From contig FN649750.1 of assembly GCA_000310025.1 (NCBI GenBank), forward strand, positions 2,547,894 to 2,611,893: 64,000 bases of DNA. The letters run 5' to 3'. The notes beneath the pieces were generated by a model. The model was not told the DNA's origin. It saw only the letters and a list, made by a program, of their open reading frames with translations, and made no database searches. Below, piece after piece: positions 1-64,000 of this stretch. Origin of the DNA: Ectocarpus siliculosus. Lineage: Eukaryota > Sar > Phaeophyceae > Ectocarpales > Ectocarpaceae. Within the stretch, counting starts at the first letter, position 1; each line of letters starts with the position of its first letter. A program made the position numbers and the translations under genes.

Positions 1-805
1 TTCAACACATCGAGTTCACAGCGACGCGCCTCCCTGCCTGTTGAGTACGTCCACTGCTGAACCACGCACAGCCGGATGAGAGCCGTTGATGGAGAAGACA
101 CCCAAGAAGACAAAATATGAATCGATGGTCTAGAGGACGAGAGCTGGATAGTTTTGTACTCACGTCTCCTCTCAAGCAGCCGACTTTTTGCCGTTCGGAG
201 ACACAAACCACGTTTTCTCCGTGCCCGCCAAACCACCCCTGTCTGTGTTTTTGTGCACGCTTGACGAGCTCCCGCCATGTATCAGCCGGCAAAACGTTGA
301 CACGGTGACTCTAGGGTTGTCCAGATCCCTCTATGAGCTTGCTACGTTGAGTGTGCGCTGCGCAGTGGTTGGTGTTTAGGACGGAAGGGGCGGTCGGCTA
401 CTAATCTCGCCGCTCTTGGAAAAGATTTTCGCGACCTGCCCCATTTCAAAATGTTTCTCAAACATATCGTCAAACGAGCGACTTTCGTCCCATCTGAAAA
501 TCTTTGGGAAGATTTTGCCGACCATTTTCTCCCGTAAAAAGTGAAACAAAATCTTTATCCGCAAATCTTTGAAAATTTGGACATTTTCGCAAAGATTTGG
601 CGACCATAAACATGGGTCTTACCAGGACCACTTCAAGTACTCCTGTTGTGTCTGGGTGATACACGTATCACATCCAAATATCCACGAGGGCTAGGCCTAC
701 TCCTGTTGTATCCGAGAGATACGCACACCACAACATGCAAGGTCCAAACAATGTATCCACAAGGGGCTGCCTGGTTCTTTTGTGTCGGTGACACTGCTCC
801 TGTAC

Positions 806-3434
806 CTCGATCGCTCGCTGGTCGATGTCCACGGCCAGCATGTCGGGAAACCTCTCGTGCAAAACCTGAAACGATGACCAAAAAAAGTCGAGAGGTAGAA
901 AGGACAGAGGCAGAGCGGGTCATGCGAAATACTGCTGTGGCGAGAAATGACGCTATACACAAAAACGGTCTGAAAGACGAGGCCGAGAAAAGGTCGAAGG
1001 CAGAGCGGCTCGTGCGCGATACTGCTGTAGCGAGAAAGGACGTTACATGCAAGGGGCTGGCACAGCAGCAGAATGGAAAACGGAGAACAAATAATACATT
1101 TATCCTTCGTGTTTGTATTTTTCCATACAAAGAACACAACAAATCCATCTCTCCCACAGATACGAGTCCGTGGTAGGGTAACAGTGGATCCTCCATCGAT
1201 AGGATATATCGTAAACTGTCCCAAATCGTACGCGCAGCTAACAGCCCTTCAACGGCGGGCTGCCTTTCGATTCTCAGAACAAACGCAAACAGACAAGCAA
1301 CCCCACCCTTGTTTCTGGGTCCTCTCACCCGCCCTTACCTGGGTCAAAGCTCCGGTGCCAGGTCCAAGCTCCAACACCCGCCTGCCCCCCTCAGAGGTGT
1401 CTCCGAAGTGGTTACAGATCTTCATCACGTAGTTCTGGTCCGAGAGGTAGTTCTGGCCGAGACTCTGCTTGGGCCTAAACTCGCCCTGTTTTTTTTTTTT
1501 TTTCCCGCAAAGTATATAGCCAAGGGAGGGCAAGAGGATTTCCAGGGGAAGGGTGAGGGGGAGGAGCGGTGAACATGACTCCTGAATAATGTTTCCGCGT
1601 ACGGTGTAGCCAAGGGAGGACAAGAGAGGAAGTCTTCCTCTCATGGAAAGGGGAGGCTGAAGGGGTAGGGGAGGGAGCGGCGAACATGATTCCTGAAAAC
1701 TTGTGTCGCGGGCCAGAACATCGGAACTCAAAAGAAGCAACGAAAAATCGGAGAAAAGAGAAATATTGGCGAGGGCCGCGAGAGAGCTCTATGCCCGCTC
1801 GGCGCTGATGGAAGCAGGAAATTGGACATTGGGCGCGCGCATCCTCTCTCTTGCTAGAAGAGCAGCAGCAGCAGCAGCAGAACGCGGAAAGACAGACCTG
1901 CAGGGTTGGAGATAAACCGGCGTCCCCTCCAACGCTACGCCGCCAGACTCTATGGGAAACATTCGAAGTCGGTGCTGTAAACCAGCCCGCCCGTGCGGCC
2001 ATTGAGACACAAACATATCACACCTCGTACCATCCGACGCCACAATATCGCATGGAAAATATGTCGCATTTTCCGATGCACAGCCCGTACAGCGTGAGGG
2101 TGTTTTCCTCTTCAATGAACGTGCCATTCGTTGCCGGTGCTTGCTACTCCGCACTGACTACAGCAGTGAGTACCCGCACATAAGAGCCCTGGAGTTTGTA
2201 TATTTCTTGCGTGAGTTCAGATCTACTGTATAGGTATGAGAATAGGGTCGGGTTCAAGTTGGTCGAGTGCCAAGTCTGACCAAGTTTCGACAAAAACCGG
2301 CATGTTCTTTCTGCTGTATCTGCGTGCACCGATATGGGATCAACTTCAAATGGTGATATATCACGCGAATAGTTCCTGGTTCGGGGCCTACAGCATCTCA
2401 GAAGAGAGACCGTGGTTTGGGTCGAATGCCCAAGGGCAGTTGACGCTGTGGCAGCAAGCAGTTTGATACTGCTGTGCCTCCCTCGGTCGGGAACTCTCGT
2501 CTAGCCGTTGGTTGGCACGAACACCTGCTGCAGTCTCTTAATGCATACATCATCGCATATTACCACCACAAACACCTCAAGAGGATCGCTCACGGCCAAG
2601 GAGGGGTTGCACATTAGGCACCTAAAAAGCGGTGTATAGCAGTACTCTAGGGAGTGATCACCTACAACAGCAGGACCGCCTGTACCGTAGGTTGGATAAG
2701 ATATCACACCCCGTGGTCCGGTGTTCAATCTTCAAAGCCCGAAACACTCTGCAGGAAAAGGGGTTTCGGTGCCGAAGATGGCAGCGTTGTAATCGTTTTG
2801 TCGAGAGTTTTCCGGTAACGTACCATTTGTTTTTGTCATCCTCGTCTCCTGGAGTAAAACGAGCTTTGAGAATCGGTCCAGAGGGCGTGGTATCTTGCGT
2901 CATGTCACCCACGGCAAACCTCAACACGGCCGGCCGTGTGTGCAGCAGTGTTTTCGGCCCCCCACGAGGCTATGCTGGACACGCGCTTGCAAGGACTACG
3001 TTTTTCACGCCATCTACAACCGGCGGCGCGGCACACCGCACCTGAGGCAGAGAAGGCGGCTTGCGCTTGGCGCTACCGCTGCCCTTTCCTCTCCCAGCAG
3101 CAGCCATGGTGACGACCACCGCATGTCCCGGCTGTCGACCCTCAACGCCTTCAGCCTCTCCACGGATAGCGGTTGGCGACGGTTTTTCTGGTACGATGAA
3201 GCTACCACCCCATGCAAACCCTGCTTCCTTGACGCAACCCGCAGCGGTGGAGACACGACGGCGTGAGTAGGCATGATGTTGATGTCGGCCGTTCAACAAC
3301 CGCAGCGTAGTAGCCGAGAACGCGTCTCCTTGTGCGGCCAGAAGGCCAGCGATCGAGATGACCAGGGCTACGGCTGCCGCCGTAGGAGTGGAGGACCCTC
3401 TTTGACGCTTTCGGCGATGGTGCTGGTACGACAT
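806..3434 (-). CDS. Plastid-targeted KsgA/Dim1-type rRNA adenine dimethyltransferase, 5' part
   Basis: Three exons are visible, all joined in phase 0: 3434-3042 (131 aa), 1485-1339 (49 aa) and 865-806 (20 aa). Borders are CAG/gtgcgg, poly-A-rich cag/GGC, CAG/gtaagg, cag/GTT and GAG/gtacag. Exon 2 carries the family's N-terminal signature KQSLGQNYL and the SAM motif VLELGPGTGALTQ. Exon 3 gives motif II, AVDIDQRAIE, with the acidic residue that contacts the SAM ribose. The family dimethylates two adjacent adenines near the 3' end of small-subunit rRNA. Residues about 20-40 form a hydrophobic signal peptide ending in GDAFSA, an ASAFAP-like site followed by a basic Ser/Thr-rich stretch, which is the stramenopile bipartite plastid leader. 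Plastid 16S rRNA is therefore the inferred substrate. I could not place the catalytic NLPY exon or the C-terminus; they probably lie beyond position 1. Intron 1 is about 1.55 kb. Confidence 0.85.
905..1043. repeat. Two-copy tandem repeat in a KsgA intron
   Basis: Two similar blocks of about 48 bp lie at roughly 905-952 and 995-1043, giving a period near 91 bp. Both contain GGCAGAGCGG and ATACTGCTGT followed by GCGAGAAA. They sit in the intron between exons 2 and 3 of the minus-strand KsgA-like gene. Open frames across them are incidental. Confidence 0.6.
1486..3041 (-). other. Intron 1 of the KsgA-like gene
   Basis: This 1.55 kb stretch separates the plastid-leader exon from the first enzyme exon. 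It ends at the acceptor with a 15-base A run (minus strand) just before the cag. It holds a short (CAG)n run near 1861-1881 and one copy of a dispersed repeat at 2861-2903. I see no second gene inside it. Confidence 0.6.
2861..2903 (+). repeat. Dispersed repeat, copy 1 (GAGCTTTGARAATCGGTCC)
   Basis: The block beginning GAGCTTTGAGAATCGGTCC is similar over about 40 bp to 12008-12050 (plus) and 26838-26884 (minus). Copies 1 and 3 also share GGGCGTGG followed by ATC. No coding sense is seen. It looks like the remains of a mobile element of unknown class. Confidence 0.6.
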
Positions 3435-4352
3435 ATTTCTTCGCTATGCTTGGTCGGCGTGGCAGCGGTGTGTATATGAGGTGGCGCAACCAAGAGAGGA
3501 GAGAGGACAGGAGAAGCGGGCATCGTCCTATCGGAGTTGGTATTCGGCATGAAGCATGTTTTTTCCGTCCGGGACTGTACATGTGTCCGAATCATCATGC
3601 AGCGATGTGGCGGTGCAATCTCTCCGATCTCCGATGGGTGCGGTGACCACACTCACACACAGCCGCCTTGCTTGTCGGTTCTACACGTCGGTGCTGAATA
3701 CCGACACCCCCTTGCGATAACCCCTATAGGCGGCTCGCGATACCGCCGTTCATCAAGGGAGCGTAGCCTCGATGGCACCTTCCACCACGTGCACGTCAAT
3801 ACAGCAAGCAGCAGCCAAAGGCCGACCAATACTCTACCCCTGTGGATTGTGGTGAGTCCGCAGTGGGGTGCGGTCTCTCCGACCCCGGAGCAGAAACACC
3901 ACAAAAAAAAATCATTTTGTTCTTGCTTTATCTTGCACACCCCGGTGCCATCCATCTCTCCGACCAGCGCCATCATCTCTCGGACTGTATTGTACATGTA
4001 CCTCCGTATCCCCGGTGACGAACACTCGTCGTCGAGCGGCCTCCAGCAACTACAGCACTGTAGCAACCAAGGTCAGTAGTCAACTTAACTGCTTAGCTAT
4101 AGCCTCGGCTTACTTGGGGTTAGGGTTAAGAGATATGGGTGTGTGTTGGCATCATTTATTACTTCCGCAGGAGGCTTGCATTGTATTCGTCTCCTACCAC
4201 ACTGTACAGGCTCGACACTAAACACCAAGACATGCATCATGATGAATCAAATTGCCGAACTTCAACGTCAGAATTCGGTGGCTATAATTCACAATTTCAA
4301 GACTCAACCAAAATATGTTTCATTGACCCCACTACGCCAACGACGGACCAAG
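3435..4352. other. Intergenic stretch between KsgA-like gene and copy A
   Basis: This holds the upstream side of the minus-strand KsgA-like gene and leads into the plus-strand pseudogene. I found no exon with family resemblance and no earlier exons of the haloperoxidase-like gene. Similarity between copy A and copy B starts near 4310, just before the first recognisable exon. Confidence 0.5.
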
Positions 4353-5944
4353 GAATGAGCTGGGAGATGAGCTACAGTAGTCGATGCCTACGCGGGTCCC
4401 GACATAGGCGTTCAGACCATAGTCTAAAGGCATTGGAATTGGTAAGTCTACAAGTCTTCATGATAGGAGGCGCATGCTCCATGTACACTACTGTAGCTTC
4501 CCAAGCTTCCGTCTTCAACGCGGCAGGCGGCGTACGATCCTTTCCTCACCGGCGTGAGTTCTTCTTGACATCGATTGTTGAATGGTTGGATTGAAGCCGT
4601 GGCTCGACCATTATTCTATCAAGTTTAACCACCTGGTGGTCAAACAACATTCACTCTTAGTGCCAGAAGGGATAAACGCATCGAATGGATCCTCTGCAAA
4701 TGAAGTCAACCACCGGCGGGTGGGAGAAGATACCACCCTTTTCCGCAGGCAACGTTTCCACGTTACCGGCCTATTGTCAGGTTTTTCGCGACAGGGCCAG
4801 CCACCGCCCTTTCTTTTTCTCAAGGTATCGCAACTCGGGGACGACCATACAATGTGGACGGCCCCCAAGTGCATTCAATGGTCGACAAAAAACACTGGGT
4901 TAGGCACGAAACCTGTGAAGAATTGTACGTGGTGTTTCGTCTGGTGTAGTTGTGCATTATGCACCCGGCGCTCGGATACTATCCATGAACAGGAGATATC
5001 ATCCAACCGAGTCGATGAAGAAAAAAATAACTCCTGGAAACTGCTGTAGCATTATAGTACAACCCGAACGCGGCTGTATTACTCTCTTCTGCTGGCTAAT
5101 CTGCTACTACTCTTGCTGCTGAATGTGCTTGCAAGGGTGTGGCATCCTTCCGCAGCACCCTGACCCCACGAACGTTCTCTCTATCGTGGCGGACAGGTTT
5201 GCTTTGTTTTCATTTGGTCTCGCTGGGCAATACCGCCTGAACTATGGCAATGACGATGGCGAGAAACAACGAAAAAAACAACCACACCAAGCAGTGCCTC
5301 CAACCATCCCTCTCCGCCCTCGGCTCCCATCTGCTGCAGGAGCCGTATATTCGCACCATACCCCACAGTGAATACCCGTCAGTCCTTGCGTGTGTCTGCG
5401 AGGTAAGCCGCCATTTTTCGAGACTGTGATGGCCAAACATACAATATGTCCATTCTCAAAGTTGTGAGATACGGTTGTCGTGCGAACGCGGGTCCTCATC
5501 GTCATTCCGCGATGAGTCTTAGTTTTTTGGTTAGATTTCTTCTGTGGTGAACTGCACCTACCCCAAGAAACAGGGCGTAGCGTGGTAGCGTGGGAAAACC
5601 TGCGCCTTGAAAGCTTGGATCGCTCTCTAGACTACAGGTTTCACGCGTGTCAGCGAAGACAGCACAGCTAACGATAGGTTGCGATATTTTCTGCAGCTCC
5701 CAATGGTGAGGGATTTGTTAGCGCACTCAGGCTCTGGGCGGGGAACCTCACGATCGAGGATCCAATTGAGTATTCTCCCATTGAGTTCGGTGGCCCCATC
5801 CTCGAATTTTCGACCTGGACCGAGGTGTCGCAGATATGTGGAGATGTGCCGGTTTACACTTCGAGGTGGGCGTCTGCCAGCAGTAGTGCCTTTAGAAGTG
5901 ACTTCGACATTATTGGGCAAAGGAAGCCCCCCGAAAAAACGACG

Positions 5945-6080
5945 TCATGAGACTCCACGAGGGCTCATGGGGGCAACATGAGAATAATCTCATGGGAGGT
6001 CATCGGGCCCATGACATCATTTTCATGTCATCCCATGGGGCCCCATGAGAAATCTCATGGCGTGACCCAAACATTTCCGA
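5945..6080. repeat. Degenerate palindromic-word array in copy A
   Basis: Overlapping self-complementary words such as CATGAG/CTCATG, CCCATGGGG and GACATGTC-like blocks recur here. The array sits just after the third exon remnant of copy A, at the place where copy B has its own array of different words (19430-20090). It carries no open frame of interest. Confidence 0.6.
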
Positions 6081-6946
6081 CCCCCTTAAAGACAGGAAGG
6101 GCATTTCGAAGTCCAGAAAGTATTCAGACTAATGCAGGTATTCGTCCACGTGCTGGACCGACGTGGGCTTGAAGGAAAATTGCAGCTGTACCCACTCGTG
6201 CCCGCTTACGATTGGTGCCTCGTAGTGACTGGTGGTCGTTGCTTTTGCGTTCGTATTCATTCCTGCCTTGCCGACTCGACTCGTTTCTTCGCAAACAACC
6301 GGAGAACTAACCATTTATGCGTTTTCCCCTGAGTTGCCGAAAATCGGCCATCGAACAAGAACGTGTCGGGGGGTTGCATCTTCCCTCCCAATAATAATCG
6401 ATATACAGACACAACAATTTCATGGTGGTAACGGCACCATCGCCTCAACCAACCGGGGAATTCTGCATCCACTCAGCCTGCTCACGACTCTTTTCGGTAG
6501 AACGTTTTTGGACCGGCCATCAACATTGGAATGTATACACCAACACTGCTTGCGTGTTTTAAGATTTGGCATTGACCACGCTAACCGGCTGACCGATGAA
6601 AATACGCCAGAGTGCGGTTGACAACACAAAATGCTTCTAAAGCCTGTAATCTAGAGCCCCATGAGGAGTCCTGGGGTATGCTAAGACACTAAAGACAGAT
6701 GCCGTAGCAACTCTCTGGATTAAAGGAAGATGCCGTAGCAATCAGAAGAAAACTGCACGTGTTTACCATGGCCGTTACTAGTGGACGCGCGTTCGTTTCG
6801 GATTGCTTTCATCGTCTTCCCTGCATTTACTACAGCCACGCTTCGCCGATTATTTTCCACTGCCTTTTCATTGTTGTTTTTGTGTGTGTGTTTTCTATTT
6901 TCATAGTAGCATTTACCGCAATAGCCGGCTGACCAACGAAATAGAC

Positions 6947-6973
6947 ATGTGTGTGTGTGTGTGTGTGTGTGTT
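6947..6973. repeat. (GT)n microsatellite
   Basis: A run of about 12 GT units followed by T-rich sequence lies just upstream of the acceptor of copy A's last exon remnant. It acts as part of the intron's pyrimidine-rich end. Confidence 0.8.
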
Positions 6974-8546
6974 TTTTTGTTGTTTTTCCAGGAGGCTGTT
7001 CCTGTCGGAGCTGCACGCTGCGGTGGCGAGGAACTGGCGATGTCCATTGCTGCTTCTACCAATGCGCTAGCCACTGGTGTCGAGAGCGCCGCCGTATTGG
7101 AAAGGAATGTCGGCGAGCTCGTCGGGCGCCTGTGGGAACGATTGCGCCCGGAAAACTGTCAAGACGACACGATTGGTCGGGGGTTCATTCAACACCAGCT
7201 GTCCTAAGTCTGGAGCATCGTGGAAGCTTGTACCACAAACGGATCCAAAGCTTCGATGATCCTTCCATGGAAGCTTGGCCAGCGGCTGTTAATTCTATGG
7301 AAGCACCTTACCGCTTCCACGGAAGGTTTACAGTAGTATCGTCTCTCATGCAAGCTTGTACGTATGTCAAGAGGTGGGTATATAGAAGGTAGGCGTTGCG
7401 GACAGGGGATGTGTCCGCAGTTGTTGTTCGTGTACCGGTGGAGAAAAAAACATATTTAAGTTTTCCTCATTTTCCCCTGCCCAATCCTAACCCTAGCACC
7501 CACGACAGATGGTAGGTCACTGTAGAAGGGGGTTGGTACAGGTGTTTCGTTAGGTGCCGCCCGTTTAGGACACGTAAGAATCGTTGTGAAGTGGAGACCC
7601 AATGAAATGAATGATGAATGAAATGGAGACCAAAATGAAGACCAAACAAAGTCTAAGTGAGCAACTCGTTCGTGTAGGCCGCTAGCGTTGAATGAGAGCT
7701 AGCTGTACATATGAGGGAGATGGGTTCGTGTTTTCTTTGGAAGCGTTGACACACTCCGCAGTTGAACTCGCAATTGAACTCTCCGCATCTGCTGTTCTCA
7801 AATACAATACATACACGCATAAATATCCTTCACTCTCCGTTTTTGAATTCAAATCTTTTGTGATGATCTCCGGTATCTGCGTTGCATACAACTCTCTTGG
7901 GCTATACGTTGCCTGTGTATCGGGGGCGTTGTCGATCAATGCTATATATATGTATTTGAATCGAGTGCGAGTATTTTGCTTGCTGTGTCGTACACGGTTG
8001 GTTCCGTTATGCTGTCGAAACGCATCTATCTGCGATGATTTGATGCATGGTGATACATACATAGATAGATAGTCGAACGTGTGAATGTATGCATTCATGT
8101 TGCGAAGTACATCACATTTCGAAAACGGTCAAACATGGTTCATTCCCATTGCCATGCTTTTTAACCCGTACCGTGCGTATGCCAATGACGCATCGGCTGT
8201 ATATATATGCTTCTTCTGCGTATCATACGGGAGTCGTTATCTTTCCACATTATTATTATTTATTGTCCAAGCGCCGGGTGTGGTGTACAGCATACATGCA
8301 TCATCCGTCCCTGCACGAGCGAACTTCAACGTTTGGTTTTGTTTGTGAAGTCCTGCATGGTGTTACTAATTGTTTCGAAATATAGTTCTTCGGCTGTCGG
8401 GGGACACCAATCAATCGAGAGAATTTTGCCAAACTGCAGCGCCCGCTCTCTTTTTCTCCACAACCGAAACCATTTCTTCGTGTTGTTGATGCACTACAGT
8501 CAATAAAAAGAGCGATTGATTGATTGGTTGTTGTTGTTGTTGTTGT

Positions 8547-8645
8547 TGTTGTCTTGAAATTATAAACCGTTACGGTCTCCTCTCAGTACCTTCTAATCCG
8601 TACTGGTCCAACTGACGCGAACGCCTTCCGTGGTCACAAGCCAAC
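8547..8645 (+). repeat. Dispersed repeat family, copy 1 (CGTGGTCACA)
   Basis: The segment preceded by a (GTT)n run and ending in CCGTGGTCACAAGCC is matched in reverse at 53698-53815 and in short form, also reversed, at 20584-20630. Shared blocks include AAACCGTT, CAGTACCTTC, ACTGACGCG and CGTGGTCACA. No coding capacity is seen. It is likely a short non-autonomous element, class unknown. Confidence 0.65.
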
Positions 8646-11600
8646 TGGGGGCACAATTTCAAAAAACAAAATGGACAACAGAAAAAATTCCTCCAAGGCG
8701 CGATTTGTGTTTCTACCCAAACAAAAGAAAAAGAAAAAAACTCGAAAAAGAGAAAGAGAAAAAGACAACCGGGGGGACAGAGAGAGGCGATCGACCCCGG
8801 TCAAAAGGGATGAAAGAACGAAAGAAGACGACAAATAGAAAAAAGAAAAAAAAGACGCGTACCACATTGAAAATACGTTTGTTTTAAAACTGAGGGAGAT
8901 TGCATGCCCTACGACTAAAAGGGTGCCACACACAAAACGCCCGACCAGTACCTAACACGTTTCTTCTGCACCTTCCCAACATAACATTAATGAGACACAC
9001 AAGACAGCTACCAAACAAACTGTCTTGTTGAGCCTGTTACCCGCAGGGGAGATGTCCCTATATATATATATGCTGTCTGGGAAACCGTAGACATACAGGT
9101 ACTTTCTGACGCTATGAATTCATTGATTGCTAATCTGTCTCAGACTCTATGATAGAGATGGTTTCGTTGTGTCATAATAAGAAAAAAAAAAAAGAAAGAG
9201 AGGAAGATCCCGAAAATGTTTGACGTTTTTTTCACCTTGCCGCGCATCTTCATTTGATCGATGATCTGTTTGGTGTTCCGGCCGGTCGTCCAAACCGGTT
9301 CTTTTGTAAATGCTATGGTCGCGAGTTTTCGGAGGGCCCGGTCCGAGAGAATTTGATAGAGTGAGTTTGATATGTACCTCGTTAGGCATGGGCTGTACGC
9401 ATTGCTATGTCAACCTGTGTTCTTCTAGCTTTTTTATGCAAGGTCATCTCGCAAGTTTTCATCAGGTTTGTTTACAGTGGAAGCTCCGAACACTTTTGTA
9501 TGAGCAAGCAGTTGCCAATATCTGCAGATACATGTGTTGACTCTGAGCTGTTTACTGACGACGCTGCTCTTTTTGCATCGACCTACACGTTGAGCATCTA
9601 CTCCTACCCCTTGCCACACCATCATCGCACAGCTGGCTTACACTCACGACCCAGCAGTCCCTCCCTCAGCTCCACTGGAGCCCACATGCCCTATCATTCC
9701 TGCGGAGGAACCGTTTCACACCGACATGTACACCGACAACACTCCCGTTCACAGCAGTCTTATCCACGGTTGACGCTCCAACCCTGTGTGTGTGGTGTGT
9801 GTGTGTGTTTTTTTTTCTTCTTAATTTGTCTTAATATGACACAACGAATCCATCTCTACAATATCATAAAAAACAGTCTTGAGACAGATTAGCTGTCTTG
9901 TAGTTCCGACTCCACGTTGCTAAAACCTGACATGTGTCACAACAGGCGAAAATTTCTTACTACAAGTATTGGGCGGCTGGTCTGGTAGTCATAGACAGCT
10001 ATTCTGAGAAGAACTTGTTGTGAAGAATCGAGTCCTGAAAGTCCATCCGCCTGACTGATGGATTATTTTTCGGGCGGAAGAATCTGGCTATTTTTCTTTT
10101 CCTACCTCTGGTGGTTCACCTACTAGATCAAGCTCTTCTTTGACACGTCTGAACCTTTGTCGGCGCCAAAGCAGGAGTCCTTCCACTGCTGGCAGTATAG
10201 GCTCTATGACCGACCGCACGCATGGGTGTGTGGGTGGGGTGAGTTGTGTGCAGCACCGTGAATTATTCTTCTTTTCTGGGACGTCGCTCCTTCCGCATTT
10301 ATTTACTTCGGTGCAGATTTTTTTCTGGACGCACCAGCCGGTGGGGTTCCTTCAAGATGTCACTCCGCCTTGGCTGCGGCGTGTGCCTTGTTTGTGATAC
10401 ATCGCGAGAAAGATCCAGCCATTCCATTCCCTCATCGTCCGACCGTCAGTCAGTTCCCTCATCTTCTTCCACCTTTCCGTACAACTAATTGGACGCAGCA
10501 CGCAGAGCCAGAGGAGGATCACCACCACCCAAGATATTTCTCCGCCTTCCTTCGTCGTCGGTGTGTGCCTTGTTTCTCATCACGATAAGGATCCAGCTGT
10601 GCCGAAGTCGATTGTTTTCGTGCACAACACGAATCGTCGAAAAGTATTGGTAGCTGTTTTGCGTGATTCCACGGGGGGATTTCATTCGAATTTTTGCCCA
10701 ACGCCAGACGGTTGCGAGGTTACCCACTGAAGAACCACTTGAGCCACTGTTGTGCGAAGTTAATATATTTTGCCTGCTCGGTTGTGTGCTCTTTCGTGTA
10801 ACCGAGAAGATCAACTTGATCAACTTGACTGCTGTTGTCCGAGAGAAGAAACCGGCCCGCCGGGGATCATGTTTACTTGCCGAAATCGGCAGGGCAAACG
10901 TGGCACTCTTACCTGCAACAGTGTCTTCCTTGCTTTGCCTTGTTTGCAGATAGATACGTCACACGCTCCCCCCGCAGAAACGGCGAGAAAGATCTTTCTA
11001 TGGGCGCTTCCCTTGCTGCGTGGTGCCGGTATTGAACGTAGACGTACAGACCATATGTCTGGACAGGCGGACAAGCAGTTCTGGCAGTTGTAGAAAAAAT
11101 GAATGCAGCTACATGTGTTGTACATATTTTCTGAGTCGTTTTTCTCGCCTTGAACCTTCAAATGAGCAAGGGGTGGTCACGCTTTGGGTTGGGGTCCGCC
11201 CTCTGCGTCAGTTGGACACAGCTAATATTTTGTCGGCACGGAAGGTAACGCAGACACCGGGGTGCACTGCGATGGCCGTGATGAAAACAGGAAAACACAC
11301 GCTTGTCGGACGTGTTCTTCGTGAGTACGTGTGCGAGGCGCACCAACCATTTGCGACAGTCGGTGTGAATACCAGTTGTTCGACGAACTCCTCAAAGTAC
11401 TTTGTCCGCATACAAACGGGCGTATCCAGCGACGGAATATTCACTCGTGGTCGGGCGGCTGCTCCAGCAAGCATAATTTTCGAAGTTGAAAGCTGCACTG
11501 CTACATAGCCGAGACGCAAGAGGCGTTGGCGGGCATCTACCTGTTGTTTCCGCATTGCTTTCATTGTCCAGCTGACCTGACAATAATCGCACGTTAATCG

Positions 11601-12007
11601 GCAACTTTCATCAACAAGTTATTATCCATGTCCGCAGGAAGTTCGATTTGTTTTGTTCTCTCATCCGAATCATTATTTCCTTTGAAGCTGACGGTTATCG
11701 TGGAGACGGAGGCCCACAGGGAGGACATACATGTGGTGGTTCCGCAGGAAGATACACACATGTTGTAGGTTTGCATTGCTCTCGTTTCCTACGCTGCTAA
11801 TCACAGACAGTAGCCAACACGACATCTATCTACAGTATGCACATATACGAAGGAAGTCCAATTTTGTTTCCTCTTTTCCTGCTGCTCGAACTGGGTTACA
11901 ATCCTCTTATCGCCCAACAAGTGATATTTCATTTTCGAAAACTCCGGACGAGACAGCTCCAACGAAACCATTGTCGATGTCGTCAGTTTTTCTACTGTAG
12001 GGTATTC

Positions 12008-12050
12008 GAGCTTTGAAAATCGGTCCCGAGAGTGGAAGCTTGTGCGACCC
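12008..12050 (+). repeat. Dispersed repeat, copy 2 (GAGCTTTGAAAATCGGTCC)
   Basis: This matches the block at 2861-2903 and the reverse of 26838-26884. It follows directly after a CTACTGTAG motif at 11992. It lies about 370 bp upstream of the start of copy B, so a regulatory role cannot be excluded, but the other copies have no such context. Confidence 0.55.
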
Positions 12051-12414
12051 CAGGTACGTGGGGACGACTACTGCTGTTGTTTGTTGTACTGTAGTGCCTA
12101 TGTGGTATCGTTGCGTAGGTATGTTGAAGGATAGCGCTGAGCGTGTGTTGCCGATGTAGGCAACAGAAAAACACACTGTATATTGGGAACAAGGTTTCAC
12201 GCGGGGTTTGTTGTCCATTCCCGATAAATATAAGAAGGCCACAATTGTCTTCCAAACCCTAAGAACAGAATGGTGATTCGCGTTATACTGCTTGAATATT
12301 CAACAGTGAAACAATCAGTGAACTGTTTCAAGCCAGCTTCAACCCTCCCCCCCCCCCCCCCCTGGGGCTTTCATCTAATGTTTGCCCTGTGCGTTGTGCA
12401 GGCATCGTGTACGC

Positions 12415-15400
12415 ATGCTTGCAATGCCCTCGAGGACACCGACGACCGCATGGGTCTGCCTACTTTCAATCCTGTCAGGGCCGGGGTTGACGAATGCTTC
12501 ATGTGTTGCACTTCAGGGGATAGTTCCCGGTGGGGGAGAAGGTCTCCTCGATTTGGCGTCCCTACTGTCTCCCGATAGCGTCCTGGCGCAGACCCTAGGC
12601 CCCCTCACCTTTACAAGCACCCCGCTCGTCCCCATTGTGAGTGAACTCGTACCGCGGCGAATTCCCACTGGTTTGGTACCACCGACCTCAAGGAATACTT
12701 CTTTCTGAATATTTAAAGTCAAACTCGTCTCGTGCTAATCCAGGGATTCGTCGGAGGGTATCGCGCGGGGCCAGTCCGTTGGTACGGACGCGGACGAGTG
12801 GTATGCAACTGCCCTGCAGCAGTAGAGGCGAAATCCGTAATAATACATGAATTCATTCCAAACCTGATAATTTCGTAACGTGCGACAAGCTCTTCCTTGC
12901 AACCATGTGGGACATCACACCCCGGCACTTTAGGTAGTTGGTTGAGATACAGTACACATTGGAATTGTGCGATTGACTGCTTAACTCCCGTCGAACATGA
13001 CTGGGCGGAATCGGTTGGAATCGATATGAGTGAGTATCGAAAGGGAAGAGTGCTAAAGCAGTAGTTCACCCGGCCTGCCGCATCTTTGAGGTACTTCACC
13101 AAATTCTCCGCGTCAGGTAGTTCTATCCCACGAAGACACCGCCTCCTTCCACCCTTCATACCCGTCCATCTACTGTTCGTTCGATCCTTTTGTTCCTCCA
13201 CCCCGCGCATACAGGTGGCCGAATGCGCCGGCGTACTCGAGACCCCTATCTCCTTGCGGCTCTTGACAGGTACACCCGGAGTCTAGGCGAGCTTCTTTGC
13301 ACCTAACCGACACGGCTGTGTCACAACGATACTATCTGTAGTCAAACCTCGCGCTCGGCGCCTACATGCCACCGACCGGATCAAATCTATCGGTTAGCGC
13401 TTAGACTGTATCATACTTCCCGAGGGTTGACAACGGACAACACGGGAAGACCATCACAACTAGCTCATGCGTTGCCGCCCCACCCCTCATGTTCGCGATG
13501 GTGTTCTTGTGCTGTTTGTCTGGCTGTGCTGCTGATCTCGCGCCTTTCGGCTCACCTCTTAGCCCTGGACACCACGGTCTTCTCGGTGGGCTCGGTGAGG
13601 TTTTTTCATGGTGGGGTGCTTGACTGTTCGTGATGTGTATCAAACTGACATGATGTTCAGGTATTCCCGCCGCTCTCCCCTCAGGGAGGCGAAGATGTCA
13701 CCGTTTGTCCCACCGCCACGTCTCAAAAACTCGCTCACAACTTGGAGCCAAACGGCGGGGGCTCTCAGTATGTATGACTCTGGACACAGCCCTATCCCCT
13801 GTCTCCCCGCATATTATTCAGATGTTTGAGCCCAACGGAGTAGCTCTAGACATTTTCGGAGACAAGGAGACCTCTGACGCCCGCCGGCGTTGCCAGCCCA
13901 CGACTGAGGAAGACCGTGCGATTTTCGACTTGCACCTGAGCGTGTCCGTCTCGTACGCGATCTCGTACATCGGGTGGAAGCACATGCCCTACTGCTCCGA
14001 GCAAATCGCCGCCGAGGCAGAAGCGCTTGGGGTCCCCATGTCGCTGGTAGACGTCGGCGAGGGTGACCCTGAGCCTAGCACCGACACGCCGTGGGGGCTC
14101 GCGAAAGCCTACATCGACGAGGTGTGGGCGTTCCTCATGGAGAACGACGGCTGGAACGCAGATGGACGCTTAGGGGGCAGGGAAGTCAACCTCACCCCCT
14201 TCACCGGCGACTTCGTTTTCTCTGACTCGGCGGGAAGCACGTGAGTGACAACAAGACCAGAGCAGGAGTAGGACAACGCCCCCTCTTCGTTCAACCCCGC
14301 CTATCTTGATGGGGACACCACTTACCTAAGTGTCCCTCTTGGATGCATCCCTCGGTGCTCGCGTTCGCCAACTTGGGCCTCTCTCTCCTCGTGTCGTCCA
14401 ACACACCATTCAGCTGGGACGGGTACGAGCCGAAGAATTCACCCTACAAGGTAAGGATGCGGCGATTATCGGTAAGGTTTATCTCATTCGAGAGAGAGTC
14501 GGCCATGTTTCATATCTTCTTTCCGTCTCGGCCCACCCGCTGCCGCTCGTGCAGAGATGCATGCACTGCAGGCGGCGAAACCACGAGAAGATTGAGGTAT
14601 AAGATCTGCAGATGGGCTATGCGCACCAAGAGGGTGAAGGCTGGTTTGAGTAAAGGGGTTTGTACCTTAGGCTTGAAAACGTTATTTGAAACTTTACCCT
14701 CATGAGCGCTCTCTCTCATCGACGCTCGTTATGTTAAGCAACGAGCTCCATATGATTCGACCGGCCGGTTCGAGAACAGAATGGATGGGTCCATGGTCTT
14801 GCCGTCATAGAAGGAAAGTGGGGTTTGACACAAACCATGGAAGAACAGGACGAGAACTAGCTCTCTTCGTCCACGACCTCGCAATCCTGCCCGCCGTCCG
14901 TTGTGCGCCGTGCTCCTTTCCAAAAAATTGCCGTCGCTCCCAGTTCAGCAGCACCGAGAGGTGGCAGCCTTTGATGGAGTCCAATGGCCTTGGCTACGTC
15001 AACTCGCAGGTGCACGTCACCCCGCACATCGGCGTTACCGGCCGATTCTTCGGCTTCAACACCGCCGAGGACGAGGAGGCTTGGGGAGCGCGAACACTCG
15101 ACAGACCGCCGTACCAGGACAGGTAGTGCAAACCACTGAGTTTACCTTAATCTACAGGTCACCCGCGGATTTGAACCGAGCGCCATCCGGTCTGTGTGCG
15201 TGAACGGGATTCTACTCGACCCGTGGAAACTGCACCAGACAAGTCATCGCAGTTTGCCTGGAGGCAAAAACATGACCCATCATCTGTTGCGCTCTTCCGC
15301 GTGCCTGGTTAACTCTTAGGTACGATGAGGCCGCTAGAGAGGTTCTCGAGGCGTCAACGGTGGCTGCATACGACCCAGGTGAGGAGGAGGCGAAACTACT

Positions 15401-18400
15401 TTATCGGCTTGAAATAAAACCTTTGAACGCAGTCCCAACAGCGGTCGAACCACGCAGTGTCATAACGACGAAAGTCTACACTTGGTGTTGGCTGAAACCC
15501 TGGGACTAGTTTCGGCTAACCGAGTTTGACTGGAACGAGCTGGGGGCACGTCGTGCAAAGCCCTGCGCAAGGCCGATGCAAGCGTAGATTCCCTCCTGTT
15601 TGTGTCCTGCCCCCTCCATGGGGACTTCGTTATAACGTTTTTCACCTGATCATTTTGCTGTTCTTGATCCTCTCCTTTCTGGCTCTTGCTCTTTCTCCGC
15701 GTACTCTCTCTGTCGCTTCCCTTGAACCAGCAAAACTGTTCGCCATCTCCTTGTTCGACAACAAGTTCAACTCACTTCCTCCACTCAAGATCGTGTACTT
15801 CTTTGAGTGAGTTTATCTGACTGTCTACTGTAGTTCAATGTCGCCATTGGACAAAACTCCTATCGTTTCGATATTGCTCTTGTCCATGTTGTCGATGTTC
15901 ATGTCGTTATCAGCCTTACGTTTGTCGCCAGTCCTAAAGCGCATCTGCGGCTCTTTTTCGCCCCGTATAAATTGTGTATGACCAGCCGCGGCGACTTGTC
16001 CCTGATGGACTTCCTCGAGTTATCGGTCAAGTCGCAGCTCGCGATCTACAACAGCGTGTTACTCGCGTGGAGGGAGAAGGTGACAATACGACTCACAATT
16101 GCAGCGTGAATCGTGATGGTGCCCTGAATTTGTCAATTAGTAGAAACAAGAACCTGAGAACATTGTTGTACCCGCCTAAACATTAAGGCTATAACACACA
16201 CACGTGGACTGGGGGCTTCTTTCCTTCCGATTTAGTGCTGTGAGGTTTTCTGCGCTCGCCTCATTTGTTTTCAGTCATTTGGTTTGTTTACGCGATTGGC
16301 TTGCCTCCCACGTGTTTTCTGAAACAAACATGGTGCGCTGGATCCATTGGAAATAGTGATGACGACGCAGGGACCGCGGCAGAGCAGCGAGCGTTGTACA
16401 CGTGGAAGAATCATGCATTTTCCAGGAGAATCCCCATTGTCTTTCAAACAAGACCGTTTCGCCGCGCGTACTTCCCGCTAATCGCTGCTGCGTATCGTCA
16501 GGTTCGCCATGATGCCCCGCGCCCTGCGTCCGTGATCAGGTGAAGAATGTCGCGGCCAGTAGTAGTCATTCGGCAAGGTGCGGGAAGGGTTGCTGCCCGG
16601 TGCGGTGTCATCATCGCTTGAGCGTATCGGCACTCCAGCTATCCGCTCGATTTTTGCGTCAGCAGTACCAACTTTTCTCTTTTGCCATCGTAGCCCATGA
16701 CCCATGCTCTTGCTAATTTGTTTGGAAGAAAGCGTCAAGGGTCGATTTCGAACGAGGGAGCATATTCAAAAGTCCAACTCTCCAAGCAACTTCTATCTCC
16801 CCTCGATGATTTGACCCCACCATGCCAACGACCGACCAAGGAATGAGCTGGGAGACGAACTCGTCGACGCCTACGCGGGTCCCGACATCGGCATTCAGAC
16901 CATCAAGGCATCGGAGTGGGTAAGTATACAAATCTTCGTGATAGTAGGCGCGTGATTGTCCGTGCCATCGAGTTTCACGCTGCCCATCACGATGCGACGT
17001 CGGTGAAAAACGGGGCATGGGGCGATATTTCATGTTGAAGGTTATGCATTGCGGTTCAACCAAGATGTTATGAGCTAGTCCTCGTCCGAGCAGCTCTGCC
17101 ACATCTCTACAGTCAACACAACCAACCACCTCGCCAAGATATACGGCTACTGTCGCCGAACCCTGTCAGTTCCAATTAAAAATATAACCAAACCATCACG
17201 TATTACCTTCCAACATTCCCCCCCCCCCTCCCCCACTACCGATTCCGATCCCAACCCTAAAAACGCAATGAGGATAAAGGAGCCCACTTGCTGTAACTTG
17301 GAATGGATTCCTCCAAGCAACATTAGGAAGCTTTTCTCTCCCCGGTGTTTGCCATCGGGGTTGGGTTTTCGTCGCTTGGCAACGACGTTGTAAAAGAAGC
17401 CGATTCACTTCGTGAACTCGGCAACCAGGTTGGCGTTTTTTTTTTGCCTCTGTTTTTTTTTGGCGGTAACCATAATGGTGGTCGAGTAGATCATGTTGTG
17501 CGGGGTGGAGAAACCTCACTCCGCGCAAGGGGGATGATCGCACCACGTTGTGTTAAAATGGTCAAGCACCCTCGAGGCAGTTACACAGTGCTTATAACTG
17601 TCTCTGGAAGTGAACGCACCAGAAAATAAGTTAAGTCATACGCAGCTGTCATCCGTACGCAAGGAAGTAAGCACAAGATGCCAAACACCCTTAGCAGGAT
17701 GCAGCGCACCCTTCATGCGACTCGCCGAATACCTCACGGCGCTTCGCGCTTGGTGATGTGAGAGCCTGGTCCGGTGAAAACCCGGCGTGCTCCGTCCTGA
17801 CTTTGTAGGGATGCGAGGTCAATGGTCAAACGACTACGGCATGCACGACTATGAGTACCCCCCCTCCCCCCCGTCCCCCACTACCGATTCCGATCCCAAC
17901 CCTAAAAACGCAATGAGGATAAAGGAGCCCACTTGCTGTAACTCGGAATTGATTCCTCGAAGCAACGTTAGGAAGCTTTCTCGGCGCCCTAACGAGTAGC
18001 AGGGGTAGTGACAATCATCAGGTTTCCCCATTGGCTGGGCAAATATTTTCACGCATGGAACGAACAATGCGCCAACCGAAATCCACTACAGGCAGATGCA
18101 AGGAAATGTTTTATCTCTTCCTGACCGCTCCGCTACTACATTAAATGCCGATGAGATCTCTGTCAGTTTATTCACGAAAGAGACGTGCACCGTCCTTTAA
18201 CCCAAGGCATTCAGTTTGGGGGTGGCCATACACGCAATGTGGTCCCAACAAGTTACTATTTCCTGAACACAACCAGTAACACTTTGGGTCGATTGCAAGC
18301 GCCGTGTTTAACACGAAAGCCAGCGAAGAACTGTATCTTCGGTGTAGTGGTACACCCGGCGATCCTGAAAGAGAAGCAGGGCAATCATCCACCTGAGTCG

Positions 18401-21269
18401 ACCTCAGAAGAAGACGCAGTATCGCACAACCCGAACGTGGTTGATAAACGCTCTTCCGCCGACATAGTTCAAGGTTCTTGCCGGCCATTTGTTTGCTACA
18501 CTCTTGCCGCTGGATGTACTCGCAAGGGTGCGGCACTCTTCTGCATCGTCCTGATCCAACGAATGTTTCCCTCTATCCGTGGTGGAAAGTTATAGCTTCG
18601 ACACCCAAACGTGTCATTGGAACAATATCTTATCGCTTGAACCATAGCAACGATGATGGCGAGAAACGACGAAAACAACAGCTACACAAGCAGTGCGTCG
18701 AACCAACCCTTGCCCCCCCGCTGGTCACCATCTGCTGCAGGAGCCGTACATTCGCACCATGCCTCACAGCGAATACCCGTCAGGCTCTTCGTGCATCTGC
18801 GAGGTAAGCCAATTTCTCCTATACCGTGGTGGCCAGTAAAGTCAATTGAGGATGCGATACGGTTGTCGTGAGAATGCAGCGGGTCATTGCTTCCGCTATA
18901 TCATCGTTTCCGCTATATCTCTCGATTTGTGGTTGGACTATTTTTCGGGTTGGATGTTCGTGGTTGTCTGCATACGTCAAAAACGGGGCAGCGCGGAAAA
19001 CCGGTACCTCGAAAGTAAGCATGGATCGCTCACTACATATTTCGACGCGTTTCTGCCAGTGGACACGACCAGAGCTAACGATCTTGCCGCAGCCCCCAGC
19101 GATGTGACTGTGAGGCCCTGCGGGTCTCTGAAGAGGTCGGACTTCGCCGAACACTATTCTTTGTGCTCACGCCTTGGCTTCTACACACCACATGTTGCTC
19201 CATGTCCAGGGATTTGCTAGTGCGCTCAGGCTCTGGGCGGGGAACGACACGATCGATCCTCCAATCGGGTTCCCTCCCCCCGAGTTCGGCGGCCCCATCC
19301 TCGAATTTTCGAGCTGGACCGAGGTGTCGCAGATGTGTGGAGACAGCCGCGTGTGGGCCGGTTTACACTTTGAGGTGCGCTTTCTGCAAAGTAACGCTTC
19401 AACGAGTGACATTATTGGGTTAGCGTGTGGTCGTGATCATGATCGGGTCTTGACTCAGTCATGACCCGATCATGACCGGGTAATGGCCGAACCATGACCC
19501 AGTGACGACTTCATGACCCGATCGGCCCTGACCCGGTCATGATCGGGTCGTTCTTTCGGTCATGACCCGGTTCCGTGACCCGATCATGACCGGATCATGG
19601 CCGAGCCCTGACCGGGTCACTTTCACAGGAATATTAATATTCGGCCAGACTGCTTGATCATGACCCGATCATGGTGTAGCCATGGTTGTGTCGTTACCGA
19701 GTCTTGATGGTGTCATGATCGGGTCACAATGAGTGGACCATGATCGAGACATGATCATGTCATCACTCCATCGTGACACAACCATGACCCGATGGTCCGT
19801 CTGGATTAATTGCATCAACGCCAACCTAGCGCCGATGCCGGCGCACCAACTTAGAACTTATCCCCCAGCGACAAACCTAGCATCTATCGTGTGGATTTGG
19901 GGTGGCAGGGTTAACGAAATATTTTTCAATCGGTTTCATGCCCCTGCCAAAGCAGAAAATCTATTGTTTAGGAGCACCAGAATTGCTTTGGTCATGACCG
20001 AGTCATGATCGATCTCGATGACGGGGTCATGACCGAGTCATGATCGGGTCATGACCGAGTCATGATCGGGTCATGACTCAATCATTATCAAGAACCCAAT
20101 ATAGTCAAAGTCCGTACGTATATCTCGACGAATATGGTCCTCCACGCCGGAACGTGTTCGTCCACTTGCTGCATCTATGCGGGCATGTGTGGAAAACACC
20201 AGCTGCGCATACACGTGCCAACATAGTGGTCCCTCACAGTTGTTGGTGGTCGTTTTTTCTCTGCATTCGTATTTATTCCTGGCTTGCTCTCGCTTGACTC
20301 TTTTTGTCGCAAACGGGAAAACTAGCCCTTCTAAGCGTATTCCCCGTAACTGTCGAAAATCAATCATCTCAAACGAATGTGGCGGGAGATTGTATCCTAC
20401 CCCCTCGTCTATGCTCAGATGAAACAATTTCATGGTGGTAACGACATGGCCGTTACATGCCGGGGGAATTCTGTACCCACTCAGCCCGTGGTGGGAGCTT
20501 TAGTGTACGTAGAATTATTTCGACCGGCTGTCAAGCACCGTTTGTGTGAGTTTTGGGTTTGCGCTCGGCCTCGAGCGGTTCGCCTGTGACCACGAAAGAA
20601 AGGCGTCCGCGTCAGTAGGACTAACCCTGTCACTAACGCTACATTTGACGTTCTTAGTCCACCACAACACCTAGAACGCATTGTATGGACAGCCACACTG
20701 TCCGGCGCTACAGTAGATAGATCGTACTTGATACTCCTACAACGTAGGATTCAAGTGACCGAATTATTAGCTTCAGCGCGGTGAGTTTTGTTTCCCGCCT
20801 TAGGCACTCTTCTTTTGAGGCAACCGACCCATTTCCACAGCAACGGAAGCTTGATATGTGGTTGACGCACCCTGTATTTTTCTCGTACGATGTTGACGTT
20901 GTCATCTACCACGTAATAGCAACGGCGAGAAATAACTAGATACTTTTGTGTTGTAGCACGTGTTCGACTTCTTTCCAACCCCCAGGCTGACAGGAAGAAT
21001 ATGCTCCGGACGATATGCCAACACCGTTCGCTTCAAGGCGCGTTTCGTTTCCACCTTCCAATTTGCTTAGGTTATTTGAAGGTGTCGTGGGTTAATCGCA
21101 CGTGCGTGTTCTTTTTTTGCAGGAGGCGGTCCCTGCTGGAGCGGAACTCTGCGGTGGCGACGAAATCGCGGTGTCCATAGCTTCTTCTATCGATGCGCTC
21201 ACCGCCGGCGACGAGAGTGCCGCCGTTTTCAAAAGGGATGTCGGCGAGCTTGTACTGCGCCCCTTGTGA
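12415..21269 (+). CDS. Copy B: secreted vanadium-haloperoxidase-like protein, 15 exons, 573 aa
   Basis: Exons: 12415-12636, 12744-12800, 13215-13269, 13563-13594, 13822-14240, 14414-14450, 14944-15122, 15320-15378, 15731-15806, 15986-16079, 16502-16539, 16841-16919, 18741-18803, 19210-19374, 21123-21269. All phases agree and sum to 573 codons plus TGA. Residues 1-30 read as a signal peptide (core AWVCLLSILS), so export is inferred. The middle carries RWQPL and TPHIG as in bacterial and fungal chloroperoxidase relatives. Vanadate-site motifs: K410-x6-RP (VRHDAPRP across an exon join) and SR-x5-H (S516, R517, H523). Position 465, histidine in classical PSGH enzymes, is serine (EYPSGSSCICE). Vanadate or phosphate binding is likely; halide oxidation is uncertain. 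The start is the ATG giving the signal peptide; ATG 12424 is an alternative. Confidence 0.85.
17235..17339 (+). repeat. Left 105-bp direct repeat around the SINE-like element
   Basis: The sequence starting ACTACCGATTCCGATCCC and ending AAGCTTTTCTC recurs almost unchanged at 17880-17982, with only a few mismatches by eye. Both copies follow C-rich runs. The pair brackets the inserted element in intron 12 of copy B. Confidence 0.8.
17341..17866 (+). mobile_element. SINE-like element copy 1, in intron 12 of copy B
   Basis: About 525 bp beginning CCCGGTGTTTGCCATCGG and ending GAGTAC plus a C run. A highly similar copy lies reversed at 45871-46484. The last 75 bp or so, from TGCTCCGTCC to GAGTAC, also match the 3' end of a LINE fragment at 45241-45316. 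There is no coding capacity, which fits a non-autonomous element mobilised by a LINE with the same tail. The alternative is a truncated LINE of another subfamily. Confidence 0.65.
17880..17982 (+). repeat. Right 103-bp direct repeat around the SINE-like element
   Basis: Second copy of the 17235-17339 block, immediately after the element's C-rich tail. Either it is a very long target-site duplication made on insertion, or a local tandem duplication happened around the element. The sequence alone does not decide. Confidence 0.75.
19430..20095. repeat. Degenerate palindromic-word array (TCATGACCCGATCATGACC), intron 14 of copy B
   Basis: Two blocks, about 19430-19800 and 19990-20095, are built of variants of TCATGA, GATCATG and CCCGATC/GATCGGG in irregular order. 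Almost every unit is self-complementary, so the DNA could fold in many ways. The blocks are separated by about 190 bp of ordinary sequence. Copy A has a different array at the homologous place. Confidence 0.8.
20584..20630 (-). repeat. Dispersed repeat family, copy 2 (short, CGTGGTCACA)
   Basis: On the minus strand this reads ACTGACGCGGACGCC then CGTGGTCACAGG, matching 8547-8645 over its last 45 bp. It lies in the last intron of copy B. Truncated copy of the same family. Confidence 0.55.
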
Positions 21270-23747
21270 GCACCATTGCGGGCGGAAAGCTGACGAGACA
21301 ATATGGTTGGTCGACGTTCCAAGCTTTGACACTTCGACGCCAACTGTTCGAACTTTAGAAATCAGGCCTGGGGCGATGTGCATTATCTCAGCTTCGTTTT
21401 TTGGTGGTTCAAAGTTGGTCGGTCGCTCCACACGCTAAACGGGCACTCTAGATTGCCTTTCGGTTGCGCCGGCGATCCGCTCCGTCACGTGAAAGCCTAT
21501 GTTCTCCGGTGCTTCCTCTGACAAGGCTACATATAGAGAGACGCGTGTTGAGGGCGCGGAGCTGACCAAAGGGAGGTGCAGCTTTCAATAGAGACGCACC
21601 TGAATTGTGAGGGAACTCGGTGCAAGGTAGCAACCCACCTCTACGTACATCGGCGTCGAGGTCGTCTCTATATTTCTGACAACTAAGAGTACGAAGAACA
21701 TCTCTCAAACAGAAAAACGCTTGATTTTCTCACTGTAGACTGTACATGCTTAGAAATTCGAAGCCGGTATCGCCTCCCGCCTGATAGAGAACCTGCTGCC
21801 ATGCCAATGTATCGTTTATATTAATCGGGGTTGGTTACATAAAATTCCAGGCCATTGAGTGTTATGGGTGCATGTTCATTTTCTTTACAATGGAATGTTT
21901 GGGCGTCTCTCCCAGCATGGGTGTGTGTGTGCGTGCGTGCAGGGTGACTTTTACGACAACATTTCTACTTGGCGCGTTCTAGGCGAGGTGCATTTACCGC
22001 TATCCAACACACGCCTCTCTGGCAAGTTTATCCTAGTCAGATCTCCCCAACATGATCGCGTGACCGGTAGCTCCGGTGAAAGGCTAGGTCGGGGTTGTTT
22101 GGACCGAGGTGGGCAACCCTTAAAATAATGCCAAGTCGGGGAGGAACGAGTGGCACTGTAAGTGGCTCTTGTGTACGATTGGATGACATACTCTATTTTT
22201 CGAGGAGGGCTGCTATTGTCGGTTTCTTCGGTAGGAGGACCTCAACACGGTCGTACTAGTAGTAATCCCGGGTGTTTCTCTTGAGATATTGAGAGGCAAG
22301 GCGGGAAAGTTGGCCATGGAGTTTGGCGATTACTGGAAATACACCCCTTTCCCTGTAGGGAGTCAAGCGTGGGAGTTTCACGCAGAAGAATAGGCGGTGT
22401 CGTTGTTGGCCTTTCCGTGAGATAGTTGGAACACTAATGTGATCGGCGACACAGACCAGCTATTCACGGCACGGAGGGCTGACACTGCAAACAATGCTGT
22501 GAGAGCGAGCGGTAGCCAGGTGTTCTACACTTGGGTACTTTGTTGAGCGTCGTTGGTGCACGGTGCACAGGGACTGGGCATGGTATGATCTCAGAGAAAG
22601 GTGGAGCAAGGCAGAGCAGATAAGATGGGGGTGAACACGTCATTGGTGGTTTTCCTCAGGCGTACAAAAGGACAAGGTATATTGCGCTGTCGACTACAGA
22701 CATATTGTCGAATATATGGGAATATCTTCAACTAGGGTGGAGTTCTCTCTCTTTCCGTGAAAGCCTTCCGTGAAGGAGGAAGGGGATCGCGTCCGGACAC
22801 GCGGTGTGGGGACAATCAGGGGGCTATTCAGCTCGCGCAGAATCCGACCCGCGACAAACGAAATGCTCTCTCGAAGGAATCGATGTGAACCAGTACCAAC
22901 AAATGCGGACTCCAATCCCCACGGCACCCCCGCGTTGCACGTGTTATCGCCCTCGGGGTGACCGTACTGTTCGCACGGTGTATACAGACGAGGGATCTGT
23001 GTGCTTGAATTTTCTTTCTCAACTTGGTGTTGTTTCATAAGAAGTTTGGCTAAATCGACCCCGTAAAACTAACGAGAACGCAGCCCGATGACCAATAAAA
23101 CGGCATCTCATCTAGGTACTCTCGTCCAGTAGTGTTCCTTGGGACCAAGAACCAAGCTCTAGCCTACCACCGGCTGGCCATGTTTCTAACATGGATCCTA
23201 GTCGAACACAATTTCCCGACCACACGTACGTGCGTACGCAATTTCCAATACATGTGTACAAAGACAATACGAGAACAAATGCCACTCGATGCAACTGAGG
23301 AATTTCAGGGAAGGTCCGAACACCGACGGATTGATACAAGTCTTGCCGAATCAGCCTCACTAACACGATTTTCACGAAAACTATCATACCACATCGATAG
23401 CAAGTAACACACAGACGGACGGAACCCTTCGTCGAAATTGCTACCCCCCAATTTAGTTTGATCTTAAAGATATTTGTAAGAATATGAATGTCACCGACGG
23501 ACGCTCCGAGGATACTTACAAACGTCCGTGTACGCGGGGAAACAACGTGAGGTGTGACATGAACCGACCAACGTGAATCGAGCCCGATCATTTTTGTCAG
23601 CGGGAACAGGTGGATCCAACTACAACACAGCGCGCTTCCCAACATCCGAAACAAACGGTAGCAAATACCAAAAAGGCAGTATTTTCGAGCCTCCCAAAGC
23701 AGAGGTGAACTAAATACGCGCATTGGGCGAAGGCTGCGGCACTATCA
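21270..23747. other. Stretch between copy B and the ankyrin gene
   Basis: No exon with family resemblance is seen. The right part, about 22.9-23.75 kb, is directly downstream of the minus-strand ankyrin gene and may be its 3' untranslated region. An open minus-strand frame of 203 codons at 23112-23723 has an unremarkable translation and is not called as a gene. Confidence 0.5.
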
Positions 23748-24874
23748 TTATATAACTGGCAGGCCCTGCATCCATTCCACCACCTCTTTGTGTCGACGGG
23801 TTGCTGCCACTCTGGCGCACGTTCGCTCATTCCAGGGACACCCTCCCTCCTCTACCGCCCAACGCAGAACCTCAAGATAACCCCCCTGCGCCGCGCAGGC
23901 AGCGGTGTCTTCGTCCCAGGGGCACCCTTCTCTCTTCAGCCACTGCAAGCATTCCAGGTGTCCCCCGAGAGCCGCGTACGAGCACGTGCGCCTGTCCAAG
24001 GGGCAGCAGTTCTGGCGCGCCCAGATTAGCATCGGCAGGTTGCCAGCCAGCGCGGCACCGTGCGAAACGGTTACGTCCCACGGGCATCCGTGCTCGCGGG
24101 CCCACTTGAGCACCTGCAAGCGGTTTCCCCAGGCGGCGGAGCTGCACGTGCTGGTGTCCCAAGGACAGCCATGCCTCCTCGCATACTTAAGGACTTCGAG
24201 ATGCCCCCCCTCGGCCGCAACAGTACACGTCTGTTCATCCCAGGGTCTCCCCTCTTCTCTCAAAAACCGCAGGACGTGCAGGTGTCCGCCGAGGGCGGCC
24301 AGGCGGCACGCGTCCGGAAACCAAGGCGCCCCCGCCTCGTCCCGGGCCCAGCGGACAACTTCGAGGTGCCCTCCCTTGATGGCGGACCGCAGAACGTGGA
24401 CGCTGAGCCGGCACCCCGACGACTTCGCCCACTCGAGAATGTGCAGGTGCCCGGCGGATGCCGCTTCCGCCGTCATCATTACCACGGGGCCGAGGGACTT
24501 CCAGCCGTCCCCGGACTCCCTGGCCGCGGTTTGGATCCCGCCGAGGTTTCCCGCGCTTGCCGCGAGGCAGAACACGCCTCCCAGGTGCCCCGTTGCGGCG
24601 TGGAAGGAGGGCTGGCCCATGATCGTCTCCACCCTGGCGTTGGTGGCGGTCGCCAGGGACACGCTCGTCTTCTTCGGGCGGCCTTCCGCTTCCCAGGTGC
24701 TCCGCCAGTTACTGCTTACGCCGGCGAGAAACAAGTATTCGCTCTTTGCGCAGTAGCTCAGCACTTCCGATATGGTGTCAGTGCTGGCGTCCAGGGGGTT
24801 TCGCGCTTGGCGACCTGCTCTCGAGGCGGCAGGCGCGCGTACGGGGGCGGGGGACGGACGAGGGACGGCTGATT
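23748..24874 (-). CDS. Ankyrin-like repeat protein with F-box-like N-terminus
   Basis: A GC-rich open frame of about 375 codons without introns. Near the start, TISEVLSYCAKSEYLFLAGV followed by SSNWRSTW resembles an F-box helix pair, though the match is loose. From about residue 130 there are roughly seven repeats of the type GHLEVLKYARRHGCPWDTST, each about 27 aa, the divergent ankyrin-like repeat common in Ectocarpus and in giant viruses. The C-terminus ends VVEWMQGLPVI. No ATG lies between an upstream in-frame stop and the conserved part. The exon therefore probably starts at the acceptor at 24874, and the initiator lies in an unseen upstream exon. By family the role is protein binding, possibly substrate choice for a ubiquitin ligase; that is inference. 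High GC and lack of introns contrast with its neighbours. Confidence 0.75.
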
Positions 24875-26837
24875 CTGTCCAAGATGGTGGTTAGTCCGTT
24901 ATAAAATTTAGTTGTTGTGGGGCATGAGTGACATCATGTTCTGGGAAAAAGCGGGTGTCTTTGCGCAGAAAATCATGTATGTGACGGACCGTGTCGTCCA
25001 CAAGTTCGAGTGCGAGAGATAGTGTAGGAAACAATCGGAGGTTCGTCCCTTGGGTTCGAGAGTTGCCCGTTTGTCTTCGTCCCACACCCAAACGTACACG
25101 AGCTACCCAGCAGATAAACTGATACGCACATGGAAATCAACCTTTGTTGTTTTAATGGCGTCAAGTTGAAGAACGTTTCAGTCTTTGCCAGTACCTTCTT
25201 CAATCCGCACAGATCCCAAAAGGCGCCGGCGTATTCCGTGATCATCGGCAAACTCCCACACAGTGCGAAAGCGTTGCAACAATTCCCGAAACTAAACCAT
25301 CCCACGCACGTGCAGGTGAAGTTTTCGAGCGACCGAGCCAATACCGTAAGAACGGTTGGCTGCGCATTCTGCATGCTGATGGCAACCTGACCCCAACATA
25401 CCTGGCACGACGTCCATCTTTCACAGGCGGGATGCGAAACACCACTGCGCGAACCCTGGCCACCTGTTCCCGGCAGCCTTCCAGCACCCTCCGCGTCGAA
25501 AAGAACGCTGGACGAGCGGGCACACTGCGGTAGTGCGAAATCACGAGAGACACGTACCGGTTACACGCCAACAGTCACATAATGTCGGCCACGTCCGTCG
25601 GATCGCTCTTTGTTCACGTGGTACGCTTAAATACATTCTCTTCGATGACGCTCAAGAAAGAAGGTGGTGTTTGTTCGACGCGCTCTGATAGGGTGCGATT
25701 GGTAGGGAATCGGGTGGCGCGAGGTCTAGGGGTTGAGGCTGGAGTTTGTTGGATTCGATTGTGCTCAAAAGTTTCTGCCCACCGTGGGTTACAGAGGACG
25801 GTGCTACGCGTCCAACTTCACAGATAGAAAATGAGCCTTCAGGTCATGGACGATGGTCCACGAGGTGCGGAACGCCGCTTTTCCTGCGGCGACGTGATGT
25901 CGCCGTACGTGACACGACGCCCGAAGATTTCGGGGACGGACGGCCCTTCATCTGACAATTCTGTGACGACAAATTGTTGAAAGCTAGGTGTTGTGCACTA
26001 CTATTACTGTTCTACTGTGTTGCACGACTACAGTAGCTACAAGGTAGAGGTGTTATGTGTTTGTTGCAAAGAGAACCACACAACAGAACCAGAACAATAC
26101 GGAGAACCTTAATTTTCGAAAAAATGGCAAGTTCCACTGGCAGTCTTGGCCTACGGCAATAGTGGGCCGAAGGAACGATCACAACTACAACACCCTGAGA
26201 TATTTACAAATCTGTACCAATACAATTGTATTCAGTCTTACAGTAGCATAGCTGAACAAGGTTGTATATGTGATAATTATAGCTTCGTCATCGCGCGCGC
26301 CGTGTCTTTCCCCCAAAGCTGTCACAAAACAACTGAAAGGTGGGGTCCCAACGGCTTGACGGCCGTGTTCTTGTGTTGCATGCACGCCCAGAACGAGCCA
26401 ACGACTACCCCTCACCGCCTCAACATGTCAGCAACGATAGCTGCACGTTTAGACTGCCCGACCACACAGCTCCTCGCATAGCCCGACGAATTTCGGAACG
26501 CTATCGTACGAAAGCCGGGGACCAGGAGTAAGGCTCCCTTTTTTTTTAGGTTCCAAACATTGCTGTGGGCACCGACATCATAAATGTCGACGGTCCCATG
26601 TACTAAAAGAAGGCACAGCCTACATGTAGGTTTGTGGCTTTAGCCTTACCCCATGCTTTAGTTTCCAGCGAGTTGTCGCTGAAACCCTCAACGTTCGTAA
26701 TTTACATATATATCAAGAGCACCTAACCCGCTCAAAGTATGCATGAATCGTCATCACCAGTAACAAACGATGTGCACCCATCCATATATATATGCGGTTG
26801 GCGTGGTCTAAGCCCCAAAAAGAAGCAAATAGCGTAG

Positions 26838-26884
26838 GCTGCACAGGATGCCACGCCCCCCTGGACCGATTTCAAAACTCGAGC
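26838..26884 (-). repeat. Dispersed repeat, copy 3 (GAGTTTTGAAATCGGTCC)
   Basis: Read on the minus strand this matches 2861-2903 over about 40 bp, including GGTCCAG and GGGCGTGG. No coding sense. Confidence 0.55.
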
Positions 26885-29800
26885 ATCTCTGCAGCAAAGA
26901 TGAACGACGGCAGAACATAGAGTTGGGTGTGTTTTGTTTCGACTTTTTTTTTTCAGTTTGGGGAGGGGGACAGGATTTATGTACAGCAGTAGTATCTGTA
27001 TTTAGCTTCTCTTTCGTTTGGGACCCTCACTGAACATCGCCAACAACACAAGATGATTCAGACGCAGTCTGAACGAGTGGCCCTGGGCCTCCGTTGTGCG
27101 TTGCTCCTGAAGTTAGGCGCTTACCTAGCTTGTCCAAACTACGCCAAGACACAAACGTGTGGGTCCACCCACGCACCGCCGACTGTTGTACGCGGCTGCT
27201 GACTATAGTACATACATACATACACCACACCGATCACACACACCGATCGATGTTCATCTCCGTGACATATGACGCTCATCATCTCATGACGCGACAGGGC
27301 AGCATTATCAACCACATGCAGTGCATGCAGATGATCTACCCGAACCTGCATTCTCACCTGAGATCAGTCGACTCTTCTCGTCACGTCCGCCGGGTCCTCT
27401 GCCCGGTGCTGTGTGTGCGCTGGGGAGATTGGAGAAGTGGCGTGCCCAGCAGGTTTTACAGCAGTACATCCGTCACAGCAGAGGCACAATTGAGCCGCAA
27501 AAACAAAAAAAAACACAGCTCGGAAAAAATTCTCCTCTGAAAAAGAAAGAGAACAACTCCAACCTACCTATACAGTGGGAGAGGAGGAGGGTGCTCTCAC
27601 AATGAAGCACCCAAAACGTTAATCGTGTCGTGGATTTGGATGTCTGGCCTTTGGTGTACGAAGCAGCTATGCCGCGGTAGCAAGATATCGACGGATATTC
27701 GCTAAATCCTCAAGTCGGTGATGTCACGCATGCAACCGCTGCTCAGACGAAGAAATCTCTACGAATGTTTCTCGTGGTAGAGGTGTGAGATTTTAGCTCT
27801 TTATGGCAGACACGATGCTGTCCTTCCCTCATGTTTGCCTCGTCTGTCTCTCAGGTGGATGCTCGGGTGTAGTCCCGACGTGCTGATTTCCGCCACACGC
27901 CCGTGGCGCGGCCGCGGGTTCCTGTTCCACCGCCACCGACACGATATTCCGCTGCAAGTGAACTCTACAATATATCATAGTCTGATTCACGTCTACTGTA
28001 GCCCTTGGTCGCAGACACGACGCTGCGCTGAGCTTGGAGATTTGTCGGTTGTCTCATGAGCATCCCACCAGGAAGAGTTTTTTTTTTCCACTTGGAGAGC
28101 ACCTCCACCGGTCCCTTCGGAATGCCATTGTCACACGCACTACTGCTGTAGCCCTACCGCGTCCCTATGTAGTGCATGCCAACCTACAGCAGAAGCGATA
28201 TCGTTACATCGCTCTCACCTCAATACTTCCGTACTGCTGTGCAACCATGTATGTATGTATTTCGCCATTAGACTAAAAGGTATCCAAGCATTCAAGTACC
28301 AGTAGTTGAGGAGGGGATACGTTGCTGTCACCACACTCTTGCGCGACGGGGCAGATGGTTCCGGCGCTGGCAAGTGAGAGTTTGGATTTCCCGTTCCAGG
28401 CAATCGCAAAGGGAACAAGCAAGGTGAAACAGGCTTATACTATTAGAAGTGTCATGTAGATGTTACGTAGCAATGGCAAAAGGAGAACAAGCGCCAAGCA
28501 TCACAGACACCACAAGAAAATGTCCAACGCGCATATTTGTACAGTATTTCCGATAAAAAATAACCGGGTATTCGGAAACAAGCAGTCATTTGCAGGGGCG
28601 AGACAGGATGATGGCGCACTGAAACAAAGCCGTTGTCCTTGTCCGGGCATCAACACGGTCGTGTTGGATGGTTATTGTTCGAGGGGTGTATCTGCATGAT
28701 CCGCCGTGGATTCTGCAGGGGGTGGAAGGGGGGGGGGGGCAGGCCCGTCATACCTGGGTTCGGAGCGACAGTCACTTACTTTCGCTCAATACCAAAATAT
28801 GAGAACGGCGCGGAGATCTTCAAAGGACGCTCCTCCTGCACCTTGGATGCTTCCACTTGCACAAATGTCACTACGCGATGTCCATGCTGGGACGGTGGGC
28901 GGCGAACAACGGCGAACAGTATCGCCGCGTCCTGATTCTCGTGCAAGTGAAAACATGCGAGGTTGAGGCGCCTCTGACGATCTCCACGACTGCATATTGC
29001 GGTGGTGGAGACAAAGGGCTAAGGTTTATCACCATCCCAACAAGTATCACCATCCCCAACAAGACGAGCAGCTCCGAACTCGTGTTTACTGGACGAGGAG
29101 GCCACGGTTCGTTTACTTGCTAAATTACTTTCGACAGGGAGACGTAGGAGCTAGTCTAAGCACTCGGGGGCGCAAAATTATTTGCAAAGATCCCGGCAGA
29201 CATGGGACGTGGGAAGACCATGGAACCCGTTTGGAGCGTCCATGAAACGTCATGCGTCGCCGTGGACGATCAAACACTTGGAGCCCCAAGTATCCTATCC
29301 ATGTGTCTGTGAGACATGCCAGGCGAAACCCCACGAATGTCCCAGCGGAACGTTCCACGCGGCTGACTCACAGGACGCGTGGGGTGTCCTGCTGTAATCG
29401 ACGCATTGTCGCAGCTGGGAGAGATGGCACCGGGGTGCGCCGATTCCAAGAATAAATTTGCGATCAACACCCGGTGCCATATCTCGCGTCCTTCGGCAGT
29501 TAGTAGTATTATTGTAGTTTTTCCTGGTCCCATACACAGAAAAGTTGTTACACGTTCTCACCACGAGAAATGGGGGGACTGTCGCCATATTCAATTGGAC
29601 GAATACCAAAGTCTAAGAACAGCGTGTGAGTTTGAGAGTGAGGGACAAGACACGCTTCAGAATTGAATTCATAGGAATGAGCCCTGCCTGGCTTTCTACT
29701 CAGCAAAAACTTGGTGTTTGGGAGGCACGCGCTGACGGTCAACGTATAACAGAGCCAGCCGATGCTTTTGGTTGTTCTCGACACAGCCAATATGGTTCAT

Positions 29801-32385
29801 ATACCATCCCTTGGCAGAGGGTTAAATGCCAAATTCCATACATACGTTCGGAAGCGTGTACACCAAGACTCAGGAGAGACACAACAAAAAGAGCACGAAG
29901 AAAGAATCCACAGAGAACGTTTGCCGTCAGGGTGAAGAGCACTGCTTCGTTGTGGTACGCGCGTTCAGTGAGGTGAGAAGAGTGAAATTGTGACGAATAA
30001 TGAGCAAAGGCGGAACGATTCACGAATTGTCTATCGATGTGGAGTGAATCCTACGGCAGATGTCGCCGGCGTGATCTCTATGTAGGTCTTCGACCACGAT
30101 ACAACGAGTCCTTTCGTATTGCAGGCGATGATAGGAACCGACCTCCCATTCCGCCGTCCGTGACTAGTGGAGAAAACCTAAACCTACAAACCCGGGCGGC
30201 CGAAGCTGAGCTACTGTACGCGTCGGTAGAGTAGTCTGACTCAACGTCTAGACGACATATATATGTGTGCATGCACTGCTCTTCTTCAACCCCATTCCGC
30301 AGCCAGCCGGATGTATATGCGTGCACAGACAAAATCCTTTATCGGCTGCAAACATCGTCATAGAATGGATGTGGCGGCCAATGCCCGGCGAATATTTGAA
30401 CCAGCGACCAATGAAATTTGGAAACATTTTGTCCCAGAATTCGCATATATATCCGCGATTGGGCAGTTGGTGGATGTAAATATGTTTCTGCCAGGTCCAC
30501 ATACGCATGCGAACACCTAGACCAGGTTCGGGATTGGATTGATGCTTCAGTTGAGATTGGTTGCTGCGATCCAGACATAAGACATGCTTTTCAGTCGACC
30601 GCGAAGCGAGGACAGCTCTCATTATGTGAGGCCAAGTGAGACACATGAGAGAATCCACGTTGTTGTTCTACTGAACGAAGCAAGTGGTCCGTGCGCCCTA
30701 GAGTGCCGCACAACATCAGACGAAGTTCAACCTGAAGAAGACCGTGGCCGCCTGACAGTGCATGTTCGGCCAAAGACTACCCGACGGCAAAGGTGTGTTG
30801 CACATTCATTGTTCCAGGTTCTAGCGGCCTGTGTTTGGCATTCTCGTCTCTTGCAAATCGTTCGTTAGCCATTTGAGCGCGCGTGGATACTGTATTCGTT
30901 TTCGAAACATTTCCACCGTAAAGATCTCATATTTTTGTTGAACAGCACTACATGGTGAGCGAATTTCGACACTCTGTAGCTATTTGTTTGTACGAACATG
31001 TGTCGGTTTGGGGCAAGGACGGATGTGCGATCAATGGGGGCCATTGGAACAGTTCCGTGCCCGTTGGAGGTGGTTTCCAAAGCATTGAGCGTCGTCGTAG
31101 ATACGCCCGATCTTCGAAACCGCCGAAAAACGGTGCTGTGGCCACGTTCTTGGGCGTTTCTCGGAAACGACGTGTCGATTTGGGCCGAACGACGGCTTGC
31201 GTGACAGCTGAGGCCCGCGGAGATACCGTGACGGTGGCTTCGATGTCTTCCGAGCGGTGTCGTCAAAACAAATTCCGACACCGGTGATCGTATTAGCTTT
31301 ACCGACATCAGAAATGGTCGGTGGCGAAATACGCGACCATATGCAGGCGACCGAAATACCCGACCGTATACGTATTAGTATTCTCGATGTTTCTTGTAGA
31401 ATCGATTTCGTTTTTTTTGGGTGCCACCACGACCCTGCGCTCTGTGTATGAAGCAACGCATTACTCTATTTCTCGGGCTGGAAACTACTTCTTGTGGAAA
31501 TCAAAGGAAGGTTTGTCGTCGAAGAATGAATAAACCGTAGTGTATTGTGCAATGAAGAATTCGTAGTATCTTCGAGATCCATGTACGTATGTATTTGGGT
31601 TCTTGTTGTGCCGCCCTGGAGGCCTGCTGGTTCGAATGTCTTCGTTCGGTTTTCCGGGGTCCCACAAAGAGAAGGGTCTCACGGAGTTCTTATTCTGCTC
31701 CTGCGGCAAGAAATTGATAGACGCGTGTCCACAGGACCCAAGGGCCACGTGTTGAGGAATGCAAGTGTGTAACACGTTGCGACCATTGCTAGCAAACATG
31801 TCGCAACTTTTCTCCCGCCCACCCACCCCTTTTCTTTCGAAGGTGGGGGGTAGGAGAGAAGGTTACGAGTGAGAACTCACTTACGAGAGGCCGGGCCCTT
31901 AATATTTCTGTTACTCGGAGTTGGTAGAGCGTTTGCCACGTAGATGTATGACGTGACATGGGGTATTTTCTGAATGGTAGTGCGTACTATTGAGACGCTC
32001 AAATGTCCAAGACGGCTACTATACAACAGCTTCGTCCCGGCTGGCGGTATTCGGACGGAGATTTTGTGTTTTGGTAGCAGAGACACGTTAGGATACCGCC
32101 AAGGCCTTGTGCCGTGCGGAATGTGTGGTACGGGGGAAGTCTCCCTCCGTAGGTCATAGAAAATATTAATCAAGGCAATTCGAAAGAAAAACAACAAACC
32201 GCTCAAATCAGTTCCGCGCTCAGGAAATTATGTGTGCTAGTACCGCAAACGGCACATGACCGACACAAAAGAACCATGGCGGTGCACTGATCCCCAGCCT
32301 CCGCTCCCCACACCCTTGCCAGTTTCCTTTGCTGACACTCGTGGCGGTGCTAGCCACTGGGGGAGTGTCAGAGGAGAACAACTTG

Positions 32386-32570
32386 CACAACCTTATGACA
32401 TCGGCGTGGTGGAAAGAGGACGTCAAAAGTCTTCCGGCCATCCCTACGAAGTCGTGTGTGTGGACGCAGACCTTGCACAACCTCATGGCATCGATAACGT
32501 GGTGGAAGAAGGGCGTCAACCCACCAAATCTTCCGGTCATCCGTACGAATTGGTGTGTGTGGACGCAGAA
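32386..32570 (+). repeat. Two-unit tandem repeat, open in two frames
   Basis: Two units of about 87-98 bp, each starting CTTGCACAACCT and ending GTGTGTGTGGACGCAGA. In one frame they read LAQPYDIGVVERGRQ and LAQPHGIDNVVEEGRQ, each followed by SSGHPYE and VCVDA. That frame is open over 32256-32738 (160 codons). No family is recognised. With only two units in an open context this could be an exon of an unknown gene or a minisatellite. Confidence 0.4.
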
Positions 32571-33120
32571 ATGGGATGTCACCGAGGCCAGACAGTACAT
32601 CAAGCAGTAGGGCGGTGGGCGCTGGCTCGCGGCTTTCAGGTGTGGCTGTTTGGTGTCGCCTGTCGTCCGTATCATTTCTTGTGGCGGAATCGAGGTCGTA
32701 TGGTTTGCCTCCACGCGCACACACCCAGATCAAGCTAGACTATCACCTATCCATGAGACGGCAGACCCCCCGGGGGTCTACTACGCGATCGACGACAGCA
32801 TAGCCGCGAAAAACTCGCAGCTCTCAAACATTCTGACACCAGTTTAGGGATATGTGATTGACAGCATGCCGTCTACTTTTGCTGATATGCTGGTCTTTTA
32901 AACCTCCTGGTACTGGAAACCCAAATGGGGACACGTTGGGGGTACAGCACTCAAATGCCTATATACCCAACTGTAGTCACCCTGGCTCCGTGAAACGCAC
33001 GTGAGAATCCTTGGTCTACAATATCATGTTTGGCTAAGGTGATATGCTGTGTGATACGCTGTGTGATGTCTCTCCTGGGCCTCTGACTCTGTACATCGCC
33101 TGGTACTGGAAACATTTGAT

Positions 33121-33187
33121 GACTTGGCTTCAGTATCAAAAGTGTCCCCACGTGTATTGGGGACACTTTTCATACTGAAGTCAAGTC
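33121..33187. ncRNA. Strong 30-bp hairpin, possible small-RNA precursor or foldback element
   Basis: Arms at 33121-33150 and 33158-33187 are complementary over 30 bp with two mismatches and enclose a 7-base loop. The short arm length and tight loop resemble a microRNA precursor, but a small foldback transposon would look the same. A CCTGGTACTGGAAAC block lies just upstream (33099-33113) and again at 32906-32920, which hints at a repeat unit. No coding sense. Confidence 0.4.
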
Positions 33188-34204
33188 ACCGTTTGTCTGG
33201 CAAAGAGCTCAGATTCTTTGGAGGGACTGTAGACCCTCGACCAATGGCTGACATACATTTTTTCGACATTTTTTAGTTTGCGGAGGGACTGGGTACGAGG
33301 AGGGTTAAGACTTTGTGCATCGAGGATCGAAGAATTAAATTCGACAAAAACATGATGACAAGACACCCATTCGCAAACTCGAAATCAATGGCCAATGCCG
33401 AACAGGCAAGCAAATGTGACTCTCCGCAGGGATGACACTCCAAGGCTACACAGAAACCACAAAAACAACAAGGCACAATACGCACGTCGAGTAGAAGCGG
33501 CAAAGATTGTACGGAAAACTGCTGAGAACTCAACGGCAAACGAACAAACACCGAATACCATTCTCTGTAGGCGTAACACTCGCAACACGAAGATATGTGA
33601 CGCTGAGCTTCTGCCGAAACCTCAATGGCATTTGTGATTCCATGGTCCCGATGAGTGCATCAACACCCGTGAGACAAAGTTGCCCAAGTTCTACCGCCCT
33701 ACTCCATAGCGCTGGCAACAGCTCCGACTTATTCGAAGGTGGCCCATACGATTAGCCATGCGAAGGGAAACTCTACACGTGAGCGTCAACTGATCGTTTC
33801 TTACTAACCCTCTCAGGAAGATCGAAGGGCAGTGAAAGAGAAAACAAGAACGGAGCCGGGATAACGTGCGGCCGACAATTGCTTGGAAAACGCACATGTA
33901 ATGTTTTTAGCTAGGCGCTCCGCTCACAAATATTCGAAATCCCTAAACTTCGAAAGATTTCGCTTCGACTAAACACCCACCATCCCTTGACACAAAGGTT
34001 TCCTCATTCAAAGGGTAACATGTCGTTGTACTTGTTGCTTCTCGCGTCAAATCATCGCAAAACCTTGCCCGTGGTATGAAGGCGTGGAGAGACATAAAAG
34101 GGTGGACGAACGTTTTTCGATCTCGTGAATGGGTCTGAATTGGCCAATAACATTGCAAACAAGCGGCGAACAATTCCCCCCCCCGCTACCTTCGCCCGCT
34201 GTAC

Positions 34205-36642
34205 ATGGTCTCCTCTCAAGTGTACCATACATGGCGCCACCAGCATGTTCGGAAAGACATTGGCCTACAGCATTCTCGAGGAACGATTCTCAATCGCTAC
34301 ATGTTTCCGCATTCTTTCTGCCCACACAACGTTGCTGTGCAGTGTGTGCCGTTGGATGGGCATGTGGATCGGGATTATCGGGTTTTTCTCCCTTCCGCTC
34401 TCCCTGGGACTTATCACGGACTTCAGGTCGACATCGACAGAAACCGAGACGGGTGTATTAGACACCGCCCCACTTGGTACGGCCTGTTGGCACTTTGTGG
34501 CGCAGGCAACTGCTCAGGCCTAAGCCCAAGCACTGTAGACGCCTTTGACCTCAGCGGACAGTGGACTCGGCAGTTTCCGTGGTGCGAGGACCCAGCGAGC
34601 ATAGAGTGCGAGGAGCCCGTGCGGCGGCTAGAAGACGAAGGTGGAGAGGAGAGCGCGATTTCTTTCATCTTGGATGTCGAGCGGAACGAGGGCACCGAAA
34701 CGGATCGTCTCCGGTCGCTTTCATTGCAGGTGACCTCGTCCGCCTGTGCGCCGCTACGGCTTCCGCCAACCAACCTTCCGCGCCATTGCCTCGCAGCGTT
34801 TTCTCAACGAGAGGTCCCGTTGTACCATACGCATACTGCAGATTGTCGATTCGAACGGCACCGAGGAGGTTGGGATCATTGCGATCGATGGTTTGTGGTG
34901 GACGATGAACGATGATTCGTCCTACGTGAAGATCCGCTGATCACCCAACGACGGAACCTACTTCAACGAATCCTGGCACAACGAAGTCTTCAGTGGCTTG
35001 ACGTCGGTGGAGACCGTTCCGTCGTCGACGGCTCCGGTTTGTTTTCGGGAGAGGTGAGGGATAACTCGCGCCCGCCACAGGCATGCACTGTCCTGTTGAA
35101 AGGGTTGGCGTCTCGTCCTGTTTGTCGGCGGTAGCGACATCTTTCACCGATCGGTTGTTGTTCTAGGTACCAATAGACCTCCGGCGGGATCATTGTCTCA
35201 TGCCTCCGGGCCTGAAGCCGGTTGTCCTCTAAACAGGGGAGGATAAACATACGCAACGCTGTAAGAGGCAGGCACCACGCACACGGCGGCGTAGCTCTAG
35301 CGCAGCTCTAGTCAATAGGTTGGGTGATTGGACAGAGCATTCGAATAAGGTTCCTTCAGCTGGTTGACCCAGACATACTCGTATGGTCTCGAGATCCCTT
35401 GTCAAACATCATGCTTACGACAGCACGTTCGACGCCCTTTCGCACGTTCCCAGACACCGCAGGAGTACGAGGCATTTCGCGGGAACGAGCGTACGGGATT
35501 AAAACATCACATCCTCTCGGAAACCGCCACCCGTGAGATCTTGTGAAGCAGCTATCTCAACATCTTCTTCACCAACGGCATCACGGGAAATCCGTACCGA
35601 AGCGTACATACGGTGGGTGAATCGAGTCTGTTGCTGGAAGAAGCTGTTCAGGCTATGGCTGAAGATGACTCTCCTTTTGTCTCTCTTCAATGTGCTGAAG
35701 GCACGTTGGACGATGGTGCCCCGGAGGTCACCCTTGCGAATTTCCTCGCTTCCCCTGGTCTCCAGGTGCGTACTGACGAATTGCTCGTTTGCTTGGGATA
35801 GCGTGTCACATGCAAAAAAACTGCACCACTGCTGTGTGACAACAGCGTTGTTTAACAGGGATAGCAAATTGTCTCTCGACACCACATAGAGGTGAATGCA
35901 CATAATGTAGGATTTGACCCATCATGGGGTGGGGCCAGCGTTTACTGTGTCATTCAGAGCTGGTCCCCAGACTACTCGACCAGGAATTCTTCAAAAGATG
36001 GGATGTAGTAGACGTATTTATACAGGTGTGCACGGCGGTACGCTGTATTATAGTACCGGTCCAGAAACGATCAGACTCACGAACCCTGTGTCCGGTATGG
36101 CACGCCACTGTGCGTACACTATTCTATGAAGCAAAAAAGCGAATCGTTTCTGCCGTGCGCGCTCACTCTCCATACGATCCAAACTCCATCCGACTACTCA
36201 GGCTGATCGTGTGCACGTCGTTGGGGCTGGAGAATTTCCCTGGGAGACCGAGGAAGAAATCACCACAGAGTTTTTCACCGACCAGGAATGGGAGGGCGAA
36301 GACGCGCTCACCCTCTTTGCCTTGGGCCTTGTTTTGGTTGGCGTCGTGGTTGGCGCAATATGTGAACAGTGCTGTTCCGATGGTAAAATCTCCAGGAACG
36401 TGGGTGCTTTCGCCACGGCAGGTTCCTTGGTGGGACGCATCGCCTTGGTGTTGATCACGGCTCAAGGATCCATCTTTCTAGCGACTAGCTCGCGCGGTGG
36501 TGAGTTGACCAAAGATGACGCCGAGGAAGCCATCGTAGCCGCCCAAGTATGCAAGGACGGGTCGTGGTTCCTCCTTCTGACGGTTATTGTAGGGGTTGGG
36601 ATATGTGCCCCCAGGTGTTGGTTCACCGCCCCTGTCGGGTAG
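34205..36642 (+). pseudogene. Unknown multi-exon membrane protein gene with two in-frame TGA codons
   Basis: Four exon-like blocks share one strand: 34205-34729 (175 codons, Cys-containing and acidic), 34797-35053, 35463-35765 (101 codons) and 36202-36642 (146 codons to a stop). Splice sites CAG/gtgacc, tcgcag/CGT, ccgcag/GAG, CAG/gtgcgt and actcag/GCT fit, and phases agree at the first and third joins. The second block ends in phase 2, so its join to the third is unresolved. The last block has about three hydrophobic stretches, including LTLFALGLVLVGVVVGAIC and SWFLLLTVIVGVGIC, so a membrane protein with an outer N-terminal region is inferred. A TGA interrupts block two (34938-34940) and block three (35544-35546), while coherent sequence continues in frame past each. 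I do not recognise the family. Decay by CGA-to-TGA change is the simplest reading. Confidence 0.5.
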
Positions 36643-38008
36643 AAACGGCGTTCGGGGTGAGGTGTTGATCCTTTTTTTCTGTTTCGGGATATTTCCCCAA
36701 TCACGCGCTACACGGCGGCGTCGGCAACCCACTTTGACCTGACCAGTACTAGACACTGGATTATGTGAGCGGATGTACTCGAGAGCGGCCACAAAGTGAC
36801 TCTGTGCAGAAGGCGGCACCTCGTTCATGATACCAACCGCTGTTGGGTGTTCCGAGGTGATAGGTGATGGAGGATGTTTGGGCTGCAGCAGGCCACCGGT
36901 GCGCTCATGCGCACGCGCTACTTGTTAGCCTGCCGCCCACATGTGTAATGCCAATGGTGATCCTATCCTAGAACGGGACTAGATGTACCATTGGGGCGGG
37001 TAGCGAACCTCTCGCTATGTAGCATGCAAGACCAGGGTTGGATATATCATACGGCGCAACGGTATTGGGCGCCTCCGCGCTTTGGGGGAGAAGGGAAACG
37101 AGGGAAGACGGAGGGACTCGTGTGTATGTCATGCTCTACGGCCTGTAATTTACTCAAGAGGTCATTAATTAACGACATGTATCCCGCTAGGTATTGGACA
37201 AAGTACGACAAGACAACCAACAGCACACATGCCAGAGGAGTAAAAACTACGGTCCGGAGGTCGAGTCTCTCCCGCGGCAATTAACCATATTGCTTCTGCA
37301 TGCCTACGGAAACTGGTATTGCCGATGAACCTATTGTACCGTTGTGATCTCCAGGCAAGACAGTGCTGATCACAGGGAGGGATAGCATCCCTGGAGGTGG
37401 ACTCCGAGTTGGCGGTTCAATTATCAGCTACATGGACTCCGGCAATAGCTTTTGTTGAAAGAACATGATGATTGTATTCCAGCAATCACCGTGCTTCTCA
37501 ACAATTCTCACGTCGACACGCGAGCTTCTTCTTCGCCGGCGTTGGTCGCTCTCCGACCCATTCGCCCAGATTTGTCAAACGCTAGTGTCGGTTAGGTCAA
37601 ACGTAGTTTGCCAAGGGCCTCACCGTGTGGGCGTGTCGCAGACTTTGGGAAATGCCGGCCTATTCGATAACGTCCGGATAAGTCGCGTTCCGCCTCTTGT
37701 TTGACGTCCAGGGCCAAGCAATATACCCATCCCCCCTCCTCGTCTCCCAAGCCAGCCACCTCTGCCACCCCCCGCGGATCGTACGCAATGGCAAATCCCG
37801 ACCTATTCCACAGAACCATTCCACTGAACGGACATGCCCAGTTCTTCCTCTAGTTTGGCGATAACCTAGGGATACGAAACAAGATCACCTTCTCCATTGG
37901 ACAGGCCATCCACCTCAACATTTGGCAGCTATTGGTCGACATAATTCTCGATCATCTGTGTCTTTGCCCCTACCGGACTCTCCTTGTCGAATGAAATACA
38001 AACGGGCT
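36643..38008. other. Interval between the membrane-protein gene and trpAB
   Basis: No exon is recognised. It contains the downstream sides of two converging genes, so it probably holds both 3' untranslated regions. Confidence 0.5.
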
Positions 38009-41000
38009 TCAGATCGCTTCCCCGAGATACGCAGCGACCGTTTCCATGTCCTTGTCGCCCCTCCCAGAAAGGTTGACCAGAACAATCTTGTCTGGCGGTA
38101 GTCCCTTGGCCAGCTGTTTCACAACCAAGACTCACGTTTTGGGGTTCGCGGGCAGGGAACAGCGAAACGCCGTGGTTTTGTCTATGTTTTGTCTGTTCTT
38201 AGCACATACAAGAGATACTCCGAGTGGGCTCAGGAGGGCACGGTGATGGTGATGCGAGATGCCAACAACAACAGGCAACAGGACTAGCGCACAGCTCGCA
38301 GCCAGCTGCCAGTTGGGGTTGTGACGGTTCTTAAGCTTAACAGCTCACACAGCTGGCGCGTTTTGACTCGAAGAGCCCAGCGAACCTCATCGAGCCAAAA
38401 AGAAACGCTTACAAATCTGTACGCAGTCTTAGCCGTGTGTCCAATTTTATACCGTATACGACCCAAACATGACACTGCACTTGGCTTCTACATATCATCC
38501 ACAACGAGTATCTGTGTTGATTGTGTCTTGTCGAGGAATATCCTGGTAGCAGGTTCGGCCTCACATGGTGGAACACGTGAGCTTGAGCATCGAAATGGGA
38601 ATAATCGATAGTCGGATGGTAGAGATGGTTACCTTCTTGCTTGGGCAAGGGAGAGGTAACCATCGAAGATGACATATTGGATCTGTCCTTGGAATGTCGT
38701 AGAAATGGGCCATTCGCTCCCGTACTTGAGGGTGGAATCGAGCCTATTCAACGCCAGCAAGGTTGCGTTGGATTCCAAAATTGACCAAAGCGAAGGGCTG
38801 AGGCAGTCGACATCTTCGTCGCCAGTCGAACCACGCGCAGCAATAGCCGCTGTGTGGTCAGACATACTACCCAGCATCAACGCCAACACCGAAAACATCC
38901 GAGCGACCAAAAACATGACTGAGGGGCAAACGACTGGCGTTGATTCTACATACACTTTGCCGATACCGTGGGCACCGCACCTATTTTGTGTCTGGGGGTT
39001 GACCGCGGCAACCTTTCGGTGTGCGTGCTCTATTTCATTTCTAACCACAAGAATCGCCCCCACACACGAAACGGGGATTGGATCGTGGAGAGGTGCGGAA
39101 CCCTCCGGTTTGCCCCGGTTCTCGGAAAACCTTTCAGCGAAAACAACCAACCTCCCGGCGAACAAAATGGTATAGGGAGCTGATGTCGAGAGACCGTCAG
39201 TCAGCAGGACACCCAGAACCTATCGTCTCACGAAATAGATAAACCTCACCTGCATAGCGTGGTAGACCGCATGGGCCGGTTCCAGTGCACTGATGATTCC
39301 TTCGGTGCGTGCCAAGAGTTGGAGGGCCTCGATGGCGTGCGCATCGTCAACCGCGACGTATTCTGGCAAGACCAAAGCCGAGGACGGGAAGCATAAGGTA
39401 TACAAGAACAGCAAAAACAAAAAAGAGAAGCGTGGTCCCGGAACATATCCAGTTGATTTGGATGTGAGTCGCGAAGGCCATCTCAAGAAAAAACTCACGA
39501 ACTCTTCATCCAGCACTCGGCATTGGTATCGTTCGAATCGAGATACTTTGACACGTGTCGTGCCGTTGATAATAGAACCCGGTTTGACTCTTTGCACGAA
39601 GCGGATAAGAAGATTCGACCCGACCTTTCTCCATCCCCACTCCAACACTCAACAGACGTTGCACAACGCGCAAATAGGTGGTGCTGTCGTACTGCATCTA
39701 CTGTAGAAGGGCAGTCGAAAGCAGCCTCCACGGGTGCCCTTGCTAGCTTTGAAACGTCGGACAACTGGCGGGATTCATTCCGGTACATGTTTGTCCCCTG
39801 GGAGGTGAAACGGTTCGGTTCATATCTCACCCGCACGCCCGCTATCCTTCAGCCGCGAATGTTCCGGCCCCACCCCCGGGTAGTCGAGTCCCGCCGCAAT
39901 AGAGTGCGTGTCTGATATTTGCCCATGCTCATTCTGAGCGAGCGAAAGAGCAAAGTCAGAGGCTTCCACATAGCCAGAGGCTACGGATGTGCGAAAAGCA
40001 CGATCATAACGAATGCAGCTGTTGCATAGAAGGCTCTCGGTTTGCCCCTGTCTTTGTGGAAATGTCTTAGCGGCTGAGGCTTTTTCACCATGCTTCCTAT
40101 GCGAAAACTGCCAGATTCCTGTAAAGCCGGACCCTCAGTCATCGATCAGTACCTCTCCTGGCTTTCTCAACCGTGCATGCCGTAATTTTGAGCAGGTGGT
40201 GAATAAATATCGAATCGAGTGTGTCCACTGTTGTGCGTTAAATGGGCTCCACAGGTTGACACCTAAAGGCCACCCACAACGTTTTCCGCCGGGAATCACC
40301 TGAAGAATATACGTACGAGTGCCGTGCAGCACGCCCGGACTGCCTTTAGTAAGGACGGTGGCCGATTGGAAGAAGTTCCCCTTGCCTCCGGCCTCGACGC
40401 CCACAAGCCTCACGTGACCCGCGTTATTACCGTCCCTGAGGAAAGCGTCAAACATGCCAATCGCGTCGGACCCTTCTCCAACGCCGGCAACGACGTAGTC
40501 AGGGAGTCTCCCCGCCTGTTCGACCACCTGATTGTTTGGCAGCGTCGGGGGGTTGGTCGGTCGTAAAGTTGGGCCGGCCGGGATCCCCAGAACTGGCCTA
40601 GGGCGATGCTGGGTGCGCGTTCGGTTAGAACAACTTTCATGCCGCCACAATTTCGAGAAGGAAGTTTGAGCAGTTCGAACACCTTCTCTTACGTACTTGC
40701 ATCGCCCCGTTCTCGGCATTGAGGAAAATGCAGAAAGCATGTCATTTTGTAACCATTGCTACTGGCTGCAAGCCCCCGAAAACACAGGCTGCAAGGTGGA
40801 GCAGAGCGTTGGGAGGGAGATATTCGGTGTATGGGAGAGTTGAACCACACAGAAATCGACCGATGCGCATTCGTGAAATGCAAAAATGCTCGCGTGAAAG
40901 CACGCTTCACGCCGCACACCGAGACCCAAGGTACCCACATATCAACCCGAGTTGCCTATCGGCCCGATTCCTTCACAATGGACAAGGCTGGTGCTGAAAG

Positions 41001-44000
41001 TTCGTTCTCTGGAAAGATTTCCCAAGGGCTGCCCAACGCTTCGATCGCTAGGGTTTGTGGACAAGCATCGGGGCAGATCTCAACGCGCCTCAACGAGAAG
41101 AGGTTACGGAGGGCAAAACGACCCCGTGACCATACGATCTCCGCGAAAAATGCCAAAGGCTTGTACCACCATGAACTACTTCATCACACACTCCCCACCA
41201 GATGCACGACCACATTGTCGATCAATATTTCGTTTTTTTCAGGTGATTTCTCGTTCACCTGATATGCTCGAGGAACACTGAAGATCAAGCATGACTAACT
41301 GCCCAAAAACATATTGTGTATTTTACTACTGTAGGTCGGCCGAAGATGAAGGAAGACAGACTGAAAGTACGTTTCACTTGGTTGGCCGCGAGTGGATGCT
41401 GTGCATACCTGTGACAGAGCCTCCTCGCCGACGACGGACTGGAATTCCTTCACCATGGTGGGGAAAGGATGGGGCGCGACGGTGGAGGAAACCAGGAAGT
41501 AGGTGTCGGCGACGGTCGCCACGCAGTGTCTCATGGCCTCGTTGATTGCATCCTTCAGCTTGCGGTCCCCTTGTTCGACAGGCACCACCTGCCGGCAGAT
41601 CCGCGCGCGAGGACACATGGCGAGTAGTGAGTGCAACGATCTGAGTTTGTTCGGAGGTTCGAGGTTTCAGGACAGGGTGAAGCGAGAAATCGCAGAATAT
41701 CCCGGCGCTTCTGCTCTATCGATACACACGTCCCCCTCTGCGCTTCTCCCCCCATGTTTCTACATGTACTGTGGGACACATCCGCTTGTAGGTGACCTGC
41801 GCGCCAAGTATCTTCATCTTGACCAGGTTTAGTTTCTGCCGCTGGCAGTCCACCGCGCCCATGAAAACGGTGCACTCCATGCCCAGGAGAGCGCACGCGG
41901 TCGCCGTGGCAACCCCGTGTTGCCCCGACCCGGTGGCGGCGACGACGCGAGTCTTGCCGACGCGCTTCGCGAGCAGCGCTTGCGCCATGGCGTTGTTGAT
42001 TTCTTGCGCGCCGGTGTGTGCCATCTCCTCTCTCTTGAGCCAAATCTGGTGGTGGTGGGGGCGGTGGTGGTGTTGGTTGAAAACCCAAGGGAGGCACCCA
42101 AACGCGGACAAGGAAGGGCCCCCACACTGCGATCTAAAATATATAGGCGGACAAACTACCTGCTCTCCAGGGAGATGTGCGATGCACGCGCTGCACAGTC
42201 CGAAAATACTTGCTCTGCAGATGATTCCGGCAGCGTCTGACCCTCCGATGGGACATACCTGACCTCCCCCCATCTCCTCACTCAGGCTCTTGGCGTGGTG
42301 CAAGGGCGTCGGGCCTCCGATGTACTCCCGACGGTACCAGGCCAACTCTTCTCGGAAACACGGGTCTGCCTTCGCTGCCGCGTATGCCTCCTCCAGTCCC
42401 CTGCAGGCGTAGCGAGGAGTAGCTTTATTTCCGATTATAGGTACAACCATGTTCTGGTGTCGTCCGCTTGCTGTTGTCTTATCATAGGATGTGCAGTACT
42501 GCGGGTTGGATACCGGTGAAAGCCCTGTTGGGCGCTACAAGCCATGGTCCTATTATGATGATGGCCGACTTTCTTCTAAGGGCGAACGAGCGGTACTCAG
42601 TGGGGAGGCGTGATTTTGCGACCGTAATTTTCTGGGACGCTTCCATCCCACGAACACGTATCCGGGCATGAAGACGAGCATTTTCGCAGTAGTTACCGCC
42701 GACGTGAGCCACTGCTGACCTTGAACTTCTGCTTGGCGAGGCCGCCGTTGAGAGGGTGCTGTCTGCCGTGCCACAACCATCCGTCAGCATGAGGGAGAAT
42801 ACGTGTCGAATGCACACTAGCCCAATCTATTACCTTCCGTCAGCATGAGGAGGAATTCGTGTCGGATGCACACTAGCCGAAACCTTCTTGTTCTACCATG
42901 ACTCTAAAAACGTAGTGAAGTGGCTCACGCACTATTGTAGGACCAGAAACACCCACTCGTGGCAAACTTACGTTACATTCGCTTCCTGGCAATCTTGTGG
43001 GGTGGACAAAGACTCACTTGATTCCGTTTTCTACGCTTACCTATGCGCCTCCACAAGGGTTTCCGGAATGTAGCATCCGCCAAATGCCCCGATGTTTCCA
43101 CCAGGCGGCACAGCCTTCCGCTCTCCCTCTATCCGCATTCGGGACGCCTGTTTGCTGGGCGTCTTCGATTCGACGCTGGTGGCGGTGGTAGTGGCGGCGG
43201 CGGTGGCGGCGGCGGCGGCGGCGACTCCGGCCCGGAGACCTGAGGTGTACTTGCGAAGGTGCGCCGCGATCTCGCTGGCGGGAGCGTCGCTTGCCAACTG
43301 GTACCCCCGATCAACACCGACGACCAAGAAGGGTTGTTGGACGAACAGTAGCAGGTGTAGCGCGGACTGCACATAATTCAAGTCTAACCGTACCCGGTAG
43401 GGGGCGTTGTACTTTCCAACCTGGCAGCCTTTGGGCTCGGTAGCCGAGTCTGACGGTTCGGCGAGATCCCCCTGCGAGCAACGACTGCATCAACTGCTGG
43501 ACGATACGCCCACCTTTCAGCGCGGCAAGGTGAAGGGCTTTGAGGGAACTTCCATTCAAGAACAAAGACGAAGTGAGAAAGCCTCGGGGTACATGCACGT
43601 ACCTCCTTAGTCGACCGACTCCACCCCTGCACGCACCTCATCGATGGCGTTCATGAAGGCCGACCCAACCACGACCCCATCGGCGATTCCGGCTACCGCT
43701 TGCACCTGCTCCGTCGAGCTGATGCCGAATCCGACGGAGAGAGGCTTTCCTGTCGCCCGGCGCACGCGACGGATGAACTTCTCCAGGCCGATGGGGAGGT
43801 GGGCGCGAGCACCCGTTACCCCGGTCACACTGTGCAGCACACGGTGGGTATGTGCATCATAACAAGCGATGGTGCGGGCACGATTCAACCTCATCGTCTC
43901 AGCAGAGGTCAGTGGGCCCGCGACCAGCGCCACGCAGTTGGGGCAAGTTTGAGCGGAATCGGACTGCTTACATCCAAGTCCGTGCACACAACCATTCTCT

Positions 44001-47000
44001 CATCCTACCGACGCAGTAACTCTCAAGGTATTTGTCCTGAAAATATCTTGTCCATGTCATTGCGGCACTCCTGATAGACAAATGTGTGGGCTCAGACTGC
44101 ACAAAAGATGATATTTTTCACCATCTCGAGCACACCGGCGACCTAAAGTTCCGCACTATCAAGAAGAAGAGGTTTCAGCCGCTTTAGGTTGCTCAGGTAT
44201 GCCCCGACCATTGCTCGTCGTGTGTGGGTTGACCGCGGCGTTTTGCTCCACGCTGCGCGACGCATGTCGGCTCTAGCAACAGGGTACGCTACATAGCAGG
44301 TGCGGAACGAGCTTCTTTGGTGCTTGCCTGACACAGTAGACGAAGGAGTCGGTGGTGGAAGCGATGAAAGGGATACGATCATCGGTGGTCGTGGGCGTCA
44401 CGAGAGGGATGAACGACAGGTGGTACTCTTGGCACTTCGAGATGAAGTCGTGAGCGTCGTCGGGAAGCAGGTCAACCACCAAGAAGCCGTCAACGCCTGG
44501 TTTGAACAAGCGTAGCAAGATGGAAATTGCGGGGAAGACGTGGATTAGTGCGCCTCAACGAGTGACGACAGTCTTCAATTATGGCTTTCGGAAACACCTT
44601 CGGGTCAGCCGTTGATCAGCAACCGAAAGAGCGCTGCTGTAGTAGGGTTGCCCGTGCACGGCAGGCAGAACAAAGGCGCCTAAATAGGTGTTTTCCATGT
44701 GAAAACATTGGTCGTAGACATTCGCACATATACCAATTTGGACGGACGGCTGGACATGTCTTCTTTGGAAAAACTGAAAATTCATGAGTATTGGCCGAAG
44801 TGCAAAGCAAAATTCCCGGCAGACAGGTCTTTCCAGGTTGTCTCACCCCCCCCCTCTCCAGCTGAAGGTCAAATTCAGGACCAGGGACAACTTTCGAGAA
44901 CGTAGACGAAGGTATAGGAAGGTGGGCGACGAAGATGACAAGTTCAAATGTGAATGCGGCTCCGAGTGCGAAGACCGTGTTCATGTGGTTGCGGATTGTC
45001 TGTTGTACAAGGAGAGGGAAATGTACATGACTGAGCTGGGAAAAGTAGAAGGAAGGTACAGGGAGATGTTTGAGGCATGGAATAGCCTGGAGAAGACGGT
45101 AGCTGTACCGGGGCATCAGCAAGTGGGTTGAAAAGGCCGGAAATGATATCCATCGGATAGAATAGGGAAGGCATTATTGAGCCCCGTTTGGCAAAGTAGG
45201 AAGGAAGGATTGACCTCGGTAGTCGGCCCTGTGGGAACAATGCTCCGTCCTTTCGAGGACGCGTGGTCAATGGTCTAACCCGCTAAGGCATGCATAACAG
45301 TAGAGTACGCCCCCCTTTCGCTCATCGTCTCACCGTTCCGATGAGCATCGTGAACGAGCTTGTTCAAGCCATAGGCGAGGAACGGGTTGAGATATCCCAT
45401 GAGGACCACGGCGATCGTCAAGCCCTTCGCGCGAGCATCCCTGACTATTTCGAGACATTCCGTTAGGGTGATGCCGTTCTGCAAGGCCACCTGCCAGAGA
45501 AAAACAAGTATATGAAGTGTATTGGGCGGAATGCACATGAGAAGCTTTCCGGAAATCAAGTTGCACTGGACGAGTACGTGCTTGCCGTCATTTGTGCATG
45601 TCGCGTCACGTTTCAAGATCGACCTCCAGCCTTACACTACAGAAGGGTGCCACTGAACGGCAGAACCTTGAATTTTGTTCTACAAGACGTGGAAGACCAG
45701 AAACAAGCTGAAGTGACAGCAAATTCCTATGTGCTTTCCCACCGCTCTCACTTGACCATCAACAGTCAGTGCGTCCATCAATAGTCAGTGCGATGTTTTC
45801 TCCCGTGGAATGTATGTCCACCCAATGGGGGATGCCAAGTCCCAGAAACCCCTTCGTGAAGCAAAGGGGGGGGGGGGGGGGGGGTGTACTCATAGTCGTG
45901 CATGCCGTAGTCGTTAGACCATTGACCTCGCATCCCTACAAAGCCGGGACGGAGCACGCCGGGTTCTCACCGGACCAGGCTCTCACATCACCAAGCGCGA
46001 AGCGCCGTGAGGTATTTGGCGAGTCGCATGAAGGGTGAGCTGCATCCTGCTAAGGGTGTTCGGCATCTTGTGCTTACTTCCTTGCGTACGGGTGACAGCT
46101 ACGTATGACTTAATTTATTTTCTGGTGCTTTCACTTCCAGAGACAGTTGTAAGCACTGTGTAACTGCCTCGAGGAAGCTTGACCATTTTAACACAACGTG
46201 GTGCGATCATCCCCTGTTGCGCGGAGTGAGGTTTCTCGACCCCGCACAACATGATCTACTCGACCACCATTATGGTTACCGCAAAAAAAAAAAAACGAGG
46301 TAAAAAAAAAAAAAAACGGTAACCTGGTTGCCGAGTTCACGAATTGAATTGGCTTGTTTTACAACGTCGTTGCCAAGCGACGAAAACCCAATCCCGATGG
46401 CAAACACCGAGTGGGGGGCTTGTTTTACAACGTCGTTGCCAAGCGACGAAAACCCAAACCCCGATGGCAAACACCGGGGAGGGGAGCAAAGGGGGCGATA
46501 AAAACTGAACCGACACACGCACCTGGTTGGTGGCTTGAATGGTTGGCCCGTCTGCTTGAGGGTCGCTAAAAGGGACTCCCAGCTCCACGACGTCAACTCC
46601 CCCCTCCTACAGGCCAACACCAGGAAAACAAGGGAAGTCAGTCGCGGTGTGCTGCAGTCGAAGACTACAAATGTGGCGGCAGTGGTGTCGGCGTCGGTAG
46701 GTGGAGGTTTTCACATTTGGTTGTCGTTGCCATATGCAGTGAACATCATTGACGAAAGCGCGCGATGGCCGCCTCCTGCCAAACCCTCCCACCAGCGCCT
46801 CCTCCTGCCAACCCCAACTGCCAATAGTTCTACTTAAGCCGGGAACACACGACCAACTGCGAAATGTCGGGTACATCGAGCGTCGAGATCAGCTGCTGAT
46901 CGAGCAATAGTACGATAAAGGGTATCTAGGTGGTACACTGCCACCGCGGCAGCCTGCCCCTCCCAAAAAAACCTCTTTCATCACGGGCTCTCCTACCTGT

Positions 47001-47407
47001 AGTGCCAACAAGAGCTCCACTGTGTCGGTCTTTTTGGGGTACCCAGCGGTTAGGTAGGCAATGAAGGCTGCCTCTTGGGTTTCGTCATCCTGTCTCCGGA
47101 ACACCTCGGCCAGCCGAGGATTGACGCTTCTGATGCGTAAGTAGCCGCCGCAGCCGCCATTACCGACAAGTAGTCATGTTTGAGGGGAAAAAATGTCAGT
47201 CATAACGTGATAAGAGCACAATGTACGTGAGTCGTTGGTCAGAACGTCCCCCCTTGGTAGTCGGCTCCAAACCAGCCACGCTCAAGACGTGGACGTCGAC
47301 GACCGTGCTGTCAGATGCTCGCACCTCGTTACGGGGAAGGGCGGCACCGGCAGCAGCGTGCCCAAGCCTTGCTCGCCGACCGCGGCTGCTTCTAGATCTG
47401 ACGCCAT
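38009..47407 (-). CDS. Tryptophan synthase alpha-beta fusion with degenerate beta active site
   Basis: Exons: 47407-47325, 47129-46997, 46606-46523, 45490-45334, 44496-44328, 43829-43637, 43297-43041, 42400-42259, 42045-41797, 41588-41409, 40527-40300, 39933-39831, 39362-39250, 38113-38009. All phases agree: 731 codons plus TGA. TrpA (about 28-300) cleaves indole-glycerol phosphate; its acids are kept ([15 protein letters not shown]). An Ala/Thr-rich linker follows. TrpB (about 340-731) normally joins indole and serine on PLP. Here HTGAHK is HTGAQE (Lys to Glu at 421), AETGAG is AATGSG (Glu to Ala at 443) and GGGSNA is GEGSDA (566-571). LSGRGDKD and ALEPAHA remain. The frame is open throughout, so selection on the rest is likely. 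Intron 5 uses a GC donor. The N-terminus is uncertain: an in-frame ATG at 47503 exists, and no clear plastid leader is seen. Confidence 0.88.
38329..38386 (-). repeat. Dispersed repeat in a trpAB intron, partner of 52149-52210
   Basis: About 58 bp similar to 52149-52210 (plus). Read in the same frame, both copies give VRWAL, VKTR and LCELLSL, with differences that mostly keep the peptide. This points to a once-coding mobile element whose family I cannot name. Confidence 0.55.
44856..45316 (+). mobile_element. 3' end of a LINE (non-LTR retrotransposon), in trpAB intron 4, antisense
   Basis: The frame to 45131 reads [20 protein letters not shown], then a C-x-C-x3-C-x4-H-x4-C zinc knuckle ([17 protein letters not shown]), then YREMFEAW and EKTVAVPGH. 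This is the usual C-terminal tail of a LINE reverse transcriptase protein. A more upstream plus-strand frame (44699-44905) may belong to it but is out of register, so the copy is 5' truncated and frameshifted. Its 3' tail, 45241-45316, ends GAGTAC followed by a C run and matches the tail of the SINE-like family. It lies between exons 4 and 5 of the fusion gene on the opposite strand. Confidence 0.75.
45860..45870. repeat. Target-site duplication, left (AGCAAAGGGGG)
   Basis: The 11-bp AGCAAAGGGGG here and at 46485-46495 bracket the reversed SINE-like copy. It merges with the element's G run, so the exact edge is uncertain. Confidence 0.65.
45871..46484 (-). mobile_element. SINE-like element copy 2, in trpAB intron 3
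   Basis: On the minus strand it starts CCCGGTGTTTGCCATCGG, has the first 80 bp or so repeated in tandem, then two poly-T runs set between GGTTACCG and CGGTAACC, and ends GAGTACACC plus a C run. It matches 17341-17866 along its length. An 11-bp target-site duplication flanks it. It is in the same orientation as the host gene and close upstream of exon 4 (45490). Confidence 0.7.
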
Positions 47408-49936
47408 CCCAGCGTTCTTGCTCAAGCTAGATAGGTGTAAGGACGGAACTTGGCCGGCGGCCAGCGATCTTGCGCGCACTCTCCTGCTGTTGTGCCAGCC
47501 CACTCCTGCGCGTGCAAGAGCAAAAAGACGCTAGTTGCTGTCGTTAGTTCCCTTTTCGAGGCAGCAATCAAATGCGTGTGCTGCTGTCGGTTCCGGATCG
47601 GGGGGGGGGAGAGAGAGAGAGAGAGAGAAAGCTGCGGGCGCATCGTGGAGGAGTGTTTCTCCGTGGAACCCGTGTACTACGTGAACATGGACGAGCGGGG
47701 TGTTTCTCACACCCGCAGGCCAAGAGACACCCGGAGAAGGGAGAGAAGGTGTGATTTGATCGTACATTGCTAAAACGAGGGAAAGAGCTAGGACTGGGAT
47801 GCCGTACAAATACGAGACAAACGTCGCGACGGGGCCTCTAATGCTACAACATTATGTAGATCGCATGTTTTCAAAGGTGCAAATACGGCTACATGATTGG
47901 TACACTGGCAACAGCCCGTGGGCTGCCCTTGGGACACGTTGTGGACGCCGCTTGGGCCGCCCATCGGTACCAACGGCCAATGGGTCGCCCGCGGTTCGAC
48001 AATATCCCGCGTATGGCCGGATGGGGCTCATGGACCGTATTTAGCATGGCCAGGCCGTGGGCAGCCCACGATGGTCCTTGGGTACCTACAGCGGCCCGTG
48101 GAACAGCAACGAATGTACATATGATGTGCGCTGAAGGCAATATGTTTGTGTTCTCTTTAATGCTACCGTTTCAACTGCTGCGCGATTTACTCCGTTGAAC
48201 GTTGCTTAGACCTTCAGCTCTCCGAAAAGCGACAGAGGTTGCTCAAATATTCTGGTGTAATGCACAGGATCTTTATCGCAGACAGTTTAGTAAATGACCC
48301 CCGTGCCAATCTCTCGGCATTGAAAAAATCCCAATGTTAATATCAAGTCCATGATATTTCAGAATCTGGGGATCATGCACGATCAACAGACTACAATGGA
48401 CCTTACGCTTGATTTCGCCTGCAGTAGTTGACCGCAGGTTTCAGCACAAGAGAAGAGCTAGCTAGTGCTCACGAACGAAGTTCTGTGAACGAGTGCAAGG
48501 CTACGGCAATGAAAACGGAGAACTTCAAGAATCTATCCCAAGAGTCGTAATGATCGATTCTGGTGGCCTCCAAAATTCGTTTATTCACAAATAACATTGA
48601 CGACATGCCATTTCGATCGAGGTACGAAAATCGGTAAAATAGCACAACAGCAATAATCTACATCCTACATCGTAAACGTGTCATATTAAGCCCAGAGCAT
48701 ATCATCGTCGCGTGACTTTAGTATCCACGCGTGTAGGGTCGATGATAATTGTTTTTCACACAACTTTAGGCAAAATATGCCAACTCTTTGTTTGTCGTCA
48801 CCATTAATCTGCACGAAGATTCCTCTTGCGATAATGCGCCGTAGTTGCGTCCTGTGTGAGGTCTTACCGAGCTGCGGCCTGTGTGTGTGCCATGGTTGTC
48901 GGTGCGATCCAGTAGAGAGTGTACGGATCGCCGGGGGCATGCAAGTGCTGGGTGAGGAGGATCTCTGAATCCATCAGGTACATGTGAATGACTGTACGGA
49001 TTTTCCATCAATGCCGGGCGGACTTCGAATATGGCCGAGATCACGGGTAACCCCTTCCGACCAACCTATCTGTGTCATTACCGGTTGAACGTGTCGGAAA
49101 ATACTGACACATGTACTGTCATTATTGCGGTGATAAAACACCGAAAATATTTTTAGAGCAATGACATCATATTGATCATTGTCTTATCGCCGAGACATCG
49201 CCCGAAAAGAGAGGGGGAAAAGCCAAACCGTCTGAATGTATTTCCAAGCGCATCATAAATGAAAGAGTTATACGTGTGTCCCTGTGGGAATGATGCACGC
49301 TGTTGAGAGTGAAAGTTATACATTCCGCTACAAACCTTCTGATCGTCTACAACATGGTGTTGCCATACCAGTTCCTCCCACTGGTCCCTGTTGGGTGACA
49401 GGATGACCCCCGTCGTCCTCTTCAAGGTCATGAAATGAGGTCGAAGCACCCGACAAATGTCCACCTCACTCTCTTTCGTCTCCGCATCCATCCTTCAGAT
49501 GGTCTGATTTTATCTAATAGCCCGCTCTATTGGGGGCAGGGAGCCAATTCTACTGCAAATCGTGAGGGGTGGATTGTTCCAGGAAACCATAGTTGTTGGG
49601 CATACATGGCCTAGACGGTGACACCGCCAAGCAGAATATAGGCTTAGACAGACCAATAAAATATGCCAAGTACCCAGCCGTTTCTTGACTCACTCGCTAT
49701 AAAGACTTCAACGCATCCGCCTTGAACGAATCGAGCGGGAAGTCTTTTCTGATGTAGACTATGTATGCTATATTTTCTTGTGATCAGAGCTCTGCTGCCC
49801 TGGACAACTTGGTTTTCGCCTACAGAATTACCAGACGGACCAGGTCGCCTTCCCTACTGCTGTACTGTATCATATTCTGCGTTGTATCGCATGTACGTGC
49901 CCATGTCGGGGAGGTTTTACAGTCATCGCCCATCCT
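47408..49936. other. Upstream side of trpAB and gene-poor stretch
   Basis: The first 200 bp may hold more 5' coding or leader sequence of the fusion gene. A (GA)n run lies near 47608-47628. A degenerate palindromic array lies at 47890-48115. A minus-strand open frame of 112 codons at 49153-49491 (starting MDAETKESEVDICRVL) has an ordinary composition but no family I know; it could be a small gene or an exon. Confidence 0.45.
47890..48115. repeat. Degenerate palindromic-word array (CCGTGGGCNGCCC)
   Basis: Variants of CCGTGGGCTGCCC, TGGGCCGCCCA and GGCCAATGGG recur about every 20-40 bp. Most are self-complementary. The style resembles the arrays at 5945 and 19430, but the words differ. Confidence 0.55.
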
Positions 49937-50350
49937 TTACTTGGCATTCAACATCCGCCAGAGCGAAAGGAACTTACGCACGACCGTACCGGCCCACGCA
50001 CTACAGTGTAGGACCCTCGTGACATTTTTGTTGAATAAGTTCTCCGCCAACACCCACACTGGCTGGCACCAATATCTTAAGTTCGCAAAAGATGGTAGGG
50101 GGTACACGACTTGATCCCAAAACGAACAGCAAGTTTCAGTGATGTGGAACCAACCTGAGGAGCAAGCAGATGTCTGGATCATCGGACCGCTGCGACCAGC
50201 GATTTCGTTCGTCGGTGAATCCCTGGGCCTGGTCATCATCCAATTGCCGCCGTTGACTGGAATATATGACAACGTGCCTGGTACCTCTACCGACATGCCG
50301 ACTACACGCTGGAGAAGGAGGGAGGCCACCGTCGCGTAGGCATGTCTCAT
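49937..50350 (-). pseudogene. Inverted remnant of the haloperoxidase-like first exon (copy D)
   Basis: The frame from 50350 starts MRHAYATVASLLLQRVV and further on reads SYIPVNGG and SACSSGWF. These line up with copy C's first exon (SCVPLNGIV, AACSSGWF), and the DNA around TGCTCCTCAGGTTGGTTC is nearly identical. No later exon of the family is found downstream on this strand. It stands head to head with copy C, with about 440 bp between the two ATGs, so one promoter region could serve both. It is probably a partial inverted duplicate. Confidence 0.6.
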
Positions 50351-50794
50351 CGTTACACCTTGCCCAGAAAAATTCGCCCGTAGGTAGAGGTGGGGGGATA
50401 GATTGCGGCGCTGTCGTGCGCCCAGAACATCAATAAATCTACGTCAGAAGGAACTTTCTAAGAAATGACCGGGTGGTGCCGAAGACTTGAGAATGATTCT
50501 CTTGGCGAAAATTCAATCTGCGGGTTGTTTCACGTCGTCATGAAGAGGCATATATTTTTTGAAAATTGAATTGCAGCTTGTAAGTCCAATTACTCAATAG
50601 TCTATGTGTTATTCATTGTTAAAGTACATTCATTCTTACTCTTCTACTCCAATACACCAGCAGGCGGGAAAAATTGAAATTGCAATCCTGCTGCGGATTC
50701 CTCAAACGCCCGCCCCCCGACCCTCCCCACACTCCTCGCGTCCACGCTGCGTCGTGCATCAAGAGCCTTCAAACTTAGTTCAGGCTTTTTCGCG

Positions 50795-53378
50795 ATGATG
50801 CACTACTGCCATGGTGTGGTGTTGCTGCTCCTCGCGCGTGCCGTAGTCAGCACCCCATCACCAGTGCCATCGTGTGTCCCGCTGAACGGTATCGTTAGTG
50901 ACGGAAATGGTACGACGACGACTCTCAACCTCGACGAGATCAAGGTCTCCATGAACACCGAGATCTTCGATTTCAGCAATCCGGTGATTCCGACACTGGC
51001 CGCATGCTCCTCAGGTTGGTTCAAGAGTGTGACTAGTTTGTGCAGGAGGTACAGTCCATTCGCAGAGGTGGTATCGCCATGAGAGCGAGAGCTTGTTGTG
51101 TGCTAGTGTGTTTCGAGTGCTGATGATGATGATCGAGAATTCCCGCTGCAATCGTGAACTCACCTGCAAACTTTTTCGTCGCCATCCCTTCACCATTGAC
51201 TACACACCAAGGTCTGGAGACTCCCGTCGCTATGAGGGCCCTACTAGGTGAGCCTGTTTACACGTAGGATGTGGACGGCGGGCTCTGGTCGTCGTGGTCG
51301 TTACAGTAGACGTGGTCGGTCGACAATGGAGTCCATTCCAATGGGTAGTCTTTCTGTGTGTGTTTTTATTATTCCTTAATTCTGTAGCAGCAGCTACTGC
51401 AATGTGCATCGTGTACGACTGTACCGCCGTTCATCAATAATCGTCCCGCTTTCATACTGGTTTCGAGTGCAGATTATTCGTCCCTGCCCACAGGGATATC
51501 ACCATCCGCCCGGCCCTCTGTAGCCCGGCTCTCAGCAAAGGGGGGCGAAATACATACATGTAGTCCGAATAGACTGCAAACCCAAGTGGAACGTCCTGAA
51601 GATGGCAGGAAACCGTAGCAACCGTAGCGCCTGTTCAGTGTATTTCGGAGTGTGGTCGACTATGTAGGGAGAGCAACTACAAAAATACAGAGCGAAAAAA
51701 GTATATTTTCCCCGCACACCCTCTCTTTTAACCTGTATCTTTCTAAAGAGGAAAAATATTCCGAGATCCGGCAGTGGTCGGTAATTTGACATTTTGGCAA
51801 GACAAGGATTCGCTTCGGCGACCCTGTGTCCATCCGAGACGTGATGGTTGTCTCCAAACACGCACTCTCGAGAATGTTCGGCGGCATTTTCAAGAGCCAA
51901 CGGTTGTCCCCAAAAAGGCCGAAGGCCGATGCGAGTGTACCGTGATTCCTACCGTGATTCCTACCGTGATTCCTCCATCATTGTGAGCCCAATTATTTGT
52001 GCCTCTCCCGAACAAAAGCTGTTTTTTTCGGCGGTCTTCGACCATCTCGACATCAAACATGCAGATAGACGCGGCCCCCAGCACGATTTTCCACAACCGT
52101 GCTCAGTTGGCTGCATGCATGATCAACATCATCAGACTGGTGTACAAAGGGTTCGCTGGGCTCTTCCAGTGAAAACACGTCATCTGTGTGAGCTGCTGAG
52201 CTTGGGAAGCACTTGACTGCTCATCATCTTAAGTTGCAGCGCTCCTCGCTTCTCGAATTCAAGTTTCTCCAAGCTCCACCAGAATAGTCGAGGCTGAGGT
52301 CGTTTCGTGTGTTTGTTGGTGTAGACTACTCTCCCCTCTTCCAGCACATATATGTAGCCAGATGGGATGCAGGGCATATAATATCCTGTAGTCTAATGAA
52401 GCTCATCAGGATAGTGTAGACTACAACTAACTGTAGTTCAAAAGTTTTATTGAAGCTCATCATACATCACACACCGCGTACTCGGCGTTTTTTTTTTTTC
52501 GTCTCCTTTTTCGTGGATTGCGGAAAAAATGTTTGTGGTGAATCAAGGGTACCCGAGAAATTTCTCCGCACACCTGTATACGTACCCCCCGGGACCCAAA
52601 ACAAGACACAAATTAAATTATTGCCTTTGCTATTTTTTTTGTTCTGATTCATTGACGTGTGGGTCGTGTAGTGTACGAAAACCTATCTATTTGACCTGGA
52701 GCAGACGAAACATGGGCACTACAACAGTACTGGGCCCTCTGTAGTGCGGGGTTGCAACGGCACTACACCGGGCACCGGCACTATTCAGACTGATGCTCGG
52801 CGAACTGGCGGGGGGGAGAAGCGACGTAGGGGGGCGGGACAGGAACAGAACTGGCCGAAGTGGTGTGTTCTCGACGACCTGAAGGCATTCGGGGCCGACC
52901 ACGGATCTACCAAAACCGATCCATGTTGTCTCGGAATCCCGGTACCGAGAGACACGGCACCCGGAAGCCACGAAGGTGGAGGGCGGAGTACCCTGGCATG
53001 CGGCGGTGCTGCAGGGAGCTGAGAGGTTCATGATCTCCTGGCACAACAAGGAAGAAGAGGCCAGCCGACAACGAGCGCTCAAACGAAACCACAAGCCAAC
53101 AACCAATGGGGAAGAAAGCAAACGAGAAGAGACGGACCGAGTGGCGTGATACGTGCCGGATTGAAACTCTTTTGGCCAATTCCCCCCCCCCAACGCTGCA
53201 CCATTGCACCAACCCCCCACTAGTGATGACGTACCATTACTACCATGTATCGCTGGTTGGTGGACATGTTGGCGTGTTTGCTTGTTCGTTAGTGGTCTCT
53301 CCACCGTGTGCCTTTTTCTGTCTGTTATTTCTTGTTTTTTTCGGCCTGGTCCCTTTTTGTCCTCGCTCTATCGTATTC

Positions 53379-53430
<52 letters not shown>

Positions 53431-56400
53431 TTTTTACTCTTTTTTCTCTTTGTCGCTCTTTTTTCTCTCTTTTTCTGTATCAGATAGCCTTGTCTCTGCT
53501 TGCGTGTGAAGCACCAAAGTTGAACCAAGGGGGTGCACCTCTTTCTCTCTGGCCCGTGATGCTGACTCCTAGTCTCAGTTGGTATACCTCGCATAGCGCG
53601 TAGAGGGAGCGGAGGACTCCAGAATATCTGTCGTTGATTTCTATTGACTTGCGGACCCCTCGGGGCCAGTTTATTTGAGTGTACCTTTTTAGGGTAAGTT
53701 AGCCTGTGACCACGGGGGGAATCGACCGCGTCAAGTGTTGGATCAGTACGGACATATTAATATGAAGGTACTGGGTAGAGAGAGATCGGAACGGTTTTTA
53801 ATGTGAAGACAAAAACAACAACAAAGAACAACTATCTATTCAGAATAGTGCCTCATAGCGCCGGTCCGACACTATTATTGACGTTTTGGGGGTGTTTGAT
53901 TTCATGGTGTGGCGCTCACGCTTTGCGGGGCCAAGATAATGTAATGCCAATTGGATCGAAATAATTGTATATAATAGTGGACGAAGCTAAATCTCGGTCC
54001 TCGTTGCCCTCTCCTTCGATGTTGCAAGATAGATAACAGATGAAACGAAAAAGAAACACAACAGGAAGCGAGCTGCCAAAAACAAACAACCATGTAGTAC
54101 CGCTCACCCTCACTACATTCATACTTCTCGACAAAGAAGCTCTTCTTATGTCTGTCTGGCACACCCGCTTCGATGTTGCAAGAAAACAACAAAAAATATA
54201 AACCAAGAAAAGCACGACAACAGGAATCGCACCGCACGAAAAACAAACAACCATGTACAGCCTACTACCCTCACTCCGTCGCGACAAACTCTCTCAATCT
54301 CTGCCTAGCGCACGTGCTTCGATGTTGCAAGAAAAAAAACACAAGAAAAGCACACAGACAGGAAGCGAACAACCACATGCACCACCCGACCAGATGCACC
54401 CTACCCCACTACGTCTCGACAAACAAGCTCCCTCATGTCTGCGTGGCGCACTCGCTTCCTTAGCGGAATGCGCTGCGATCATCGCCATCTTCGCACAGTT
54501 CACCTTCCGCACAAAGCATGGTGCCCCTCTGCGAAGAGCTGTTCACCAGGGCGCACCACACTCGCAGCGCACAGGCTAGGGGGCACGCCGATGCCCAAAG
54601 ACCCCCCTACGTCATACGGGGCCCCTTTTATAAAGAATTTTCTATGGCATTGTTTTATATAGGATTATTATGGCGTTTTACGGGGCGAGGTGGTCACTTC
54701 GTACCCTCCCCCCCCCTCAAAACCTCTCAAACAAGAAAATGGGTACGTAGGTGTTGGAAAAAATATTTTCGGGCACCCTTGGGTGAATGTCAATAGCGGA
54801 CACGATATATATGTACCTGTGGTTCACAGGTTCACCAAGAGAGTGTAGTGGTCACCTTTTGTTTGCTAGGTAATTCCCACTCGTTCAGTTTACATAGTCT
54901 AGCACGATGTACGTACATAGTCTATAGAGAGAGGCATACTAATTTCTGCGCTCTCTATCACTGCAGGGACAGCGGGCGGGCGGGAGATTAATTTGGCGGA
55001 TAACTGAAAATAACGTCCAATTTGTCTGCCACAACGCTGCCCGCCTTCCCTTCCTGTCTGCCCCTCTACTGCTCTGCAGCTATTGACACCTCGGTGTGGT
55101 CTGTGGCTAGCGCCTTTCAACCGGCGCCGTGGCTGAATATCTTCGGTGACAAGCACACGTCCGACGAACGCCGCCGCTGTTCGGGAAACACGGACGACGA
55201 GGAAGAACTTTTCCTCCTGCACTACAGGGTATGGATATGCATAGCACCAGCCGGGAACACCGTGCTTCTTGTAGGTGGTGATATTGAGCGCAAACTCTAT
55301 CCGTGTTTCTCTGCCGACAACACGATGCTCCTTCCTGGAGGTACTGAGGACGAACGCCATCCAATACGATCCAATAAGAGTAATGTATTTTCTGTATAAT
55401 GGGAACTGGTTTGGCTTGCCCCATCACAGTGGCACCGGTAGTGAACAACGTTCCTGCAAGCTGAAAGATATTGGTTTCAGAGAGGAATTGTCTACAGCCC
55501 GTAGCTGCGCGTACGCTGGTACAGATATCATGACAATGTTCAACATAGGCAAAACATACTAGAATTATGGGTGGGACGCAGAGGGGGGGTGTCTTCATGC
55601 CAACATCTGTACCAACCACCTTGAGGTCATACGGGATTCGTCCTTGATCAGGTGGCCGAGATCTACGCAGTCACCCACGCCGCGCTAAAGGCGATGCCGT
55701 TCTGCCGTGCTGAGATAGAGCCACTCATGATAGCTCGGGGCCACCCCCTGTCCTTCCTGGAGGAAGGGGACGACGACAGCATCGACATGTCGACGCCGTG
55801 GGGGCTTGGCCGGGCCTACGCTAACGAGGGCTGGGCCTACCTCACCGCAAACGACGGATGGAACGCGGACGGGAGTATGGGAGGCCGAGAATTCAACCGC
55901 GTCCCGTTCACCGGTGAATTTTTGATGACTGATTCGGAGGGCCATTCGTGGACGCCCTACGTCCCCAGAAACAGCCCCTACGAGGTGAGACGTACAGACT
56001 TGTAGTAGGTGGGCACCATACCCGTAGCTTGTCGTAGGTTGGAGGAGGGCAATGGAAAATTTTCTTCGGCCCTTGTGTAATTTTCACCAAGGTCTCCCGA
56101 TGTAGCTCCAGCGTCGGGTGACGTTATACAATCGTCAGACCTTATCAGCGAAGGAATGCTTGTTTTGTTTAACCCGCAACTGCAAGGGAAGTATGCGCCG
56201 TACCGCAGTCCTCAGCCGGCATCCATGGAGGCCGACACACTCCGACTCGCGTAGCTACACACACCTTGCTGTTCATGTTCAGGAAACCTATGCAGTGGAC
56301 ATGCAATATATTCCCTCGACTAAGCAGGCGAACTCGGCATTGATGGTGAATCGGTCGTTCCATTATCCCGCCTGCTTCCCAAGCCACCATACGCTAACCC

Positions 56401-59400
56401 CTCGCTTGTACGCACTCGACGATGCAACAGCTCACGAACATCAAGAGGTGGCAGCCTCTGGTGGAGTCGGATGGTCTCGGGTACGTTTCGACTCAAGAGC
56501 ACGTGACGCCGCACATCGGGAGCACCGGCCGCTACTTCGGATTCTCTTCCAAGGAAGACGAGGAAGCCTTTAGCTCGCGCACGATAGATGCGCCAGACTA
56601 CCTCAACAGGTGGGCAGGGCTGGCCTCCCTGCCTTGTGCGCATTTAAGGATAGGGGAAGGGTTGTGGTATGTAGGTCGGCCAAACTTGCTGGTGTTCGTA
56701 AGATCCTTTCCTGCCTGGATCTGTCGGGTTTTTTGGTGGTTTACCCCTCTCGAATAGGTCACTCCCAAGCATGCATGCTCATTTCTCAAACACGTGGTGG
56801 GATACGTGCCGAACAGGTGCGCCGTGAGGACCCGACGCAAACGATCGAGCGTTTTGCACCCTTCTTTTCGTGTCGTATCGGGCTAGAGTAGTCTATCGCC
56901 GAAACTTCCAATCACTCGCTGAGGTCAACAACTGTTCCGATTGCTCAACCTGTGTTGCGACCAACCGCAATAATACCAGACGTCTACACATTTTCGCTGG
57001 CTGCTACTCGTGTCAACCACAGGTTAGCTGTTCCGAAAACCTTCGAGGAACAGCATGCTGTCGGTGTTTTCAGCGACCACCCTTTGCTACTATGGTGTAT
57101 GATCCAGGACCGCACTGGTGTTTACCCCTCGTTCGCCCCCCCCCCCCAACATCTACGAACGATGCCCACAGGTACAACGAAATCGTCCACGACGTTCTCA
57201 ACGAGTCCGCCACAACCGCCGAGTCACCCTACAAGCAGTTCGCCATTTCGTTCTTCGACAACAAGTTCAACTCCCTCATTCCCCTCAAGATCGCTTATTT
57301 CCTACGGTAAGCTTTGGTTGTGCGGCACAACCTGCGTGCTTCTGGTTGTAGCAACCAGGGATTGAAAATGTGTTTCTTGCAAGAGCAGCTTCAATATTTC
57401 AACGCGACACTCTTTCAAGGTCGCCCAGCCCCTTCGATCACGTGTGCTCGAAAACGTGAGCCCCTTTTGCCGTAGGTCAGTCTGGATGTTGCGTGGAGGT
57501 GTATGGCTAAAGACCATAAATCGCGTCACAAGATGTACATGCCGCAGTTGAATCGTGCACCCAACAATCAGGAACGGCATTTCTTGACCACTCACCTTTG
57601 AATTCTCTCAAATGTTCACAATGTATGTCCCTGCATTGCAACACCGAATGCAATCGGAAAACGAAGAGCGGAGTTCGTTCGGAAATGCCATGATCAGCTC
57701 TCAACCTTTTTCATCTGGAGAAATGGAGCATGTTGCTTTCGGAGATTGCCTCTGACGTTTCTACATCAGGACAACGTTGCGCGTACATACATACTTCTTG
57801 TGAGGATACCAACAAGTAAGAGGGCGACAGCAACAAATGCAAACCTAAGGAAGATTCGAAAGAGGGCCGGAGCGACCGCGTGACGTTTATGAGACTCCAC
57901 CCGACCTTAGACAAGGGGGAGTGAGAGTTCGGCGCTTCGCGATAGCTCTCACGCCGCCGTCCTTTGCTCCGCGAAACAGGAGCACGACCCGGGAAAACTA
58001 CACAACAACGGATTTCTACCAGATCACTCTCGAGGTTCAGCTTGCCGTTTACAACGGCATCTTGCTTGCCTGGAAGGAGAAGGTGGGCCGCACGTTCATG
58101 AACCATTATGGCAGGCACCACCCTCTTCCCAAGTGTAGTCATTTGGCCAGGACACTCCGGCGTTGAGGACAGCAGCCCCTTCCTCCCGTGAAACGTGTCG
58201 GTCCCAGGGAGTAGGCTTGAAGGATGCTCGTAGATCCGAATATCCGGCATCATCCGATGTGGAAAGGGTTGATTGGTGTCGTTTGCCGTGCGAAGAATCA
58301 AAGGAAGGAAAAAATTGCCTCGCCTCGCGGGCGTTGTACGGTGGTCCGAACCGACGGTGAGGTTTTCCAAATGTTTCCAGTACGGGTGGGGTTTCCCAAT
58401 CCTTCCGCACATAACGTTCCTGGTGCCGATCGCTCACCGTGAGAGTCTTGGATCAACGGTGCTGTTGCAATTTGGTAGAAAGCATAGTCTACCGAAGAAC
58501 GAATCACGGACATTCGGCACTGTCACGATTTCAACAACATTTAACGCGACCGTGCACCTCACATGCACCTGCTTGGCTTACCTTTCCTTCGCCCGACGGC
58601 TCCCCTCGCCCCAACATGCTCCGCCGATGCCTTACCCGCGTTAGATTCGCCACGACCGACCCCGCCCACCCACCATGGTCAAGTGAGAACATCGTCAGAA
58701 CCTCAATTTTAGTGGCGAATGTGTAATGCATAGATACATCGTGTGCATGGTACCATACATATGGTAGAGAGGTTTTGGGCACCAGCATCAGCACGGTGGT
58801 GTCGATTGGCAGGTTGGTGTTTTATGGTTGATGGGCAGAGTATCGCATACATGTGTCAGACTGCCAAGACACCCAGGATGCACGTGTAGTTTGATCCGCG
58901 CCTTGCCTCGTACATCGTTTTTAGAGAGCACTTGTTCCCAACGACGATGTAATCTAGACTACCAGAACATTTTTCCTGGGCAAGCCACATCACACGGAAG
59001 GCTGTACGGAGAATACGATGCCAGTGCAAGTCGACTGTAAGCGCATGTCATGTTGTACTCTGGCCCACCTGCTCGCGTGGTTCACCCGAACAAAGACTTG
59101 ACCAGTTGCACGAGGAAAAATCAGCCGCAGAGAGGCGTTTGGCTCCTACTTTTTCAATCAGTCGTGAACATCGGGGTGTCGACACGGAACCAACGTTGAA
59201 AAAACATCTAACGAGTGCAACGAAACGCCGTCGCCATGTTCAATAGGCACAAGCTCGGTGATGCACTGGTGGAGGCCTACGCCGGGCCTGGTCAAGGAGT
59301 CCAAACTATCAAGGCATCGGAATGGGAGCCTTTCATCAGGACCATGCCTCACTCCGAGTACCCTTCGGGCTCTTCGTGCCTTTGCGAGGTGCCAAGTTCA

Positions 59401-60377
59401 TCGTTTGCACTTCTCTCGTTTCTATAGTGTTGATGCTGAAGCATCGGTTTATCCCCTGCTGTCAGTGGCACTTGCAGGGTAGTGAAGTATCGCCCTTCAA
59501 ATCACGGAAACTGACAGGGGATATATACCTCGACTGGAACACAATTCTTGTACCAACCTACACAGTAGCTCCATAACATGACACGGCGGTTCTCATCTAG
59601 ACTACGCATTTGCACGCTTACATATGTAGACTAGTCATGCTACTGGCCGATTGCTTGTCTTCCTCCCTCGACGCCCCCCTCTCTGCCCGGTCTGTTCCTC
59701 GCGAATTTCCAGGCGTTCGCACGGCAAATCGAAAACTTCCTTGGCGATGACACGATCGAGCCCGCTCTTCAGTTCCCCCCGGGTCCTCCGCCCCCGGGCT
59801 TCGATGCACCGCCTCTGGAATTCGCTTCCTGGTCCGAGATTTCTCAAGTCTGTGGCGACAGTCGTGCCTGGGGCGGCATGCACTTTGCGGTCCGTTTTTT
59901 TGTTGTTGTGGATCATAGACTACATGTGTAGTCAAAGCGTTGATGAACACCCCCTGTTTCGATCCACTCGCTACTCAATTGAAATGTCTGCCCGGTGCTA
60001 TACGTTTTGTGACTTTGTGATGTGTCCCAATCGCTTATCCGGTCCCGTATGATACGCCTCAATATATCATGGATTCCTCCATTCCTTCCGTGCGCGCGTC
60101 GGTACGTATAGCTCATGGTTTGAAACTTCTACCTGCCCAGCAACGAACCATCGGGTACACTTGGTACATTTGTGATGGAAAGGGCGAGGATCCAAACCAT
60201 TCATCGCTTGTCATCCTCTTGTTGCTTCAGGGAGCCGTTCCAGCGGGAGCCGAACTATGCGGAAGCACGGACATGGCCAAGTCAATCCACGACTCGTTTG
60301 AGCGTCTCAAAGTAGGGGACGAAAGTGCGGCCATCTTCAAGACAGACATCGGCGAGCTGATGGTGCGCCCCCGTTAG
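50795..60377 (+). CDS. Copy C: secreted vanadium-haloperoxidase-like protein, about 569 aa
   Basis: Exons: 50795-about 51067, 51212-51247, 55080-55228, 55652-55984, 56431-56609, 57172-57306, 57980-58082, 58645-58682, 59247-59388, 59713-59889, 60231-60377. All phases agree from 51212 on; the join of the first two exons is not settled. Residues 1-25 are a signal peptide (VVLLLLARAVVS), then SCVPLNGIV matches copy B. Motifs: K-x6-RP (KIRHDRPRP), PSGS in HSEYPSGSSCLCE, and SR-x5-H in GDSRAWGGMHF. Matching exons have the same length as B's: 179, 135 (59+76 in B), 38, 142 (79+63) and 147. The frame is intact, so a working protein is likely. Serine replaces the acid-base histidine here too. The second intron is 3.8 kb and full of repeats; B's counterpart is 293 bp. 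Confidence 0.82.
51343..51382 (+). repeat. Dispersed repeat, partner of 60621-60660
   Basis: GGGTAG, TCTTTCTGTGTGTGT and ATTCCTTAAT occur in the same order and orientation at 60621-60660. One copy is in the large intron of copy C, the other just after its stop. Confidence 0.5.
51938..51973 (+). repeat. Three perfect 12-bp units (TACCGTGATTCC)
   Basis: TACCGTGATTCC is repeated three times without change. It lies in the large second intron of copy C. Confidence 0.85.
52149..52210 (+). repeat. Dispersed repeat in copy C intron, partner of 38329-38386
   Basis: About 60 bp matching the reverse of 38329-38386. The shared frame reads VRWALPVKTRHLCELLSL here. It is likely a scrap of a coding mobile element. 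Confidence 0.5.
53380..53432. repeat. (TTA)n microsatellite
   Basis: About 15 TTA units broken once or twice, followed by a T-rich stretch. It lies in the large intron of copy C. Confidence 0.85.
53698..53815 (-). repeat. Dispersed repeat family, copy 3 (CGTGGTCACA)
   Basis: On the minus strand it runs from a (GTT)n-like stretch through AAACCGTT and CAGTACCTTC to CGTGGTCACAGGC, in the same order as 8547-8645. It is the longest copy in the window. Confidence 0.65.
54014..54452 (+). repeat. Three-unit minisatellite, about 150 bp per unit
   Basis: Units start at 54014, 54168 and 54317, each with CTTCGATGTTGCAAGA followed by an A-rich stretch and, in the first two, AAAACAAACAACCATGTA. The spacing is 154 and 149 bp. 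It lies in the large second intron of copy C, about 600 bp before the next exon. Confidence 0.75.
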
Positions 60378-61915
60378 CCTGGCACGCAGTTTGGGAATCA
60401 AGCATTGGGTAATGCGGAGATACTGTAGGTGAAGTCTCTCTCCATTGGTTCGAGAGGAGGAAAATTGGAGATCGTTTCTCGATTTTCTTGACTGATGCGC
60501 CCCTACCTAGCCTATGACGTGCACGGGGCACGTCATTTTTGGGAGCAAGGTTTGGGTAAAAGGGGATTTTGCACTCTCTGAGAAGATAAAGTCGAAGTCG
60601 ACTGTGGGTATATCTCGAACGGGTAGAGTCTTTCTGTGTGTGTATTTAATATTCCTTAATAAAGTCGAAGTGGCTTCTCGATTTTCGAGGGGGCAATGAG
60701 GTGTGTTCTCGGCTAGGCGCCGTGCCTTGGATACTGAAGTCTCCTCACCATAGAGGTGCACCCACATTAATAGCGGAAAGGCTGCTCAGCATATGATTTA
60801 TGGTGTCGTTTCTTCTGTCGTTAAGTAGCTTGTACTGCTGTTGGAAGGCGGGACAAAGTTGTCGTTTGTAGAATACTTTTGCGTTCAGAACGCGCCTACT
60901 TGTATATCTCTTGTGAGAACAATCGTAGGTACCGATTTCATGGCAGCCAACAGAAAAAGGTCAAAACTGTAGGTACCGAGGCGCTTTTGCGGTCTCCCTG
61001 GTGGTGGTTCATCTGGGTATACCTATTGTGAGCAGTTCGATTTTCTGGGTGGAAAACGATGTATTCGTGAGGATTCACACATAGAGCAGCAGCGGCAGAA
61101 TTCAATCTCGTGCGTCCAAACATACGAACAGAGGTAGAGAGTGGCCATCAGACATCTAGAGCGTGAATGGTGCCTACAAAGGAAAATCGCTGTCGACACC
61201 ACACGCAACAATGCAAGATCTGTAGACGAAAAAGCTGGTTTGATAGACCAATGCGCCTTCACGTCTATCATACACTCCAGCTGCTTTTCTGCAAGCCCAT
61301 ATTTTTGGGAGTCATCGCTCAGCTCTGTCTAGGCGCCCATGCCTGGATTCAGCTGTTTCGTTTAGCACGGAATGATGGAATTCTCTGAACCTTGTTGCTG
61401 TCTGGGGAGCTCTAAAACTCCTCCCCTTCTTGCCACCTCTCTTTCGAACCCTTGAGCAAAAAGGCAACAACCTCGACTCTACCGGGTTTCAGAAGCTCTG
61501 ACTTCATAAGACAGCAACGACCAATATCAAGATACTCCCCTCCCGCTTCGGCGGCCCAAAACGGGTCACCCTTGCAGTGACAGGAACGAGCATTTGCGCC
61601 CCCATAGACGGGGAGCAAAACCCATTAGCATGCTGCAGGACGGCGGAACGTAACCAACGCTGACATCGACACCTTCGACAAAATACAATTAATCATAACT
61701 CCGCACATCGGACCCGCGACAGACCCCAGAGAGACATCGGCAGGATTCAAACGGTCACATTCTGTTACACTGCACAGATACAACTCAATCCGGCAATCAC
61801 CAACACGAAACGAACTGTTGCAACAGGTACCACCGACGCCGTGGTGGACAGACAAACAGCAAAGAGGATCGACATCCCTAGACACGCGCTGGCCAACGCA
61901 TACCGGCGCGTCGTT
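60378..61915. other. Interval between copy C and the PPR gene
   Basis: Two converging genes end here, so both 3' untranslated regions are expected. A dispersed repeat lies at 60621-60660. No further gene is seen. Confidence 0.5.
60621..60660 (+). repeat. Dispersed repeat, partner of 51343-51382
   Basis: Second copy of the GGGTAG...ATTCCTTAAT block, about 245 bp after the stop of copy C, probably in its 3' untranslated region. Confidence 0.5.
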
Positions 61916-64000
61916 CTACTTGCTCTCGACCGGGCATGCACTGGTTGTGTGCTTTTTCGATCGCGCGAGTACGGCAGCTGCCTCCTCGGGTTGGCTGCAA
62001 TCTTTGCACGCTTTCACCGCGGCGTTGTAGCACGTGCCGTTCGCGATGATGTCTAGCGCCTCTGCCTCCCTCAAGAGCGACAAAGCTTTCTCCCACTGGC
62101 CGGCGTCACCGCACGCCATGATGACCAGCGAATACGTCCCCGGGTTCGGAGGGAGCCCAGCGGCTGCAGTCTCTCTCAGAAGAGAGACGCAGTCTTCAAA
62201 ACGACCGGCGTTCCCGCACGCCGAGATCGCGCACCGGTAGCTTTTGTCGGTGAGCGTGAAACCAGCCTTTTCCATCTCCCTCAGGAGCTCCAGCGCTTCC
62301 TCGTGCTTCTTGGAGATCCCGCAGGCAGCGATGGCGGAATGGTAGCACTTCCTGTTGGGCGGAATTCCAGCCAAAGCCATTTGCTTCAACAGCGCCAACG
62401 AACTCTCCCACTGCCCGCTGTGCCCGTACTGCGTAATAGCGAGCGAATAGCTGCCGGCGGTCTGGGGTATTTCTGTCCCAGACATATTTTGCAAGTGCAC
62501 CAGCGCTCGCTGCCGAATGTGTTGAGTCTCGCCCTCGGCGCAATCCTCCTGATTCTCATGGTTCGATGGCTCTGTTGCTTTGCCGCCAGACGGCCCGGAT
62601 TTCGTCTGGCTCCCGCCTTCTTCTGCTGCCGAAAGACCCAATCTAGCCGTCGCTCCGTTGTGAGAGGCCGACAATGCCGATCTTTCAACCTCTCTAGTCA
62701 GCGCAACGGTCTGCCTCCACTTCTTGCCCGCCTGTCTTTCCATCCCAGCGCTTGTTGGACTTGTGTGAATGGTCGAGTCGCCTATCACGATCGTATCGGC
62801 CTCTGGATTTACTTTCATCGACTCCGACATCTCCTCTAGCAGCCCTGAGACGGTGCCATCGACCCGGCCTGCTTGGTTGAAGGCCTTAATGACGGTGCTA
62901 TAGCTGTCCATGTTGGGGACGATCCCTGTTGCCGACATCTCACGAAAAAGAGCCAGAGCGGCTTCGCAATCACCGCTGTCTCCCACGGCCTTGATGGCGA
63001 TATTGAAGCTTCGGACACTGGGTTGGATACCGCCTGTCTCCTCCATCCTTCTCAGGAGGCCCAGCACCTGTCTCCACTGGCCCATGTGGTCGCAAGCCGT
63101 CATGACAGAGTTGTAGCTGGCCACGTTGGGGGATACACCAGTTGCCAACATCCGATCCAAAAGATCAATAGCTAGTTGAAACCGTCCACGGCTACCGCAC
63201 AGAGTGATGGCGTTGTTGTACGTCGACACGCTAGGGGTAAGCCCCGCCTTGGCCATCTCATCCAACAGGCGAAAAGATTCTTCCCAGCGTCCCCACTTTC
63301 CGCACACGTCGATGACAGAGGTGTAGGTGATCGCGTCGGGAGTTACCCCATGCGTTGACATCTCTCGCAATACGACGTTGGACGCCTCGCGCCATCGACC
63401 CGCCTTGACACAAGCCGACACGACCATGCCGAATGTCGACGAGTCCGGGCGAACGCCCGACGAATCGTCGCTCATCATCCGGCTCAGAAGGCCTAGCGCG
63501 TGCCTCCACTTGCCGGCTTCTTCGTACCCCCGCAACGTCTTGTCGAACATTCTCATGTTGGTGACACGAGCTGGAGAAGAAGCGCCAACGGCGGGAACGG
63601 CTTGGTTCGTTGCCGCCAGCACTCGCAACAGGGCAGCCATCTGGCCGGCCGTCTTCTTTCTCTCCGTGCTCCGCTCCTCCCTCCCGGCGTATTCAATCGC
63701 GGGGCTCGCCGGTACTAAACTTCCGTTGCCGCGGCGACTAGCTTCTCTCAATAGCTTGTCTCGTCGGTCGCGCCGTCGGGCATCATTTGCCCCTCCGTCA
63801 CCGTCACCTGCTCGCCGAAGAAGCAGGAATTTCGCCGCAACTGCCGCTTTCCTCCTCGGTAGCACGAGCGTGCTTCTAATGTTCTCGGTTCGACGATTGG
63901 AGGTAGATGACGGCAGAACTTCTGGTCGGCGAATGTCGTGTCTGCGTTCGGAGAAACGTTCGGCCGGCCAGAATCGACGGCTGTTCTTCTCCCTGGCTTT
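61916..64000 (-). CDS. Pentatricopeptide repeat (PPR) protein, 5' end outside the window
   Basis: One open frame runs from the stop at 61916 to the right edge, at least 694 codons, with no intron. The first ATG must lie beyond 64000, since the frame is still open there. About 12 PPR units of 35 aa are seen, such as AITYTSVIDVCGKWGRWEES and VASYNSVMTACDHMGQWRQV. Seven stand together, then about 100 residues rich in Ser, Thr, Gly and Glu without repeats, then five more. The N-terminal part is very basic with few acidic residues, as expected for a mitochondrial or plastid leader. PPR proteins bind organelle RNA, and each unit reads about one base through two key residues. No catalytic C-terminal domain (SMR, DYW) is seen. 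Confidence 0.9.
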   Translation of the reverse strand, partial: KAREKNSRRFWPAERFSERRHDIRRPEVLPSSTSNRRTENIRSTLVLPRRKAAVAAKFLLLRRAGDGDGGANDARRRDRRDKLLREASRRGNGSLVPASPAIEYAGREERSTERKKTAGQMAALLRVLAATNQAVPAVGASSPARVTNMRMFDKTLRGYEEAGKWRHALGLLSRMMSDDSSGVRPDSSTFGMVVSACVKAGRWREASNVVLREMSTHGVTPDAITYTSVIDVCGKWGRWEESFRLLDEMAKAGLTPSVSTYNNAITLCGSRGRFQLAIDLLDRMLATGVSPNVASYNSVMTACDHMGQWRQVLGLLRRMEETGGIQPSVRSFNIAIKAVGDSGDCEAALALFREMSATGIVPNMDSYSTVIKAFNQAGRVDGTVSGLLEEMSESMKVNPEADTIVIGDSTIHTSPTSAGMERQAGKKWRQTVALTREVERSALSASHNGATARLGLSAAEEGGSQTKSGPSGGKATEPSNHENQEDCAEGETQHIRQRALVHLQNMSGTEIPQTAGSYSLAITQYGHSGQWESSLALLKQMALAGIPPNRKCYHSAIAACGISKKHEEALELLREMEKAGFTLTDKSYRCAISACGNAGRFEDCVSLLRETAAAGLPPNPGTYSLVIMACGDAGQWEKALSLLREAEALDIIANGTCYNAAVKACKDCSQPEEAAAVLARSKKHTTSACPVESK

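Follow-up and report, generated by a model that had tools for sequence, protein, structure and literature searches.

Two intact Ectocarpus siliculosus genes with serine at the acid-base histidine site probably encode vanadium haloperoxidases of the NapH1 branch

Two spliced genes of the brown alga Ectocarpus siliculosus, here named copies B and C, very probably encode vanadium-dependent haloperoxidases of the NapH1 branch (Streptomyces-type, Pfam VCPO_2nd), with the residue roles proposed below. Both proteins carry PSGS where classical relatives have PSGH, and what seemed to be a catalytic loss turns out to be a His-to-Ser switch that occurs once on the tree and, together with an upstream histidine and a second lysine, is characteristic of an entire clade. 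The genes lie in a stretch of 64,000 nucleotides, hereafter the window (G000:C25:2547894-2611893), of a genome of 189 Mb in 492 contigs.

Gene models and active-site residues

The splicing of B and C was modelled from conserved exons. Copy B (12415..21269, forward strand) consists of 15 exons (12415-12636, 12744-12800, 13215-13269, 13563-13594, 13822-14240, 14414-14450, 14944-15122, 15320-15378, 15731-15806, 15986-16079, 16502-16539, 16841-16919, 18741-18803, 19210-19374 and 21123-21269), which are separated by GT-AG introns throughout and give an open frame of 573 amino acids. Exon 12744-12800 is the weakest-supported of the 15. An extra exon at 13661-13771 was present in an earlier model and was removed on comparison with copy G, a paralogue described below; the Pfam, PDB, alignment, survey and tree work was done with the model that still held this wrong exon, which lies outside the parts matched by Pfam and PDB, the columns counted and the columns of the tree. 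Copy C (50795..60377, forward strand) has 11 exons (50795-51014, 51212-51247, 55080-55228, 55652-55984, 56431-56609, 57172-57306, 57980-58082, 58645-58682, 59247-59388, 59713-59889 and 60231-60377), GT-AG introns and an open frame of 552 amino acids. For its small second exon there is support from paralogue D and weaker support from B.

The spliced models bear out the original prediction that both genes keep K-x6-RP, PSGS and SR-x5-H and that the serine of B is residue 465. The first motif of B reads K410-x6-R417, with Lys410 at the end of one exon and Arg417, which we take to be the equivalent of fungal R360, in the next (16502..16539). His458 and Ser465 are encoded by the exon at 18741..18803, within HSEYPSGSS (HSEYPSGSSC with the following residue), and the exon at 19210..19374 supplies SR-x5-H with Arg517 and His523 (R517-x5-H523), which would bind vanadate by homology. 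The corresponding residues of C are K385, R392, His433 and Ser440 (again in HSEYPSGSS, exon 59247..59388), and R496 and H502 (SR-x5-H, exon 59713..59889). The position of the serine is referred to as site 404, after what is presumably its counterpart, His404 of fungal chloroperoxidase; the site seven residues upstream would then be Phe397 of that enzyme.

Between B and C, 287 of 542 aligned residues are identical. The two genes had been described as diverged in intron layout, and the layouts do differ (14 introns in B, 10 in C), yet seven introns coincide in position (within 2 columns) and phase, so that the arrangement is largely common. The dN/dS ratio of the pair is 0.16, with dS saturated, which indicates that B and C are under constraint, a statement about the genes as a whole and not about the serine alone. 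The N-termini of both proteins resemble signal peptides when judged by eye, which agrees with the predicted export; both are probably secreted.

Several other features were observed around these genes. Intron 16920-18740 of B holds one member (17335-17858, forward) of a repeat pair whose other member (45886-46484, inverted) is found near tryptophan synthase exons; the two are 75-95% alike in translated pieces and are perhaps a mobile element. Another intron of B contains, at 19430-20100, many short GATCATGACC-type repeats. An unbroken ankyrin-repeat frame of 380 amino acids occupies 23751-24890 on the reverse strand, within an intron-rich region. The reverse strand between B and C carries, at 41719-47173, a row of exons that belong to tryptophan synthase alpha (Trp_syntA) and to a beta-like PLP-dependent enzyme (PALP) and that perhaps form one fused gene.

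Other copies in the window and in the genome

A search of the whole genome gave 51 exon-sized matches with C and 56 with B. These matches correspond to seven loci, A to G, save for a few at E >0.1; the weak matches on C27, C53 and C66 and at C25:2188788 (E 0.16 to 5) were taken as chance. Within the window, copy A (4378..7129, forward strand) is a relic of the 3′ exons of a B-like gene, with in-frame stops, PSVL instead of PSGS and a deletion that took the SR of the third motif. The cluster of genes initially proposed is therefore composed, over ~56 kb, of copies B and C, which are intact, and the relic A. In addition, a stretch resembling the first exon of C, in its signal-peptide part, was seen on the reverse strand at 50099..50368 (35% over 103 amino acids, E 9e-6), ~430 bases from that exon; no further exons were seen beside it, and it is possibly a leftover of an inverted duplication.

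The remaining copies lie outside the window. Copy D, which precedes the window by ~280 kb on its contig, has one frameshift; copy E, on contig C10, is intact over the core; copy F (locus L032, G000:C464:882530-888620) is without two active-site histidines; and copy G, on contig C368, is a relic of which the 5′ exons alone were seen within the 9.9 kb examined. The vanadate residues K, R, S, R and H align in B, C, D and E, and the upstream histidine is present in the same four copies. Site 404 is serine in all five copies in which the exon is intact (B, C, D, E and F), preceded by glycine in B and C and by alanine (the PSAS form) in D, E and F. In copy F, the upstream histidine has become threonine and the vanadate histidine asparagine, in a sequence that is otherwise well kept and that shows dN/dS of 0.29-0.34 to C, D and E. 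F is likely to be unable to bind vanadate and yet still constrained, and its missing histidines imply that some copies may not be haloperoxidases.

It could be argued that the PSGS copies are decaying pseudogenes, and the relics A and G, the frameshift of D and the lost histidines of F would fit such a reading. Against it, the reading frames of B, C and E are uninterrupted across the aligned core and every catalytic residue is in place, and dN/dS ranges from 0.16 to 0.34 in ten of ten pairs (dS approaches saturation in pairs that include B), which indicates that the family is under constraint. Dead or dying paralogues are thus a very improbable explanation of the serine.

Family assignment by profile, sequence and fold

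Assignment to the NapH1 branch is based on profiles, sequences and a fold model. Copy B matched Pfam VCPO_2nd with 60.7 bits (E 2.4e-16; cut-off 27) and stayed under the cut-off of 27 with DUF6851 (22.5 bits), and in an exon-by-exon profile search the single exons of C scored under the VCPO_2nd cut-off. A search of NCBIfam profiles with B gave no match. The PAP2 profile (PF01569) matched neither B nor, exon by exon, the six frames of the genome; together with this profile, PAP2 phosphatases are defined by PSGH, where the algal proteins have serine in place of histidine. In the PDB, the best sequence matches were 9ptr (E 2e-44 with B and 9e-40 with C), 9l8x, which is XhnO11 (2e-32 and 2e-35), NapH1 (3w35; 7e-29 and 2e-30) and NapH3, with the Zobellia iodoperoxidase far behind. 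The motif reads HPEYPSGS in NapH1 and 9l8x, HPEYPSAS in 9ptr and HPEYPSGF in NapH3.

The fold model of C, built with 50 bacterial relatives, covers 466 of the 552 residues with pLDDT 78 and pTM 0.82; a fold obtained from the single sequence reached pLDDT 33.5 and was discarded as useless. Foldseek placed NapH3, XhnO11 with vanadate and NapH1 in its apo and holo forms closest to the model (E 7e-22 to 3e-20, TM 0.68-0.74, rmsd 4.7-5.4). The Zobellia iodoperoxidase (8e-9) and fungal chloroperoxidase (2e-6 to 9e-6) ranked lower, and phosphatases were weakly matched, at E 5e-3 and above.

Serine and the upstream histidine across the family

No relatives turned up in the first bacterial and viral scans, which started from the five aligned paralogues, probably because the patterns derived from algal-only stretches. 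Once PDB relatives had been added, 160 bacterial stretches were confirmed, and 80 of them were aligned with five algal and four PDB proteins. Histidine stands seven residues before site 404 in 88 of these 89 proteins, the exception being copy F. The count on the 80 pattern-found proteins was rejected as evidence for a rule at site 404, because the pattern had demanded serine or phenylalanine there as well as the upstream histidine, and a survey with Pfam VCPO_2nd was run because the upstream histidine had itself been demanded. This survey comprised six genomes chosen for holding pattern hits, all with matches, and genomes drawn from four groups around them, with matches in 11 of 369, 24 of 297, 27 of 396 and 23 of 297. 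It yielded 103 loci, four further listed matches without a locus not being counted; two of the 103, L152 and L223, were excluded, as a catalytic column was missing or misaligned.

The survey proteins fell into two groups. Among 36 high-scoring proteins, which are of the NapH1 type, site 404 is serine in 31, threonine in 4 and valine in 1, and 34 have the upstream histidine. All 65 low-scoring proteins have histidine at site 404, with phenylalanine (52), histidine (10) or other residues (3) at the upstream site. When the eight loci of the six chosen genomes (seven high-scoring, one low-scoring) were left out, the counts at site 404 became 29 of 29 and 64 of 64. The HMM used to separate the two groups had been trained on proteins retrieved by the motif-demanding pattern; the gap in score between the groups (618 to 335) and a tree made with the motif columns left out speak against that pattern as the cause of the split. 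In this tree of 151 rows, which is unrooted, comes from a quick search with SH-aLRT as its sole support measure and carries a long-branch warning in the histidine group, site 404 needs to change once and the upstream site seven times, if serine, threonine and valine are treated as one state and the phenylalanine of NapH3 and one glutamate are left uncounted. Survey and tree together show PSGS as the hallmark of the proteins on one side of a single branch, and the algal genes are on that side. The PSGS clade expected by the original prediction thus appears as a Ser/Thr/Val group separated by a single change, and the view of the serine as old and kept agrees both with this position and with its presence in every copy that retains the exon intact. 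Ten low-scoring proteins hold both histidines by alignment, and in four bacterial ones (L164, L167, L211 and L229) both are visible in the motif itself, as in NHPEYPSGH; such proteins are possible intermediates of the switch. As for the proposal that a neighbouring histidine might fill the site, that residue is there in 34 of the 36 NapH1-type survey sequences; by its position it may also take over the function.

These results bear on the reading first given to the serine, which saw in the genes a PSGS family not described before and with a chemistry of its own: the fold might have a different proton donor, transfer phosphoryl groups or serve a non-oxidative purpose. The serine does exist and is conserved among the algal copies, and the homologue NapH3, according to its PDB title, catalyses a rearrangement and not halogenation, so that the haloperoxidase fold can be repurposed. 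Nevertheless, serine is the most frequent residue at this site in an established clade that has structures with bound vanadate, NapH3 has phenylalanine and is without the lysine discussed below, whereas B and C have both serine and lysine, the PF01569 match is missing, and the same serine is already reported in macroalgae in the main text of PMC13198595. New chemistry is consequently very improbable. The family cannot be called undescribed, as NapH1 and XhnO11 are known PSGS haloperoxidases or halogenases and macroalgal versions have been published, and a changed chemistry survives only as the selective halogenation already proposed for bacterial enzymes.

A second lysine and the proposed mechanism

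A lysine at NapH1 chain position 328 is kept in B, C, D, E and F and is threonine in NapH3. It occurs in 79 of the 80 pattern-found proteins and in 32 of 37 high-scoring against 1 of 66 low-scoring survey proteins, a rough comparison because 14 of the low-scoring rows have a gap in this column. Lys324 and Ser427 of NapH1 are presumably the residues at chain positions 328 and 431, with a consistent offset of 4. If these numbers match the residues meant in the published work, B, C, D and E hold the complete Lys-Ser signature. According to a preprint, selective enzymes can be recognised by a catalytic lysine and serine described in NapH1, and the pair helps to remove non-halogenases of the NapH3 kind (PMC12871659); another paper mentions a transient chlorinated lysine that has been suggested for the napyradiomycin enzymes (PMC13054786). 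Retention of this lysine makes the algal copies candidate selective halogenases of a eukaryote. The word lysine is absent from the main text of PMC13198595, and in the open-licence literature neither a statement on the Lys-Ser pair in algae nor the retention of this lysine by algal copies was found in print.

In the proposed mechanism, vanadate would be held by the lysine, arginine, Ser-Gly, arginine and axial histidine shared by the family. The acid-base role of fungal His404 would be carried otherwise, with histidine standing at the Phe397 site and serine at site 404, and the second lysine would be the equivalent of the halogen carrier proposed for NapH1-type enzymes. The likely reaction is a peroxide-driven oxidation of halide at the vanadate, after which the second lysine would perhaps take up the halogen and pass it on to an organic substrate bound by the enzyme. 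On this basis, the PSGS and PSAS genes may tentatively be seen as eukaryotic halogenases of a bound substrate acting through an enzyme chloramine or bromamine, with copy F as a halogenation-dead paralogue that has another task, like NapH3; we consider this rather unlikely, although it would, if true, place selective halogenation in a lineage from which only haloperoxidases regarded as unselective are known. A milder version of the NapH1-branch explanation, to which we give a little under an even chance, is that the enzymes are unselective haloperoxidases releasing hypohalous acid for defence or peroxide removal, the lysine and serine being inherited and unused for selectivity. The signal-like N-termini would suit such a role, and classical brown-algal haloperoxidase genes rise on elicitor and peroxide treatment, these genes belonging to group 1 of the paper and not to its serine group (PMC13198595). 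This milder reading is opposed by the co-occurrence of lysine and serine in the clade and by the use of that pair to predict selective enzymes (PMC12871659).

Comparison with known systems

Classical algal vanadium bromoperoxidases have the motif PSGHA, and B and C differ from them in having serine at the site of that histidine. The Ascophyllum nodosum (1qi9) and Corallina (1qhb) enzymes share the superfamily and the vanadate site with the algal copies and are distant from the model of C in Foldseek (E 0.035-0.046). Two motif patterns of classical bromoperoxidases gave no hit in the genome, which an intron in the motif could also explain. Expansion and a likely bacterial origin are reported for brown-algal haloperoxidases in the main text of PMC11765636, which does not contain the words histidine, serine or motif. 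The macroalgal transcripts of group 2 described in the main text of a 2026 paper on ~70 macroalgal sequences (PMC13198595) have the same replacement, the histidine of motif 2 being serine in 22 and threonine in 2 of them, and NapH1 and Mcl24 are named there as active examples. Compared by their published description, these group 2 sequences (among PQ699180-PQ699250) are likely to be of the same family as B and C.

The closest known systems are bacterial. NapH1, a Streptomyces vanadium-dependent chloroperoxidase (PDB 3w35, 3w36), has EYPSGS, the histidine at -7, the vanadate residues, the second lysine and the fold in common with B and C, and differs from them in sequence (~30% identity) and in setting, being a bacterial enzyme of antibiotic biosynthesis whereas the algal genes are eukaryotic, contain introns and encode N-termini that resemble signal peptides. 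XhnO11 (9l8x) carries HPEYPSGS at ~30% identity to the algal copies, and the haloperoxidase of 9ptr and 9pts, the top PDB sequence match, carries HPEYPSAS, the PSAS form of D, E and F, again at ~30% identity. NapH1 has been solved in its holo form and XhnO11 with vanadate, and both have EYPSGS. A long distance separates the algal group from all bacterial rows of the tree (a path of ~3 changes per column; 26-33% identity), so that the substrate and the use of halide could have changed. In conclusion, B and C are ordinary members of a known branch in which serine is the normal state; they constitute no new family, and their value is that they name intact eukaryotic genes as test cases for selective vanadium-dependent halogenation of the kind proposed for NapH1 and its bacterial relatives.
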